Below are positions 1 to 64,000 of a stretch of 64,000 nucleotides of DNA, one piece after another; within the stretch, counting starts at the first letter, position 1; every line of letters begins with the position of its first letter. Source of the stretch: Macrolepiota albuminosa (lineage: Eukaryota; Basidiomycota; Agaricomycetes; Agaricales; Agaricaceae). Location: contig JAMWFC010000115.1 of assembly GCA_027475525.1 (NCBI GenBank), positions 1,364,001-1,428,000 on the forward strand, read 5' to 3'. The notes beneath the pieces were generated by a model, which was not told the DNA's origin, made no database searches, and saw nothing but the letters and a program-made list of their open reading frames with translations. The translations under genes were made by a program, and so were the position numbers.

Positions 1-952
1 CCTTCTTAAAGCTATTGGATTGCGCCCATCCGACTTCATCATCGCGACTATACATTTTATAGGCAAAGGGAATTTGTTGGATATTGGAGACCGGAAGTAG
101 ACCAACCTATGCACAGAGCTTAGTCAAGCTGCACTGTACGTTGGCCAGAGCATACTTTGTGAATCATTCCAGCCAGACTTCTGGCGGTATACGCGCCTCT
201 CGAGAAGCCGAAAAGGCAAATGCGATCACCCGCATGGTCTAAGTAGAGACAGGCAAGTGATATATACAGGATGAACGGAAAGCACGACTCACAATTCTGC
301 ATGAGGAACTCGTACCCGTCTGGAATAACAGCCAATGTCAACAAGACGAGCAAGGAAGAAATCTGTGCTGACCCATAATATGTGCAGATAGGTCCCAAGC
401 AATGGCTTCATCGAGTACCTGACATAGCATGAATGTAGAGGACTCATAAACATCCATATAACCTGCCTTTGAAATCTTTGCTGCCATAGGTGTAGCTATT
501 TGACGTGAAGCGTAAGTGCCAATTCCAGCCTGTTAAATATAGGTCGTCAAGCGGTGATGGGCGCAAAGATAGAATACCTGGTAATAAACCATCTGTCTGG
601 TCCTGTCGTCCTTTTTTAGCATGGAAAACAACTCGACGATATTGGAATTCTGTGCTCATTCTAGCTATGGAATCAAGCTAGAGTGTAGTTAAGGACCTAC
701 GTCGGAGCTGAATCTATAAACACTAATCAGACAAATATCTAACTTTGAAGCTTGAATTACTCAATGGTCGCCTGTCCCATCGAAGCAAAGAACTAGAGTC
801 CGAACCATCGCCGGCGTCGCGGGTGGGATTGACCAAGGAAATCCTGCGTAGGTCACTTCCGGAGCGCCTGAAGTCGATGACTGAGGACTGCCAGTAACAG
901 TTGCGCTGACCAGAGTAGCAGCTGAGGCCTCTTGAACGTGGTTCTGCGACAT
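1..952 (-). CDS. DUF2235 (alpha/beta-hydrolase-like) protein, 5' part, runs off window
   Basis: Fungal DUF2235 protein, related to the catalytic domain of bacterial Tle1 phospholipase effectors; the fungal substrate is unknown. I read exons 952-765, 713-701 (13 nt), 649-578, 529-452, 418-373, 319-293, 238-156 and 106 to beyond 1. They join in one frame of about 204 residues. Seen: LVLCFDGTGD near the N-terminus, DNSNIVELFS, then GYEFLMQN and the nucleophile elbow ICLFGFSRGAYTARSLAGMI, all typical of the family. The C-terminal half lies outside the window. Oddity: the first intron would start with TT (CCA/TTGAGT) instead of GT, although the reading frame across it is exactly as expected for the family. 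This could be a splice-site mutation or a base error. Family assignment is sure; expression of an intact product is not. Confidence 0.85.
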
Positions 953-989
953 TACAAATGAGTATAGCTATTGAGAACGTATCAAGCCA

Positions 990-997
990 CTATATAA
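990..997 (-). promoter_or_regulatory. TATA-like box upstream of the DUF2235 gene
   Basis: An ATTATATA-type stretch on the minus strand lies about 40 bases upstream of the chosen ATG at 952. The position suits a fungal core promoter, but AT-rich hexamers are common by chance. Confidence 0.35.
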
Positions 998-999
998 TG

Positions 1000-2600
1000 G
1001 CATACCAATTGTATCATCCTTTTCAGATTCGTGACAATTGTTACCAACACGGGTGTTCATCTATGTAACTGATAGATTAGATGGGAGCTGAAACAGCCGA
1101 CAGATACGGGTGACAAAGTAGTAGCAGTGCTCCCAGGCTCGAAAAGAATGGGGCTGAGCTATTAGAACCTGAGAAAGTCTTCTCTAAGATCTTTGTTGGT
1201 CTCGACTTGCAACGCAATTCGTCGAACCCATTGAAGGTGATCAATGAAGAACATGTGTATATCATTTTCAGGAAATGCAAGCCTGTTACGTTGTTATAAC
1301 TATATTTATATTTGTAGACAGATTGTTACGCACGTGGCGGCTACACAAATTCCAAAACTGTGAGAAGATTGATTTCGTCGCAGGCCTGTCACTTTTCATT
1401 TCACGTTCAAAACAACTCTCCCATGTAAGATACTGAAGTCAGGGTGCCCAGGATCTCAAAAAAAAATTGCAACTCTTATAGAACGACATTCACTGCTAGA
1501 GGCTCATTTCTCCTCGCGCATGTATTTAGATGATTGTTCAAGCAAGGTCCTGACGTGATTCCAATGGAGCATTCTCGCATTACATTTGATGCGTCTCTGG
1601 GCAAACGCAAACCTTGTTTATGGACTATTGAGTCATTGTACTAGTCGTGGATCTTCAAACTTGGCATTAATTCGATTGCATCATTGGAAGAAATATCCTT
1701 TTTTTCAAGGAAAAGGAGACCAACGAGATGGTCCATTCAGTGTCTCTTTTTATATGCCCGTGCACACCTTTCATCTGAGTTAGCCTTTTTTAGTAGCTCA
1801 CCAATGTTTTGGCGGCCTAAAGCAGAAGGACTCAGTATGGATATTTTATTACAGAAAGGGGCCAACTTGAAGAGCTGTTACATGTGTGATCCAAAGTAAG
1901 CGCTCAGTTTACGCGTGTTCAAGTTTGTCTATGCATTGCTTTGCTATTGACCCTTCGATTTTCTAGCAGTGTGATAAATAAAGACTGATTCAAATCTGAT
2001 CCTGATCTGTTGCTGCGTTTCGGACGTCCCCCATCCCCAAGCTGGTTCTTAGTCTAATGACCGATCCACTTTAAAAAACGGATTTATTGTTTCTCCGATA
2101 ACAAACTTAGTGTGTCGTTGACTATAGCTCATCGAGTCAATCCATCCAGAACTTATCTCGTCGTCTGACTTGGGACAAAATATAGGCCCATGATATCAGT
2201 TGGAAGTCGAAAAGTATGGACTTCTCGAATAAACGTGCCGCTCACGAGTCAAGTCCTGTCTTTGGATCCGTATCTCGGGCAATCATGATATCCAGGAGGT
2301 TGTTGATTGCATCTAAATATAGAGCCTGGATACTGTCAGTCAGTCTTTCTTGCCCTGCCTTTCGAGCTTCGAGCTCATTATGAGCCCTTTCCCGTGCTAC
2401 TATAGATATTTCCTGTATAGAGAAACCAAGAGATTATTACTAGATCTTCATACGAAGTCATTTCAAAATACCAAGACATCTTCAGAGAATGCGTCACAGT
2501 CCGACTTCATCGTTTCGACAGAGTCTGCTAAAGCCTTTAATCTGACTGAGTCGAAGAATTTTGGATTGTACGCCTGAAGCTGTTTGCTTAGGATAGACAA
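1000..2600. other. Intergenic, no supported gene
   Basis: Open frames here (1077-1280 minus; 1586-1899 and 2350-2577 plus) have no recognisable domain, no convincing splice continuation and no family pattern. I see no RNA gene or repeat. The stretch separates the DUF2235 gene from the next candidate. Confidence 0.5.
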
Positions 2601-2639
2601 TTCTCCGGAGAGCCTGTAGCTGTATGTTTAAAGGGATAA

Positions 2640-2912
2640 TCAAGACAAGCATAAACTCCAACTCAACCTTCGGCCCCGCGCAGAATGTTGATTATACTCT
2701 TCCTTAGAGAGAAACGAAATGTTTGCCATGAGGAGCTCCTTTGCTTCTTTTAGGCTTCCCTTCGCTTTATCAATGCTTTCTTTTGCTGAAGAGAGGTCAA
2801 CAATAACTTCTTTGCTTTGGGTTTGAATTGCCATGGTTATGGTCACAATAAAGGATCCAATGCTTGTCAAGATACCGAGTGTTGCGAGACTGGCCATGAG
2901 TTGCAAAAAGAC
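2640..2912 (-). CDS. Hypothetical small membrane/coiled-coil ORF (partial exon)
   Basis: One open stretch of about 88 residues. It has a hydrophobic segment (residues ~4-28, starting LMASLATLGILTSIGSFIV) followed by a lysine/alanine/glutamate-rich helix (SAKESIDKAKGSLKEAKELL) that looks like a coiled coil. A 3' splice site (CTCAG) sits just upstream at 2913, so this may be the last exon of a longer gene whose 5' part I cannot resolve. The layout of a membrane helix followed by a charged helix recalls small fungal membrane proteins, but I do not recognise the family. It could also be chance. Confidence 0.3.
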   Translation of the reverse strand, partial: VFLQLMASLATLGILTSIGSFIVTITMAIQTQSKEVIVDLSSAKESIDKAKGSLKEAKELLMANISFLSKEEYNQHSARGRRLSWSLCLS

Positions 2913-3215
2913 CTGAGTGAATGTGCGTACGAGTAAAAGTTATACATTCCCTTGTTACTTTTTAACTCGCGCAGTGTGTAAGCGTCAGCCAAAGCTACCG
3001 TGGCAAACCTAAACAAGAAACACACTGAGGACAATTGTTGTGGACCAGCAAAACAAGCTTTATGGGAATAACTTGAATAAGGTTGCTGAGAGCGGCAAAA
3101 GACAAGAGAAAGAACAATTGAGTCGTTTACAACATATTGTCAGCCATGCGCCAGCGATCTGCTTTGTTTAAAATCATACATAGTATCCGAATTTCGAGAA
3201 GGTCAGTGTAACCCT

Positions 3216-4583
3216 ATGAATTCCACATCTTCTTCCCATTATCAACCATCCGTTGATGAAGGCGGACTTGGACCAGCAGAATATTTTTGGCGTGACCATT
3301 ACTACCACCTTCAGAAACACGGCTACACACTGCGAAAGCGATATCATCCAGATTGGATACCGTCTTGGTTAGCTTCGGACAGTACCAAGTCCTCTTCCGA
3401 GTGTGAAGATTATTGTATGATCGGATTTGTAAGAACACCTCCACTTTTCATCGTCTATCCATTGATCAGGACTGCAGTACGGCTGTATGCTGGATGCAAC
3501 CCGTCTTGATGGAACTGTTGTGGCCCTGAAACGACTTGAGATACCTCTTGGAATGAGAGAAATTATCATCGGCAAACGCTTCTGCTCTCCATCTGTCATG
3601 GTAGATCCCAGAAACCACTGCATACCTATACTTGATATAATCCCACCAAAGCCTGGGTCCAATGTCGCATTTATAGTAATGCCGCTCCTACGCACAATAT
3701 GGTTTTCACCCTTCGAGACAATTGGTGAGGCAGTGGAATTCATCCACCAAGCTTTTGAGGTACTTGATACCTGATGCAAGGCTCACCAATTATATGCTGA
3801 TTTTGTCGCATTTTTAGGGCATACAATTCATGCATGAGAACAACACGATTCACGGGTGAGACAGTATTATTTTAAAATGTCTTGTGCCACACTGACACCG
3901 TCGTCCTGCATAGGGACTTCAAGTTCAACAACATCATGGAGGACGGCCTTCATTTGTATGCCTTTCCACCACATCCATTCAAGCATGAAATGAGACGCGA
4001 CTTCACTAATCGTGCCCCTAAGCCTGTATCCCGTACCATTCAGCCCACAAAGTATTACCTTATAGATTTTGGGCTCTCTCATGATTTCACAGGAGAGGAT
4101 GGTCCTCATCTACTTGAAGCTCCATGGGGAGGACACAAGGGTGTTCCAGAACACCAAGGATCCAATCCCCCACCCTGTGATCCTTTCCCTGTAGATGTAT
4201 ACTGCCTTGGGAATCTCATCAACCGCCGTTTTCTTGATGTGTGCCATTCCCCTTGATTTCATCGCTGCGACAGTATTGTTAATTGTATTTTGATGTATTT
4301 CCAGGGTTTAGACGGAATAGTAGTCCCCAATCTGGGTTTCGAGTTCATGCGTGAGCTTGTGACAGACATGCTAGACAAGGATCCTCAGAAGCGACCGACC
4401 ATGGATGAAGTAGTTTCTCGTTTCGACACCATAGTGAAGGGGTTAAGTTGGTACAAACTTCGTTCGCCTGTCATTAAGGCAGATGCCCTAGAGCGGTGGG
4501 ATCTGTTTCGTTCACTTACTCACTGGACAAAACAGGTCTATCATATCTTACGAGGTTATCCTGCCATTCCAAGAATAAAATGA
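3216..4583 (+). CDS. Protein kinase-like protein (HGD-type, Agaricomycete-expanded), kinase 1
   Basis: Predicted 378-aa eukaryotic-type protein kinase. Exons 3216-3428, 3478-3759, 3818-3855, 3914-4238 and 4305-4583 join in frame with GT-AG introns. Seen: lysine of the N-lobe in VALKRL, catalytic loop HGDFKFNNIM in which the usual HRD arginine is glycine, the metal-binding DFG (YLIDFGLSH), and a PE motif (VPEHQ) after the activation segment. The C-lobe ends with RPTMDEVV as in many kinases. The intron falls inside the HGD codons. Basidiomycete genomes carry large families of such kinases with unknown targets. HGD kinases are non-RD kinases, often regulated without activation-loop phosphorylation. 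The second kinase at 44.3 kb shares the HGD feature and intron position but is otherwise quite different. Start chosen as the first ATG of the open first exon. Confidence 0.8.
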
Positions 4584-4599
4584 GTAGTTTAATTTGTAG

Positions 4600-5770
4600 T
4601 ACGGTTATTATCAGATCCTGTAGTCTCCTTAGTAAACGCCGCGGTGTGCTAGTAAAAAGTTAAAGTTAGTACGTAGAGTGACAAGTTGATGATAACATAC
4701 CTCAGTCGCAAGTAGGACTAGCTGGTGAAAACTCGGGTGCTAAAAACATTGTCATTTTTTGTTAGAAGTCCAAACTGATATACTAAGTATAGACCTAAGA
4801 ACAATAGTAAGTATTATTCCTCAGTCCGGTAGAAATGACTGATGATAGTGTTGAGATCTGTGGACAAAGCAATGCAAGTGCTATGATCAAAGAGACAAAC
4901 AAATGACCTTTTATACATATCACATACATCACACTCACGCAGATAAAGCGGAGAATATAGTATATATTACAATACTCTGTAGATGGCACCCTCAGTCGTT
5001 GCAACACAGACTGAGGATTGTGATACTTACTGGTATCTGTGATTTCTAGGTCCCACTGGTTCAGTTTCCAACAGATAGTAAGTATTATTCTAAGGTACAG
5101 TCAGTAATTTTGTATCTGGATGCAAGTATGAACAACTTACCCTCAAGCCGGTATAAATGGTGAGGCTTCTGTCTACAGTAGGTCTAATATATATGAGCAT
5201 GGGCCGTTGCTAGCACGGCAACCCACACACTTGCCCGATCCACGTATCGGAAATTTCCGAAGGTCACATGGTTGCCAAGAATTTGCGGTGCATTCGCAAC
5301 TCGCTTTCACCTTTTCCTTATTGTCCCTTGTTTTATCCTCTATTCTCCGCTCAAGATGCCATAGGTGAATAAGCCTCTCTATACGCTCCACAGTGTCGGT
5401 CTCGTCACATCCCAATCTATTGCTCTCGTATTTATGGAAACGTGCACACACGCGACGTTTGTGAGTCAGGTCTTGATGGACATAAATAACGATAGGAAGT
5501 GGGATTTGGATAGTTCAAGACGGAAGGAAACCCTCGGATACTTGTGACCTGGGAATGTTTTTTGCGCTTGCTCTTGCACCTACTATTGTGATTTATGTTC
5601 GGGACGAACATGGTCGATCTCTATGTCGCAAACCTTCGTATCTCTCTCTTGTAACTGATCAACTTAAAATCAGGTATAATAAATAGAGTTCTCACACCCT
5701 GGCTTATCTGGCTTATCTAGGCCTGTGAGGGCCGAGTCCAATTTAGTCTGGCTGTGGTCTTGGCACGCCT
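4600..5770. other. Intergenic with one doubtful cysteine-containing ORF
   Basis: Mostly featureless. A minus-strand open frame at 5173-5530 encodes a basic, cysteine-containing peptide (CECTANSWQPC... GKCVGCRASNGPC) that resembles a zinc-binding remnant, but it has no start context or partner exon I can defend. Short imperfect repeats around AAGTATTATTC occur at 4809-4818 and 5079-5088. Confidence 0.35.
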
Positions 5771-5779
5771 GGCTGCATG

Positions 5780-5787
5780 TATATAAG
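5780..5787 (+). promoter_or_regulatory. TATA box of POT paralogue 1
   Basis: TATATAAG lies 48 bases before the ATG at 5835, a normal distance for a basidiomycete core promoter with a short leader. Confidence 0.5.
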
Positions 5788-5834
5788 AATCACATATGAG
5801 GAAAAAAGACTAAACTAGCAACGGCCTGTCAAAC

Positions 5835-8382
5835 ATGACGAATGAACTAACCACCAAGGCGTCGAGCACCGACGAGAAGAGGTCGAGTATCGAAAAGGCA
5901 TGCAGAGTCTCGGAAGAGCATGGTGTCGACCTCGATGGTATCCACGATGGACTCCAGTTCCCAACGGATCAGGAGCGGGAGAGTTTGCGAAGAGTCCCCG
6001 ATTCTCTCCCCTGGAGCGCGTATCGTGAGCTACACCTAGTCCCCCCCCGGAGCGGGAGAGTTTGCGAAGAGTCCCCGATTCTCTCCCCTGGAGCGCGTAT
6101 CGTGAGCTACACCTAGTCCCCCCCCTCTCTCCCGGGCACTCATTGATAAACCATACCAGTCATTGCATTCGTCGAGTTGGCAGAACGGTTCTCGGTATCC
6201 TAACCTTGTCTGTGTCCGCTCGTAATGATACTGACAGACAGCATTGAACAGTTCTACGGTTCCTCGGTCGTCTTTGTCAGTTCTCTAGACGTGGACATTG
6301 GCTTCTCGGCTGAAATAGGACACTCCACAGACAAACTTCGTGCAGCAAAAACTCCCTCCAGGCTCACACACAGGCGCCGGGTTCACACACGGTCAATCGG
6401 GTGCCTTGGGTAAAGGACAGCGCGCCTCAACAGGTCTCACGACGTTCTACCAGTTCTGGTATGTCATCTGTAATCTCTATTTCTCCCGATTTTTGCGCCG
6501 TTGAGAGATTTACATGGCAGGTGCTTCGTCACGCCTTTGCTCGGCGCTTACATCGCTGATACGTACCTTGGTCGATTCAACACGATATGCATCGCAGTGG
6601 CGATCGCACTCCTTGGCCATATCATCCTCATTGTCTCGGCTGTTCCGGGTGTCATTGAGAAGACGGATGCGGCGTTGGTGGTGTTTGTTATAGCCCTTGT
6701 ATTGATGGGGCTAGGGACCGGCCTGTTTAAGAGTAATATTTCGCCATTGATTGCTGAACAGTACAGGCGCACTCGTTTGTTTGTCGTGTCCACGAAGAAG
6801 GGCGAGCGGGTGATAGTCGATCCTGTGATGACGATTTCGAGGGTCTACATGGTGAGTGGGCTTTTTTTAGAGGAAACGCCCAGCCTCATTTCACGGGGGA
6901 AACACATAGTATTTCTACTTTTTCATCAATATCGGTGCGCTTATTGGTCAGATTGGCATGACTTTTGCAGAAAAGGTGGTTATTTTTTTTTTGTTTTCCA
7001 ACTCTATGGGCGTTGAAAAGTTTATCTTTTCCTTTTTTTTGTCAGTATGTCGGGTTCTGGCTCGCGTACACGCTTCCGACGTTTGTATTCCTCTTATGCC
7101 CAATTGTGCTTTTCCTCGGTCGCAATCGCTATGTACGCTCCCCACCTACCGGGTCGATTCTCTCAACGGCTTTCCATCTGTGGAGACATGCCGCTAGAGG
7201 CAGATGGAGTATCAACCCCGTAAAAACGTACCGACAACTTACAGCACCTGATTTTTGGGAGAACGCCAAGCCCAGCAGGTACACTGGTGTAAAACCGAAA
7301 TGGATGGATTTTGATGACGAGTGGGTTGACGAGGTCAATCGCGGGCTGAAAGCATGTTCAGTGTTTTGTTGGTATCCCATCTACTGTGGGTTGCACGTTA
7401 TTTCCCTACCTTATATTTATTTTCTGACCCAGTTCGACACAGGGCTTACGTATAACCAGTTGAACAACAACCTGACTTCGCAGGCGGCGACGATGTCTAC
7501 GCATGGTCTGCCTAACGACGTGCTGTCGAATCTGGATCCCTTTGCCCTCATCATTTTCATCCCTATTTGTGATGTCATTGTATGTGTTTTCCCGATGATT
7601 TTTGGTGAAACTAGTTTTAATGCAAGGCGTAAAGATCTATCCGGCGCTTCGCCGTGGTGGACTGGACTTTAGCGCACTCAGGAAGATTACTGGAGGATTT
7701 TTCGCCGGATCCGCAGCTATGATCTGGGCAGCAGGTATTTAGCAAATCTGGATGTAAACGAATTCTAACTCTGTCAATTCAGTTGTTCAGCATTATGTTT
7801 ACAAGGTAAAGTTTGTAGTGCCAGAGGGAATGTCGAAGGTGACGATGAGGTTCTAGACAAATCCTTGCCACTATTCAGCTGCAACCTGTGTCGACGTAGA
7901 CGGAAATGTTCTCGTCTCTCCGCTGAACGTCTGGATTCAGACGGGATCGTGAGTACCATTTTTGTTTTATCCTTAACTTAAGCAGACTTACGGTTGTAGG
8001 TATGTTCTCATTGCTTTCAGCGAAATCTTTGCGTCAATCACTGGATTAGAGTACGCGTTCACCAAAGCACCCAGAAACATGCGCTCGCTTGTGATGGCTG
8101 TTTACCTCTTCACCTCGGCTATTTCCGCCGCTCTTGGCGAGGCATTTGTCTGTACGTTCTTTTCAAATCACCTTAGTTGTTAACCGTAAGGGCTGACGAG
8201 GATATCGTTGTAACGTAGCACTGTCATCTGACCCGCTGTTGGTGTGGAATTATGGCACTATGGCAGTTCTTGCTGCAATTACGGGGACGATATTCTGGTT
8301 GCATGTGCGTAAGCTTGACGCACAGGAAGACGAACTTAACAACTTGACCGTACAAGCCGATGGTGTTGTTACGACATCTTAA
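5835..8382 (+). CDS. POT/PTR2-family oligopeptide:proton symporter, paralogue 1
   Basis: Predicted 593-aa plasma-membrane transporter taking up di/tripeptides with protons. Thirteen exons: 5835-6024, 6160-6194, 6252-6275, 6331-6458, 6521-6851, 6910-6975, 7046-7385, 7443-7579, 7635-7734, 7783-7805, 7857-7948, 8000-8151, 8219-8382. Lengths sum to 1782 nt and all phases agree. Seen: the POT motif ELAERFSFYG (ExxERFxYYG, split over exons 2-3), the second PTR2 signature FYFFINIGALIG, many hydrophobic segments, and a typical length for the family. Exons 3 and 10 are only 24 and 23 nt. Exon 1's splice donor lies inside a 77-bp tandem duplication that only lengthens intron 1 if the first donor is used. 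The inverted paralogue at 10984-15291 has the same exon lengths throughout the core. Confidence 0.92.
5972..6125. repeat. 77-bp tandem duplication 1 (exact)
   Basis: Copies 5972-6048 and 6049-6125 are identical. They include the end of POT exon 1 and its splice donor. Probably an assembly joint (see findings). Confidence 0.95.
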
Positions 8383-8689
8383 ATGCCCGGTTTATTGTGT
8401 TCTCGTTTGTAATACACACTTAAGCACTTGTACAGTAGCTGACAGCTTGGACCCTTCTTGGGACATCTTCGGGGTGTGCCGAGATATCTATCACAAGAAA
8501 TTCTGATGCAAACAATGTTGGTGTGTATATGCAAAGTAACGAATACTCAGGCCTATGGTCAGTCACACAATGAGCACGTGCCATTCCTGACCTGTCGAAG
8601 GAAGACGTCTCAGGCGCATTAGACGCTCCGTCGTTAGCTGCACTGCTACGCTGCAGGCCACGTTGCGTTTCATCCTCCTTCGCTACACC

Positions 8690-10581
8690 ATGCGTCAGCC
8701 TAACATCCACCGCCCTGAGCTGGTGAATTCAGCTCGGCGCCGGCTTAGTTTAATTTCCATATTCAACCACATCCCGTCCACCCCTCGAGCTATAGTGGAG
8801 TCCTCTACGATCTCTGCAACTCAGCCTTCATATTCGATACCTGCAGACATAATCCGCGAAATCGTCAATCTCTTGCCGCCCGCTGATGTTTTGAGCTTTA
8901 GCTTAACGGTTTGTGCTTGCTTCACATAGAGCAGGTGGGAGGAACTGATGTTCTGTCTGTTTAGTGTTCAACCATGCGCGATTTCTTATTCCCAGCTTTG
9001 TACCAATCTGTCTTCTTAGGATCGAGCAGACAATGCAGAGTTGCCCTGTTCATGTTGTCTAATCACCCAGAAATTTGCATGTATGTTCGAAGCTTGAGCG
9101 TACGACCTAATTATTACTTGGCCTGGCCAAAGCCAGACGAGGCGTTGGATGAAGAATGGGTTGCTGCAACAATTTCTCGGATGGCAAAACATTTCACATT
9201 GCTAGACACTTTTGACTGGGATGGTCTTGAAGCTCCTCCTGATACTATGTGGAATTCATTGCGGAGGTGGTATGTCCGCCCTCTGTTTTTACATGTCAGG
9301 AATCTGAATAAAAAACAGGTGCCCGAAACTGCAACATGTCTTTAGCAATGTTGGACTAAGACCGATCGACCCGGATAGCCAGGTAATGATCTGATCCTTT
9401 GATTCGTCCTCATCCTCATCCTCATCTTTGCCAGCTCTTCCAATTCTCTGATCTCAAAAGTTTTTCTTTGATTGTTCGATATGGCCTTCGAGGAACAGGT
9501 CAGACTCATTACATTGATTGAAGGACGTCTCTCATAATATCTTGAAGACCTTTTTGCCCTCCCAGAAACTCTTCCAACGAGTTTTTGGGATATGATCATC
9601 CATCGTTGTCCACACCTTGAGGAACTAGTTATCTGCAGTTTTTCTTCTTCAGCTCGTGTTTTCGATGTTCTTCCTATAACTGAAGCACGGTGGCCGAAAT
9701 TACGAACTTTGACTCTGGGTTCATTTGGCTATCAAGCCGACTTCTCACTGGGTGTAGCAGAAGAGATATCCTTCTTTAAATTTCTCGATAGCCACCCTAA
9801 GCTCAGCTATCTTCGTCTACAGTGGAACTTTAAACGGTGGATGTCTCCCTCTGATCTTCGATTTGAACTTTCTCCCAATGCCCTTCCTGAGTTGGGTGCC
9901 TTTTGGGGCATATATCAACAACTAGCCAAGCTTCCCAATCGCAGCTCTATTGAAACGTTAGATCTAACCTGCGAACCTCTTCACGAAAATCGATTGACTC
10001 AAATCTGCCCTTTACTACAATCACTCACGTCCCTGACCTCCCTGGACCTGTGGAGCCTCATGACAGGACAGGATAACACTCATCTGTTTTCATCTTTATT
10101 TTCGTCATGCCCCAAACTTACTGATTTCCACTACATGAGCACAACGAGTTTCCCAATTGTGAGTCTTTCCTTATTCTCAATGCGAATGATGCTAACGTCT
10201 GCTCGATAGAAAAGTTTGAAACAGCTTCTCTCTCAGTTGGATCGTCTTCCGGACCTTAAACGATTTTCTTTAACCAAGGGTCATCGATACACCGACGAGA
10301 ATATGCTCGATAGCGTGCTTTTGATCCTGAAGTATAAACCCACGCTAGAACAGATCAATATTCGATGGGCGCGGGAAAAAGCCCCTAATCACCTTAAACA
10401 GGAAGGGACATATGACATTACATCGATGGAAGACCGGCCTTCCTTCATTACAGTACATGAGCAAGGCATACCACTGGTGGGACGGCCGTTTGATCGTAAA
10501 TACAAATACATCCTTCGGTCGTCCGACGTGCCGTCGCTCAAGCAAAATCAGCTACTCCAGCTCTTACGCATTCGATCATAG
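8690..10581 (+). CDS. F-box / leucine-rich-repeat protein
   Basis: Predicted 543-aa F-box protein, presumed substrate adaptor of an SCF ubiquitin ligase (binds Skp1 through the F-box). Exons 8690-8908, 8965-9266, 9319-9382, 9435-9498, 9548-10158 and 10210-10581 join in frame to a stop at 10579. Seen: F-box helix IPADIIREIVNLLPPADVLSF followed, across intron 1, by CSTMRDFLFPALYQSV. Next come leucine-rich segments such as LRTLTLGSF, LSYLRLQW, IETLDLTCEPL and LTSLDLW, typical of the large basidiomycete F-box/LRR families. An upstream in-frame ATG at 8663 is possible; 8690 was preferred by context only. It sits between the two inverted POT paralogues with no obvious functional link. Target unknown. 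Confidence 0.82.
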
Positions 10582-10599
10582 AGTAAGTGTTTCGTCTCA

Positions 10600-10980
10600 T
10601 TCCAGCTTTCGTGGTCCACATGTCTTTTAGGGGTTGAGTTCTTTAGATACCCTGACCATGGATGCTAGGAGCCATGCTTTGTATCGCCTATCCTGCTCTT
10701 TATCGCGCTCTTGAATTCATTGCTCTGTATTAACTCTTTGTGCTATGTGCTATTGTAGTAAAGCTCGTTCCATTGTTAGTCTGTACGCCCGGGAAACTCT
10801 ACTTATGTATTTATCTACCGCTGAAAGTTGTTGTACTTTGATATCACAAGGATGTTGGATTATTGCTACCGAGGCTTGGCGCTCTGAGGAATAGACAAGG
10901 ATTGTTATTGAAAGGAATTACAGCTCCAAGTACTTACCATATCAACTACAAACTACCTTCCGGAAGACAAAAGTTCGTTT
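10600..10980. other. Intergenic between convergent F-box and POT2 genes
   Basis: About 380 bp between two gene 3' ends. It should hold both 3' UTRs. No clear terminator or further coding sequence seen. Confidence 0.5.
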
Positions 10981-10983
10981 ACT

Positions 10984-13900
10984 CTACGCATTTAACTGAC
11001 CTCGAGACTTTGACTGTCCTGCATTGAAGTTCGAAGCTGACAAGTTGTTGAGTTCGTCTTCCTTTGCATCCAATTTGCGGACCGCAATCCAGAAGATAGT
11101 ACCAGCTACACATGCGAGGACAGCCATAGTACCATAGTTCCATACAAGCAGTGGGTCAGTGGAAAGTGCTGTGTGGATGGTTGTCAACTTGAGATTTCAT
11201 GATGGAGATTTCTGTTGAACGGGTCGTCGCCGAGGCCAGGAATGGAGAGTGCGAGCGCGTGAATGTAAACTGAGGAATGAGTCGAATGTGAGTGTTTGTG
11301 AGTGCAACCGCCGTCAAAGAGGGCGCGGTCATCAATGACAGAAAGGAGTGGCCACGCGGGGCCAGTGCTGGCTTGACTCGGCCAGTGCGGGGACACGACA
11401 ATAAGCGTATTGAAGGTGTAGAATACAATATACGTAACTACGAGTTATGCACGAAAGTATTTGTACGTATTAGTATTTAAGGTGTCCGTGCAGCCTGGTA
11501 CTGTAACAACACTCCCACCCATGCAAACGGACAGCAAGAAAAGAATTACAAAACGCTCCCACCGAAACTAAGAACTCCCACCGTTCCTTCAAAGCAGGCG
11601 TGGTGCGCGCGAGGTGTTAGCATGAATAACTTGAAGCCCATTGTCGTCATCGGAATCTTGTTCATCAAGATCGGCGTAGGCACGACGAGCCTTTTCACGG
11701 GCATGGTCCTTAGCACCTTGAAGAACGAGGTCCTTGATGGCAGAGGGCATGTCACGAGCACAGAGACGAGAGATGTGTCCATCACGACCACAACGGTGAC
11801 AGCTGTCACCATTCGACTTGTCACACCAAGTGTACTTCCCTTCCTTAAATCCGTCAGTAGCCGGCTCACGCTGAGTCTTTCCCTTCCCCTTGTCCTTCTC
11901 CAACCGTGCTGAATTACCAAACTCGGACTTGATGATGTACTCGCTATTTGCAGATCCAATGAGAGTAGATTTGATTTTCGTGAGGTCAGGTTCAGTTTCC
12001 TGAGCGAGAATGCTGGTGCGGATGGCATGATAAGAAGAGTCAAGGCGGCGGAGAAGGTGATCACTGATAGTAGTGTCCGAAACAGTTTCACCAAGGTTCT
12101 TGAGCACCTGGAAAGCAGTAGTGACAGCCTGAATGTAGATTTCAATAGGACGGGAAGTATCGTGTTCAATAGCATCAATATTGTCACGAGCACGGATGCG
12201 GCGGCCCATCGTTGATTTATTGTATGCTGCTTTGAGAGTAGACCATGCAGCAGCAGCAGATTTGATGTTCTTGATTCTGTAGCGATGCTCGGGTTCCATA
12301 GAAGCATAAATATACGCAACTAGAGCTTTGTCCATTTTCTCTTCCCCTTCAGCAACTGTCCCAGATGTCACCCAATCAGCTCCAACACCCATGAAAAACA
12401 TCTCCATGTTTTCTGCCCATTCCATCCAATTGTCATCACCAAGTTTGGCGGATTCAGCAAGGGCCTTTGAAAGAAAAGCTGAGATAGCAGTGGAATTGGT
12501 AGAGGACATGATGTCGAACGAGCCAGCCTAAGGGACAGTGGTTGTGGTTGAGGAAAAAAAATGTGGACACGAGGCAACCGCGGAGAACGTGGCGGAGACT
12601 GAACAGCGATCCGACAATGCGTGCAGCCAGCGGTTACATGTCAAGAAAATAAATAAGTAAAAGAAAGTCGTGAGGTTGTGAATGAGATGCGCAGGGTCAC
12701 TCGGGGCCCATAACCTGTTGAACGGGTCGTCGCCGAGGCCAGGAATGGAGAGTGCGAGCGCGTGAATGTAAACTGAGGAATGAGTCGAATGTGAGTGTTT
12801 GTGAGTGCAACCGCCGTCAAAGAGGGCGCGGTCATCAATGACAGAAAGGAGTGGCCACGCGGGGCCAGTGCTGGCTTGACTCGGCCAGTGCGGGGACACG
12901 ACAATAAGCGTATTGAAGGTGTAGAATACAATATACGTAACTACGAGTTATGCACGAAAGTATTTGTACGTATTAGTATTTAAGGTGTCCGTGCAGCCTG
13001 GTACTGTAACAACAATTTCATGATGGAGGAATCACATACGGACGAAGGCTTCTCCGACAGCAGATGCAATGGCTGAAGTGAAGAGGAAGGCCGACATTAC
13101 AAGAGAGCGCATGTTGATGGGTGCTTTGGTGAAAGCATACTCTAAACCAGTAATGGAAGCAAAGATTTCACTCAACGCAATAAGGACGTAGCTATCAGTT
13201 TGATAATCAGAATTGGAGCAACAGATATGTTTGAAACACTGACGATCCAGTCTGAATCCACACATTAAGAGGCGATACAAGTTGATTACCGTTTTCATCT
13301 ACACAGGTAGCAGCAGCATAGCCGCAGGGGTTTGTCTGCGTTGATAATCAGCCGGATTTACCAACAAAATCAGTGAAAAAGATTCTACCTTGTATATGTA
13401 GTGCTGAAGGACTGGACAATAATGAATCGATAACAACGAGTGAATGGAAACTGACGCTGACCTGCAGCCCAGATCATCGCTGTCGTTCCAGTATAATAAC
13501 CCCAAGCAATCTTTTTCAAAGCACTGAAGTTGATTCCAGCACGACGGAGGGCAGGATAAATCTTGAGGAGGAATGAGCCAGTCATTCAACTGGTGACCGA
13601 GATTGAACCTTTTACGTACAAGAAGATCACAAATGGGGATGAAAATGAGGAGCGCCAAGGGGTCCAAATTAGAGAGGACGTCGTTGGGCAGACCATGTGT
13701 CGACATGGTAGCGGCTTGAGACGTCAAATTGTTGTTCAACTGGTTGTATGCGAGCCCTGAACGGTTTCATGCCTCAGCAGCATTCAAAGCGGAACACTCA
13801 AACAATTACAGTAGACTGGATACCAGCAAAAGACAGTGCAGGCTTTCAAACCGCGACGGACTTCGTCGACCCAGTTGTCGTCAAACGTCATCCACTTCGG

Positions 13901-15291
13901 TTTGTCATCCCCCAGCTTGCTAGGTTTTACGTTCTCCCAGAAATCATCTGCTGTCAATGATTTGAAGGTCTTGACCGGGTTGAGGCTCCAGCGACCTTTA
14001 GCTGCAATTATAAAGAGTTTCAACGCTGTTGCAAGGACTGAGCCGGTGGGAGGAGAACGGATGTAGCGGTTTCTCCCGACCCAAAGTATCAAGGGACAGA
14101 GAAGGAAGACGATGGTTGGAAGCGTGTATGCAAGCCAGAAGCCAACGTACTAGACAAAGAGAAATGAGACTAAATTTGCGACTTCCTACATTCCAAAATC
14201 GAACCTTTTCAGCGTAAGACATACCAATCTGGCCGACAAGAGCGCCGACATTGATGAAAAAATAGAAGTACTGTTTGTCGCCCAATCAAACATACGAATA
14301 TACTTATAAAGGTTGGATTCAAAAACGTACCATGTATACACGAGACAGAGTTAAAACGGGGTCTACGATAACCCTCTCGCCATCCTTCCGTGTTACAACA
14401 AAGGGATGTCTACGCCTGTATTGTTCGGCTACCAAGGGAGAGATGTTGGCCTTGAATAAGCCCGTGCCTGCCAAGTATGGTTTAGTAAGACTAGAACTTC
14501 GCAAGCCGACGGACTTACCGAAGCCCGTGACGACCAAAGCAACGAGGAAGCAGGCGAAGGACCCGTTGCTGTGTTCTATCACGCTTGGAATGGCAGCGAT
14601 GATAAGGAGGATGTGACCAATGAGAGCGATGAAGACTGCGATACAGATCGTTTTGTATCGGCCCCAGCGTGTGTCGGCAAGATAGGCTCCCAAAAGAGGT
14701 GTGATATAACACCTGTCAGGAAGAAGAGTGTCAGCGTCATTATCTGCTATGGAAGCTCACTGCCGACCAAAACTGATAGAAAATACCGATGCCAGTGGAG
14801 GCACGTTGTCCTTGACCGAGAGCACCTGCTTGATTTCTCGCACCACCAGCACCGGTAGTTGAACCTGGAGGAAGGCCTCTCTGGATGAAGTTGGTCTAAA
14901 GAGGGAAATGATAAGGATCTGTCCTTGAATGTAAGTGGTCCGCAAGATCACACACGAAGACGACTGAAGAACCATAGAACTGTCAGGGGTTAATTTTAGA
15001 CCTTCGATACAAGAACCGTGTCGTACTGAGAATCTTTCAGCCAGTTCAACAAAGGCAATGACTATAGAACGGAGATTGGTTAGTGGAAGCAGGATATAGC
15101 AGTTACGCACGATAGGCATTCCAAGGAATGGTGTCGGAAATCCGACGAAGAGTCTGTTTCTCTTCTTCGGTTGGGAAGACCAGGCCGTCGTGGATAATAT
15201 CGAGCGCAGATTCTCGATCTGGAACGTCATACTTCCCGTCAGCGACATCAACCACTTTCTCTTTGATTTCCACGATAGGTTCGCTGGCCAT
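10984..15291 (-). CDS. POT/PTR2-family oligopeptide:proton symporter, paralogue 2 (LTR element in last intron)
   Basis: Predicted 597-aa peptide:H+ symporter, clearly a paralogue of the gene at 5835-8382. Exons on the minus strand: 15291-15111, 15061-15027, 14979-14956, 14895-14768, 14712-14519, 14467-14331, 14270-14205, 14149-13810, 13756-13620, 13561-13462, 13411-13389, 13335-13244, 13191-13040, 11168-10984 (1794 nt, all phases agree). Seen: ELAERFSFYG, FYFFINVGALVG, and the C-terminal LLVWNYGTMAVLA shared with the paralogue. Exon lengths match the paralogue except that its 331-nt exon 5 is split here by an extra 51-nt intron (14468-14518). The last intron, 11169-13039, contains a complete 1802-bp gag-only LTR element; removing it restores a normal ~69-nt intron. 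The coding exons are not damaged, so function depends on splicing out this 1.9-kb intron. Confidence 0.9.
11213..11511 (-). repeat. 3' LTR of the gag-only element
   Basis: 299 bp, TG...CA ends, matches 12716-13014 without a difference that I can find. Confidence 0.93.
11589..12509 (-). CDS. gag: Copia-type Gag polyprotein of the gag-only element
   Basis: 306-aa intact ORF. It forms the virus-like-particle coat of an LTR retrotransposon. The N-terminal half looks like a UBN2/copia-type Gag (NWMEWAENMEMFF near residue 27, then WSTLKAAYN and a helical stretch to about residue 170). A CCHC zinc knuckle, CHRCGRDGHISRLC, lies near residue 240. The tail is rich in lysine, arginine and aspartate. 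The ORF is uninterrupted, which fits selection to keep Gag functional in an element without pol. Start chosen as the first ATG after the leader. Confidence 0.9.
   Translation of the reverse strand: MSSTNSTAISAFLSKALAESAKLGDDNWMEWAENMEMFFMGVGADWVTSGTVAEGEEKMDKALVAYIYASMEPEHRYRIKNIKSAAAAWSTLKAAYNKSTMGRRIRARDNIDAIEHDTSRPIEIYIQAVTTAFQVLKNLGETVSDTTISDHLLRRLDSSYHAIRTSILAQETEPDLTKIKSTLIGSANSEYIIKSEFGNSARLEKDKGKGKTQREPATDGFKEGKYTWCDKSNGDSCHRCGRDGHISRLCARDMPSAIKDLVLQGAKDHAREKARRAYADLDEQDSDDDNGLQVIHANTSRAPRLL
12701..12715 (-). promoter_or_regulatory. Primer-binding site (initiator-tRNA-Met anticodon region)
   Basis: Directly next to the 5' LTR. The plus strand reads GGGCCCATAACC, which equals the anticodon stem-loop of eukaryotic initiator tRNA-Met. 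The minus (RNA-sense) strand is therefore complementary to it. Copia-type elements are known to prime from an internally cut initiator tRNA. Confidence 0.75.
12716..13014 (-). repeat. 5' LTR of the gag-only element
   Basis: 299 bp, same sequence as 11213-11511. The target repeat ATTTC follows at 13015-13019. Confidence 0.93.
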
Positions 15292-15371
15292 AGGTAGTGG
15301 GTATGAACGGAAGGGCCTAAAGCAAATGAGTTTCGATGCGTATAGATTTGTTACGTTTATACTCGGTCATA

Positions 15372-15383
15372 GGATATATAAAC
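15372..15383 (-). promoter_or_regulatory. TATA-like box of POT paralogue 2
   Basis: GTTTATATATC on the minus strand, about 85 bases upstream of the ATG at 15291. Confidence 0.4.
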
Positions 15384-15399
15384 GGAGAGGGAGCACCAT

Positions 15400-17510
15400 G
15401 CGGAATGCGTGATTAGGAAGCCAAGGGGTACTTTCCAACAACGCCATTTGATCATGACGTATGAACACGATAAAGAATCATGCAGTCGTTCAAGGACCGC
15501 GGTGAAATCACCCTTATCGAGACCAAAATAGCAATTATACATCAGAAATCACCGTGGTGATATAAGATAAGGACTTCTGTAGGACAGTTCCACAAGAGTC
15601 CACGTTTTACATGAATTTCACTGAAATGAAACCCAATAGGTTAGTCTATCAGCACATGTTCAAGTGAGGAGACGAAGCTCTGTATATACCTATGATCATG
15701 TGTACGAAGCGACTTCAAATCCTAATTGAGACGGTGACATCATCCTGGTGAATCGTGGAATAGTCTGGCTCATGTATGTTTTAATGGCTAGGTTTGACGA
15801 GTGCCCGCGGGGTATAGGCTTGAAACGTGGAAAAAAGAAACTTGTATTCATGATTGTTGATGAGGCACGTAAAGAGCTCAAAGCAAGACCCACTTGAAAA
15901 AAAAAACTCTACTAAACTAGTTAGAGCTTCACAGCGCTAGACATCATGCCACAACATCGAGTAGTCGAAGTCACAGTAGCTGTTACAGGTTGAGTGAGGA
16001 GGACTTTGGGACAATTATTCGAGCAGCTAGGGCAAATCCAAGAAAGAGGCGGTAGATCTAGCTTTGGTTGTTGTTGTCAAAGTTAAAACATGCATACAGG
16101 AGGGACTCGTTGGGCAAACAAGATAAATAACCGCCCAACTTCTAGAATTTGACTGTCAACTTGACGTTGGGAAAGTAATTGTATCTGTTGGGACAACGTG
16201 GGTAAAATCAATGGTACCAGACTTCGGAATGAAAAAGACGAACAACTGTCACCGGCACACAGCGGTGGTCTCCGGACTCCACGTCAGGACTAGAGCCCGT
16301 TCGGGTATCGGTACCAAGCTTATCAGACTGAAAACACCCAGCGAGGGTCAGCCGTGGGGCCTTGGCAGCCAAAGTTTAAGACGAAATATGGGAACTTTGA
16401 CTATAAGGAAGCAATCCATGGATGACAGGGTATGCGAAAGCGAATCCGTAGACCAAAAGAACAACCAAGTACATAGCCCATTCAGATAGCAAGACAAGTC
16501 TGTATGTTGATTCGTTAAATATCCTGATGCCGTTGGAATTATGCGAGAGGGACTAGTGACCACTTGAGCCACAACCATGACGTACGGTTTCACAAGAAGA
16601 GATGAGAGATTCGATACGCCACAGGGAGAGCAGTGAATAAGCTCAGGTGAAAGCGTAGAACGGTGTGGACGCAAGCAAAACAAGCATTGTCCTTGCATGG
16701 GTTGACGAAACAAACACATTACGACAGTTTTGGTAGAGATCCATTGTGCCGCGCGTGGATCAGGCGGCCGTAGGTCTGTACCTCACCGATCATCCCGGGC
16801 ATGCGGGGCATGTGGCGAGCCAGTTTGTTTAGCGTCGACGTCACGTCTTGATGGAGACCTGAGTGCTTTGCGATTTTGGTAGTTGGTGACTGATTCTGAG
16901 GATTGAATGAAGCAGGAAGTCACGTAGAACGAAGCAGAGTCTTGCTAGATGTGAGAAGTCGAGAACCCCAGGCATATAGATCGAGGGAAAGAGCCCAGAA
17001 CGCAGTTTCATCGCCTCACATCATAGGCATGTGCCTGGACGATGATGAGATGGGGAATGTATCTCCGAGCGGGTCCATTGACCACATGGCGATGCACTCC
17101 AGAATGCAGCAGTCACGCGATGTGGAGAAAAAAATATTGAGTTATTGGGTACCGGCCCGGCACGGCTACGTGTTACTTACGTAAACCAAAGTTAGCTAGG
17201 ATTTAGCAAATCTTGCTTTGGCTCCGTCTCTCGTCGAGCTGCTGGTGCGAATTTATCTGTACAAATGCATAGCCTGCAGCAGGGGATTTCTATCTTTGTT
17301 GCACATTTATGGTGGCTCAACGCCACCAGTGATGTGGGGATCGAGGTTTAGCCGATGGTACTTGTTTTCCCGCTGTATGCCAAAAGCACCGACGATCTAA
17401 TGGAGCGAAAGAAGCATGCAGGCAGCCATGTATCGTATGACTCCTGATCTCAAGGGTCATTTGGTCTCCTGTCGTCTGCCGTCCATTATGGTCTGAACGA
17501 TGCTCCGGAA
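15400..17510. other. Intergenic, no supported gene
   Basis: Two kilobases between the divergent POT2 and hexose-transporter genes. Short open frames (16211-16489, 16348-16719, 16903-17184) lack domains and splice continuation. No repeat or RNA gene recognised. It presumably contains the promoters of both flanking genes. Confidence 0.5.
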
Positions 17511-17514
17511 TCCT

Positions 17515-17520
17515 TATAAA
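17515..17520 (+). promoter_or_regulatory. TATA box of the hexose transporter
   Basis: TATAAA 78 bases before the ATG at 17598. Confidence 0.45.
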
Positions 17521-17597
17521 TGGATCGCGTAACCCATGTCCCTTTTGTGTTTAGCCGCCTTTCTCTAATTCTTAGTTAACTGTAGCCATTTGACAAG

Positions 17598-19978
17598 ATG
17601 GGTGTATGTTTTCTATGTCTTTCTTACTGACCGCATTCATTGACCCATCCACAGTATAGTGCTCGTATAGCGTCTAATCCTGTATGTCCTAGTCTGAATC
17701 TTGCGACAGCTTGGTCCTGATGTTCTATAGTACGTGGTGGGGTCTTTCGCGTGCATCGGTGGAGGTCTCTTCGGGTTGGATATTTCCTCCATGTCCGGAG
17801 TGTTGACTGTAAGTGACAATAGGACCTTTTCTTCTTTCGTCTAATCAGTTATACTTCAGAATCCTGCCTATCTGAGGGTGTTCAACAGCGTAACTATATT
17901 TTGAATTTTGACATATGATTCACTGATCAACGATTTATTGTAGCCTGGACCTGGTGCGCAAGGTGGCATTGTCGCAGCTATGCCTGCCGGATCTCTCATT
18001 GGTGCTCTCATGGTGACGCAATTGGCGGACAGGCTTGGACGAAGGAAGACCATTATATTGGCTGGTATTATCTGGGTCATCGGTTCTATCCTTCAGTGTG
18101 CATCGATCGTAAGTTATCAAAATAAGTGACGAAGTATCTGTACCGGAGACCTACTTTCTACTCACCAGAACCGTGGAATGCTTGTTGTCGGACGTATAAT
18201 ATCTGGAATCTCCGTTGGTCTTTCCAGTGCCGTCGTACCCATCTATCAGTCGGAAATCACCAAGCCGTCAATCCGTGGACGTATCGTGTCCCTTCAGCAG
18301 TGGTACGTACATCGTTATCTGAGAAAAGTCCAATTATTGAAAGTCCATAGGTCGATTACATGGGGTATCCTCATTCAGTATTTCATCCAATTTGGATGCT
18401 CCTATATCAAAGGGGTCGCATCTTTCCGCATCCCTTGGGGTCTGCAAATGATTCCAGCCATAATCTTGAGCTTGGGTATGATCATCTTCCCCGAAAGCCC
18501 TCGTTACTTGTTTGACAAGGGAAGGTACGGTTATTTATATCTTGATCTTGGTTCCCAGTGTCGATTTGCATTTTTCTTTCACAGGGAGGAAGAAGCTCTC
18601 CAAGTCCTGGCTGATCTCCACGGCAGAGGAGACAAACATGATGAACTCGTTGTTTTGGAGTACGAGGAAATCAAGCAACAGGTGAATCAGACGCTCTTTC
18701 TGCACGTAAAGCAACATTAACCTGAAGCCAAAGGTGTATTATGAACGTACGGAAGGCGCCAAGTCGTATCTCGATCTGCTTAAGCCTGGTAATCCCCGCC
18801 GTGTCATGTTAGGTTGCACCCTTCAGATGTGGTCCCAGTTAACCGGCATGAACGTTATGATGTACGTTATTCGTCTGGATTCTTCTATCAGTGATCGAGC
18901 TCTATCTGGCCCTCAGGTATTACATTATCTACGTTTTCCGCGGTGCAGGTCTTACCGGCACTCGTGGCAACCTGATCGCTGATGTTAGTGTTTTGTGACC
19001 ATGTCCTGCCGTTCTTTTGTTTATGCGTCTTTCATTCCCTAGTCCGTCCAATATGTCCTCAACGTTGCTTTTACCGGTACGTCACAGCATGCATTCGTGT
19101 TCTCACAGATGTCATTCAGCCTTGTCATCTAGTTCCTGCTATCATCTATATCGACAAATGGGGTCGCCGTCCTATGCTGATTATAGGAACTTTACTCATG
19201 GGTTTCTGGTTGTGCCTTGTCGGTGGTCTTCAGGCACGCTTCGGAGCCTGGGGTCAAGTTGGTACAGACAGTGAGTTATGTGGCTAGTGCCTCGGTATTC
19301 AATCTCATATGACTCTGAAGCAATTTGGCTTGTTGCTAACCATGATGCTGCTACCAAGGCTATCATTGTCTGCTCGTACCTCTTTGTCTGCAGGTGAAGA
19401 TGTTCCTCATGAACTGCTTGTTTCTGGCTTCTGACCGACTTACAGTTTCGCAATCACTATGGGGCCTGTATCGTGGACCTACCCTGCCGAGCTGGTATGT
19501 CAAGATAGATTCGTTAGGACTTCATGACAAAGCTAACTTCACTGGCTGTCTAGTATTCTTTGAAAGTCCGAGGGAAGGCAGTGTCCTTGGCGACAGCGGC
19601 CAACTGGGCATTCAACACGGCTTTGGCGTTCGCAGTACCACCCGGTCTTGCTACCATCGCTTGGAAAACTTATTTTATCTTCGCGACCTTCAACTTCGCT
19701 GCTTGCATACACATCTTCTTCATGTTCCCTGAGACTGTCGGACGCTCGCTAGAAGAGGTGGAAGAGATCTTCCAACAAGGACATGTCTTCACTGCTTGGA
19801 AAATCGGACGCGAAGTCGGGAAGAAGAATGTGGAAGACGTCATTTCGCAGGATAAGATCCGGGTGGGTTATCGCGAATTGATATTTTAGATTTTGAATTG
19901 ACGTTTTTTTTTGCTTTTTTTCTTTTTTGCCTTGGTGCTCCTCAGAGAGAATCGATGGAAGAGAAAGTGGCTGCATGA
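17598..19978 (+). CDS. Hexose-type MFS sugar transporter
   Basis: Predicted 513-aa, 12-TM sugar:H+ symporter of the plasma membrane. Sixteen exons, all phases agreeing: 17598-17603, 17655-17681, 17731-17808, 17860-17889, 17944-18108, 18169-18302, 18351-18524, 18585-18681, 18734-18861, 18917-18983, 19043-19076, 19133-19270, 19321-19393, 19446-19494, 19554-19862, 19946-19978. Seen: GGGLFGLDISSMSG in TM1, RLGRRKTI in the first loop, VGRIISGISVGL, PIYQSEI, the mid-loop PESPRYLFDKGR, DKWGRRP, VSWTYPAEL, and the C-terminal PETVGRSLEEVEEIF. All are sugar-porter signatures. Exon 1 codes only for Met-Gly. Closest in style to fungal HXT/MST hexose transporters; the substrate (glucose, fructose, xylose) cannot be told from sequence. 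Confidence 0.93.
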
Positions 19979-20229
19979 AGTTGGACGTATTATATGACTT
20001 TGCTGATACTTGTGCATAATCTAAAATGGATACAATGTTATTTATTCTCTGTGAAACTACGCTATTCGACGTAAATGCGGGTTCCAGGTGGGCACGCGTC
20101 GCGGCTCGTCTTTGTGAGCAGAAAAAGAGGTTTACCTCCCTCTTTGCTGGGTATTTCGGGCCCCAGAAATAAATAAAAAATGGAAAATACGGAAGATTTC
20201 TCAAAATTAAGCCAATTCATGTAGTAGGT

Positions 20230-20649
20230 AGAAAAGTACATTGTCTACCACGATCTATGCCTCGACAACCCTAAAATCGGCCACATTTTTTGCAAGGTAC
20301 AGTAGAGGGCATCTCACAAAGCAAGATATCACTATTTCCAGGGCACTCAGCCCTTCTGCAACGGCGGCAACTACAAACGGTTTTCTTTTTGCACTCTTCA
20401 TTGGGGACAACATGGCAATGCTTGAAAGGACGTCTGTCAATACCAAAAATAGTAAGTAAGCTTGGCTTGTATCAAGAAAAAGGGATAAAACTTACACTGG
20501 AGTAACAGTTCTTCGTTGTTGCTATCATAAGCTTGCCTTTGACTGAAAAATAGCTCTATATCCATGTTCAATGTATTGCATAGATGAGTATAATGGCAAC
20601 TTAATCTATTTGAGCACTTAACAGCACGATTAAGGTGCCTATATTTCAT
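20230..20649 (-). pseudogene. Cysteine-rich zinc-binding-like fragment
   Basis: On the minus strand, one frame at about 20430-20230 reads as a dense cysteine pattern (CHVVPNEECKKKTVC, CRRCRRAECPG, VPCKKCGRF, then a TAG stop, CRGIDRGRQC). An upstream piece to 20649 could be spliced on. The CRGID...C ending resembles Cys-rich ORFs found repeatedly in Agaricomycete genomes; that resemblance is from memory. The in-frame stop suggests a decayed copy. No start or function can be given. Confidence 0.35.
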
Positions 20650-21469
20650 CTACTTAGTGAATGTTCCATCTTGACACTGTAGCCGGCAGAAAATAAATCT
20701 CCATGCAAGCCGCATGTGGATTAGATGTGTGAAAATCAAGTGATCAACCCGTTAGAGAACAATAGGCAAGTCAAGGTCCGTTGGATTCTAGTATCGTACT
20801 CAAAGCACGAAGCAGCAAGGTCTCATAACCTGTTGGAACCTGAACTGTAATATACAAACTACGTTAGAGTCTGGACCTTAGTCTGTAGTGAAAATAACTG
20901 AGGGTGTCGTTGTACTGGTAAGGTCTAAGTTTCTATGCGTTCCTTTGTTCAGTGGTAACAAAGATGTGGTGTGATATGTGTGAAATAGTAAAAAGGGGCC
21001 AAAGAGGGTCGTCATGCTTACGGTGCCCAATGCTCCGGATCGCAACAAGCACGAGTATCCATTGCCATAGATGCTTAAAGCATACCCATCTATCTACACT
21101 TCGAAAGTCTCCGAGGTCGCGTTTAGGTCACGGTTTTCCAAGAAACAGCGTTCAGTCCTTATACATTAATCAGTTAGTGATCTAATGATGTTTTGGGATC
21201 GCATTGTTTCGCAATATTCATTCAGTCCCTGAGACGTGTGAATGCAGGAATTCTTTCTTTGACTATCTGATACACAACTATGTCACCGAGGACAACATGG
21301 TAAAATTAATCCAATTTCATCAAATCCCGGTGCAGGACTTTGAGAACACTCTGGACTTCGAGGTCACGACTGACCTTCATGACCTTCACTACTATATAGC
21401 GTGCTGTGGGCAGTGATAATGAGCGCCCTGTTACTGGAAGTCGTGCCTAGAAGTTGACGGCATGATTAG

Positions 21470-22170
21470 ATTCGAGGAACTAATATCAAAAAGAGCACGG
21501 ACACGAGGAGAAAAGGGTCTTTCTGATGTGATCATTAGCAGGTCTGATGGCGAGGCCATTGTCGCTCCCTTCTGGTCCAGGACAGCTTGTTTGACACGGA
21601 CAATTGAATATTGCTATCATCAAACATCAAATGAGGTCATTGATCTACATATAAGGCCTGGTTTGCTCACTTGCAGAGGCTGCGACATATCAAATTTGGG
21701 AGGGAAGGCAGCGGAAAGATTGGAGTGGGGGATTGAGATTTCCATCATCTCATCCCTTGGTATTTCGAACACTGTGGCATTTACCGTTCCTATGATCCGA
21801 TAAGAAGCGTTATTGACGCTCAAAGGTTCAACTGATCCCTGTTAAATAAACTGGAAATCAGATATGTGACTGATTTTTCTAGCCACAAACGAACTGTCCA
21901 AAGTGCAGGAGTCGGATCTCCTCGCGTGACCACTTCAGAGCCTTTAGCAAGAGTGTACACTGTGTCCTTGTGCTTCGGTAATGCCGAAGCATCCAGGATT
22001 TTAGCGTGGACGGCTTCTCGGAGCATACAGCGTGTATGATCCTAAAGATGCCAAATATCGATATGATGATCAACGATGAAAGCCTGATCATACCATGAAC
22101 AATGCCGATGGCTTGGATGGGGTGGTGGGAAGGGGCATGGCGATCAAAGCAACAGGTAATCAAGATAAGC
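21470..22170 (-). CDS. Hypothetical spliced gene or remnant
   Basis: Several minus-strand open stretches could be consecutive exons: ~22163-21890 (frame containing AKILDASALPKHKDTVYTLAKG and a TRGDPTPALWTVRLW end), 21823-21620 (YRIIGTVNATVFEIPRDEMM), and 21560-21430 (MASPSDLLMITSERPFSPRV, ending in a stop). Amino-acid composition looks protein-like, but I recognise no domain and splice sites are not decisive. Confidence 0.3.
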
Positions 22171-23975
22171 TGGACAAGATTGAATCAAAGATAATTATTG
22201 TGAGCTGTATTCAGATGACCAAGGTGAATCACATTGCCTTGTGCCAACGTGAAGTTATTTGAATGTTGCAAAGAATGGAGAAGAGAGAACTATCTGAGGT
22301 GTGAGCAAGGGCATCGTGAATTGCAGATTGAAATTATATATCAAGGGTCGGAGTCCAAAAATGGAACATGAAGCGTAGGGTCACCAGAACCGTTTCTCCT
22401 GATAAGGTCTACTTGGTGGTCGAATCACGCGCTGACATTTCTCAACACACCCCGGCTCTGGACGTTGCCGGTGATTTCACCTCTGTCTTGGTCCAAACCT
22501 GCCTGCTACAGCCTTCTACCCCGGCGTGCCGCGAGCTTCAAGTAAAAGTGCAAGGTAGTCCAAAATCCGCAAACAGGGATAATGATCCGACAATATGCCG
22601 AGAGCTTCATTTCCTTCCGGTACACTGTCAGCCACTGTGATTCTCACAAACCTGTTTGAAGTTCTATTAGTGCCTTGGCTATTTTCACATTGCATGTGCA
22701 CACAGGCTAAAATTATTTACATTGGTTGCATCATATTGTTCTTGCATCATATCTGCAGTGTGAAAATCTCTAGCATGGAATCTAGTCTTCTGAGCCTCCT
22801 GCCCCCTGGCACTTGGACTGGCCATGTACTGGATAAGAATTATAACATAGGAAGTGGTTAAAGTGGTCTTAGAGCATGGATCTTAATCTATCTGCTGTCC
22901 AAATATGAGAGTATGTGTTGATATTCTGTACCTCATAAACTAACTACATACATATAATGCTCTGAGAAACATCTATTTTGAATGTTACGTTTTACAAGGA
23001 AGTGCTGATGTTGATAAAAAGGAAGATAATGAAAATGCATCTTTAAAAATTCTAGTCAATTATTAACTGACATAGATGTATCACAGCAGGATACACAAGT
23101 AAAAGAAGTATAATATTTTAGATAATCTTCTATAAAAAAAAACTCAACATCTATAGGAGAACAGTCTTTTTTATCTAAAACTTGAGCAACATAGCAGGGT
23201 AATTTAATTAGTGGAAAGATTATATGTCATAGTACACATAGTAGTAGTGTAATGCACAACAAAGTACTAGTCATAAAAACTGAAATAAATGCATCAATAA
23301 ATGGCAAGGCAGACATAGTAGTAGTGTAATGCACAACAAAGTACTAGTCATAAAAACTGAAATAAATGCATCAATAAATGGCAAGGCAGAGACATGTAGA
23401 CAAAAAATTTCCTCAACAACTATAAATATTGCCTACATGTATATATAAACCAGGCAGTGTAAAAAGACAAATAATAGCAGCAGCAAATCAGGTCAGAGAT
23501 GTGTATTGCAAGTAGTATGCAAGGGTGTAGCAAAACTACTATAGAATGCTGCATAAATTTATTGTGTTATATGACCTGATAGAAATTTGGCAGAGAAAGG
23601 AAATTTCTAATTCAATAGAGAATGCTCTCTGGTCATTTACATAAGAGAGTTGGAGAAGTTAAATACAGAGCTAGATAGAAACACACTCAGGCTTGATTGT
23701 AATCATTAGAACTGTATGGGCAAATATTGATATAGATGAGTTTTTCTTGTTTTTTTCTTTCTTAGTAGTATCACTGTAGGCACCATAGACAATTCTCAAA
23801 GTTGACCTCCAGAGGCCAGGATATTGCAGCATGACCCACTTCTGTAAAGGGATTGTACTTTCATGTTATCAAGGGCAGAAATGCATTTTATGTATAAATT
23901 CAAGATTTTTGTCTGAGAAACAGTGTGGGACTTAAGAAGTTTTATTCAAACATAATATCCACTAAACCTTCTTTT
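22170..23975. other. AT-rich intergenic stretch with no supported gene
   Basis: Base composition drops sharply in G+C from about 22.9 kb and stays low into the transposon island. Open frames at 22368-22861 have no recognisable domain. It contains 77-bp duplication 2. Confidence 0.5.
23236..23389. repeat. 77-bp tandem duplication 2 (exact)
   Basis: Copies 23236-23312 and 23313-23389 are identical. Non-coding AT-rich DNA. Confidence 0.95.
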
Positions 23976-23978
23976 ATG

Positions 23979-25347
23979 CAGTTTAAACCAAGGAGGAGTC
24001 ACATGCGCAATATGTCATATCAGGTTGGGTAGGTAGGTCGAGGCCTTGACATCTGAAATTTTTTTGGAGGGGTGATATCACCTGCCTAAAAAGAAAGTTG
24101 TTTGCCAAAAGCCCACTTAACAAAGTTGATTTTCAGGGTTGATTTCTCTCTCACAGCCTGGGCACCAAAACATTTAAGTCAGAAATGGCGGTAAGCTCCA
24201 TTTATGCTGACATCAATGTTACTAAAGTGCTCAAATACTTTCATTCATCCCAATTAGTTTAACGTAGATAAATCCAAGTTAATTGTTGACACAGATAATT
24301 ATGTACTGTGTCCATACTGTTATACACACATTAATGTTGGAAAAGTCGGTCTCTCCAACTGGAAGAAAGTGCACAAAGGCAGCAAGAAATGTACTGAAAA
24401 CTTGAAAAAATGGAATGCTGCTCAGATCATCAAAAAGTCTTGAAAGTGCACAAAGGCAGCAAGAAATGTACTGAAAACTTGAAAAAATGGAATGCTGCTC
24501 AGATCATCAAAAAGTCTTGAACTAAGGCTGTAAGTTTTTTTGCACCCAAAGCTCCTTGTGTCAAAGCCACTGTATCAGCACCACTACCTATACAGTCAAC
24601 ATCTTACACCTCAAACAACTCAACAAAACCTTGCTACCAGTCCCTGCATCTGTGTGCTCTGATGCTATAAAGCTTGATAGAGAAGTTGAAATGTCAAAAT
24701 TAACACAAGACGACATAAACTCACCTTTCCGAGCAACCTCCTGCCTGTCATCTGCTTCTCACTCCACCACAAATAATCACAGTGCCCATCAATTGCCACC
24801 TGTACCTGAACCCACACTTGAACTGCAAGGTTCAATGTCCTTGCTTCTCTCAGATTCGACTCCTAAGCCTAAAGATGCCAATGTCAGTAATGGATTTGAC
24901 CAAGAAGGGCCAAGGACACGTATTGGACAAAAGCAGAAGACAAAAGACTTGATATCATTGTTGGCAGAGTGCATATGTGGTTTTGTGGTCTCCAAGATGG
25001 AGAGGAGCAAAGCAATCCAGTGCAAACACGATTCATGTGAAACTTGATGGGTATGACATTATGTTATTTACTCCAAAGATGGCATCACTCACCTGCTGCT
25101 TCAAACCATCTACACTGCATAGGCTTAGAGTGTAGAGTGAATGGGTGGATGTGTGAAGCTTGTGAGGCTAACAAATGTGGTAGTGAAAAACAGTGTTGAG
25201 AATAAGGCAACCGGCTGGTGATCTTTAGTGATCCAATTACTCTATTTGGAATATTAAGTAAGCAGATAGGTAGGTAGGTCACTCAGACAGCCCTAAAAAA
25301 ATTTGACTCAATATGTTTAATTTTTTTTGACCCCCCCTTGGTTTAAA
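23979..25347 (+). mobile_element. Degenerate DNA-transposon-like element with BED-like and PHD-like motifs
   Basis: Flanked by inverted ends: GTTTAAACCAAGG at 23980 and its complement CCTTGGTTTAAAC ending near 25347. Internal remnants read on the plus strand. A zinc-finger-like segment (CPYCYTHINVG...SNWKKVHKGSKKC) lies at about 24315-24400, then FFAPKAPCV and TVSAP, then an ORF at 24556-25047 ending in SKAIQCKHDSCET. After a frame break comes GWMCEACEA. The order matches Cys/His proteins that accompany transposons in mushroom genomes (from memory). The catalytic part is missing, so it would be non-autonomous. The target duplication is not clear. Confidence 0.5.
24365..24518. repeat. 77-bp tandem duplication 3 (exact)
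   Basis: Period 77; copies 24365-24441 and 24442-24518. It breaks the frame after the BED-like finger of the surrounding element. Confidence 0.95.
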
Positions 25348-25439
25348 CCAGGTATCCATTCCATGGTGGTGTTAGAGTAGATAAAGAGATGCAGTTTGAA
25401 CTCATAATCTTTTGCTGCAGTATTTGTCAGTCTTTCCAC

Positions 25440-27313
25440 TTCATCTTGTGCTGTAGTTTGTAGCAAAAGATACAGCTGTCCAAGATCTTCTCAACCTTGT
25501 ACTACAAGGACTGGTTGCAGGGATGGTGTAGTTTGATGTCCAGGTATTGGGTCATTCAGGGTGGGCAAGAGCTTGACTATATTGAAGATGGAGTAGAGCT
25601 GACACATTCTTGCTAGGAGTCAAAGTTGATAAGCTAGCAGCCCTACCTGTTGTTCCACCATGTACAGTCCAAGCTGCCAGTGTGAGAGCTTCTAAGAGGG
25701 TCAGATAGTCACAATGTCTGAGGCATCTAGATAGACTTGGTTGCTGGGTTTGTACCTGGAGGCTGAGGTCCATTCTTGATCATTGTCAGGGGACTTCCTT
25801 TTCTAAAGCTCCTGGAGATCTCCAGGGCATTTTTCATGCCCCAGCACACTCTGGGCCCTCCTGTGCATGTGTTTCTTATGCCCCAGCATACTCCAGCTGC
25901 CATCTTGCACCTTGAAAATAGCTACCATGTACTGTATAGTTGCTCTCATGCTTCTGCCTCCCTATACCAAGGCACCATGCTAGCAGAGGGATCCTCAGAC
26001 TTGTTCTCTTCGAATTTCCCTCTGCTAGGTGATTAGTTATTAATTACACCATTGTTACTGTCTTTAATATACTTTGGATTTCTTTCTGCCAGTTGTGTGA
26101 TTAGCTGCAACCTCCAGAGGTCCCCTCACAATCATAGTACCAGGCCATGTTGTCCTTTGCCTTGGTGAGTGAATCCTCCTGGGCCTGTAGTGCAGCAAAA
26201 AGTTGAAGTTGGCTGGATAGAGGGACCACTAGGCCTGGCAACAATTAAGTTTCTTGACTATCCAAAAGTACTCCAGGTTCTTATGGTCTGTCCAGACTTT
26301 GAAGCTGTGCTGAGCCTCTTCTAGGAAATGATGCCACTCTTTCAAGGATTGGATGATTGCAAGCATCTCTTTGTTATAAATCTCATAGTTCTGCTCCATG
26401 GTGTTGAGGCTCTTGGAGTAGACAGCCACAGGGTGCCATTTTTCATCTTCTCAGAACTGCTGAGATAGGACCATATCAGTGGCAAAGTCAGAACTATCTT
26501 CCTCCACTCAGAAAAAAAGGTTGTTGTCTGAGAACAGAAGCACAGGCTTTGAGGTAATGGTAGACTTTAGAGCTTTAAAGGCCTGCTGCTCTGGCTTTTC
26601 CCAGGTCCAAGAGATGTTCTTTCTGGTGAGGTCAAACAACAGGTGTACATGGTGGAAGAAGTCCTGGATGAACCTCCAGTAGAAATTGGTGAAGCCTAAG
26701 AAGGCCTGCACCTCCTTGTTCTTGGGTGCAGGCCACCTTCACAGGGTCTATATCTGCCACTCCATGAGAGATGATGAGCCTGAGATATTCAATATGGGTC
26801 TGCTTAAACTCACACTTCTCAGGCTTGAGGAACAGGTGGTGCTGACAGAGATGGTCTAGGACAATCCAAGTAATGTGGCAGTGTTTCTCTAATGTCTTAG
26901 TGTAAATTAGATGTCTACAAATAGTCCTGTGGCCCCTGAGTCAAGAAGGGCCACTATGCTTTGGGTCTGCTGGGTGTTTCTAGTCATGATTTCCATGTTA
27001 GCCAGAGTGAGCTGGGAGATGGAGTGCCTATAACTATGTAGCAGCATGAGAGGCAGCATTTCCAGGCAGGAATGTGCAGTTAGGATGTGGTCAGAGGAGA
27101 CAGGGGTCTACTCAGAGGATTCTTGGGTATGTCAGGAGGAGTGCTTACAGTTGTGGGTGCAGTGTCACTGACAGGAGTAGTATTGGTCTCTTCTACCACC
27201 AGACATGCAAATCAAGTAGCACTAGAAGATAGGGGCATACCCTTCACCTGTCACAACTCTAAAAATCCTCCCTCAACTCCCTCTCCATCACTCCTTCAAG
27301 TAGGCTCTTGGTA
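25440..27313 (-). mobile_element. Old degenerate Ty3/gypsy retrotransposon remnant
   Basis: Minus-strand remnants in the normal pol order. Aspartic protease VALLDSGATGLFVD lies near 26950. RT C-terminal part (LGFTNFYWRFIQDF, 26508-26711) and RNase H (EIYNKEMLAIIQSLKEW, HKNLEYF; 26229-26429) follow. A very diverged chromodomain-like stretch may lie near 25450. Many stops and frame breaks. The 5' side is cut by the young gypsy element that begins at 27314. Confidence 0.7.
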
Positions 27314-27547
27314 TGTAACGAAGTTATGAAGTTTATAGAGCTTAGTGTGCACACAACACTGAATCAGACCAGACCGGTCTATTGACAATGTAGTATACAA
27401 CAAAATTAAGCTGCTTTGTAAGCAGCTGGTAAACTATTTATATAGTAATGTAAATTAATATTATATTATAATAAATATAATATAATAGTGTCTACTATAC
27501 AGTAAGTAAAGCTATGTGGCCAACGCCACATAGCGGACTACGCTACA
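27314..27547 (-). repeat. 3' LTR of the young gypsy element
   Basis: 234 bp. Contains two perfect hairpins: 27409-27427 (8-bp stem, 3-nt loop) and 27511-27534 (10-bp stem, 4-nt loop). Confidence 0.93.
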
Positions 27548-27997
27548 CACCCCCCAATCAGACCGAGCTATGGTCTTGAGATAATACGACGGTCATGCCA
27601 TCGGTAAGTCAGGGACGGGGGCAATGGGAGAGTCCCCAGGCTCCCGGAATGGATCGGCAGTCGCGTCGTCCATGTCGTAGTCGAGGAGTTCATCCTCGGG
27701 TGCGGGCGCGTAAGAAGTGCCCGAAGGCCCTGCTACTGGCAGGGAATCGTCATAGTCCCGGAGGGGGGACAGTGTGAGATTGGGGTCGATGGTCGACCCC
27801 AGGACAGGTGGTTGGGGATCAGGCAGATCCCCGGTGTCGGACGGGTACTGGCGCATCCAGATTTCGCGGGCATGAATGTCTTGTCCGATGAGGAGGTACA
27901 TCCCCTTGGCGAGCACGTCATCGTATGCACGACAACTGTCCTGCTGCTGGAGCATCAGGCGTTGGCGATCGCCAATGGTGGCCTCACGCCACCCATC

Positions 27998-29320
27998 CTA
28001 CTGAGCAATGGACTGGGGTGTACCGTAATGGTCGAGGCGTTGTAGCCTCTCATCATTGATAGTGGCCGCCTCATTGTAGAGCTGGCTGTTGCTGAAGAAT
28101 AAATAGGCCAAGTAGGTGACTCCATAAGTATACGCGTGGTCAGCCCAGCTGACCAGAATTTGATTATGAAGAAGGACGCGTAACGCGTCCAAAGTGGTGA
28201 ACACGGAAGCTGACGCTTCCGGGATGTCCACAGCCTGAGCCTCGAAGTTAGGGTCGTCGGCGTGGAGAGGCACAAAGACTTGCTCCGTGGCCGCCTCGTA
28301 CTCAGCCACGGCCTCTTTGTAGAGGCCTGGCCGGGCGAATACGTAGGCCAGGTACTTGTGTACCGTGGCCTTGGAGGCGCGGCTGGCGCTGAGGGCACGT
28401 ACAAGCGCAAACCCAAAGAGGCTGCGCCAATGAATGCGCATGGCACGGTCCATGGCCAGACCGGTCCATACGTTGGACGTCCCAGGACGTCCATAGAGGA
28501 GGGCGTATGAGCCCAGGTAGTCCAAAGCAAATGGTTGCTTTGGATCAGGGGGGGTAAGGCCGACGAAGGCAATTTTCCCTCCCTCTTTGCGGCGATAGAG
28601 CCACGATGGCACAATCATTCGCGGGACGTTCTCCCGCTCCTCTGGACTCGCGAAGGGTACCGCGATGGTCCTATACTCGACCTCGTTGAGTAAATAAGAC
28701 ATAGCTCTGTCTCGGGCTGTAGGGTGGCAGTTGAGTGCCACCTGCTTGAATTCGTTGAGCAAGAGGTAGCCCAACTGACACTGACAAATCGGCGTAAACT
28801 GGTTGTTAACCAGTGCATGAAGTCTGCGGACTTCTCAAGGACTGCAGGGAAACCTGCGAGGTGCCACTTGGTACACCTTACTGTTGTGGGGCGTTGCCGC
28901 AGCGTTGCCCTCTTTATCGGTCTCGAAGGACCTGGCTGCACGGGCTTCTTGCCTGATGAAGATGGTATTGGTCACTGGTGACCAATAGAATTGGGGAGCC
29001 AACCCCGCACCAAAGAATGAGTTCTGGCGCTCAATAGTGTGATCATGATAGATCACAACACCGAGTGCATCAGGAATGCGCCCAGTTTGGTCCTCGAGGA
29101 GGGCAGCTCCTCGCTTGGCGCTATCCTGCGCCTGACGCTCTATCTTGGCTCGTCGATTGCTGTTGCGCCGTTTGCGCGCCATACGTTGTGCCGCCGTCTC
29201 ATGCGGCACAGGGGATTCCATACGAGCCTCTTCAGGCTCCTCATACCAATTGTCATTGGAGGGCGGGGATGGCAGCCTCTCCAGCTCCGACTTCTCAGAC
29301 TGTGGGTCCATTGCCCACAC
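27998..29320 (-). CDS. Accessory ORF B of the young gypsy element (unknown function)
   Basis: A second extra coding block downstream of pol, sense orientation. Frames at 28835-29320 (starting MDPQSEKSELERLP; basic stretch MARKRRNSNRRAK; ends VAPRRFPCSP) and at 27998-28774 (258 aa; LNEFKQVALNCHP, RPGTSNVWTGLAMDRAM, WADHAYTYGVTYLAYLFF) appear to be parts of one protein separated by a frame break or intron near 28.8 kb. I recall similar repeated proteins annotated as hypothetical in many Agaricomycetes, consistent with a TE-carried family. No catalytic motif seen. It stands where env stands in retroviruses, but no signal peptide or membrane span is evident. Confidence 0.6.
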
Positions 29321-29349
29321 ACACTGCGGGAGTCGGGCTGGCGGGCCCT

Positions 29350-30685
29350 CTACCAATATGGCGGGTAAAAAGGGGCATCCTCAGGGAAGTGCACGTTGAC
29401 GTAGGCGTGCCCTTCCGGTTGCTTACCCTGATGATTCTTTTGGGGTAGTGAGGCCTTAGCCTCGGTGGGGCGTGTGCTCACGCCCCTGGAACTCTGCTTC
29501 CCAGAGTACGTGGTGGAGACCACGGATACTGGTCGTGAAGACGCAACCTCAGATGCGCCGCTGGCGAGGCGCTGGATAAGCCGGGGGGTGGCTGGAGCAG
29601 GGACATCTTCATAGGGAAGGATGTCCCGTCCTAGGCCAGCCTCCCAGCTGGGGGCAGCAACGCTCGACTTAATCAAGCGGGAGGGCGTGTCCTCCACTCC
29701 TTGCCGACGCGCCCTTTTGCTGGAGTCAGTGTCCCGACTCGGAGGTGTAGTCTGCCGCTTACAAGTGGCTGATAGGGCAAGGAGATCTGTTTTGCGCTGA
29801 GCGCGCATATGATCCATGTCGTCCATCATCTGGCAGATGAGGATGACTGCCTCCGCATCGCGGAGGAATGATGACTCTGCAGGTACATCATACCCGTTAT
29901 CTCCCAGACGTTGGAGAAGGGTAGCCAGGACTAAGTCCTGGTTGTGACTGGGCTCGACAGCCCGTGCTTTTCCTTTGTTGCGACTCTTCTTCTGAGCTGG
30001 GCTCAGATTGGTGCGGCATTTCCAGCCGCTGTAGCAAGGAGAGCTTGGCCAAGCTCTCTGTCGGCGCATCAGCCGATGAACTGATGCTCCGTCCTGGACT
30101 GAGAGTTTCTGTGCTCTCGATGGCCGCGGTGGCCTGCACGAGGAATGCTTTGCGTCCCTCTAGATTGTCAATTGGTGCTGTGGTCGACAGGGAAATCAAC
30201 CAGCCTTCCTTGGCTTGCGACTCATGCGAGTCGCTGTACTGGGGCATTGCACCCCAAGCCCCCATCCAAGCCGGGGGGTACAGCATCATTACGGGCACAC
30301 CACCCATCCCAGGGTAGTGCGCCGGGGCGGTAAACTGGGGCAAAGGATGTGCGTCCATAGCCCCTCTCGCCATAGCGGGGGCAAACTGCCCCCATCCTGG
30401 CGCTGCTTGGGGGCTGACTAGCCCCCCGTAGGCCTGTTGTTGGGATTGGCCCTCGGTGTGATGTGGCACATAAGCGCCCGATACTGGTTGTTGGGGCTGA
30501 TAGCCGCCCACAGGTGTGTTCTGGGGCATGAAGTTGCCCTGCATGGGTTGAAGTGGTGGATAGCCACTGATCACTGGCTGCTGTGGCAGGTAGCCCGCCG
30601 CTGGTGGTTGCTGCTGCTGTGGGAAGCCCACAGCTGGTTGCGATTGTCCCCACTGGGGCACATTTTGGGTCAGCGGGGGAGCCAT
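29350..30685 (-). CDS. Accessory ORF A of the young gypsy element (Q/P-rich)
   Basis: The first ORF downstream of pol begins at ATG 30685. Its N-terminal ~150 residues are low-complexity, rich in glutamine, proline, glycine and tyrosine (many PQQP and GGYQPQ-like units). A Ser/Glu-rich part follows, and then, in the next frame from about 30000, a basic stretch (KKSRNKGKARAVEPS) and a Ser/Thr-rich C-terminus with PEDAPFYPPYW before the stop at 29350. The frame change near 29.99 kb could be an intron, programmed shift or error. No known domain. Disordered Q/P-rich proteins can self-associate, but nothing here proves a role. Confidence 0.55.
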
Positions 30686-30901
30686 CTGCCCCCCCCTTCA
30701 GCCAACGGTAAGACCGACGGCGCAAATTCAAGGTGCTGCTGCTGCTCAGATTGATCCACGTGCATGTTGTCCATGGTTGAGGAAAAAAGGCGAAAAAGAA
30801 ATTTCGCCTTTTAAGACATGTTTCAGCCACAGCTGCTGACCAACTCAGCCAAGCCGCGATCGGCACTGCTGATCAAATTAAGCACCGGCATGCTTACTTA
30901 A

Positions 30902-33025
30902 TTAATGTGGGCGCTTAACACCCTTCAACTCCAAATAACGGTCAAGTGCCGCCAACTTGGAGCAATGGGAGTGTGGCTCCCATGTTGTGTCCCCAAGGGA
31001 CCATTGTACCTCAAACTCGAGCGTGTTACGCTCAGTCCACCGGTGCCCAATTATGCACTCGACGAACCATTCGTCATCGTCTCGAGCCCCAAAATCATAG
31101 GGGCCCGGGGTCGCCCTGTTAGGGAACAGCGCATCGTCAGACGCGCTATAAGGTCGCAACAGCAACACATGAAACTTAGGAACGATGCATTGTTCCTGTA
31201 ATGCCAGAGGCAGCTCCAACACGTAGTTGGAGGTACTTGGCTCTGCGTCTAGAACGCGGTATGGGCCTACCCATTTCGGGCAGAGTTTACTTGCCCATCC
31301 CTTTGGGAGCCTCAGATTACGCGTTGATAGGTACACCAACGCTCCTACTGCTATTGGTGGGTCTGCTCGCCTATGGTGATTGGCGTTTTTCGCCTGGAAG
31401 ACTCGCGCCTCTATGATGGCATCATGCACCAACGCAAGGTTCTCTAGGGCCTGCCTGGCGAACTTGACAACTCCTCGGTGGGCTACCGTATCAGCACGAA
31501 CTTCGTGCAGCATGGAGGGCAAGTACCCTCCGTTGAGCTCAAAGGGCGCATACCCTGTGGTATCTGAGATACTCACGTTAATCACGAACTCAGTGAGTGG
31601 ACACCAGTCCACCCAGTCCCATTGGTCAGGGCGAACAACTGCCCTCAAAATCTGGCCTATACTGCGGTTAGCCCGCTCTGTCTGCCCATCCGTTTGAGGA
31701 TGGAAGGACGTCGACATGAGGAGTCGCGCTCCTAGCAGTTTGTGGAGTTCCCTCCACCATTGAGACGTGAACTTCGAGTCACGGTCGCTCACAATGGTGC
31801 TAGGCAGCCCATGCAGCCTAACGATCTCCCTCAGGTAGATCCATGACAGCTCCTTAGCCGTCAGCGTAGTTCGCACCAGTATGAGGTGCACCATGCTCGT
31901 CATGCGGCAGATGACCACCCAGAGGTAATTGAACCCTTGGGACTTGGGAAAGGGACCTACAAAGTCCATTCCAATGGAATCCCAGGGTTTCACCGGTACG
32001 GGTAGCTGGTGTAGCTTCCCGGGAGGGGATCCAGGGGGCAACTTTGCCCTCTGACACGCTGCACATGAGGCGCAAAACTTAGTCACTTCTTGGGCCATAC
32101 GTGGCCACCAATACCATCTCCGGATGTAGCCCAATGTCCGGGCGGCACCAAAGTGCCCCACCAGTGCATGGGCCTGGTCCAAGACCCACGTAACAATGGT
32201 TTGCGTACGGGGGAGGCAGACCACTGCCACCCCTTGACGATTCTCCATCGTGATCAGTCCACCAGGCTCATGCCTGAACCGAGGATGGTCGTCAGGATTG
32301 GCAATTATCTCAGCGAAGAGAGAATCATCACCATAGTCCTGCACCACTTCCTTCCAGAAGTCGTCATTGCCCAGGCTAGGGGGCTGGGATGAAGGCAATT
32401 CGCCTTCAAGCATCTCCGCAAGCGTAACGGGTATATCGTGGCGCTCGTGCTCCCCAGTGGACGCTGGGTCCACGGCTTCATGCTCCTTGAGCAACTGGGC
32501 GGCTACGTCCTGCTCTTCACGCTGCTCTCTGAGGCGAGTGCTTCGCCTCCGTTCATCGTCACGCATAGCGCGTACTTCCAGGACATGCTCCCTGAGCTCC
32601 TGGTATCGGTGGAGAGGTAAGTCCTCTCCATCTGGGTCTATGCGGCAGTCTGCCTGCACATACTCATGAGGCTCGTGAGCCTCCCCAACTACATTACTCT
32701 CAAAGTAGCACGACAAGCAGTCTGCCACTTTGTTGAGTTCACCTTTAACATAGGTGATGTCGAACTGGTATCTCGACATGTAGTCTATCCACCATCGCTG
32801 ACACGGCGACAAGTTCATCTGAGTTTTGAAGAACTCAAGGGCCTTGTGGTCCGTTATGATGTGGATGGGATATCTCATCAGCTTATCCTCCCATTTGAGG
32901 AGGGCCTCGAGTATGGCAAGAGTCTCCAGCTCATGCACCGCATAGTTTTGCTGGGCCGTCGTGAACTTCTTCGACATGAACCCTGCTGGGCGGCATGTCT
33001 GCCAGCTGCTTCCCTGACCATACAT
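30902..33025 (-). CDS. pol: Gypsy Pol: RNase H, integrase and chromodomain
   Basis: 707-aa open frame. The N-terminal ~90 residues are RNase H (VHELETLAILEALLKWE, ITDHKALEFF). The integrase zinc-binding HHCC domain follows (HALVGHFGAART...CASCAACQRAK). The catalytic core shows the three acidic residues in DSIGMDFVGPFP, VSDRDSKFTSQWW and TDGQTERANRSI. A C-terminal chromodomain (ECIIGHRWTERNTLEFEVQW...TTWEP) follows and probably guides insertion to heterochromatin. The frame is closed upstream by a TGA at 33095-33097 separating it from RT. Confidence 0.93.
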   Translation of the reverse strand: MYGQGSSWQTCRPAGFMSKKFTTAQQNYAVHELETLAILEALLKWEDKLMRYPIHIITDHKALEFFKTQMNLSPCQRWWIDYMSRYQFDITYVKGELNKVADCLSCYFESNVVGEAHEPHEYVQADCRIDPDGEDLPLHRYQELREHVLEVRAMRDDERRRSTRLREQREEQDVAAQLLKEHEAVDPASTGEHERHDIPVTLAEMLEGELPSSQPPSLGNDDFWKEVVQDYGDDSLFAEIIANPDDHPRFRHEPGGLITMENRQGVAVVCLPRTQTIVTWVLDQAHALVGHFGAARTLGYIRRWYWWPRMAQEVTKFCASCAACQRAKLPPGSPPGKLHQLPVPVKPWDSIGMDFVGPFPKSQGFNYLWVVICRMTSMVHLILVRTTLTAKELSWIYLREIVRLHGLPSTIVSDRDSKFTSQWWRELHKLLGARLLMSTSFHPQTDGQTERANRSIGQILRAVVRPDQWDWVDWCPLTEFVINVSISDTTGYAPFELNGGYLPSMLHEVRADTVAHRGVVKFARQALENLALVHDAIIEARVFQAKNANHHRRADPPIAVGALVYLSTRNLRLPKGWASKLCPKWVGPYRVLDAEPSTSNYVLELPLALQEQCIVPKFHVLLLRPYSASDDALFPNRATPGPYDFGARDDDEWFVECIIGHRWTERNTLEFEVQWSLGDTTWEPHSHCSKLAALDRYLELKGVKRPH

Positions 33026-33350
33026 GGCTCCGACGCCTGTCTTGGACGCGTTGCAAATGAGCCATATCGGCTCGTCCCATCTAGGGTCGATTGGTCAAAT
33101 CACCGGAGTCTTTGTACAGATCCGTTTGACCATCTCGAAGCACCGCTGGTGCAACGGCCTCCAATTGAACGGTGACCCGTTCTGCGTCATGGCCATAAGT
33201 GGCCCAGTATAGGCTGTGACATCGGGCAAGAAGCTCGATATGTAGTTGACAAGGCCAACGAATCGTTGGATATCATTGTAGTTTCGGGGCGTGCGCCACT
33301 CCCAAATACAATTGAGCTTGTCCTGATCGGGGTGGATACCCCGCTCATCT

Positions 33351-33504
33351 ATGACATGCCCTAGGCAGTCTATACTCTGAGTGTAGAGCTCACATTTCTT
33401 CCACTTCAAGTACAACTTGTACTTGCGATGACATGCCCTAGGCAGTCTATACTCTGAGTGTAGAGCTCACATTTCTTCCACTTCAAGTACAACTTGTACT
33501 TGCA
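33351..33504. repeat. 77-bp-period tandem duplication 4 (76 of 77 match)
   Basis: Copies 33351-33427 and 33428-33504; only the last base differs. Within RT of the young gypsy element. Confidence 0.93.
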
Positions 33505-33812
33505 CAGTCATTCAAATACGACTCTGAGGTGCTGCTCATGCTCCTCCATAGTATCCAAGTAGATGAATATGTCATCTAAGTAGACGTGCATAAAATGTCC
33601 TATTACGTCTTGGAAGATAGAGGTCATTAGCCTCTGGAAAGTTGCTGGAGCATTACAGTCTCCAATCTGCATTATGTTGCTCGTGAACGTGCCCATGATC
33701 GATGCAAATACGGTCTTGGGTACGTCTTCGGTGTGAATGCACACCTGCTTGTAAGCGTCAGTAAGGTCAATCTTTGAGCGATACTTCGCCCGAGCCATGT
33801 CTTTCCGGATCA

Positions 33813-33966
33813 CCTCCTGATCTGGTAAAGGAGTTACATCCTTTATGGTGTTGTCATTGCGCTGACGTGCATCAAGAGCTGTTTGAAGGCCTCCTGATCT
33901 GGTAAAGGAGTTACATCCTTTATGGTGTTGTCATTGCGCTGACGTGCATCAAGAGCTGTTTGAAGG
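33813..33966. repeat. 77-bp tandem duplication 5 (exact)
   Basis: Copies 33813-33889 and 33890-33966; breaks the RT frame. Confidence 0.95.
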
Positions 33967-34186
33967 GTTCCATCCTTCTTCGGGATGCACAATAATGGTG
34001 CAGCTTGAGTGGTGGTGCATGGGGACCACCATTGAGCATTCAAATAGCAATTAGTCTTATCACGTAGTTGCTCCTGGAGGGCGCGCGGGCAGCGTGGCAA
34101 GTGGTACTCATACTGCTTGCTCTTGTCTATGAGATTGATCTCATGGTTCACCTCCCGCCATGGCGGAAGCTCCTCCTTGGTCCCGT

Positions 34187-34340
34187 TGACCATGTCAGCA
34201 AATTCTTCTTGCCATTGCTGATGCAACCGAGGAATATCTTCCTCACGAAGGCTTGTCGCCTTCTGACCATGTCAGCAAATTCTTCTTGCCATTGCTGATG
34301 CAACCGAGGAATATCTTCCTCACGAAGGCTTGTCGCCTTC
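34187..34340. repeat. 77-bp tandem duplication 6 (exact)
   Basis: Copies 34187-34263 and 34264-34340; breaks the frame between protease and RT. Confidence 0.95.
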
Positions 34341-34581
34341 TGCTTCTCCTTCATACGTACCAGGGGAAGTACTTCCACCGTCTCTGAGAGTGGCCGAGGT
34401 GGCGGTGCATACTGCTTGCACATTGCGAGCACCCAACTGACACTGTCATCGGGTATATGTAGTCTCAGTGGAGCACCCGCTGCTGCTGCCTTATAAGCCA
34501 CGAGGCTTCTTCCCTCACGTACAAGTGAGTACGCTACGGACACCTCGTCCGAGGCTGGCTGGCAATACGCTGGTTTGACGG

Positions 34582-36414
34582 TCATCCGTCTCTGGTGCGC
34601 ATTTTGTGCACACGTGGCTGCCACCAGCTTGTTCCACTCTTGCAGCATTCAGAGGTCGTATGCCCAGTCGTACTCTGGCAGGGGGGCTGGTCGCTCCCAT
34701 AGGGACGTGTGTCCCCCTCTTCTGAGGCTTCCGCCTCTTGGATGCTGTCTTTCAAGTCTTCCAACTGGACTCGTGAGGACGTAGGTGGACATACATCCAC
34801 TGAGTCCTCCCGTTGTCTTGCCTTTCGATGGCGTTTGTCTGGAGGCTTTGCGCCTCGAGTCTCAGGAGCGGTTATTCGCTCGTTGCTCCTCTTGGAGGCT
34901 TGATACTCCTCCTCGCTCATCATTACCATGTTGTGGTCTGCACTCAGTCCAGGCATAGCCTGCACTTCCTCCTCCACATCCTCCATGGCCGGCACTTTGC
35001 GCCGGCCAAGTCCTGGAGAGTCCTTGCGTTTCTCCATAGTGCAATGACATCGCAGACAATTATCAGTGTCGTCTGCTGTAGCTCGCTCGGCTGGGATCAC
35101 TTTCCCATTCACTAGCACCTGACAATGGTCAAAGTCTAATATGACTTTGTTACGCCGCATGAATGGCGTTCCCAGTATCATATCGTAGCGATCGAAGTTC
35201 GCTACATCCATGTATTCCCGGCTACGTGAGCCCAGCGTTTGGACAGTCACATTTGTCCCATACTGCACCATGGCTCGGCTCCCTACGGTGTCCAGCTGTA
35301 ACGCCAATGGCGTATCCAACTCCTGCATGGATATTCCATACACATGGGCGAACTGGGGCGTTATGCCCAATGTAGTACTCCCAGAGTCCCATAGGGTCCA
35401 TGCCTTGTGGCCGTCTACGTCCACATACAAGACCAGGCACTCCTTGTCTGCTTGTTTCAATGTAGGGCGCTGCAAAGTGCCCTCTGCACGACGAAGGGTC
35501 ACCTTCTTCATCCGAACTACGTTATTCCGTTCGGGATCATTTGTGGACGGCCAATCCGTCATCGCCGCTAGGCACTCAGAGTCGCTGTCGCGACTGTAAT
35601 ACTCATTGTCGTAGACGTCGTCATATACGTCGACTGTGACGTACTCCTCCCCCTCCACGACCACACTCTCGGGCTTGGCGCCCGATGCCTCCTCTGGGGG
35701 CTCCTGGTCGTTTGTGGGGTGCTCTGCCTCAGACTCAGCAGATACGTCTCCGTCACTCCCACTCGTGGCTGCAGTATGTGCAGCTTGAAGGTGGGCATGG
35801 AGTGTATACCCCTTCCTCGGGGCTCCTGGCTTCGCAGGGCAGTTGGTAGCATAGTGGCCTGGTTGGCCACACGCGAAACAAGTCCCCATCTGACCTGGTG
35901 GGTTGGCCGGTTTGAACTCTGGCCTTGGTTTAGGACGTTCTCCGTCCGGTGCCCGATCTGGGCGTGGGCAGCTCTGCCCTCGGTTCGCTGCAGGGGTTCT
36001 GCATACAACAAACCGTGTGTTGCCGTCACGGTCCAAATCGGTCTTTTTGGCCAGGAAGGTCCCCACATGCTGACCCCGTGAGGGTGTCCCACCAGGTGGT
36101 AGTTGCCTGGGTCCCCCTTTGTGTCCACTCCGATGTTTGTAGTGGTTAGCAGTCTTCAGAGACTGCTCATACCGGATGGCATATGCCACAAATTCTTCCA
36201 CATCATTGACTTCTGGGGACAATCCGTCCTCACATATCAAATAGCGGCGCATGTCCGCTGGAATGCCATCCAAGAACGTTTCGAGCATTGTATACCCATC
36301 CGGGTATACTGCCATGTTCTGGGCATGGTCATTAAGGGTATCATAGAACCCTTGTACTCCCAACTTCTCGGTGTACTTGGCGGACTGGAAGTCCCGCCTT
36401 GCATCCTGGAGCAT
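34582..36414 (-). CDS. gag-pol: Gypsy Gag C-terminal part and aspartic protease
   Basis: 610-aa open frame. The first ~100 residues complete the Retrotrans_gag capsid-like domain (FYDTLNDHAQ, MLETFLDGIPADMRRYL). A CCHC zinc knuckle follows (CFACGQPGHYATNC, plus-strand 35839-35880). A long acidic linker leads to the retropepsin-type protease with active site LWDSGSTTLG (DSG at 35371-35388) and LGTPFMRRNKVILDFD as its C-terminal strand. The frame is closed upstream by TGA at 36505-36507 and downstream by duplication 6. Confidence 0.9.
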   Translation of the reverse strand: MLQDARRDFQSAKYTEKLGVQGFYDTLNDHAQNMAVYPDGYTMLETFLDGIPADMRRYLICEDGLSPEVNDVEEFVAYAIRYEQSLKTANHYKHRSGHKGGPRQLPPGGTPSRGQHVGTFLAKKTDLDRDGNTRFVVCRTPAANRGQSCPRPDRAPDGERPKPRPEFKPANPPGQMGTCFACGQPGHYATNCPAKPGAPRKGYTLHAHLQAAHTAATSGSDGDVSAESEAEHPTNDQEPPEEASGAKPESVVVEGEEYVTVDVYDDVYDNEYYSRDSDSECLAAMTDWPSTNDPERNNVVRMKKVTLRRAEGTLQRPTLKQADKECLVLYVDVDGHKAWTLWDSGSTTLGITPQFAHVYGISMQELDTPLALQLDTVGSRAMVQYGTNVTVQTLGSRSREYMDVANFDRYDMILGTPFMRRNKVILDFDHCQVLVNGKVIPAERATADDTDNCLRCHCTMEKRKDSPGLGRRKVPAMEDVEEEVQAMPGLSADHNMVMMSEEEYQASKRSNERITAPETRGAKPPDKRHRKARQREDSVDVCPPTSSRVQLEDLKDSIQEAEASEEGDTRPYGSDQPPCQSTTGHTTSECCKSGTSWWQPRVHKMRTRDG

Positions 36415-36504
36415 TGAGGGGTGTACGAATCGATCGTACAGTCCTGTAAGGACTCCTTTGAATGTCCAGTCATATTGGACATGGTTGACGTGCAGTACTG
36501 CCCG

Positions 36505-38439
36505 TCAAAACCATCCCATGGCCTCTCCGGCCAAGAACTCAGGAAGAACAAAGATTTGTTCTCGTTCCATATGGTCGCCTCCATATAAGCACATGGCGAG
36601 ATGGGTGCATACATCCATCGCCCAATCTTCCAGGTTGCTGAACTTGGACGTGCCTGTATAGGCGCGAATGTGCCTAGATGGGTGCATACATCCATCGCCC
36701 AATCTTCCAGGTTGCTGAACTTGGACGTGCCTGTATAGGCGCGAATGTGCCTACTGTCTGCTTTACGCAGCTTCACTCCGTCTGGTAACCGTAAGCTTAC
36801 GCCCAGGGCATCATCAACTACTTGATGCAGGCGATTGTGCATGGCTTCACGATGCATTCGAATGGCCTCCCGCTGACCTGGGGACCTAGTTGCCAAATCA
36901 GCGGCATGGGGAAGTGACTTCCCTCGTGCACCTTGCGGAGGACATCCTGAGCCTCCTTGACTGTGGGCATAATTGCCCTCGTCTTGAGGAATCGACCTAG
37001 GGCCGTCATCCCGGCCGTTACCAGAGACATCACGTCTCATGGGCGCCATCTCGATCGAGGAAGTCTCCTCGATCATGATTGTTGCACCGCCCTGGAACTG
37101 GAGAAGCTTGATTCTCCTGACCCTGCGTGACGAATTGACGACACATCTCGTCAATGGGCTTAGTGCCCTCGAATACGATGCCCTGATCGTCGATAAGGGA
37201 CTGTCCCTTAGTCCTGAGGTCGCCATTGCGCATACATTGATACGCGACTCTGTCGCTCAACATTTCGGCCATGGGCACGTGCAGCATCACAGATGCCTCG
37301 CTCTCCACCTTGAGCATGATACTATCGTGCCCATCCGGACCTGACATATCTGTCCTACGGTCGTGGTTACGCATGTGTGGGGGCTCCTCACGCCACCCTT
37401 GTCCTGCTGGAGTATAAAAAGTACTCACCGGTCTTACTTCGGGCACTTCCTGCGCCCGTGCTAGTGCCTCCACTAGCTCGATTCCGACGTCTTGATTGCG
37501 TCGTGCTGAGCATTCCTCGGACGTGTGGCTCCAGGGGGTCAAGACCCCCGATTGCCGTGTGGCCTTCCGCTGCATATACATTTGCAGCTCCATCGTGAGC
37601 ACTCTCACCATCAAATCAGTATATTTTGTACTGAATACATTGGGCACTTCGTGCCCTTGTCGCCTAAGTGCTACTATATGGGCTGATGCATAGCGCTCAA
37701 GTTGCGCTTGGGTGGTGTATTTCATCACCTCTGGGTGCAAGTCCCAGAACACCCGCAAGCGCACGGTGTACGTGGTTTTCAGCCGCTGTTCCTCTGCTCT
37801 GGTGTCGTCGTCACTTGACGACTCCATCACCTCCTCTGGAAGCTCTACAACCTCTGGAGCTTCCTCCACTGCTGGTGTGCATGGGAATTGGTTTTCCATG
37901 CGGGATACTTCAGGCCTTGCAGCCTCCTCCGGTACCTCCTCTATGCAGGCTTCCGCCATTTTAAAAGGCATTGAGCCTGCGGTGGACCGCCTGGTCCCAC
38001 TACTCTGGCTCGGAGGGAGGGCTCTCCCAGTCCGTACTGACGACTCGGCATCTCCTGGGGCACCATAGGCGCCGATTGACTGTCGGCCGTCCTCCAGGGG
38101 TCCTTTGAAAGCCAATCGGCTAGACCGTCGTGGTCCTCCTGGCAGCTGCATAACTGGGGGCGTTAATCCCCTGGGCATCTTGTCCTGGAGGCGTTGCAGA
38201 CCGTCCTGCTGTGAGCTTTCAGCTCTCCGGGCCTCGCTCTCATTCCTGGCCAGGTCGGTACTCTGACCTCGGTCTCGAGCCTTGGGTCTTACCTGACCCA
38301 CGTTGGATGCTGATGCGTCCTGGGTGTCTGCTGGGTCTCCCCGTAGGTCGTGGGCATTTTGCCCGCCGTCAGTGGGCACTGCATATATGGGATTACTCAT
38401 CGATTCCCTGTTTGAAATTTGCATGGTGTGGCTGTGCAA
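36505..38439 (-). pseudogene. gag: Gypsy Gag N-terminal region, frame-disrupted
   Basis: Two overlapping frames carry it. A 469-aa ORF at 38439-37030 is rich in charged and Ser/Pro residues (VFWDLHPEVMKYTTQAQLERYASAHI; RNHDRRTDMSG). The other frame, 37226-36505, holds DVSGNGRDDGPRSIP, the helix HREAMHNRLHQVVDDALGV and FSNLEDWAMDVCTHL, continuing toward the capsid-like domain. The change of frame near 37.03 kb, a TGA at 36505-36507 (again CGA expected) and duplication 7 at 36599 prevent a single reading. Start uncertain. Confidence 0.7.
36599..36752. repeat. 77-bp tandem duplication 7 (exact)
   Basis: Copies 36599-36675 and 36676-36752 inside gag; duplicates the FSNLEDWAMDVCTHL coding stretch out of frame. 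Confidence 0.95.
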
Positions 38440-38531
38440 GAAGCTCGAGAAGCTGATAGAGTTCTGTCAACGAACTCAGCGACTGACGTCGGATGCTAGG
38501 CAATAGATCCTAGCTGGCGGATTCAAAAAAA

Positions 38532-38765
38532 TGTAACGAAGTTATGAAGTTTATAGAGCTTAGTGTGCACACAACACTGAATCAGACCAGACCGGTCTAT
38601 TGACAATGTAGTATACAACAAAATTAAGCTGCTTTGTAAGCAGCTGGTAAACTATTTATATAGTAATGTAAATTAATATTATATTATAATAAATATAATA
38701 TAATAGTGTCTACTATACAGTAAGTAAAGCTATGTGGCCAACGCCACATAGCGGACTACGCTACA
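38532..38765 (-). repeat. 5' LTR of the young gypsy element
   Basis: Same 234-bp sequence as 27314-27547, followed by target repeat TGGTA at 38766-38770. Hairpins at 38627-38645 and 38729-38752. Confidence 0.93.
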
Positions 38766-38895
38766 TGGTAGTAGACATGTCTGTTGATGATGCCCAAAAG
38801 TTGGTCTGCTGGTTTACAGCTACTAACCTGAGAATATGCCTTGAGCATGCTAAGTGTGGGAGGGAGTCCTAGGCAGGTTCCAGACAACACATCAC

Positions 38896-39464
38896 TTTAC
38901 TGTTTCTATTCTTTCAACACTACCTATTAGTACCACTTTCAGCCTTTGTTTATTGGTTCCCAGAATTCTTTGTTGAGGTGAGTTGCCCCTGCATTTACAG
39001 TTTTCAATGCACACTTACAGTTTTCAGCATTTAGAAAGGTTTATATGAGGTCTTATGTCTCATTCTGTCTGCCTCAGACAAGGCAGATGTATCATTATTA
39101 TAATATTGTTAATTATATACTTGTAAGGGCAACCTCTGGAGGCTGTGGCTCAGTCACACAGCTGGCAGAGGGAGATCCAAAGAGAACAAGTCTATGGATT
39201 CCCTATGCCAGGTTGGATGCTTCTGGGGCCTCTGAAGCATGGGAAACAACTGTACAGTACAACAAAACCTTAAAAACTCAAAAATTGCCTACACAAACAA
39301 TTGCACAAATAAGGGGAAAACTCTGGCAAACTCTGGCTTATGTAAGTGGTCTGGAAGTGGTGCTGAAGGGCCCACACTTGTCTGAATGGTAGCTAAAGAA
39401 CCAGAGCACCTCAAGAGCTGAGAATAGTACTAACAGATAGTGTTGAAAGAATAGAAACAGTAAA
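38896..39464. repeat. Inverted-repeat-flanked repeat unit
   Basis: A 38-bp arm at 38896-38933 is repeated in inverse orientation at 39427-39464 with two mismatches. Between them is the dispersed repeat A. It may be an internally deleted transposon or a palindromic part of an LTR-type repeat; no target duplication established. Confidence 0.55.
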
Positions 39465-39476
39465 AGGAGAGAATTT
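39123..39476 (+). repeat. Dispersed repeat A, copy 1
   Basis: Closely similar over ~350 bp, with small indels, to 60411-60785 (begins GTAAGGGCAACCTCT). The open frame on it is also conserved but has no known domain. Confidence 0.75.
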
Positions 39477-39599
39477 CAGAAGAAATAAAAGAATGAATAG
39501 AAGGAGAGTGGAGAGATAAGGAGTGAAGAAGTGAAGAAATGAAGAAATGAGGAGTCCCCTGACAATTAACATCTGTTTGCATCTGTTAGCAACCTCCAG

Positions 39600-39970
39600 C
39601 AACTCCCAGCATTACATGGCATCAGAGGGAGAAAGAGTGAAGGAGGGTGTGTGGGTGTCTGCTGCATAGGGTGGTGTGTGGGGGAGTGTGGGAAGTGGCA
39701 GAAGAGGGATGGGGCTGGAGAGAAAGAGAAAGAAAGGGGGAAGAGAGGATAAGGGTGTCTGCTTTTTGCTGGCATGCCAGTAGATGGTAACAGACATCAG
39801 ATCAGGAGGAGAAGGAGGAAAGAAGAGTGTGTGGGTATCTGCCACATGGGGTGGCATGTGGGGTAGTGTGGGAAGTGGAGAGGAGGCTAGCACTAGAGAG
39901 AAAGAGAGAGAAGGGCAGAAGGGAGGTGTGTGGGTGTCCACTGTTCACTGGCATGCCAGCAGACTGTAGC
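39600..39970. repeat. Diverged purine-rich tandem repeat, two ~180-bp units
   Basis: Units at about 39600-39780 and 39781-39965 share GTGTGTGGGTGTCTGC, CATGTGGGG-type and GCTGGCATGCCAG blocks with many changes. The plus strand is strongly G/A-rich. Probably part of old LTR-element DNA. Confidence 0.5.
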
Positions 39971-40141
39971 AGACATCCAAAGAAATCTTCCTATGTAAAA
40001 ATGAGAAATATTTGGGTAGGAATGGTTAAATTCTGGGGGTAGAGAAGAGAGATGGTGCTGGGTTGAAAGAGAGGGGAAAAGGTCTATTAGCATCAGGTAG
40101 ACCTGTGTCTTGTCAATGAGCAGATGAATGCAGGGTAGGGC

Positions 40142-40670
40142 ATCACAACGGTACATGTCATATGTTGTAGAGGAGCTCACTTTGTGCCATACAATACATG
40201 TCCAGTAGAGTCTGCTATACTGTAGTGGAGCAGTCTCTAGTGTGCTATAGAATACAGAGCCATGGACATGTCACAATGTGCTATATAACATGGTCCAGTG
40301 GATTGATATAAGGCAGGCACATGCATGCACATGCAGGCCTGGCAGATGCCAGCAGACACTAGCAGACATCAATGTGTGTCAGTGGCCACTAGTGGGCATC
40401 AGCCCATCAGTGAAAACCTCCTCTCTTAGCAGACATCAGAGCATGAGTAAACCCTCCTTGAAGTTCCCCACTTCTCTCCTCTCTCCCTTCCCCACAACAA
40501 CCTGAGGCTGCATGCCTCCTCTTTCCTCTTTTTCCCCCCTCTGATGCCATCAGATGTTTACAAAAGAGCCCTGCAGACCTATGCAGGCCTACACATGCCA
40601 CTAGTGGACATTTATGCAGACCTATGTCAGTCTACTCAAACCTATGCAGGCCCATTCTAACAGGTCATGG
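40142..40670. repeat. Dispersed repeat B, copy 1
   Basis: Aligns by eye over ~500 bp with 47176-47760 (shared CATGTCATATGTTGTAG, GGCAGGCACATGCATG, ATGAGTAAACCCT). Contains many CAGAC/GCAGGCC-like short units. Diverged, so old. No coding content recognised. Confidence 0.65.
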
Positions 40671-41289
40671 CTCAAGACTAGATTCAGAAGGAAATTCCTC
40701 CTTGTCTGCATTTTCTACAGAAGAAGAGTATCTGTAGAAGAGGCCTTGGCAACCAGACACAGTGCCCAAGTAAGTAGGTAACCCTCCACCCTTGAGAGAC
40801 CAAGAGCAAAATATGTGATCTTGTATAGGAGTGATTGCTTGCCACTAGCAACATGGAGGTGCTCTCAGATGTGTTGGGCAAAGCCATCTAGAAACATGCA
40901 GTCAATGCAATGAAAAAGGTTATACAATTTTATAAGATGGAGGTTACAATTCAAGAGCTCAAAAGAGCATAACTGTGACTCTCTAGACCTGAAATGTGTC
41001 CTGCTTTTCTTCTGTGCCTCCCTTCAGCAAACTTACACAAAAGATTAGATCTTAGATCACACTCTGAGATTGGACTGACATTAGATTGGACTGACATTAT
41101 TGAGTCTGACCCATTAACATGCCCAGCTACTGCTACAAAACAAGAAGAGGGGAACAGACAGGGAAAGACAATAAAAAAAAGGGGAGCAGGAAGTAACCAG
41201 GCAATGGAGAAAGAGATTAGCTAGAAAATAAGGTTACCATGTGCATCCAAGCATTGGAACACCAATAACCAAGCACTCAAACCAGGCAA

Positions 41290-42700
41290 CACATCAAACC
41301 AAGTACCAATGCCAGTTGTATATTGAGACAATGGCTGGATACACCATTACATCATAGTCCACGCACAGGAGGAGGAAATATAAAAGGAGAACAGTTTTGA
41401 GGAAGCTGGGCAAGTAATCACCTTGCCACAGCTTGTTGTCTCCAGGAAGTGGACTACTTAGGCCAACACATAACAATTCACAAAAACCAAGGCTTTAACT
41501 GAACAAAGTGAGGTTAGGATGGAGGCTTAGTTGGAGGAGGTTTGGTGGCAAAGCCCCCAACAAGCTATAAAATTTGTGCTGAAGACACAAATCATAGCTC
41601 ATCTATATAGAATAAGACAACCATTTCATGGGAACTATCTGATTCATAAGGCTGAACAAGGCTGACCAAGAACCTTCCTTTTAGAGTAACAACATAAAAA
41701 TTGGCTTATTTGAGTATTAGAAAATTCCAAGAAAATCATTAAAAATCCAGGAAAAATTCAGAGGCTAATGATACACTGATTTAAGTTTTCTTTTGAGATT
41801 TATAAATGCTTAAATAAATCTGAAATTTTCAAGAAAAATTCAATTGATGTGTTTTTTAGGAGATGTTAGTGGAAAATACTCAAATAATTCCAGGAAAATC
41901 ACTCAAAAATCAGGGAAAATTCAGAGGCTACTGCATGACTCTTTAGTTTTTTTTTAAGATTTATAAATGCTTAAAAAAAGCTGAAACATTCAAGAAAAAT
42001 TCAATTTAGCTTACATTAATGCTTTGAGAGTTGAGGAAAGCCAGTGAGGTTGTGAAAACCAAGGCCTTAACCTCACTTCATTTGGTTGAGGCTGAGATTA
42101 AGCACTGAGTTGTGAAAAGCCAAGGCCTTAACCAAACAAAGTAAGGTTGAGGCTGGAATGCATTGAGTTTTCTGTACATACTTGAAGCCCTAACTGAACA
42201 AAGTGAGGTCAGGGTGGAGGCTTAGTTGGGGGGGGGGTTTTTGGGGGTGAAGCCCCCAATGAGCTACAAAATTTGTGCCTAAGGCATGAATCATAGCTCA
42301 TCTAATTTGTCCTATGTCTACTGCCTGGATGGAAGTACTTCCAACTCCTTTCACTGCTCATTGAGGTATAGCCTTTAGCATAACAAAGTCTGATGTGCAC
42401 GGAGAAATGTGCACCATCACATCAGAGTCTATATAAAATAGTTTCTCAGCAATAAAAATGAGTTGGGTATTGCTGGATGAGTTGGGTGTTGCTGGATGAG
42501 TTAGATAGAACAATGGCTGTTGTTGCTAAAATAGTCTCATAGCCAGGTATTGTTGAGATTGTATGAGTGTTTTAGTTGATGCTTACTCTGGGTTCATAGT
42601 TGACTGATTCAGGACTGTTGTCTGTGGCCATGAATCCCTGGTATTTGAAGTAATTGGTGGTATTGTTGTCTGTGGAGTTGGCAATGCCAGCAAATTCAGT
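41290..42700. other. AT-rich repeat-derived DNA without genes
   Basis: Holds a ~110-bp direct repeat (about 41505-41610 and 42195-42305, starting AAAGTGAGGT and ending ATCATAGCTCATCTA). A diverged ~170-bp tandem repeat lies at 41700-41850 and 41870-42010 (GATTTATAAATGCTTAAA in both). The piece near 41635-41710 reappears at 46745-46815. Confidence 0.55.
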
Positions 42701-42704
42701 TTGT

Positions 42705-43600
42705 TCCACTTATAATTGTATCTTTTGAGGATGTGTCATGTCTACAATGTATGCCTGGCCATCAAGGCCATCAAGGCCTTTAACAGCAATGCCATTTTTG
42801 ATGGAGTTGTTGTTGGCTGATGATGAGCTCATTGTCTTTTCTCCTTTGTCTCCTTTTGTGGCTCTCCACATGGCTTTGGACTCATTGATTGTCTTTCCAG
42901 CCATCCCTCCTCCTGGAACTGATGCACCATTCTTTTGTGTGGCCTCAGCATGACTGTCCAGAGGTGTGGCACATGCTGCAGCATGGTATTTAGATTGGAC
43001 ATGCAGGGTCACAAGGACCTATCATTGATACAGTTCAGAAGGGCAATACACTTTGGTAAGTCCTTGTCTATGGTCCTATTGCAAAGGCACAATCGACTAG
43101 TTCACAGATCTTTCTGGCAGTAGTGTCAATAGGTAAGTCCTTGTCTATGGTCCTATTGCAAAGGCACAATCGACTAGTTCACAGATCTTTCTGGCAGTAG
43201 TGTCAATAGGTTCTGTGACAGGTGGGTATGTTAAGAGTGTTTTGCAGATGAGGACTACCTGTTTGACAGGTCCTTCTCAGTGTGCACATGCTTTTAGAGT
43301 GTTATAGCATTCCTTGGCCATACTATCAGTTTCCAGCCTTTCCTGCCTAGATGACACTGATGATCAGGTCATTGTTGGACAACCAGTGCATATGCGTTGG
43401 GCTCCATGCTGGGATCTGGACTAGTGATCAGCCTCAATGGGAAACTCTTGTACAGATTGACATAGTCATGTAGAGGCTGCCTATTTACCAAGTGGATATC
43501 CTTTTGGGATCAGATCAATTGCTGTGTTTGGAATGTGGTGTCAGGAGTCATGCCTCCCATTGAACCAATTGCCTACTCATCTGGGATTCACTGCCAGGTT
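42705..43600 (-). mobile_element. Degenerate transposon-derived coding DNA
   Basis: On the minus strand, with frame changes allowed, the DNA still reads protein-like: the segment before 43600 gives GYPLGK, then CTGCPTM-type and KACAH stretches, and VDMTHPQKIQL closes near 42712. The order and tone suggest a gag-like or unknown TE protein. I cannot assign a family. Confidence 0.35.
43055..43208. repeat. 77-bp tandem duplication 8 (exact)
   Basis: Copies 43055-43131 and 43132-43208 in the degenerate TE stretch. Confidence 0.95.
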
Positions 43601-43886
43601 TATTTGGGCTGGGTAATTGGGACATCCTTTAGGATCTTGATGCAGGTAAGTGTAGGGTGGATGGGATGACAATAGATGAAATTCAGGATTGATAATAAAC
43701 AATAGTGATTTGACCAAATCCACAATTTAATTACTTGCCTTGTTGAATAAACCGACAAAGCATTTTTTACGACGAGGACGACTCTGACCAAGTCTTTCTC
43801 TCAAAAGTAGCGGGCAGTACGGCCACAGGGTGCCCTTAAAAACATTATTATCCAGCATTCAAATTGTTATGGGATGCAGATCAATA

Positions 43887-44258
43887 GGCCCCGGGAAGCT
43901 CCTGAGAAACCTTGTCCAGAAATTTCCCACATCCTGGTCTCAAATCCGCAATAACAGACAACCATATGCAAAACATATGTCTTAAAGAGGAAATTCTCTT
44001 TTTTTCTCTTTTTTTTTACTGAGGTGAGGATTATTGGGGCAACGATGCAATTTCTTGTGCTCTCACACATGTAACAAGTCCATACGTAAATTTACATTGA
44101 GAACCTGTCATACACCTCAATTAAAGGACTTAGATTGCCTTGAATGCTCGTCAAAATCTCAAAAGTTTGGCTGAGCCTCAAATCCGCAAAGTCGGGACTT
44201 AGATTGGGTCAAAATTTCCTCTCAAATCCGCTATTTCGCGGACTAGCTTCCCGGGGCC
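43887..44258. mobile_element. Tc1/mariner-type MITE with TA target duplication
   Basis: 372 bp with 14-bp perfect terminal inverted repeats GGCCCCGGGAAGCT and a TA on each side (43885-43886, 44259-44260). No coding sequence. The motif CTCAAATCCGC occurs three times in the same orientation near the ends, a possible transposase-binding site. It ends about 160 bp upstream of the possible kinase 2 start codon at 44419 and could affect its promoter. Confidence 0.8.
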
Positions 44259-44322
44259 TAGATCAATACGTTCACCCCTGATGGCAGTCATGTGACTATT
44301 TCAAAAGCTCCCTCTTGGAACG

Positions 44323-46065
44323 TTGAATTGTGTATCTCATAACGTTTGTTCTCCGTCTGCACTGCCATGTAAGTTGTTCTATTGGGCCGAGCGTCGATAT
44401 TTAATCTACATACAGATTATGTGGTTCTTCGGAATAAATCAAGTCAAGCTGAAGGCTGCCACGTTTGCAGTCAACGAACCTGATTTTGCGTCCCTCGCTC
44501 TGCCACAAAATCAAGACAGTCTTGATTCTATACTACCGACTATGCTCGATGTTCCTGATGATGAATTCTATGACCTTGTCCAGCGGCGACGTACATGGTG
44601 GGACTCGGCTCGGCTCAAGGCTTGGATGTCAGGGAAAGGCTATACCTTATACCAGCGGGTGTATCGCTCTTCGGGCGACTCTTTGGACCTTGTTCGCCTG
44701 CATGACGCTCGACGACAAGATACATCTTTCCCTTATGCACATCACGGTGGACCAACGGAAGATGTCAGGTTCGATGCCAAGACAGGCCCACGAGTGCGTC
44801 TCGTTATTTTCTTCATGCTCTGTGACACGTGTAACCTTGTTCAGGAAATTGTTGGATATGCCCTGGATTCTCAAGGCAGACATGTTGCTATAAAGGCAGT
44901 CTTGTCAGGAAGCGAAGAATATTGTATCCTCAAATACCTTCAAAACGAGGGTGTACCAAAGTCGATAGACAATTTCCGCAATGTTATACCCATCCTCGAC
45001 ATTATTGCATGCGAAGGTCACTGGCTTGCCGTCATGCCTCGGTCAGTGCCTTTTTTTGCTCTTTGAATCCTCAATAAAAACGCGGACCATTCATGACATA
45101 AGATGGGGCTCCTTTCCTTTGCAGCCAGACTGTCGGACTATGAAGGAAGTATTCCACTTTATTCATTGTCTCCTGAAGGTTAGGCGACATTGTTATTACT
45201 AGGGACAATTCACGACCTTACTGCACAGGGTCTACAATTTCTACATTCACACAGAATAGCTCATGGAGTGTGTATCTATGTCTTTGAAACACTTCATGAC
45301 ATTGATTAGAATGACCTCAGGACATCAAGACAGAGAATATACTTGTCAACCACATCGATGACTATCTTCATGAAGCATTTAACTGCCATCGAGCATCTCT
45401 GCGTGGTCAGGGCAAGTTGACCTATGCATTGTTCGACTTTGGTCATTCAACCATATTTCCACAATCTGCGGACATCCACGATTGTCGACTTCCGAGTTAC
45501 ATGTCTTATAGGACCTACGTGTCGCAGCGTCCAGATGATACTCATCAAGGGGAAATCGATTTCAACCCCTTTGCATTTGATGTTGGTATGTTGGGTGTTC
45601 TCTTTTGCGAACAATTCCAGGTGAGTCTAAGTTGATGTATTACTATCTCTTTTTGACTCAGCATCCGATTATGTACAGCACCTTACAACTTTGGCCCCTA
45701 TATTGGCGCCCCTTTTCGACATGATGACGACGAGAAACATTCCAAGGCGTTTCACGGCTTCGGAGGCCCTGGCATTCTTTGAGGAGCAGGTTCAACCTCT
45801 CACTGCTGGACTAGAAAGGATTGCATGTTGCTCACGGAATTTAGATGAGTATCCCTTACGATATGATGAATTTGACCGTTGGCACGACCTGGACCCCGAA
45901 TTCGTCGAAAAATGGAACAAGTTTCATGAACCACCTATCCCTTTTCACCTTCGAATCCTACGGATGTTCTGCGAATCTTCTTGGCGATGGCATTTCGTTT
46001 ATTACGTCCGCCGAGTTTGTCGATATGTAAAACAGGGTTGTAATTTAATACTCCACGTATTCTGA
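44323..46065 (+). CDS. Protein kinase-like protein (HGD-type), kinase 2
   Basis: Predicted 457-489-aa protein kinase. Exons: 44323 or 44419-44793, 44845-45041, 45103-45178, 45229-45267, 45321-45620, 45679-46065; all phases agree. Seen: N-lobe lysine in GRHVAIKAV, hinge-region VIPILDIIA, catalytic loop HGDIKTENIL built across an intron (HRD arginine replaced by glycine), metal-binding DFG in FDFGHS, and a C-lobe with RRFTASEALAFFEE. The first intron is 51 nt, a multiple of three without a stop, so it could be retained. The ATG at 44419 (MWFFG) may be the better start; neither has strong context. Target and function unknown, as for most of this expanded fungal family. Confidence 0.8.
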
Positions 46066-46286
46066 AGTGTAGTAGGCAGATGAGATCACGGCATTGCTTC
46101 AAGAAATATATTCTTTTAAGGCATGAACAATATGACTCGAAAATCTTGGGTGATGTTCAAGATTGGTGAAATAAAGTACTGCCTACTAAGTATGATTTCA
46201 TTGTTTGACTTTTTTTTTGTGGTTCTATCGTCCACTAGACATGTCTACACATGTTAGCTTCTAGTGATCAGAATATGTATATTTCT

Positions 46287-46287
<1 letters not shown>

Positions 46288-46322
<35 letters not shown>

Positions 46323-46331
46323 CTTTTTTTT
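46288..46331. repeat. Poly-T run (35 T, C, 8 T)
   Basis: Equivalent to a poly-A tail on the minus strand. It may mark the 3' end of a minus-strand retroposon lying at higher coordinates, or just be a homopolymer expansion. Confidence 0.8.
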
Positions 46332-46339
46332 CCCTTTGG

Positions 46340-47170
46340 ATTTACCAAGCGGCCCACCGGAAGGAAATGCAGTTTACGCACAGTGTGTGGGGGTGTGGGG
46401 CTCCAGTGCTAGTTTCCTATCTATTTGTTTGGGCCTAGTGGCTTTCTTGCACCTATACCCACTAAACTGGGGCATATGTTTCCCACTGGCAGAATGTCCT
46501 GCCATCTGTCTCTCACCAGTTTTTCATTTAAAGCTTGTTTCTCGTGTCATCTTTCATCTGATGCCAGGCAGTTTCAATCTCCTTGCTATTCTATCTCTCC
46601 ATCTGCTTTTGATCTCCTCTTCTGTGAATGCTGCTTCAGGATCTGCCTTCCTCCTTATCTTTTACTTGCACCTCAGCTTCCAAAATAGATAGGCCTACTC
46701 AGATAGTATCTTTTCTATGTAATGGGACAACTGTTTCATGGGACTAATGTGATTAGTAAGATTGACCAAGGCTGATCAAGAACCTTTTAGGATAACAACA
46801 TAGGTGTTGGCTCATTTTCTGTATTGGAAATATAATATATATATGATTGTAAACTTCAACATAAATATAATTATTATATTCGGACATTTTTGAAAGGTGT
46901 CCAGGTTTCTGCAGATGTGGAAAAGGCCAAATGTGATTTAGTAGACATATGTTTTTACACCTTGCAGGTTTTTTGACCACACATGACAAAATATGCCTAA
47001 AATTCACTGTTGTAGTGTGAAGACACTACAAAAAAAGTAAGCATTAGTCTATTGATTGATTGATTAATGCTTACAAATTTTTAATCCAGATTATCATTGA
47101 TATTATCCAAAACTATTACAACAAAGTAAGTATTGGCTTATTTATTTATTGATTATTGTTTTTTCACATA
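46340..47170. other. Repeat-derived DNA without a supported gene
   Basis: Contains a fragment (46745-46815) similar to 41635-41710 and AT-rich stretches around 46830 and 47040. Open frames at 46264-46692 start in the poly-T run and are not credible. Confidence 0.5.
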
Positions 47171-47175
47171 GTAAT

Positions 47176-47760
47176 ATCACAACAGTACATGTCATATGTT
47201 GTAGGAGAGCTTGCTTTGTGCCATACAATATGTGTTCAGCAGAGTCTGCTACACTGTAGCAGAGCAGTCTCAAGCCTGCCATAGAATACAAAGCTGCAGA
47301 CATGTTACAATGTGCTGTATGACATGGTCCAGTGGATCAATATAAGGCAGGCACATGCATGTGCACACAGGCCCAGCAGATGCCAGCAAACACTAGCAGA
47401 CATCAACATGTGTCAGCGGCCACTAGCAAGCATCAGCCCATCAGTAAAAACCTCCTCCATTAGCAGATGTCAGGGCATGAGTAAACCCTTTTTGAGGTTT
47501 CCCACTTTCCTCCCCTCTCCTTTCCTCCTCACAACAACTCAAGGCTGCATGCCTCCCCTTTTCTCCTTTTTCCACCTTCAACATCAGCAAATGTCCACAA
47601 AAAGGCCCTGCAGACCTATGCAGGCCTATGCATGCCATGAGGAGATATCTAGGGCAAACCTAGGTTGGTCTACTCAAACTTATGCCAGCCTATGCTGGCC
47701 TTCACAGGCCACCAGCAGACATCCACACAGGCCTATGCAGGCTCACAGAGACTGGTTGAA
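47176..47760. repeat. Dispersed repeat B, copy 2
   Basis: Diverged copy of 40142-40670. The 168-aa open frame across it is probably by chance. Confidence 0.65.
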
Positions 47761-48776
47761 CCAAAAAAAAGAGGACTCTACATCTTGTCCTTGCCTTGAA
47801 GTTGCTGTCCATTATTAAAGGACCATTGAACTTCCACTAGACAGAATCTTCTTTCCAGTTGGATGGAAGATTGACTCCTGGTTGGGGGCAAGTTGGACAG
47901 AATATTGCAAGTTCACCACGGTCTGGCACCATGGGGTGCCTCAATTCATCATGTCTGAAGCCTGCCCACTTCAACTTCTTCAGCCACCATGATGAATGAG
48001 AAATTCATTATAGCTTGTGGTAAAAGTTATTCACCTCACCAGAAGATGCAATTGGAAAAGTTATTCTTGCAATTTTCTGCCAGTACTGGTAGGCAGATGC
48101 TTTGCACTTTAGATTTGTCAGATGGAAGTTGTCTAGCACAGCCATTGTAAAATATGTTTGTGTCTAATCAAATGTACTGGGAACCAGCTGCAAGCAGATG
48201 GTATCCTCCATCAAGACATCCAGCCCAAAACACTCATATGAAATGACAGTGATGTAGTGTACTCCAGTTGTGTGAACAATCCATTGTATTGGATTCCCAA
48301 AGCAATCATATCTGTCTATATGGAATCCATTCATGGCTGGCCAATTTTCTGGAATATTTTCTATTGGCACATTATTCTCTGGTTCCTGTTGCTCTTCCTC
48401 TTCCATGATTTGATCAAGGCTGGCATCCTGAAGTCTGCTCAGGAAATCTGAAGTCATGGATGGATGTGCTGCCAGATGTTCCAGGTCGCTATCCACTGAT
48501 GGAAGTTCAACATCCAGTTGATATTTGAGTCATAGAAACTCTTGCTCCTGAATATCCTTTTTCTGCTCATAGTCTTCAAGAGCCCTAACCCTGACTTTCT
48601 TTTGATGACAGTTTGCATGCAATAAATTATGTTGGATATAGAAATACCCTCCAGTATCCGACATATTCATTGGTTGAAAATATCTACCATTTCATACTTT
48701 AGGTCGGTGAGATGGGTTGGAGTGGTAGGTGCAGTGGAAACATCTATGACAAAATATTCTTGACCCAACACAATCA

Positions 48777-48930
48777 CGGCATTGCCATTGTGCGAGGTAA
48801 TGGTCAGGACAAACAAGGCAATCAGTAACGTCATCCATTGATTTATGACCAAGCGGCATTGCCATTGTGCGAGGTAATGGTCAGGACAAACAAGGCAATC
48901 AGTAACGTCATCCATTGATTTATGACCAAG
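48777..48930. repeat. 77-bp tandem duplication 9 (exact)
   Basis: Copies 48777-48853 and 48854-48930 within the CxC2 cysteine cluster of the KDZ remnant. Confidence 0.95.
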
Positions 48931-48981
48931 CAATCTATTAAGCAACTGTGGAACATGGTTGATGAAATCGTTAAGATAATC

Positions 48982-49135
48982 TGCCTGTGTCTATGTATGA
49001 ACTTGAATAATTCGCTCTCAATAATAGCATACATTCAAATCACCTTTACATGCCTTATTGCCTGTGTCTATGTATGAACTTGAATAATTCGCTCTCAATA
49101 ATAGCATACATTCAAATTACCTTTACATGCCTTAT
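48982..49135. repeat. 77-bp-period tandem duplication 10 (one internal mismatch)
   Basis: Copies 48982-49058 and 49059-49135 differ at one base (C at 49041, T at 49118). Confidence 0.93.
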
Positions 49136-49609
49136 AAATACAGGCATTGTATCATCTACATCATCTACCATTGGATTATTGTCCAAGTATGCAAAGTTAT
49201 CATTATCTGGAAATGCCGCAGGTAGTACACCAGTTACAATGGGAACGGGACCCAGTAGTAGCCGTTGTGTTATAAGGACTGGCAATTCTCATATGTTCTA
49301 AGTGAGTCATGTCCTTTCCTCAGCAAATGAGATGAGGTCTCTTTGCCTGATGACTGTTGTTTTTGGTCACTTGCATTTCTTCAGAGAGTTCAGGTTCATG
49401 GTCAAATATCTATGGCCAGGACCTAGCCATTGTACTAGAAATCTAATAAGACTGCTCATTGATATCAGCAATATGCCCCAATTTGGACGGGCCAGATACC
49501 AGCAGACAGTGGACCCTATCTATCAATGACAAATAGAATCTGTTTGTCATCAATGGATACTAAACAGAAATGTATATTTTATCATGTGATCCTTTGGTTG
49601 AGAACTGTG

Positions 49610-50350
49610 TGGTTGCAGAAAATCATATTGTCTACAAACATGTCTGCCCTCCTGCAACCACCTGAATCAATATTTTCACCAAAGAAAAGATGAGTAGAAC
49701 CAATATTTACAGCAGAAGAAAGATCTATCTTTGAACCATACAAGGAACTCTACTGCTTCTCAACTACTCCTCAAGCTTGGACTGCTATCTTGAAGGATAA
49801 AATCCTAATGGATATTTTCAACTACTGGGCCACTACTCAACTACTCCTCAAGCTTGGACTGCTATCTTGAAGGATAAAATCCTAATGGATATTTTCAACT
49901 ACTGGGCCACTAAGGAAAGAGTAGGCAGAGAGAGTCAAAGTAGGTACAGCAACTTATTGCAAAGAACTAGACATTATTTGCTTGAATAGAAGGTTGTCCA
50001 GTATATTAAGAATTGCTGGCGCCCTTATTACCAGCATAAAGATCCAAAGGTGCTCCTGAAAACTTCACTGCGAGATGTTGTCCGGCAGACAATGGCAAAG
50101 GAGATAAACAAGGAGATCCAGAACTTGTTGAGGGGTAAGGATCACAACACCTTGGGATTGGATGCATTTGCACAATATAATGTAGCTGTCAAAAATGTTA
50201 TGCATCAACTCACACCTCAGGAGGAAAGTTGTTTATGGAAGATGGTGGCAGAATGGAGCAAAAAAGGAAATCTGCCAGAAATTCAGCGCAAGTTGGTACC
50301 CCTTCCATCTCCCATCTGTCCTTTATTTGTTGTACATCCATCTGCTTGAT
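49610..50350 (+). mobile_element. TE-associated ORF remnant
   Basis: Plus-strand pieces. The best is 50050-50349 (KTSLRDVVRQTMAKEINKEI, VKNVMHQLTPQEESCLWKMV, EWSKKGNLPEIQRK), which resembles helical ORFs associated with fungal transposons. Upstream pieces are broken, in part by duplication 11. No catalytic domain seen. Confidence 0.4.
49759..49912. repeat. 77-bp tandem duplication 11 (exact)
   Basis: Copies 49759-49835 and 49836-49912. Confidence 0.95.
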
Positions 50351-50496
50351 TCCGCTTTCTAATTGTTGTCTCTCCAAGAAGACCCAAAAGCATGGTTTGA
50401 AGCATGTGGACGATGCAGATGTGCTTCAATTCAGAGAGATGGGCATGTTGAGTTGGACTGTTGTTGATTGGTATGCAGATGAAGGCATGACTATTA

Positions 50497-50711
50497 CAGT
50501 GGCTCAAAAAACTGTCCCAATGTTTCATACTTTTTGAAAGATGACATTGGCATGAAGGATGAAAAGTACTTAAAATCCTAATTAAATCATGTAAAATACT
50601 ATGGCATTATAGCTACAATATGGATCTAGGTTTATGTAATCAAAATCAAAACTGATGAAGCAATAGCCATTTTTTCATGTTCACTCATTGGGACAGTTTT
50701 TTGAGCATCTC
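50497..50711. mobile_element. Tc1-related MITE / Tc1 terminal segment, copy 1
   Basis: 215 bp with inverted ends: CAGTGGCTCAAAAAACTGTC at the left and the complement of GAGATGCTCAAAAAACTGTC at the right, TA on both sides. It directly abuts the 3' end of the Tc1-like transposase gene, so it may be that element's terminal segment. Confidence 0.75.
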
Positions 50712-50723
50712 TAATTTTAGTGT

Positions 50724-51700
50724 CTAGTACTTTGTATGTCCTCTATTTGCCTTAATAACTGCTTAAATCCTTCTAGGCATGCTTTCTATTAGTCTTTGGC
50801 ATACCTCTGGTGGTATTTCATTCCATTCCTTTGCAACTCTCTCCCATAATTCATGTACACCATAAGGAGGTGTTTCATACTGCCTAAGTTGCTCCTTGAG
50901 GTAATCCCAGAGATGTTCAATAGGGTGGAGATCAGGGGATTGGGCTGGCCACCAAAGGACATCAAAGTTGCTGTCCTCAAACCACTTTCCAGCCCTCTTG
51001 GAGTTGTATTTGGAGTCATTGTCCTGTTAAAAGTAGCAGGCACCCTCCTCCATCTCCAACTTCTTAAAGCTCTCCTTTGCTCCATCATCCAAAATTTCAC
51101 AGTGCTGCTCTGCATTCAACACCTCCACAAGCTTTCCTACCCCATTACAACCCATACAGCCCCATATCATAAGATTATTCCCTCCTCCATGCTTCACAGT
51201 AGGTGTAGTTGTTTAGTCTGAAATGCCTTCTCCTTATAGCTTCTACACATACTGCCTCCCATCTGACCCAATCCTGTTAATCTTTGTCTTATCTATCTAC
51301 AACACCCTTTTCCAGTCCTCTATAGTCCAGTTTTGATGCTTCTGAGCCCATTTAAGCTGTAGTTGTCAATGTCTAGCTTTGAGCATAGGAACTTTTCTTT
51401 TGGTAGCAGACTGATACCTCTCCTCCTTCAACACATTCTGGACAGTCTGGGAAGAAACATGGTTGGAAATAATGTTGTTGATAAGATTGGTGGCCTGGAC
51501 AGCTGTATCAAGTCTTTCAGCTGAGATTTGTCAAACAATAGCCTGTTTATCATGTAGAGTAAGCTTAGCAGGATGGCCTCCAGGATGGTTTTCCTTGTCC
51601 ATCTCCAACTCTCTACCAAACCTCCCAATAGTAGACTTTCCTAGACCAGTTTGAGCCCCAATCTGATGCAGAGAATACTCTTGAGCAAGATGGTAGTCAA
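50724..51700 (-). pseudogene. Tc1/mariner transposase (DD34E type), degenerate
   Basis: Minus strand. The N-terminal helix-turn-helix part reads LTLHDKQAIV and NVLKEERYQSATKRKVP. The middle has NLMIWGCMGCNGVGKL. The catalytic C-terminus reads QDNDSKYNSKRAGKWFED followed by LWWPAQSPDLHPIEHLWDYL. These are the second Asp and the Glu of the DDE triad. Several stops (one just before QDND) and frame changes make it inactive. It ends near 50724 with GHTKY. The 5' end is cut near 51.72 kb by the DIRS-like element. Confidence 0.8.
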
Positions 51701-52241
51701 AACTGTGTTTTTACATGACCAATGAAGGTGTGACTAACCGGTACTATCATGTGCGCCTAGGTGTGACTACCAGAGAGGGTTGCAGGTGAGACATGCCCCA
51801 GGGGAGTCTTGCTTTGACAACCACTCTCTAGGTAAGTGGCATAATTTGAAGGGAGTGTCACTAAGACAACCGCGAGCTAGGTAACTTAACAAGTATATTT
51901 TTGTGCCTAGTACAAGGTATCAACCATTGTTACCTCAATCAACCATTGCTACCTCAATAAAATGGATGAGTCAATATGCCTCGCAGCCTGCTGAGTCGGC
52001 TGGGTCCATCCTGGACAGCTGAGCAATCAGCCAACCCACTCAATGGGATAAGCCCGGAGTGGGAGGAAGCAAACCTGAGAACGTCAAATCAGGAACCAGT
52101 CACCCCCTCCAAGGAGGATCAGACATCTCTGAGCAGGCTATCCTTGAGCAACTCAAAGGTCACGTTGAAGCATTCAGAAAGGGTAACAAGTCCTGACTAG
52201 TTACCATCACCGCTATTGTCAGCATAGCAAACAAGTCTGGA

Positions 52242-53444
52242 GTGCCGTCTGAAGCTCGACAAGACACCATTAACAGTTACCTTGCCCTCATTGAGGGCAT
52301 CAAAAAGAAAGCTCGAGCCCACCACCGTCGAGCAAAATGCCATGAAATTCCAAAAGCTGAAATCGAGCTTCGAGAGAGCGCAAACATTGAAAAAACAGGT
52401 TCCGCTAGCATTGCAGACAACTCGGGAGAACGAAATGAGAGTGGTCTCCAAAGACATAGAGATGAGAGAGGAGCACCTAAATCCCTTAGAGACAGATTGT
52501 TGTCACCACAATCCATTGACCAACTCATGGCAGAGTATGCCAAGTCAACATGCGAGGCAGGCTCCAAGAAACCCCCGGAAGATGAGTGCAGTGACACCGA
52601 TTCCATGCAAGACTCCAAGTCTTCTGATGAGGATGGAAGCCTCGAGTGTAAACACAGAAAATTTGATGAAAGGAACTTACCTTGGTTCAAGCAAGAGCAA
52701 TTTGCCAGAGAGCATGGTGATCCTCAATGCAGCTGCAACCGTGAATTGCTCAGACAGTACATGCACAACATTAGCAAAGTCAAGCAAAGCATCCTTACCT
52801 CGCAAACTGCTCCCTCTGACTTCCCATCTTCTGAATGGGACAAAGTTCTTCGCGGAGAAGCTGTCTGCTTCAATGCAATTTATAGCTCTGTTGGACATTT
52901 GGGAGCTCCTCGAGAAAATAGAGGATGTCTTGGACAGCGTGAGATTGTCTTTGGAGTCAGCACTCCGGTTAGGAAAGTACAAACAAGTAGTCAATGGCTT
53001 GTTGCCACCAATATCTATGCTAAAGCACTCCGGTTCACTTTCCCTGACCGAGACCAAGAATTCCAGTCCTATGCTGCCCAAATCCTCAACTTGTTTGCCA
53101 CTAAGCATGAAAGCGCTCACGGAAAAGTCATTGCCTACAACAAGGCAGTCCGGACAAGAGTCGGAGGAGGCATCTGGTTGCTACTCACAGACTCAAACAA
53201 ATTCATTGATCTCTGGGATTCCACCCTCAACGTCGACAGGATCAATTATGGAGGAAGAAGATCATTCAGTTCAGGACCAAGTCAGACAGGATCAGGCATG
53301 CCCGGTAGAGAAGCCCTGTGCCATCGTTGGAATAGTGCAAAAGGTTGCCCATTCGACTCCAGCATCTGCCACTGGATCCACCAGTGCCATAACTGTGGAG
53401 GACCCCATCCCAGACACACGTGCACAGAGACACGCAAGAATTGA
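52242..53444 (+). CDS. Gag-like protein of the DIRS/Ngaro-like element
   Basis: 400-aa open frame. Charged N-terminal half; middle with FPSSEWDKVLRGEAVCFNAIY and ALRFTFPDRDQEFQSYA; C-terminal cysteine fingers CHRWNSAKGCPF...C, then CHNCGGPHPRHTC. These features match Gag of basidiomycete tyrosine-recombinase elements as I remember them. A second frame (52282-53778) is open across almost the whole ORF and runs on into pol. Confidence 0.75.
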   Translation: MPSEARQDTINSYLALIEGIKKKARAHHRRAKCHEIPKAEIELRESANIEKTGSASIADNSGERNESGLQRHRDERGAPKSLRDRLLSPQSIDQLMAEYAKSTCEAGSKKPPEDECSDTDSMQDSKSSDEDGSLECKHRKFDERNLPWFKQEQFAREHGDPQCSCNRELLRQYMHNISKVKQSILTSQTAPSDFPSSEWDKVLRGEAVCFNAIYSSVGHLGAPRENRGCLGQREIVFGVSTPVRKVQTSSQWLVATNIYAKALRFTFPDRDQEFQSYAAQILNLFATKHESAHGKVIAYNKAVRTRVGGGIWLLLTDSNKFIDLWDSTLNVDRINYGGRRSFSSGPSQTGSGMPGREALCHRWNSAKGCPFDSSICHWIHQCHNCGGPHPRHTCTETRKN

Positions 53445-54409
53445 ATTAGTTCGTGATTTCAAACCTAAATATTTACGTTTCTATTATGAGGAGGACAAAC
53501 ATGATGTGGCTATGACTACCTCCTTATGGTCGGAGTCGGCTAAACCATTGCCTGAACCCCCTTTGAAAGAGCTGCAGAATGCGATGTTGATGGAAACAAT
53601 TGAAAAACACCCTCATTTATTCAAAATTGTAACACCAATTAACGTCGATTCTCTCGAACTTATGCTAGAAAATCACCCAAATCAACCTTTTGTCCAATCT
53701 GTCTGTGATCAAGAGTCTTTGAGAAGGCTTCTGGCTCTTTGCAGACACGCACCCAGACTACTTTTCTTCGATTGTTGATATGTCAATGGCTACCCCGGAA
53801 GTCTCTGCAGAGGCAGATTTCTTGAGGAAGCAGAGAGACATTGAAATATTGAAGGGCAGATTCTCCCTGTCATTTGAGAAACTGTTGTATCCTTCTATGA
53901 CCAGTTCTCCTATCTATGCCGTTCCCAAACCACACTCTGAGGATTTTTGCTTAGTCACAGACTTGACAGCAGGAACATATTCGCTTAACTCAATGGTTCC
54001 TTATAGCAGCATATCTGGCTTCCTACTTGACAATCTCAACCAACTAGGCCGAATTTTGCTCAGAATCAGGGAGTTCTCTGATAGACAACTGGTTCTTTGG
54101 AAGTCAGACGTTGCAGAGGCATACAGGCTAATTCCGATGCACAAACTCTGGCAGCTAAAACAGATAGTGACCATTGATGGTGAGAGGCATGTTGACAGAT
54201 GCAACTGCTTTAGTGGGAGAGCTTTCCTTTATTGTTGGGGAGCCATGAACAGCCTCATCACTGGGATAGCTGAAAACGTCAGAGAGGTGCGGCGACCATT
54301 AGTTTTCAATGACAACACATTTGGTGTCAATGATGAAGATGACTTTTCTTACTACAAACCATATTGTCAAGATCTACCGACCAATCAGTGCCAGCTGCTT
54401 GAATTATAG
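53440..54409 (+). pseudogene. DIRS/Ngaro-like reverse transcriptase, N-terminal two thirds
   Basis: Starts in the 52282-53778 frame (FKIVTPINVDSLELMLENHP), shifts near 53.73 kb into the frame of 53780-54409. Seen: SPIYAVPKPHSEDFCLVTDLT, WKSDVAEAYRLIPMH with a catalytic Asp, and a box FNDN (54308-54316) where YxDD is expected. Terminated by TAG at 54407, after which the same frame continues as DKLGVPHKPKKQVFGAPL. Confidence 0.78.
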
Positions 54410-54463
54410 GACAAGCTGGGAGTTCCTCACAAGCCAAAGAAGCAAGTTTTTGGTGCCCCATTA

Positions 54464-55279
54464 GTGATTATTGGGATCTCAGTTGATCCCAATGCGGTGA
54501 TAATGACACTTCCAACTGGGGCAAGAGAAGACTTAATAAATGAGATGAAACGGTTTGCGAAATCCCTGAGGGATAAGTCAAAACATTTTACTAAGCGAGC
54601 TTGGCAGAGACTAGCAGGTTGGGTCAATTGGGGCTTGAACGTTTTCCCATTACTAGCCCCATGTCTGTCAAATGTTTATGCTAAAATCAATAATGTCAGC
54701 GACATCCCACATGCTTGCATTTGGTCCAACAAGGCTATCAGATCTGACCTTCTTTGGGGTATCCACCATATAGAACGCTCCGATGGTGTGAGGATCTTGA
54801 CACTTGCCCTATGGGGGGAAGTTGAAGCTGATCTCATAGTTGAGTCAGATGCTTGTCCCACTGGATTAGGATTTTGGCACCCCCAAACATGTACAGCATT
54901 TTTTGCTGAACCACCAACAAACGTGCCTACTGGTTCCATCTTTTTCCTGAAAGCGTTGACAGTCGCGTCTGCTTTCTCTTTGGTGGTCACCATGGCAACA
55001 TGCCCTCTCAAAGTCTTAATCTTCACTGACAACATGAATACAGTGTCTATTTTTAACAGCTTGCATGCACTCCCATTTTACAACGGTCTATTGAGGCACA
55101 CTGTAGATCTTCTCCTTCACGGCCATGAACTCAGAGTCCAGTTCATTCCTGATCATGAGAATCAGGTAGCAGATTTTATTTCCAGGCATTGCTTCAGTGA
55201 GGCCTGGAGGATGTTCCCATCACTTAAAGTAAACTTGTTTCAACCCCCTCAAGATCTGCTGGGGGCAGCAGAAAAATGA
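54464..55279 (+). CDS. DIRS/Ngaro-like RT thumb and RNase H domain (separated by a stop)
   Basis: 271-aa open frame. RT thumb (RAWQRLAGWVNWGLNVFPLL), then RNase H with VESDACPTGLGFWHP (Asp), LIFTDNMNTVSIFN (Asp) and HENQVADFISRHCF (Asp), the usual RNase H acidic residues. It was part of one Pol protein before the TAG at 54407. Confidence 0.78.
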   Translation: MIIGISVDPNAVIMTLPTGAREDLINEMKRFAKSLRDKSKHFTKRAWQRLAGWVNWGLNVFPLLAPCLSNVYAKINNVSDIPHACIWSNKAIRSDLLWGIHHIERSDGVRILTLALWGEVEADLIVESDACPTGLGFWHPQTCTAFFAEPPTNVPTGSIFFLKALTVASAFSLVVTMATCPLKVLIFTDNMNTVSIFNSLHALPFYNGLLRHTVDLLLHGHELRVQFIPDHENQVADFISRHCFSEAWRMFPSLKVNLFQPPQDLLGAAEK

Positions 55280-56285
55280 TTCCCTCTCTGGTTAACTCCA
55301 GGCAGCCACAGAGGGCAGCCTGGACATGTGAGAGACTCATTAGAGAATGGTCTCTTGCATTGGGGATGTTCATTGACTCCAGTACTTATCTCTCCTATTG
55401 CTCCGCTTTGAATTCCTATCTAAACTTTGTTCGGCTACACGACATGGACATTGAACCCACTCAAGATACTCTGTTATTCTACATCGTGTATATGTCCCAC
55501 CATATTGAACCCTGCTCAGTGCGATCATATCTTTCTGGTATCTGCAATCAACTCGAAATATATTACCCTCAGATCAGAGAAATTCGTCATTCCAGCCTTA
55601 TCCGGAACACCCTTGCCGGCTATATGAGAATGAGGTTGGCGCCTACCTGCAGGAAACTCCCATTGTCCACGGACAACTTACTTCATGTCGTCAATAGCAT
55701 GAACCCATGTACCAACCACAATGATCTGCTCTTCGTCTTGCTCCTACTCATGGGTTTTCATGGTCTTTTACGTCTCGGAGAACTCTGTGAACCTGACAAC
55801 TCCCTGCTCAAAAATGATTGGAAAGTGATTAAGTACTTATCTGTCAAAGTTTTTGACACCCGTTTCGAATTCTTGCTTCCAACGCACAAATCTGAACCCT
55901 ACTTCAAAGGCAACAAAATTGTCATTCTCAGGACCACTTATGCTGCAGACCCACACAAATTCTTCTTACTCTACCTTGACAGCCGAAAGAAGAGGTTTCC
56001 GCTGTGGAGAGAGCTGTGGCTTATGGAGGCAGGCAGTTCCCCTTCCCGGTTGTTCTTCATTGACAAACTTCATCATTTTTTTCCAACTTCGATAGCAGGC
56101 CAATCGATGTGAGCCAGAGGTGCAACCTTCCTTGCTGAATCAGGCATTGCCCCGCACTTAATTCAAGCAGCTGGCAGGTGGTCTTCGAAGGCTTTTCAGC
56201 GTTATATTCAGAAGAACCCAATACTCATTCATGCAATGGATTCTTGTCACTTGGCCAGCACAGCAGCTCATGACGTTCAGCAATA
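55276..56285 (+). pseudogene. Tyrosine recombinase of the DIRS/Ngaro-like element
   Basis: Open to 56112, then continuing after a TGA to about 56285. It overlaps the RNase H frame by 4 bases (ATGA). Seen: SAM-like N-terminal part (SALNSYLNFVRLHDMD, SYLSGICNQLEIYYPQ), the first catalytic Arg in GFHGLLRLGELC, and the nucleophile Tyr in FQRYIQKNP after QAAGRWSS. The HxxR motif is lost: the His codon is now CAA (56101) and the Arg codon TGA (56110-56112). Confidence 0.75.
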
Positions 56286-56309
56286 ACCAGCACACCAGCT
56301 TATAATGCT

Positions 56310-56425
56310 CAATGATAACAAGAAAAAAAAATTATTATTATTATTATTCACAGTTTTTTTTTTTAAAAAAAAAAAATTCATTCACGAAAAAAAATTATAT
56401 ATTATTATTCACAAAAAAAAACTGC
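56310..56425. repeat. A/T homopolymer and (ATT)n tract
   Basis: Alternating runs of A, T and ATT repeats just downstream of the recombinase, probably in the element's 3' region. Confidence 0.8.
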
Positions 56426-56799
56426 CACCTATGTTATCGTTTCACTCATGAAATATGAGTTAGTGGTTAGACAGCGATGTATTATTTTAATTATGTCTTC
56501 GACACTCATATATATATTCAGTTCGGAGTTGGGATAGGCCATGTGCGGCCCTCCCAAGATTTTGCTCCGACTTACCGGTAAAAAGTCTCCTTCATAAGCA
56601 CAGTTATTGGAGAGAAGCAATAGTAGAATGTTGTGCAGGAAAAATAGATTTTATGATGGTGGTTGAAGATCAAGATGTGGTTCAACCAGCTTGAACTACT
56701 CCCAAATATATCTAAACATGGTCACATGACTTTGTTTATATTTCCACATGCAACTTACTCTTTATTTCTGAGTAAAATAGGGATAAACCTGAAAAATTA

Positions 56800-57006
56800 G
56801 AGATGCTCAAAAAACTGTCCCAATGAGTGAATATTTTAAAATGGCCATCACTCCATCAGTTTTGATCTCAATTACAGACTTTTTCTGTAGCTACAATGCT
56901 ATAGTATTTTACATAATTTAATTAGGATTTTAGGTACTTTTCATCCTTCATTCCAATGTCATCTTTCAAAAAGTATGAAACATTGGGACAGTTTTTTAAG
57001 CCACTG
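56800..57006. mobile_element. Tc1-related MITE, copy 2 (inverted relative to copy 1)
   Basis: 207 bp, ends GAGATGCTCAAAAAACTGTC and the complement of CAGTGGCTTAAAAAACTGTC, TA at both flanks (56798-56799 and 57007-57008). Interior clearly similar to 50497-50711 in reverse orientation. No TE gene nearby, so a solo MITE. Confidence 0.8.
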
Positions 57007-57146
57007 TAGAATGTATGTGGTGCCATTATTCTTTAAACAATTTTGACACCAATTATAGTCATGACAATATGTCATACTTGACCCATGCTAACTGACCTAC
57101 CTTTCAAGACTCCTTTCCTGACCTTGTTAGTGACCTCAACAAGAAG

Positions 57147-58552
57147 ATGATGGATTACATGTCTGCTCTTCTTGGTAGAGACATGCCATCCAACATGCAA
57201 TCGTCCCATGATTTGACTCCTCCTATCTTTACATGCCATGACCTCATTCTTGATCTGGATAGGAATGGATTTCCAATATTACCAGCAGATCCAGGACCAA
57301 ATATATTTCAAACTTGGGCAGAATTGAAAATGCTTGTCCAAGACTATCTAAATACTCATTACAGTGAATCCTAGTTTTCTCCACCTTTGCTCATCATCTG
57401 ATTACTCTGTCAGAAATTGCGTCTGGTTACTGTTATGAATGTGCTCCTTACAAGGCAGTGAAGACCAATGATCAGCAATTTATACATTCAAAGTATCTTT
57501 CAGAGGGTCTGATATTCCAAGATTCCCATAATCTTAGTCAGCCTGAGCTATTGCATCTGCTGAACTTCTGAAGAGACTGTCAAGGACAGTATGGATCTGG
57601 TGACACCTTCTGCTAGATGGTTTATCTCAACCATTACAAGCAGCCAGTAGCTGCTGAGTACAGCACCCAAGCTGATCATGAAAAAAATGTAGCAGCAGCA
57701 GCAGCATGTAAGGCTACATGCAAAAATAAAGGGAAAAATCAGAAACAGAGGCCAACACCATCAGCGGTAGTTGATGGCAACAGTAGGACCATTGCTAATG
57801 ATGGAGCAGCTGATGGCAGATCCGCTTTAGTCACCGGATCTGCAGCCAACTTGGAGTGGCAACTAGGGCCTACACTTTCTCTGTCACCTAGCATACCACA
57901 CACACCACTGTCTAACTTACAGGAGGAACCCCCTGTCTTGCGCTCACTGCACACTCCACAGCCTCAACACCACAACAGATCCATGGTTCACAACAAATCC
58001 CAACCAAATGTATCAGCTTCCGCTCATAACAAGTCTGCTCACAACGAATCTGTTCATGATGAATATGGTGATGATACAGCAGTGGTAGATGCCACTACCA
58101 TCCACCTCTTACAACAAAGAGGATGGAGCCATCCAGACCCTCCAATTAATGGCCCTAGTGATGGTTCCCCTAGATATAGAGTGTCAAGAAACAAAGAGGA
58201 TGGAGCCATCCAGACCCTCCAATTAATGGCCCTAGTGATGGTTCCCCTAGATATAGAGTGTCAAGAAAGATGTTCGACATTCTTCAAGATGAGGACAATG
58301 ACCAATTTGAAGGTGAGGAAAGGCTGGCATTACAAAACCAAAAGAAGCACAAGGCATTGCCTAACCAATTGTCAACAAATTCCAAGCGACCCCGCAAGTC
58401 TCAAGCACAAATGTTACAGGAGGATGCAGCTCGATACATTGATATGTCTACACCAGCAAAAAGGAGTAGCAGCTGCACTAAGGTCATTCAACCAGTCTGC
58501 CATCATTGATGTGGGGAAGGGGAGAATGTTACATTACATTTTTGTAAACTAA
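57147..58552 (+). mobile_element. TE-associated ORF remnant with low-complexity tail
   Basis: Plus-strand pieces: 57147-57374 (LILDLDRNGFPILPADPGPN, FQTWAELKMLVQDYLNTHY), then a broken stretch. From 57617 comes a basic and Ser/Pro/His-rich tail (CKATCKNKGKNQKQRP, HNKSAHNESVHDE). The first piece matches a protein motif I remember from many hypothetical Agaricomycete transposon-associated genes. Duplication 12 breaks the tail. Confidence 0.45.
58113..58266. repeat. 77-bp tandem duplication 12 (exact)
   Basis: Copies 58113-58189 and 58190-58266. Confidence 0.95.
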
Positions 58553-58859
58553 AGTATTACAAAAATGTAGCAATGTCTGTCATAGCAAAAAAAAGCAATG
58601 CAATAATAAGCCATCCATTTTAAACTGTCCATCTTCACTTGTCTTCTGTTGCCTTCTGTCTCTCAGTAAGCCAACTGGATGATTGGGTCCGTTGCATTGG
58701 CAGCTGACTACTTCAGGAGTTGCTGTGAGCCCATCCCCTTGGGCCAAGGAGAGGGTCCTCAGCAGGGACTGGTAGAGGGATGGAAGATGGTTGAGGGGGT
58801 GACAGAGATGTTCATGCAGGAGATGTCCCTGAGGATGTTTGTTGAAGCAGAGACAGAGC

Positions 58860-60330
58860 AATGATGAGAGCGGATAAGTCAGCAGCGTGATTGGATTGGT
58901 CAGTGGCGAGGGCAGAGGTGTCACCAGTAGGAATGGATACATTAGCAGTAGCAGAGGATTGGTCAGCAGTGGGGTCAGGAGTGGTTTCTTCTTCTTCAAC
59001 AATGAGTCCAAGTCCACTGTGCCCTGTTGGATGCACTGCCACATCATCCTGAGCTGACAGACTGGAGAGATGGGTGGAAATGTGAAGTCGACTCTGCAAA
59101 GTGTCAACCATATCCCAAATATTGCAGATCTGCTCTTCTATCTGACAGATCTATTTGTTGTGAGCTGCAAGCATCTCACTTGCAAGAGAAACATTGATTT
59201 GCAGGGTTTCTATGTGGCCACCAAGCATGTCGACTTGAGTCTGGTAGCAATGGAAGAAGTCCTCAATATATGGTAACCAGCTCTCCTCAGCCATGACAAA
59301 TCTGTCCCGCACCTGCTCCCCAACATTCTGCAATGCTTCTTGGAATTCATTCTCCATCCTGTCCAAATAACTCTCCACCCCTGCCATCACACTAGCCACA
59401 ATGTCCTCACTGTGACTAGACTCCATTGCCCACTCCTTGCCCTTTCTCTTGACCAGAAGAGGATCCACTAGGCAGTTGGAGGTCAACGGTTGGGATGGAC
59501 AGACGGATGGTTTTGATGGTCCTGCAATTGAACTGGCTGGTTTATCTGCTAACTATTGATTAGCTATTTGAGCAGGAAAAGAGTTTCATACTGTCATTGC
59601 TCTCAATAATCCTCACTGACTTCTTTCTCAGTGGTTTTTTCCCCTTTCCCTTGTTGCCAGGCTTGATAGTTTTCTTGACAATTGTCAGGCTGCATGTTTA
59701 TTTGTGAATGAGCTGGCAGAGATTGCATGTGGTGCTGCCTTTTGTCCTGACACACTGTAGCCACTTACTTGTGCAATATTGGCAAGGAGGGTTGATGTGC
59801 TGACCATTGTAACAAGGTGCTGTCATTAGATACCTGCCCAACAGCATCTCTGTGGTAATTTCCCCCTTCGGTATCCTGCCCTTTTGTTCTTCTTCTTCAT
59901 CCTCATCCTCCTGCTCCTCTGGTATCGCATGGCTACCAGGAGGTGGACGGTCACTAATGTAACTCACCTGTCTTTGCTTTTTGGAGGTTGGTGACGGACC
60001 AGATGAAACTCCTGCCACCAAAAGACTCGGTCATTTTCTCTTCTTTGGAATTGATGATGGACCAGACAAATCTCCTGCTGCCAGCCTATGACCTATCCAG
60101 TCTTCTCATGCTGGTGCCATCAATGGACCGGCCTTGGTCAACGTATCAGGTCGTTCTTCACCCTTACTTGGTTTTTCTCCCCTTCTGCTCCTCTGGGACC
60201 ATTTCTTTGCAGCGTCCTTCAACTACCTGGTCATATCCTCATCAGAAAGCTTGCTCTGGAGTAGCAGGATAACTTTGTTGATGAAACTTCTCCTGGCATC
60301 AAAGAGGATTTATTGTCATCCTTGACCTGC
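58860..60330 (-). mobile_element. TE-associated ORF remnant with Cys fingers (minus strand)
   Basis: Minus-strand pieces in order. Around 60250-60030: LLLQSKLSDEDMTR, KPSKGEERPDTLTK. At 60021-59698: acidic repeat EEQEDEDEEEEQKG, then NPPCQYCTSKWLQC and STTCNLCQ. Downstream at 59486-59151: WLPYIEDFFHCYQTQVDMLGGHIETLQ, a coiled-coil-like part. The two-plus-two cysteine arrangement recalls zinc-binding segments in Agaricomycete retroelement-associated ORFs. Several stops. No catalytic domain. Confidence 0.45.
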
Positions 60331-60410
60331 CTAACCATCAACTACATATTAGTCTACAGGACGACTAGCAGTGCATGTCTATTAGGCAGGAGTGCTTGCA
60401 TCTTACCAGT

Positions 60411-60785
60411 GTAAGGGCAACCTCTAGAGGCTGTGGCTCAGTCACACAGCTGGCAGAGGGAGATCCAAAGAGAACAAGTCTAGGGATTTCCTATGCCAGG
60501 TTGGATGCTTCTGGGGCTTTTGAAGCATGGGAAACAACTGTACAGTACAACAAAACCTTAAAAACTCAAAAATTGACTAACCAAACAACTGTGCAAACAA
60601 GGCAGGAAAACTCCGGACTTTAGAAGTCAGAAAGGCAAACTCTGGCTTATATAAGCAGTCTGGAAGCAGTGCTGAAGGGCCCACACTTGTCTGAATGGTA
60701 GCTAAAGAACCAGAGCACCTCAAGGGCTGAGAGTAGTACTAATAGATAGTGTTGAAAGAATAGAAACAGTAAAATGAAATAATGT
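60411..60785 (+). repeat. Dispersed repeat A, copy 2
   Basis: Closely similar to 39123-39476, including the arm sequence at 60736-60773 that forms an inverted repeat around copy 1. Confidence 0.75.
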
Positions 60786-61261
60786 CAGAAGAAATAAGAG
60801 AATGAATGAAGGGAGAGAGAAGAGATAAGGAGTGAGAAAAGAAAGAAATGAGGAGTCCCCTGACATCATCCCCCCTCTAGAGCACAGCGTCTCGACGTGC
60901 TGATACGACGCTGTACCAGCAGTCAAGGACACAACATGCACCAGAAGTCAAAATAAACATTTAATTATGGGCTGAAAACTGTAAGCCTCCTGGTAGCAGT
61001 CTCAACAAATTATATCTCCAAAAACACCCCAATAAATACACAGACAGTACAGAACAAAGGGCAGGGACCAGCTCAAGCTATCAACTCAACAATAGTCCAA
61101 CCACTGTTATGGGGAGGGGAAGCATGGAAGCTGGCAGAGGTGACAAAAGGGGATCAAATTGTGATGATCTAGATCAAGATCTGATCTGACAATGCTCAAT
61201 TTGATATGACTGAAAGGGGAAAGGGAAAGAAGCATAGAGAGATGTCAAAAGAGATGAATAG

Positions 61262-61380
61262 AATGGTGGCACATGCATTGAATGGAGGAAGGGAGGGATG
61301 AATGGAATGGTGGCACTGAAACATGCATTGAATGGAGGAAGGAAGAGATGAATGGAATGGTGGCACTGAAACATGCATCA
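61262..61380. repeat. Short minisatellite (~50-bp units)
   Basis: About two and a half units sharing AATGGTGGCAC, ACATGCATTGAATGGAGGAAG and GATGAATGGAATGG, with a 6-bp insertion in later units. Confidence 0.75.
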
Positions 61381-61499
61381 CCAAAATGGAAAATGGAACA
61401 ACAAATTAGGTCAGAAATGCTGGGAGGTCAAGAGCAAAAAGTCATGTGATCTAGTGGTCTGTGCACTGGAAAATTAGTATAAATAGTCCAAGTAGAGTA

Positions 61500-61660
61500 G
61501 AGAATAAACAGGCAATTGATAGGCAAAGGCTCAGTGGTTCCCAGAGAGTGAATCACCTAGGCTAGAGTTTATTGAACACCTCTTATTGGAAGTCTATTGG
61601 TAGACAAAGGCTTGGTGGTTTCCAGGGAGTGAACTACTTAGGCTAGAGTTTATTGAGAAC
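61500..61660. repeat. Imperfect ~83-bp tandem repeat
   Basis: Two similar units (about 61510-61590 and 61591-61660), both ending TAGGCTAGAGTTTATTGA. Possibly a partly duplicated LTR edge of the neighbouring gypsy fragment. Confidence 0.45.
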
Positions 61661-61719
61661 CTTCTTCTGCCCATCAGGATATTTGATATTCTGTGAAGCA
61701 CCCAATACATCAAGTTTTT

Positions 61720-62140
61720 ATTATCAAACACCAGCGTGGATTAGAGGTCACTTTCTAAGACTTCAAGAAAGCCCCAGAACTATCAGTACTACTTGCAACC
61801 AAGTACTACAGTGCTGGATAGAAGTAGTTCTGGATGGCCTGGTCTACCTTGGAAAGAGAATAGAGGCCTCTGATTGCCCGGGGAGCATTGGGATGCTGTT
61901 GATAGTTCCTGGACCAAGGCAGAGGCATGGACATTCTCTTGTGGCTCCCAGGAGATGTCCTTGATTCCATAGCCCTTCCACTTGACCTTGAACTGAAGCT
62001 TGTTTCTAAAGAGTTGGCTGTCTAGGATTCGTTCCACTTTGTACTCTTCTTGGTTGTCTACCAGAACTGGAGGTGGAGGTGGCTGTAGACATTGACCTGG
62101 GACTGGATCCTCTGAAGCTGGAGAGAGCTTCACCACATTG
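61720..62140 (-). mobile_element. Ty3/gypsy fragment: integrase tail and chromodomain
   Basis: 115-aa open frame on the minus strand (62136-61789) with a clear chromodomain, YKVERILDSQLFRNKLQFKV followed by KWKGYGIKDISWEPQENV. Only the C-terminal end of Pol is present. This family differs from the chromodomain of the young gypsy at 30.9 kb. Confidence 0.8.
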
Positions 62141-62299
62141 AAGACTGGATGGAGTCAATGATAGCGCCAATGGCAGACAGAATGACAACTGACAGATGGC
62201 ATCAGTCACTGACAACAGCGCTTGGAAAGAAGACTGATGATCTATCAAAAACTGTTGGACAGCTTGGCGTTTGACCTTGGCATCTGACATTGCTTAGCA

Positions 62300-63960
62300 C
62301 CTCGATTTGGCACCTGACATCGCTTAGTATTTTGGACAGACAGAAGGTTGATGGATTGATGGTTTAGCGTCGCAATCTGCCACCTGGCATTGCTAAGCGT
62401 CTTGAATGGATGGTAGGGATCTGAAACCATTGGAGCCACCCTATAAAATTTTCCAAATTCACCGCACTTTGGCATTATTAGTTACTTGGCAACGGTGACC
62501 TTGTTGTAGTATAAAAGTGCTTACTGACTTGTACATAGGAGAATCAGAACAGAGTTTCCCATTCCACCTTCTCCAGTCTCCCTTACAACTCAAATCTCAT
62601 TTACGGTTGGCAACGTCAAAGTCATCGGCTGTTGCAGACTATTGCTAGCCAACATCATACTTGTGCCTTGCAGCTACAGCAGGCATTAACATTGCTTAGA
62701 CTTTGCTAAGCTTACCATGTTCTTGCCACTTACATTGCCGTGTTCACTTATTGCTCCTTCCATAGGCGCTTTTTACCTTAGTGCATAACACTTGCTGACC
62801 CCTTTCCGACTTTACCTTATTTTCAATAGGCACATTCTCTGGGACCTGCCCGGGCCTCCTCTCATCACTAATAGCATGCCCAACGCAAGTTTTTTTGGCA
62901 CAGTAACACTATTTCTACATTTGTTACTGACCAAACTGTGGGCGTCATCAACGTGCTCTGTGAATTAGATGGTTCAGTACTACATCGACTGGTTGCTGCC
63001 TTTCGTCTATTGCCGTATCTCGCAAGAGAACAAGTCAACTTGCCACTTGAAGTGCTAGACATTGACACCGCCAAGCTAAGAGAACTTGAAGAAACTGACT
63101 TATTGGACAATGAGGATTTGCTGACTCTAAGTGAAGAAGAAGAAAATAATTAGAAAAAATTATATTGATAAGCTCTCTTTTTCTATTACTTACCTTTCTT
63201 ATCTTTCTTGCTGATACTTACTGTACTATATCCAACAGACATTTCCTTATATAGTCAAGCCACAGCGCTAGTGTATTGCCAATGCTTAGTGCACTGTTCA
63301 ACTCTCGCCAAGGAGTTTTTGCTATGATGACTTACTGAGCATTTCCCTTTGCAAAACTTTGCTAAGATTCCCCCCTAGCTATGTTTACTTATCTGTTTAC
63401 TTAGAAAACTTATTTTTGCAGACTCAGAATCAAATATATAAAGGGCACTATCAAAAAGCTATACATAAACAGCCTATCTACGCTAAGGTCTGTTTATTTG
63501 CTATTGTCGTCCATCAGCAAGGAGTTGTCAGAGACTGGCAGAGAGGACTCATGAAGAGGTAGGAGGTTGCTTGGCAAGATATTGTTGGCAGTTTGCCAAT
63601 CCCAGGGCGGCTTGGCAATCTGCTTGGTAATTGCGAAAAACATGTAGACTGTGATCCAAATTAGAATAGCACAAGCAAAGCGCCATGAGCTGGCTGCTGA
63701 CTTGTTTCTGCTCCCGCTCCATTGACATCTCCATCGTTGCAGCCCTTCTCAAAAACCTCTCCAGCATCTCCTGTGGGTTAAGTGCCACCACTGGGTACAC
63801 AAGGTCTTGTCCTAGCCAGTTGAAGGCATTGCCAGTAACCGTTGGCTGCGGCTGGGGAGTCCAGGCAGAATTGAGCCTGGCAACAATGGATGGGGTGCCT
63901 CGGCTCCAGGCCAGCAACATCCTTGGAGTCTGACACCTCCCAGGGGGTGACGTTACTGTA
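62300..63960. other. Low-confidence TE-derived region at the right edge
   Basis: CTTAGCA-type short repeats lie at 62280-62400. A TATAAAAG-containing promoter- or LTR-like stretch is at 62511. An acidic plus-strand frame at 62938-63153 (ending LEVLDIDTAKLRELEETDLL then DNEDLLTLSEEEENN) has no known domain. A minus-strand frame at 63549-63920 (FNWLGQDLVYPVVALNPQEM) may be a gag-like fragment. No gene is assured. Confidence 0.35.
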
Positions 63961-64000
63961 GGGAGGGAGCCATCACCACTCAGGCTCCTTCCTGGCAGCT

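Follow-up and report, generated by a model that had tools for sequence, protein, structure and literature searches.

Tandem duplications with a constant 77-bp period in a Macrolepiota albuminosa genome assembly as probable untrimmed graph overlaps

Results

Twelve tandem pairs in a 64-kb window

The window analyzed here is a 64,000-nucleotide stretch of the Macrolepiota albuminosa assembly GCA_027475525.1 (contig JAMWFC010000115.1, positions 1,364,001 to 1,428,000), in which POT-transporter ORFs, a Ty3/Gypsy-type element and further repeats are interspersed with twelve tandem pairs, all with a period of exactly 77 bp (Table 1). The pairs had been listed in a first-pass annotation, and all of them were recovered at the starts named there and with the exactness claimed: ten are exact, the one at 33351 lacks the match at the last base and the one at 48982 has one internal mismatch. 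The same annotation had placed the pair at 5972 in a transporter gene; we find it about 350 bp upstream of the recognizable POT-transporter ORF (6474–7016), with a location in the gene itself being plausible.

Table 1. The 77-bp tandem pairs of the window, with the length of the run of S[i]=S[i+77] and the related loci in the assembly
Coordinates	Strand	Run	Unit and context	Related loci
5972..6125	.	77	unit ends C8; upstream of POT-transporter ORFs	genome search matched the window alone
23236..23390	.	78		covered by none of the matches listed (best 40 of 73 candidates scored)
24365..24521	.	80		3 of 3 listed paralogs over the copy border (C59, C87, C74) single-copy, 0 spanning (best 40 of 73)
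33351..33504	.	76	last unit base differs; inside Ty3/Gypsy-type element	28 single-copy vs 12 spanning (best 40 of 1068 candidates)
33813..33966	.	77	same element as 33351; immediately precedes minus-strand RVT_1 match	24 single-copy vs 16 spanning (best 40 of 1068 candidates); C45 and C47 each have the exact unit once
34187..34342	.	79	same element as 33351	18 single-copy vs 19 spanning, 37 classified (best 40 of 1068 candidates); C114 and C115 each have the core once
36599..36753	.	78	same element as 33351	28 single-copy vs 10 spanning; core with no second occurrence in the assembly
43055..43211	.	80		seven weaker matches (78–86%), each over one copy only
48777..48931	.	78	within repeat family	among the matches listed, many paralogs split at copy border (by eye; best 40 of 203 candidates); core with no second occurrence in the assembly
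48982..49135	.	59 and 17	one internal C/T mismatch	among the matches listed, many paralogs split at copy border (by eye)
49759..49912	.	77		among the matches listed, many paralogs split near copy border (by eye)
58113..58268	.	79	inside long stop-free frame	32 single-copy vs 7 spanning; 75-base core at 73 other places in the assembly, 0 tandem

These pairs are far above chance expectation: across 20 Markov-1 simulations of the window the longest period-77 run was 7–9 bases. Exact runs of at least 25 bases at periods of 20–6000 number 14 in the window, with twelve at period 77 and one each at 50 and 1503. Tandem Repeats Finder additionally reports seven short or imperfect arrays whose periods range from 1 to 50 bases, and gives a copy number of two at each of the twelve sites. 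The window contains no N bases, nor do the loci L001–L028.

Period spectrum of the sampled assembly

The assembly comprises 100.1 Mb in 129 contigs, of which we scanned 335,479 bp (about 0.3%). One part of the scan covered the window, seven 3-kb loci and, on the window's contig, 20 stretches of 10 kb; the other covered five 10-kb stretches from the contigs C6, C81, C126, C35 and C89. Altogether these yielded 58 period-77 pairs as against three exact tandem pairs at other periods. In the first part, period 77 accounts for 51 of the 54 exact tandem runs that cover at least half their period (periods 30–399). In the second (periods 30–2999) it accounts for all seven exact tandem runs, which lie on C6, C81 and C126, while the single 10-kb stretches from C35 and C89 have none. 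The first-pass annotation had proposed such a spectrum for the whole assembly; over the 0.3% sampled, its sole peak is at 77. Thus, the pairs extend beyond 5972–58266 into the rest of the contig and onto other contigs, at a density of about one site per 6–10 kb (7 in 71,479 bp outside the window's contig).

The constant length across the sampled parts and the exact, adjacent copies are both properties expected of de Bruijn overlaps kept twice. The run reaches at least 77 bases in 55 of the 58 sampled pairs, the other three (33351, 48982 and L025:695) having a mismatch. That the units are unrelated to each other, as had been asserted of the window, holds for the wider sample: comparing the 55 units with runs of at least 77 from the window and other loci, we found a common 12-mer in one of 1485 unit pairs. 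Their GC content equals that of the background. A sequence-specific mechanism was considered and rejected, as the units have no common motif and the 75-base core of the 58113 unit recurs at 73 further loci without a tandem copy.

Replication slippage or conventional minisatellites would account for head-to-tail tandem copies. Against them stand the single fixed period, the unrelated units and the two copies at each site; neither variable copy number nor locus-specific periods, as in minisatellites or VNTRs, were found at the twelve window sites. Hence, we regard this explanation as close to negligible. More generally, a spread of duplication lengths around 77, which would be expected of slippage, unequal exchange or end joining, is seen in none of the sampled parts.

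Comparison with paralogous loci

Single-copy transposon copies are present in the assembly for eight of the twelve window sites. Such homologous single-copy loci, which an assembly artefact would predict, were found at all six sites where paralogs were counted; five of these also have paralogs whose matches span the site of the pair (Table 1). From the 47 spanning rows for 33351, 33813 and 34187, 27 were listed and 20 of these were fetched. All 20 carry a period-77 run, which always lies more than 5 bases away from the register seen in the window; at 33351, for instance, each of the seven fetched spanning paralogs carries its own run in a different register. The many spanning rows probably reflect the best-40-of-1068 scoring, which would favor unbroken matches, combined with the sampled density of about one pair per 6–10 kb. 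At least four of the 73 loci with the 58113 core (two on C78, one on C56 and one on C69) are spanned by unbroken matches, and these four probably carry their own pair in another register.

Among the fetched paralogs, L042 and L046 have their pair at one common register, with that of L045 lying within about 2 bases.

Duplications inherited within transposons were considered because BLAST matches spanned the pair sites, yet the 20 fetched paralogs had other registers. More broadly, old duplications might have been carried along by the transposition of already duplicated elements, as the many spanning paralogs and the registers of L042, L046 and L045 could suggest. However, the listed element matches are 78–97% identical, whereas the copies within a pair show little or no divergence; the window's registers recur in none of the 20 fetched spanning paralogs; and there are also pairs in sequence to which the search found no relative. 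We therefore hold this origin to be extremely improbable.

Unit ends and the divergence of genomic copies

If the units were graph vertices, they should lie where genomic copies branch. In all five units tested the duplicated 77-mer closes a stretch shared with at least one other genomic copy, or, in two cases with an ambiguous register, could do so. The unit of L021:8741 is the 23rd of the 23 77-mers shared with L010, that of L043:86 is the 19th of the 19 shared with L030, and that of 33813 is the 6th of the 6 shared with C45, after which the sequences diverge. For 34187 compared with C115, and for 58113 compared with 17 informative copies, the divergence falls at the unit end in one of three allowed registers. 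Some other partners share a block that continues past the unit, namely C47 for 33813 and C114 for 34187. All five branch at their right ends in the stored orientation, whereas left ends would also be expected from a symmetric graph. No branch partner is seen for 36599, 48777 and 5972, the cores of the first two having no second occurrence in the assembly and the third no relative in the genome search, and a second haplotype or a read error must be assumed for their branching.

These results bear on two further explanations. In an artefact of the same class but from another source, a fixed 77-base overlap could have been doubled during gap closing, the merging of haplotypes or a string-overlap step, given that any 77-base anchor kept twice would produce the same period and that only one site per roughly 6–10 kb is affected. 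The ending of all five tested units (two with ambiguous register) at the divergence of copies instead indicates graph vertices, and we consider such a source unlikely. Alternatively, a real cellular process might make exact 77-bp tandem duplications at arbitrary sequence, at thousands of unrelated sites genome-wide. The copies are indeed present in the assembly, are unrelated and lie in both repeats and unique DNA, and runs exceed 77 somewhat more often than simulated (35 of 55 versus about 25; binomial p ~0.006), this slight excess of 1–3 matching bases past the unit counting against an artefact and being compatible with microhomology. Nevertheless, such a process would have to show no length spread around 77, leave many homologous sites single, along with the 73 other exact matches to the 58113 core, end its units by chance where distant genomic copies diverge, and, by the sampled density, have acted roughly 10,000–17,000 times. 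Accordingly, we judge it very improbable.

Reading frames across the pairs

In an uncontrolled count, ten pairs (11 rows) are flanked on either side by stop-free stretches of 40 or more codons whose frames match only when a single copy of the unit is read. The stop-free frames at 34187, 36599 and 58113 stay open across both copies, so a frame shift need not give a stop. The eight pieces scanned for domains contained no broken conserved host domain, with only retroelement domains being matched. The frames are thus weaker evidence for an artefact.

Discussion

Untrimmed K = 77 overlaps as the likely source

We propose, with a probability of nearly nine in ten, that the period-77 pairs are assembly artefacts that arose when contigs of a K = 77 graph were joined and both copies of their 77-base overlap were retained; in the fungus itself each place probably contains a single copy. 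The joining of overlapping segments at k = 77 without trimming had been suggested in the first-pass annotation, and it draws support from the period spectrum, the single-copy paralogs, the other registers of the spanning ones, the untandemized 58113 core at 73 further loci and the units that end at divergence. The constant period in the sampled parts, the single-copy paralogs and the unit ends at points of divergence are shown here; the involvement of a particular joining program, the use of K = 77 and a single copy in the reads are inferred.

The proposed course of events would begin with a de Bruijn graph built from short reads with overlaps of 77 bases and broken into contigs at branching 77-mers that stem from repeat copies and probably from nuclear haplotypes. 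Adjacent contigs would then both hold the junction 77-mer. A later joining step, such as the chaining of contigs along long reads, might concatenate them with the overlap left in, and since the overlap would not be removed at the join, the 77-mer would stand twice in tandem. With one site in 6–10 kb affected, the duplication does not occur at every branching 77-mer.

Consequences for the use of the assembly

As biology, the pairs most likely have no significance; they are useful as a warning about assembly quality. If they are artefacts, the sampled density implies roughly 10,000–17,000 false 77-bp insertions, amounting to about 1% of the assembly length. In a coding exon such an insertion would shift the frame (77 = 3 × 25 + 2). 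At many places the assembly would therefore yield incorrect gene models, pseudogene counts, transposon dating and indel calls. Other assemblies could be checked cheaply by scanning for S[i]=S[i+k] with the usual values of k.

Comparison with known assembly artefacts

Our literature search turned up no description of tandem copies of length K within finished contigs, though one may exist. The closest parallels concern their ingredients. In the account given in PMC7379835, adjacent edges overlap by K bp in most de Bruijn assemblers, and SPAdes was run with k of 21, 33, 55 and 77. Common to that account and our case are the fixed-length exact overlap at vertices and the use of K = 77; there the overlap is presented as a property of the graph, whereas here it has seemingly been left as tandem copies in finished contigs. 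A second parallel is the pile-up of variants located k positions from the ends of contigs, which PMC5368935 attributes to unresolved repeats. There, as here, repeat copies differ at the base adjoining the overlap, but the effect described is one of variant calls at contig or scaffold ends, in contrast to tandem duplications within long contigs. Finally, the false duplications treated in PMC9516828 likewise stand twice in an assembly and once in the genome. The types it describes are traced to haplotypes or to errors in reads, and gaps often separate their copies, while those reported here have a constant length and abutting copies, with no N in the window or in L001–L028.

Tandem pairs of constant period

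The first-pass annotation had described twelve tandem duplications with a period of exactly 77 bp, and all 12 are present where it placed them (see table), ten being exact, one lacking the last base of the unit (the duplicated 77-bp sequence) and one having a single internal difference. Chance runs of self-matching at period 77 reach at most 9 bases (20 Markov-1 simulations of the window). At periods of 20-6000 the window holds just two other exact self-matches of 25 or more bases, with periods 50 and 1503, the latter being the repeat pair 11212/12715. Tandem Repeats Finder recovers seven further imperfect or short arrays in the window, with periods of 1 to 50. A separate tandem array at 61271-61378 (period 50, 2.2 copies, 96% match) lies outside the 77-bp pattern.

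Table. Tandem pairs, named by window start or by locus and start in the same assembly, with their paralogs and branch tests, and the enclosing element
Feature	Paralogs	Sample	Branch-test partner	Place of unit in common block	Structure
5972	none covering	matches listed			
23236	none covering	matches listed			
24365	3 single-copy, 0 spanning	matches listed			
33351	28 single-copy, 12 spanning	scripted, best 40 of 1068 candidates			without last base of unit
33813	24 single-copy, 16 spanning	scripted, best 40 of 1068 candidates	C45	6th of 6 77-mers	
34187	18 single-copy, 19 spanning	scripted, best 40 of 1068 candidates	C115	three allowed registers; one is last of 4 77-mers	
36599	28 single-copy, 10 spanning	scripted, best 40 of 458 candidates			
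43055	seven weaker matches, each covering one copy				
48777	split pattern by eye, uncounted	matches listed			
48982	split pattern by eye, uncounted	matches listed			one internal C/T difference
49759	split pattern by eye, border shifted, uncounted	matches listed			
58113	32 single-copy, 7 spanning	scripted, best 40 of 195 candidates	18 fetched of 73 copies	three allowed registers; one is last 77-mer, for 17 copies	
L021:8741			L010	23rd of 23 77-mers	
L043:86			L030	19th of 19 77-mers	
Element 27313-38765					minus-strand domains; identical 235-bp direct terminal repeats 27313-27547 and 38531-38765

Spread across the assembly

The 77-bp pattern is not local to the window, which sits in contig C108 of an assembly of 100,137,612 bases in 129 contigs. 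The scan covered the window together with, from C108, twenty stretches of 10 kb and, from other contigs, five further 10-kb stretches plus seven loci of 3 kb. The first-pass annotation had pointed to the distribution of tandem periods as informative, and in this ~0.3% of the assembly it is dominated by 77: the window, the 3-kb loci and the C108 stretches together have 54 exact tandem runs that extend over half their period or more (periods 30-399), 51 of them with period 77 and the remaining three with periods 35, 40 and 50; the five 10-kb stretches of other contigs add seven more runs, 7/7 at period 77, with none in those from C35 and C89. Across the 335,479 bases scanned, mostly from C108, there are 55 pairs with a run of at least 77 bases, plus three with a mismatch. 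Density is lower outside C108 (7 pairs in 71,479 bases, the seven 3-kb loci having no period-77 pair), and counts per 10 kb are over-dispersed (mean 1.84, variance 3.97; 25 stretches). A period-77 run is also present in 20/20 fetched paralogous places on 16 contigs, chosen as likely carriers.

Single-copy and spanning paralogs

When a tandem pair is compared with other transposon copies, the match is often in two pieces that meet at the junction of copy 1 and copy 2 in the query but overlap by ~77 bases in the target, so that the target has one copy (for example, C110:1074763-1075137 corresponds to query 3-377 and C110:1075061-1075522 to query 378-839). Such single-copy paralogs are found at eight sites, six counted (24365, 33351, 33813, 34187, 36599 and 58113) and two by eye (48777 and 48982), with 49759 (shifted border) and 43055 (weak matches only) excluded. 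The scripted counts at 33351, 33813 and 34187 comprise 128 rows; at 36599, one of the 39 other loci, with a single piece only, was put in neither class.

Paralogs with a match unbroken across the pair first suggested real, inherited duplications. All of those fetched (20 of the 27 listed) have a run of period 77: it matches at 76 or more of 77 bases in 17 of them and at 75 in L053, and it is cut by the stretch end in L037 and L048. But these runs are all in other registers (start positions): 0/20 start 5 or fewer bases away from the unit in the window, with the closest at about -6, -8 and +10, and inherited duplication was rejected. L042 and L046 have a common register, from which that of L045 differs by no more than about two bases.

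Of the 75 occurrences of the 58113 unit's 75-base core, two are in the pair of the window and 73 elsewhere in the assembly, with no tandem among those 73 places; at least four of these loci probably carry their own pair in another register, since unbroken matches span them. Exact matches are found at two further places each for the 33813 unit and the 34187 core, and nowhere else in the assembly for those of 36599 and 48777. Unit sequence thus does not determine duplication.

Unit ends and branch points

A contig from a de Bruijn graph stops where a K-mer can be continued in more than one way. Among the fetched loci, an exact second occurrence exists for six duplicated units, and for five we determined the unit's place within the block common to its locus and the partner, L042 being set aside because its partner L046 has the same unit in its own pair. 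In none of the five does the unit stand first among the 77-mers of an informative block. For 58113, the end of the fetched sequence truncates the left side of the block in 16 of the 17 copies, and the 18th, L065, has only 76 bases in common and is uninformative. The common block extends beyond the unit in C47 for 33813 and in C114 for 34187, which would follow from branching in some copies only. All five branch points (L021:8741, L043:86, 33813, 34187 and 58113) lie at the right-hand unit end as the contig is stored, a bias that may reflect the walking direction of a joining program.

Reading frames and elements

Seventy-seven is not a multiple of 3, and at ten sampled pairs the flanking stop-free stretches of at least 40 codons agree only with the unit read once, in an uncontrolled comparison. 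At 33813, RVT_1 matches the minus strand on one side only (E 9e-18, from profile position 61), the piece across the pair having no Pfam match; at L021:6405 an aspartyl protease match is confined to the left piece. Against the frame argument, stop-free frames at 34187, 36599 and 58113 continue through both copies.

Four pairs (33351-36599) are enclosed by the element at 27313-38765, of Ty3/Gypsy type, with zinc-knuckle, aspartyl protease, RNase H and integrase domains and a chromodomain match under its curated cut-off; it looks recently inserted, its terminal repeats being identical. At 11212-13014, a Copia-type gag ORF (Pfam Retrotran_gag_2) lies between identical direct repeats of 300 bp at a distance of 1503 bp, this short element having little else between its repeats. 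POT-family peptide transporter ORFs lie in 6474-7672, and in 13068-13766 two short inverted matches to 7440-8123 (80-81%, 5-6 kb away) look like a decayed second copy. The consecutive long ORFs at 52197-56112 resemble, by eye, a reverse transcriptase and tyrosine recombinase element; the three scanned in 53723-56109 have no Pfam match at E 0.001.

Origin of the pairs

Adjacent edges overlap by K bp in most de Bruijn assemblers, according to PMC7379835, which also gives a k list for SPAdes, and PMC5368935 describes variants gathering at the k position from contig ends, with unresolved repeats as the cause. The length is constant in all the sampled parts, many sites have single-copy homologs, and units end at divergence points; together these lend good support to the first-pass proposal that graph segments overlapping by k = 77 were joined with the overlap untrimmed. 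We put the probability that the 77-bp pairs are an assembly artefact, by either joining route, at about 0.98. Very probably their source is joined K=77 contigs: contigs from a K=77 graph would have been chained into Mb-scale sequences, with the overlap retained twice at the joins. Another 77-base joining step, which would equally make them artefactual, is an unlikely source.

The artefact reading fits imperfectly in the excess of runs longer than 77 (35/55 versus about 25 in a planted-duplication simulation, p about 0.006; window and fetched stretches L009-L033), in the right-only branching of all five cases, and in some units without a second occurrence, for which one has to suppose a lost haplotype or a read error. 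Mean run length does not differ from that simulation, itself long-tailed from simple repeats. Neighbouring SPAdes contigs overlap by K, and a period of 77, not 76, fits assemblers with such an overlap, of which SPAdes is an example.
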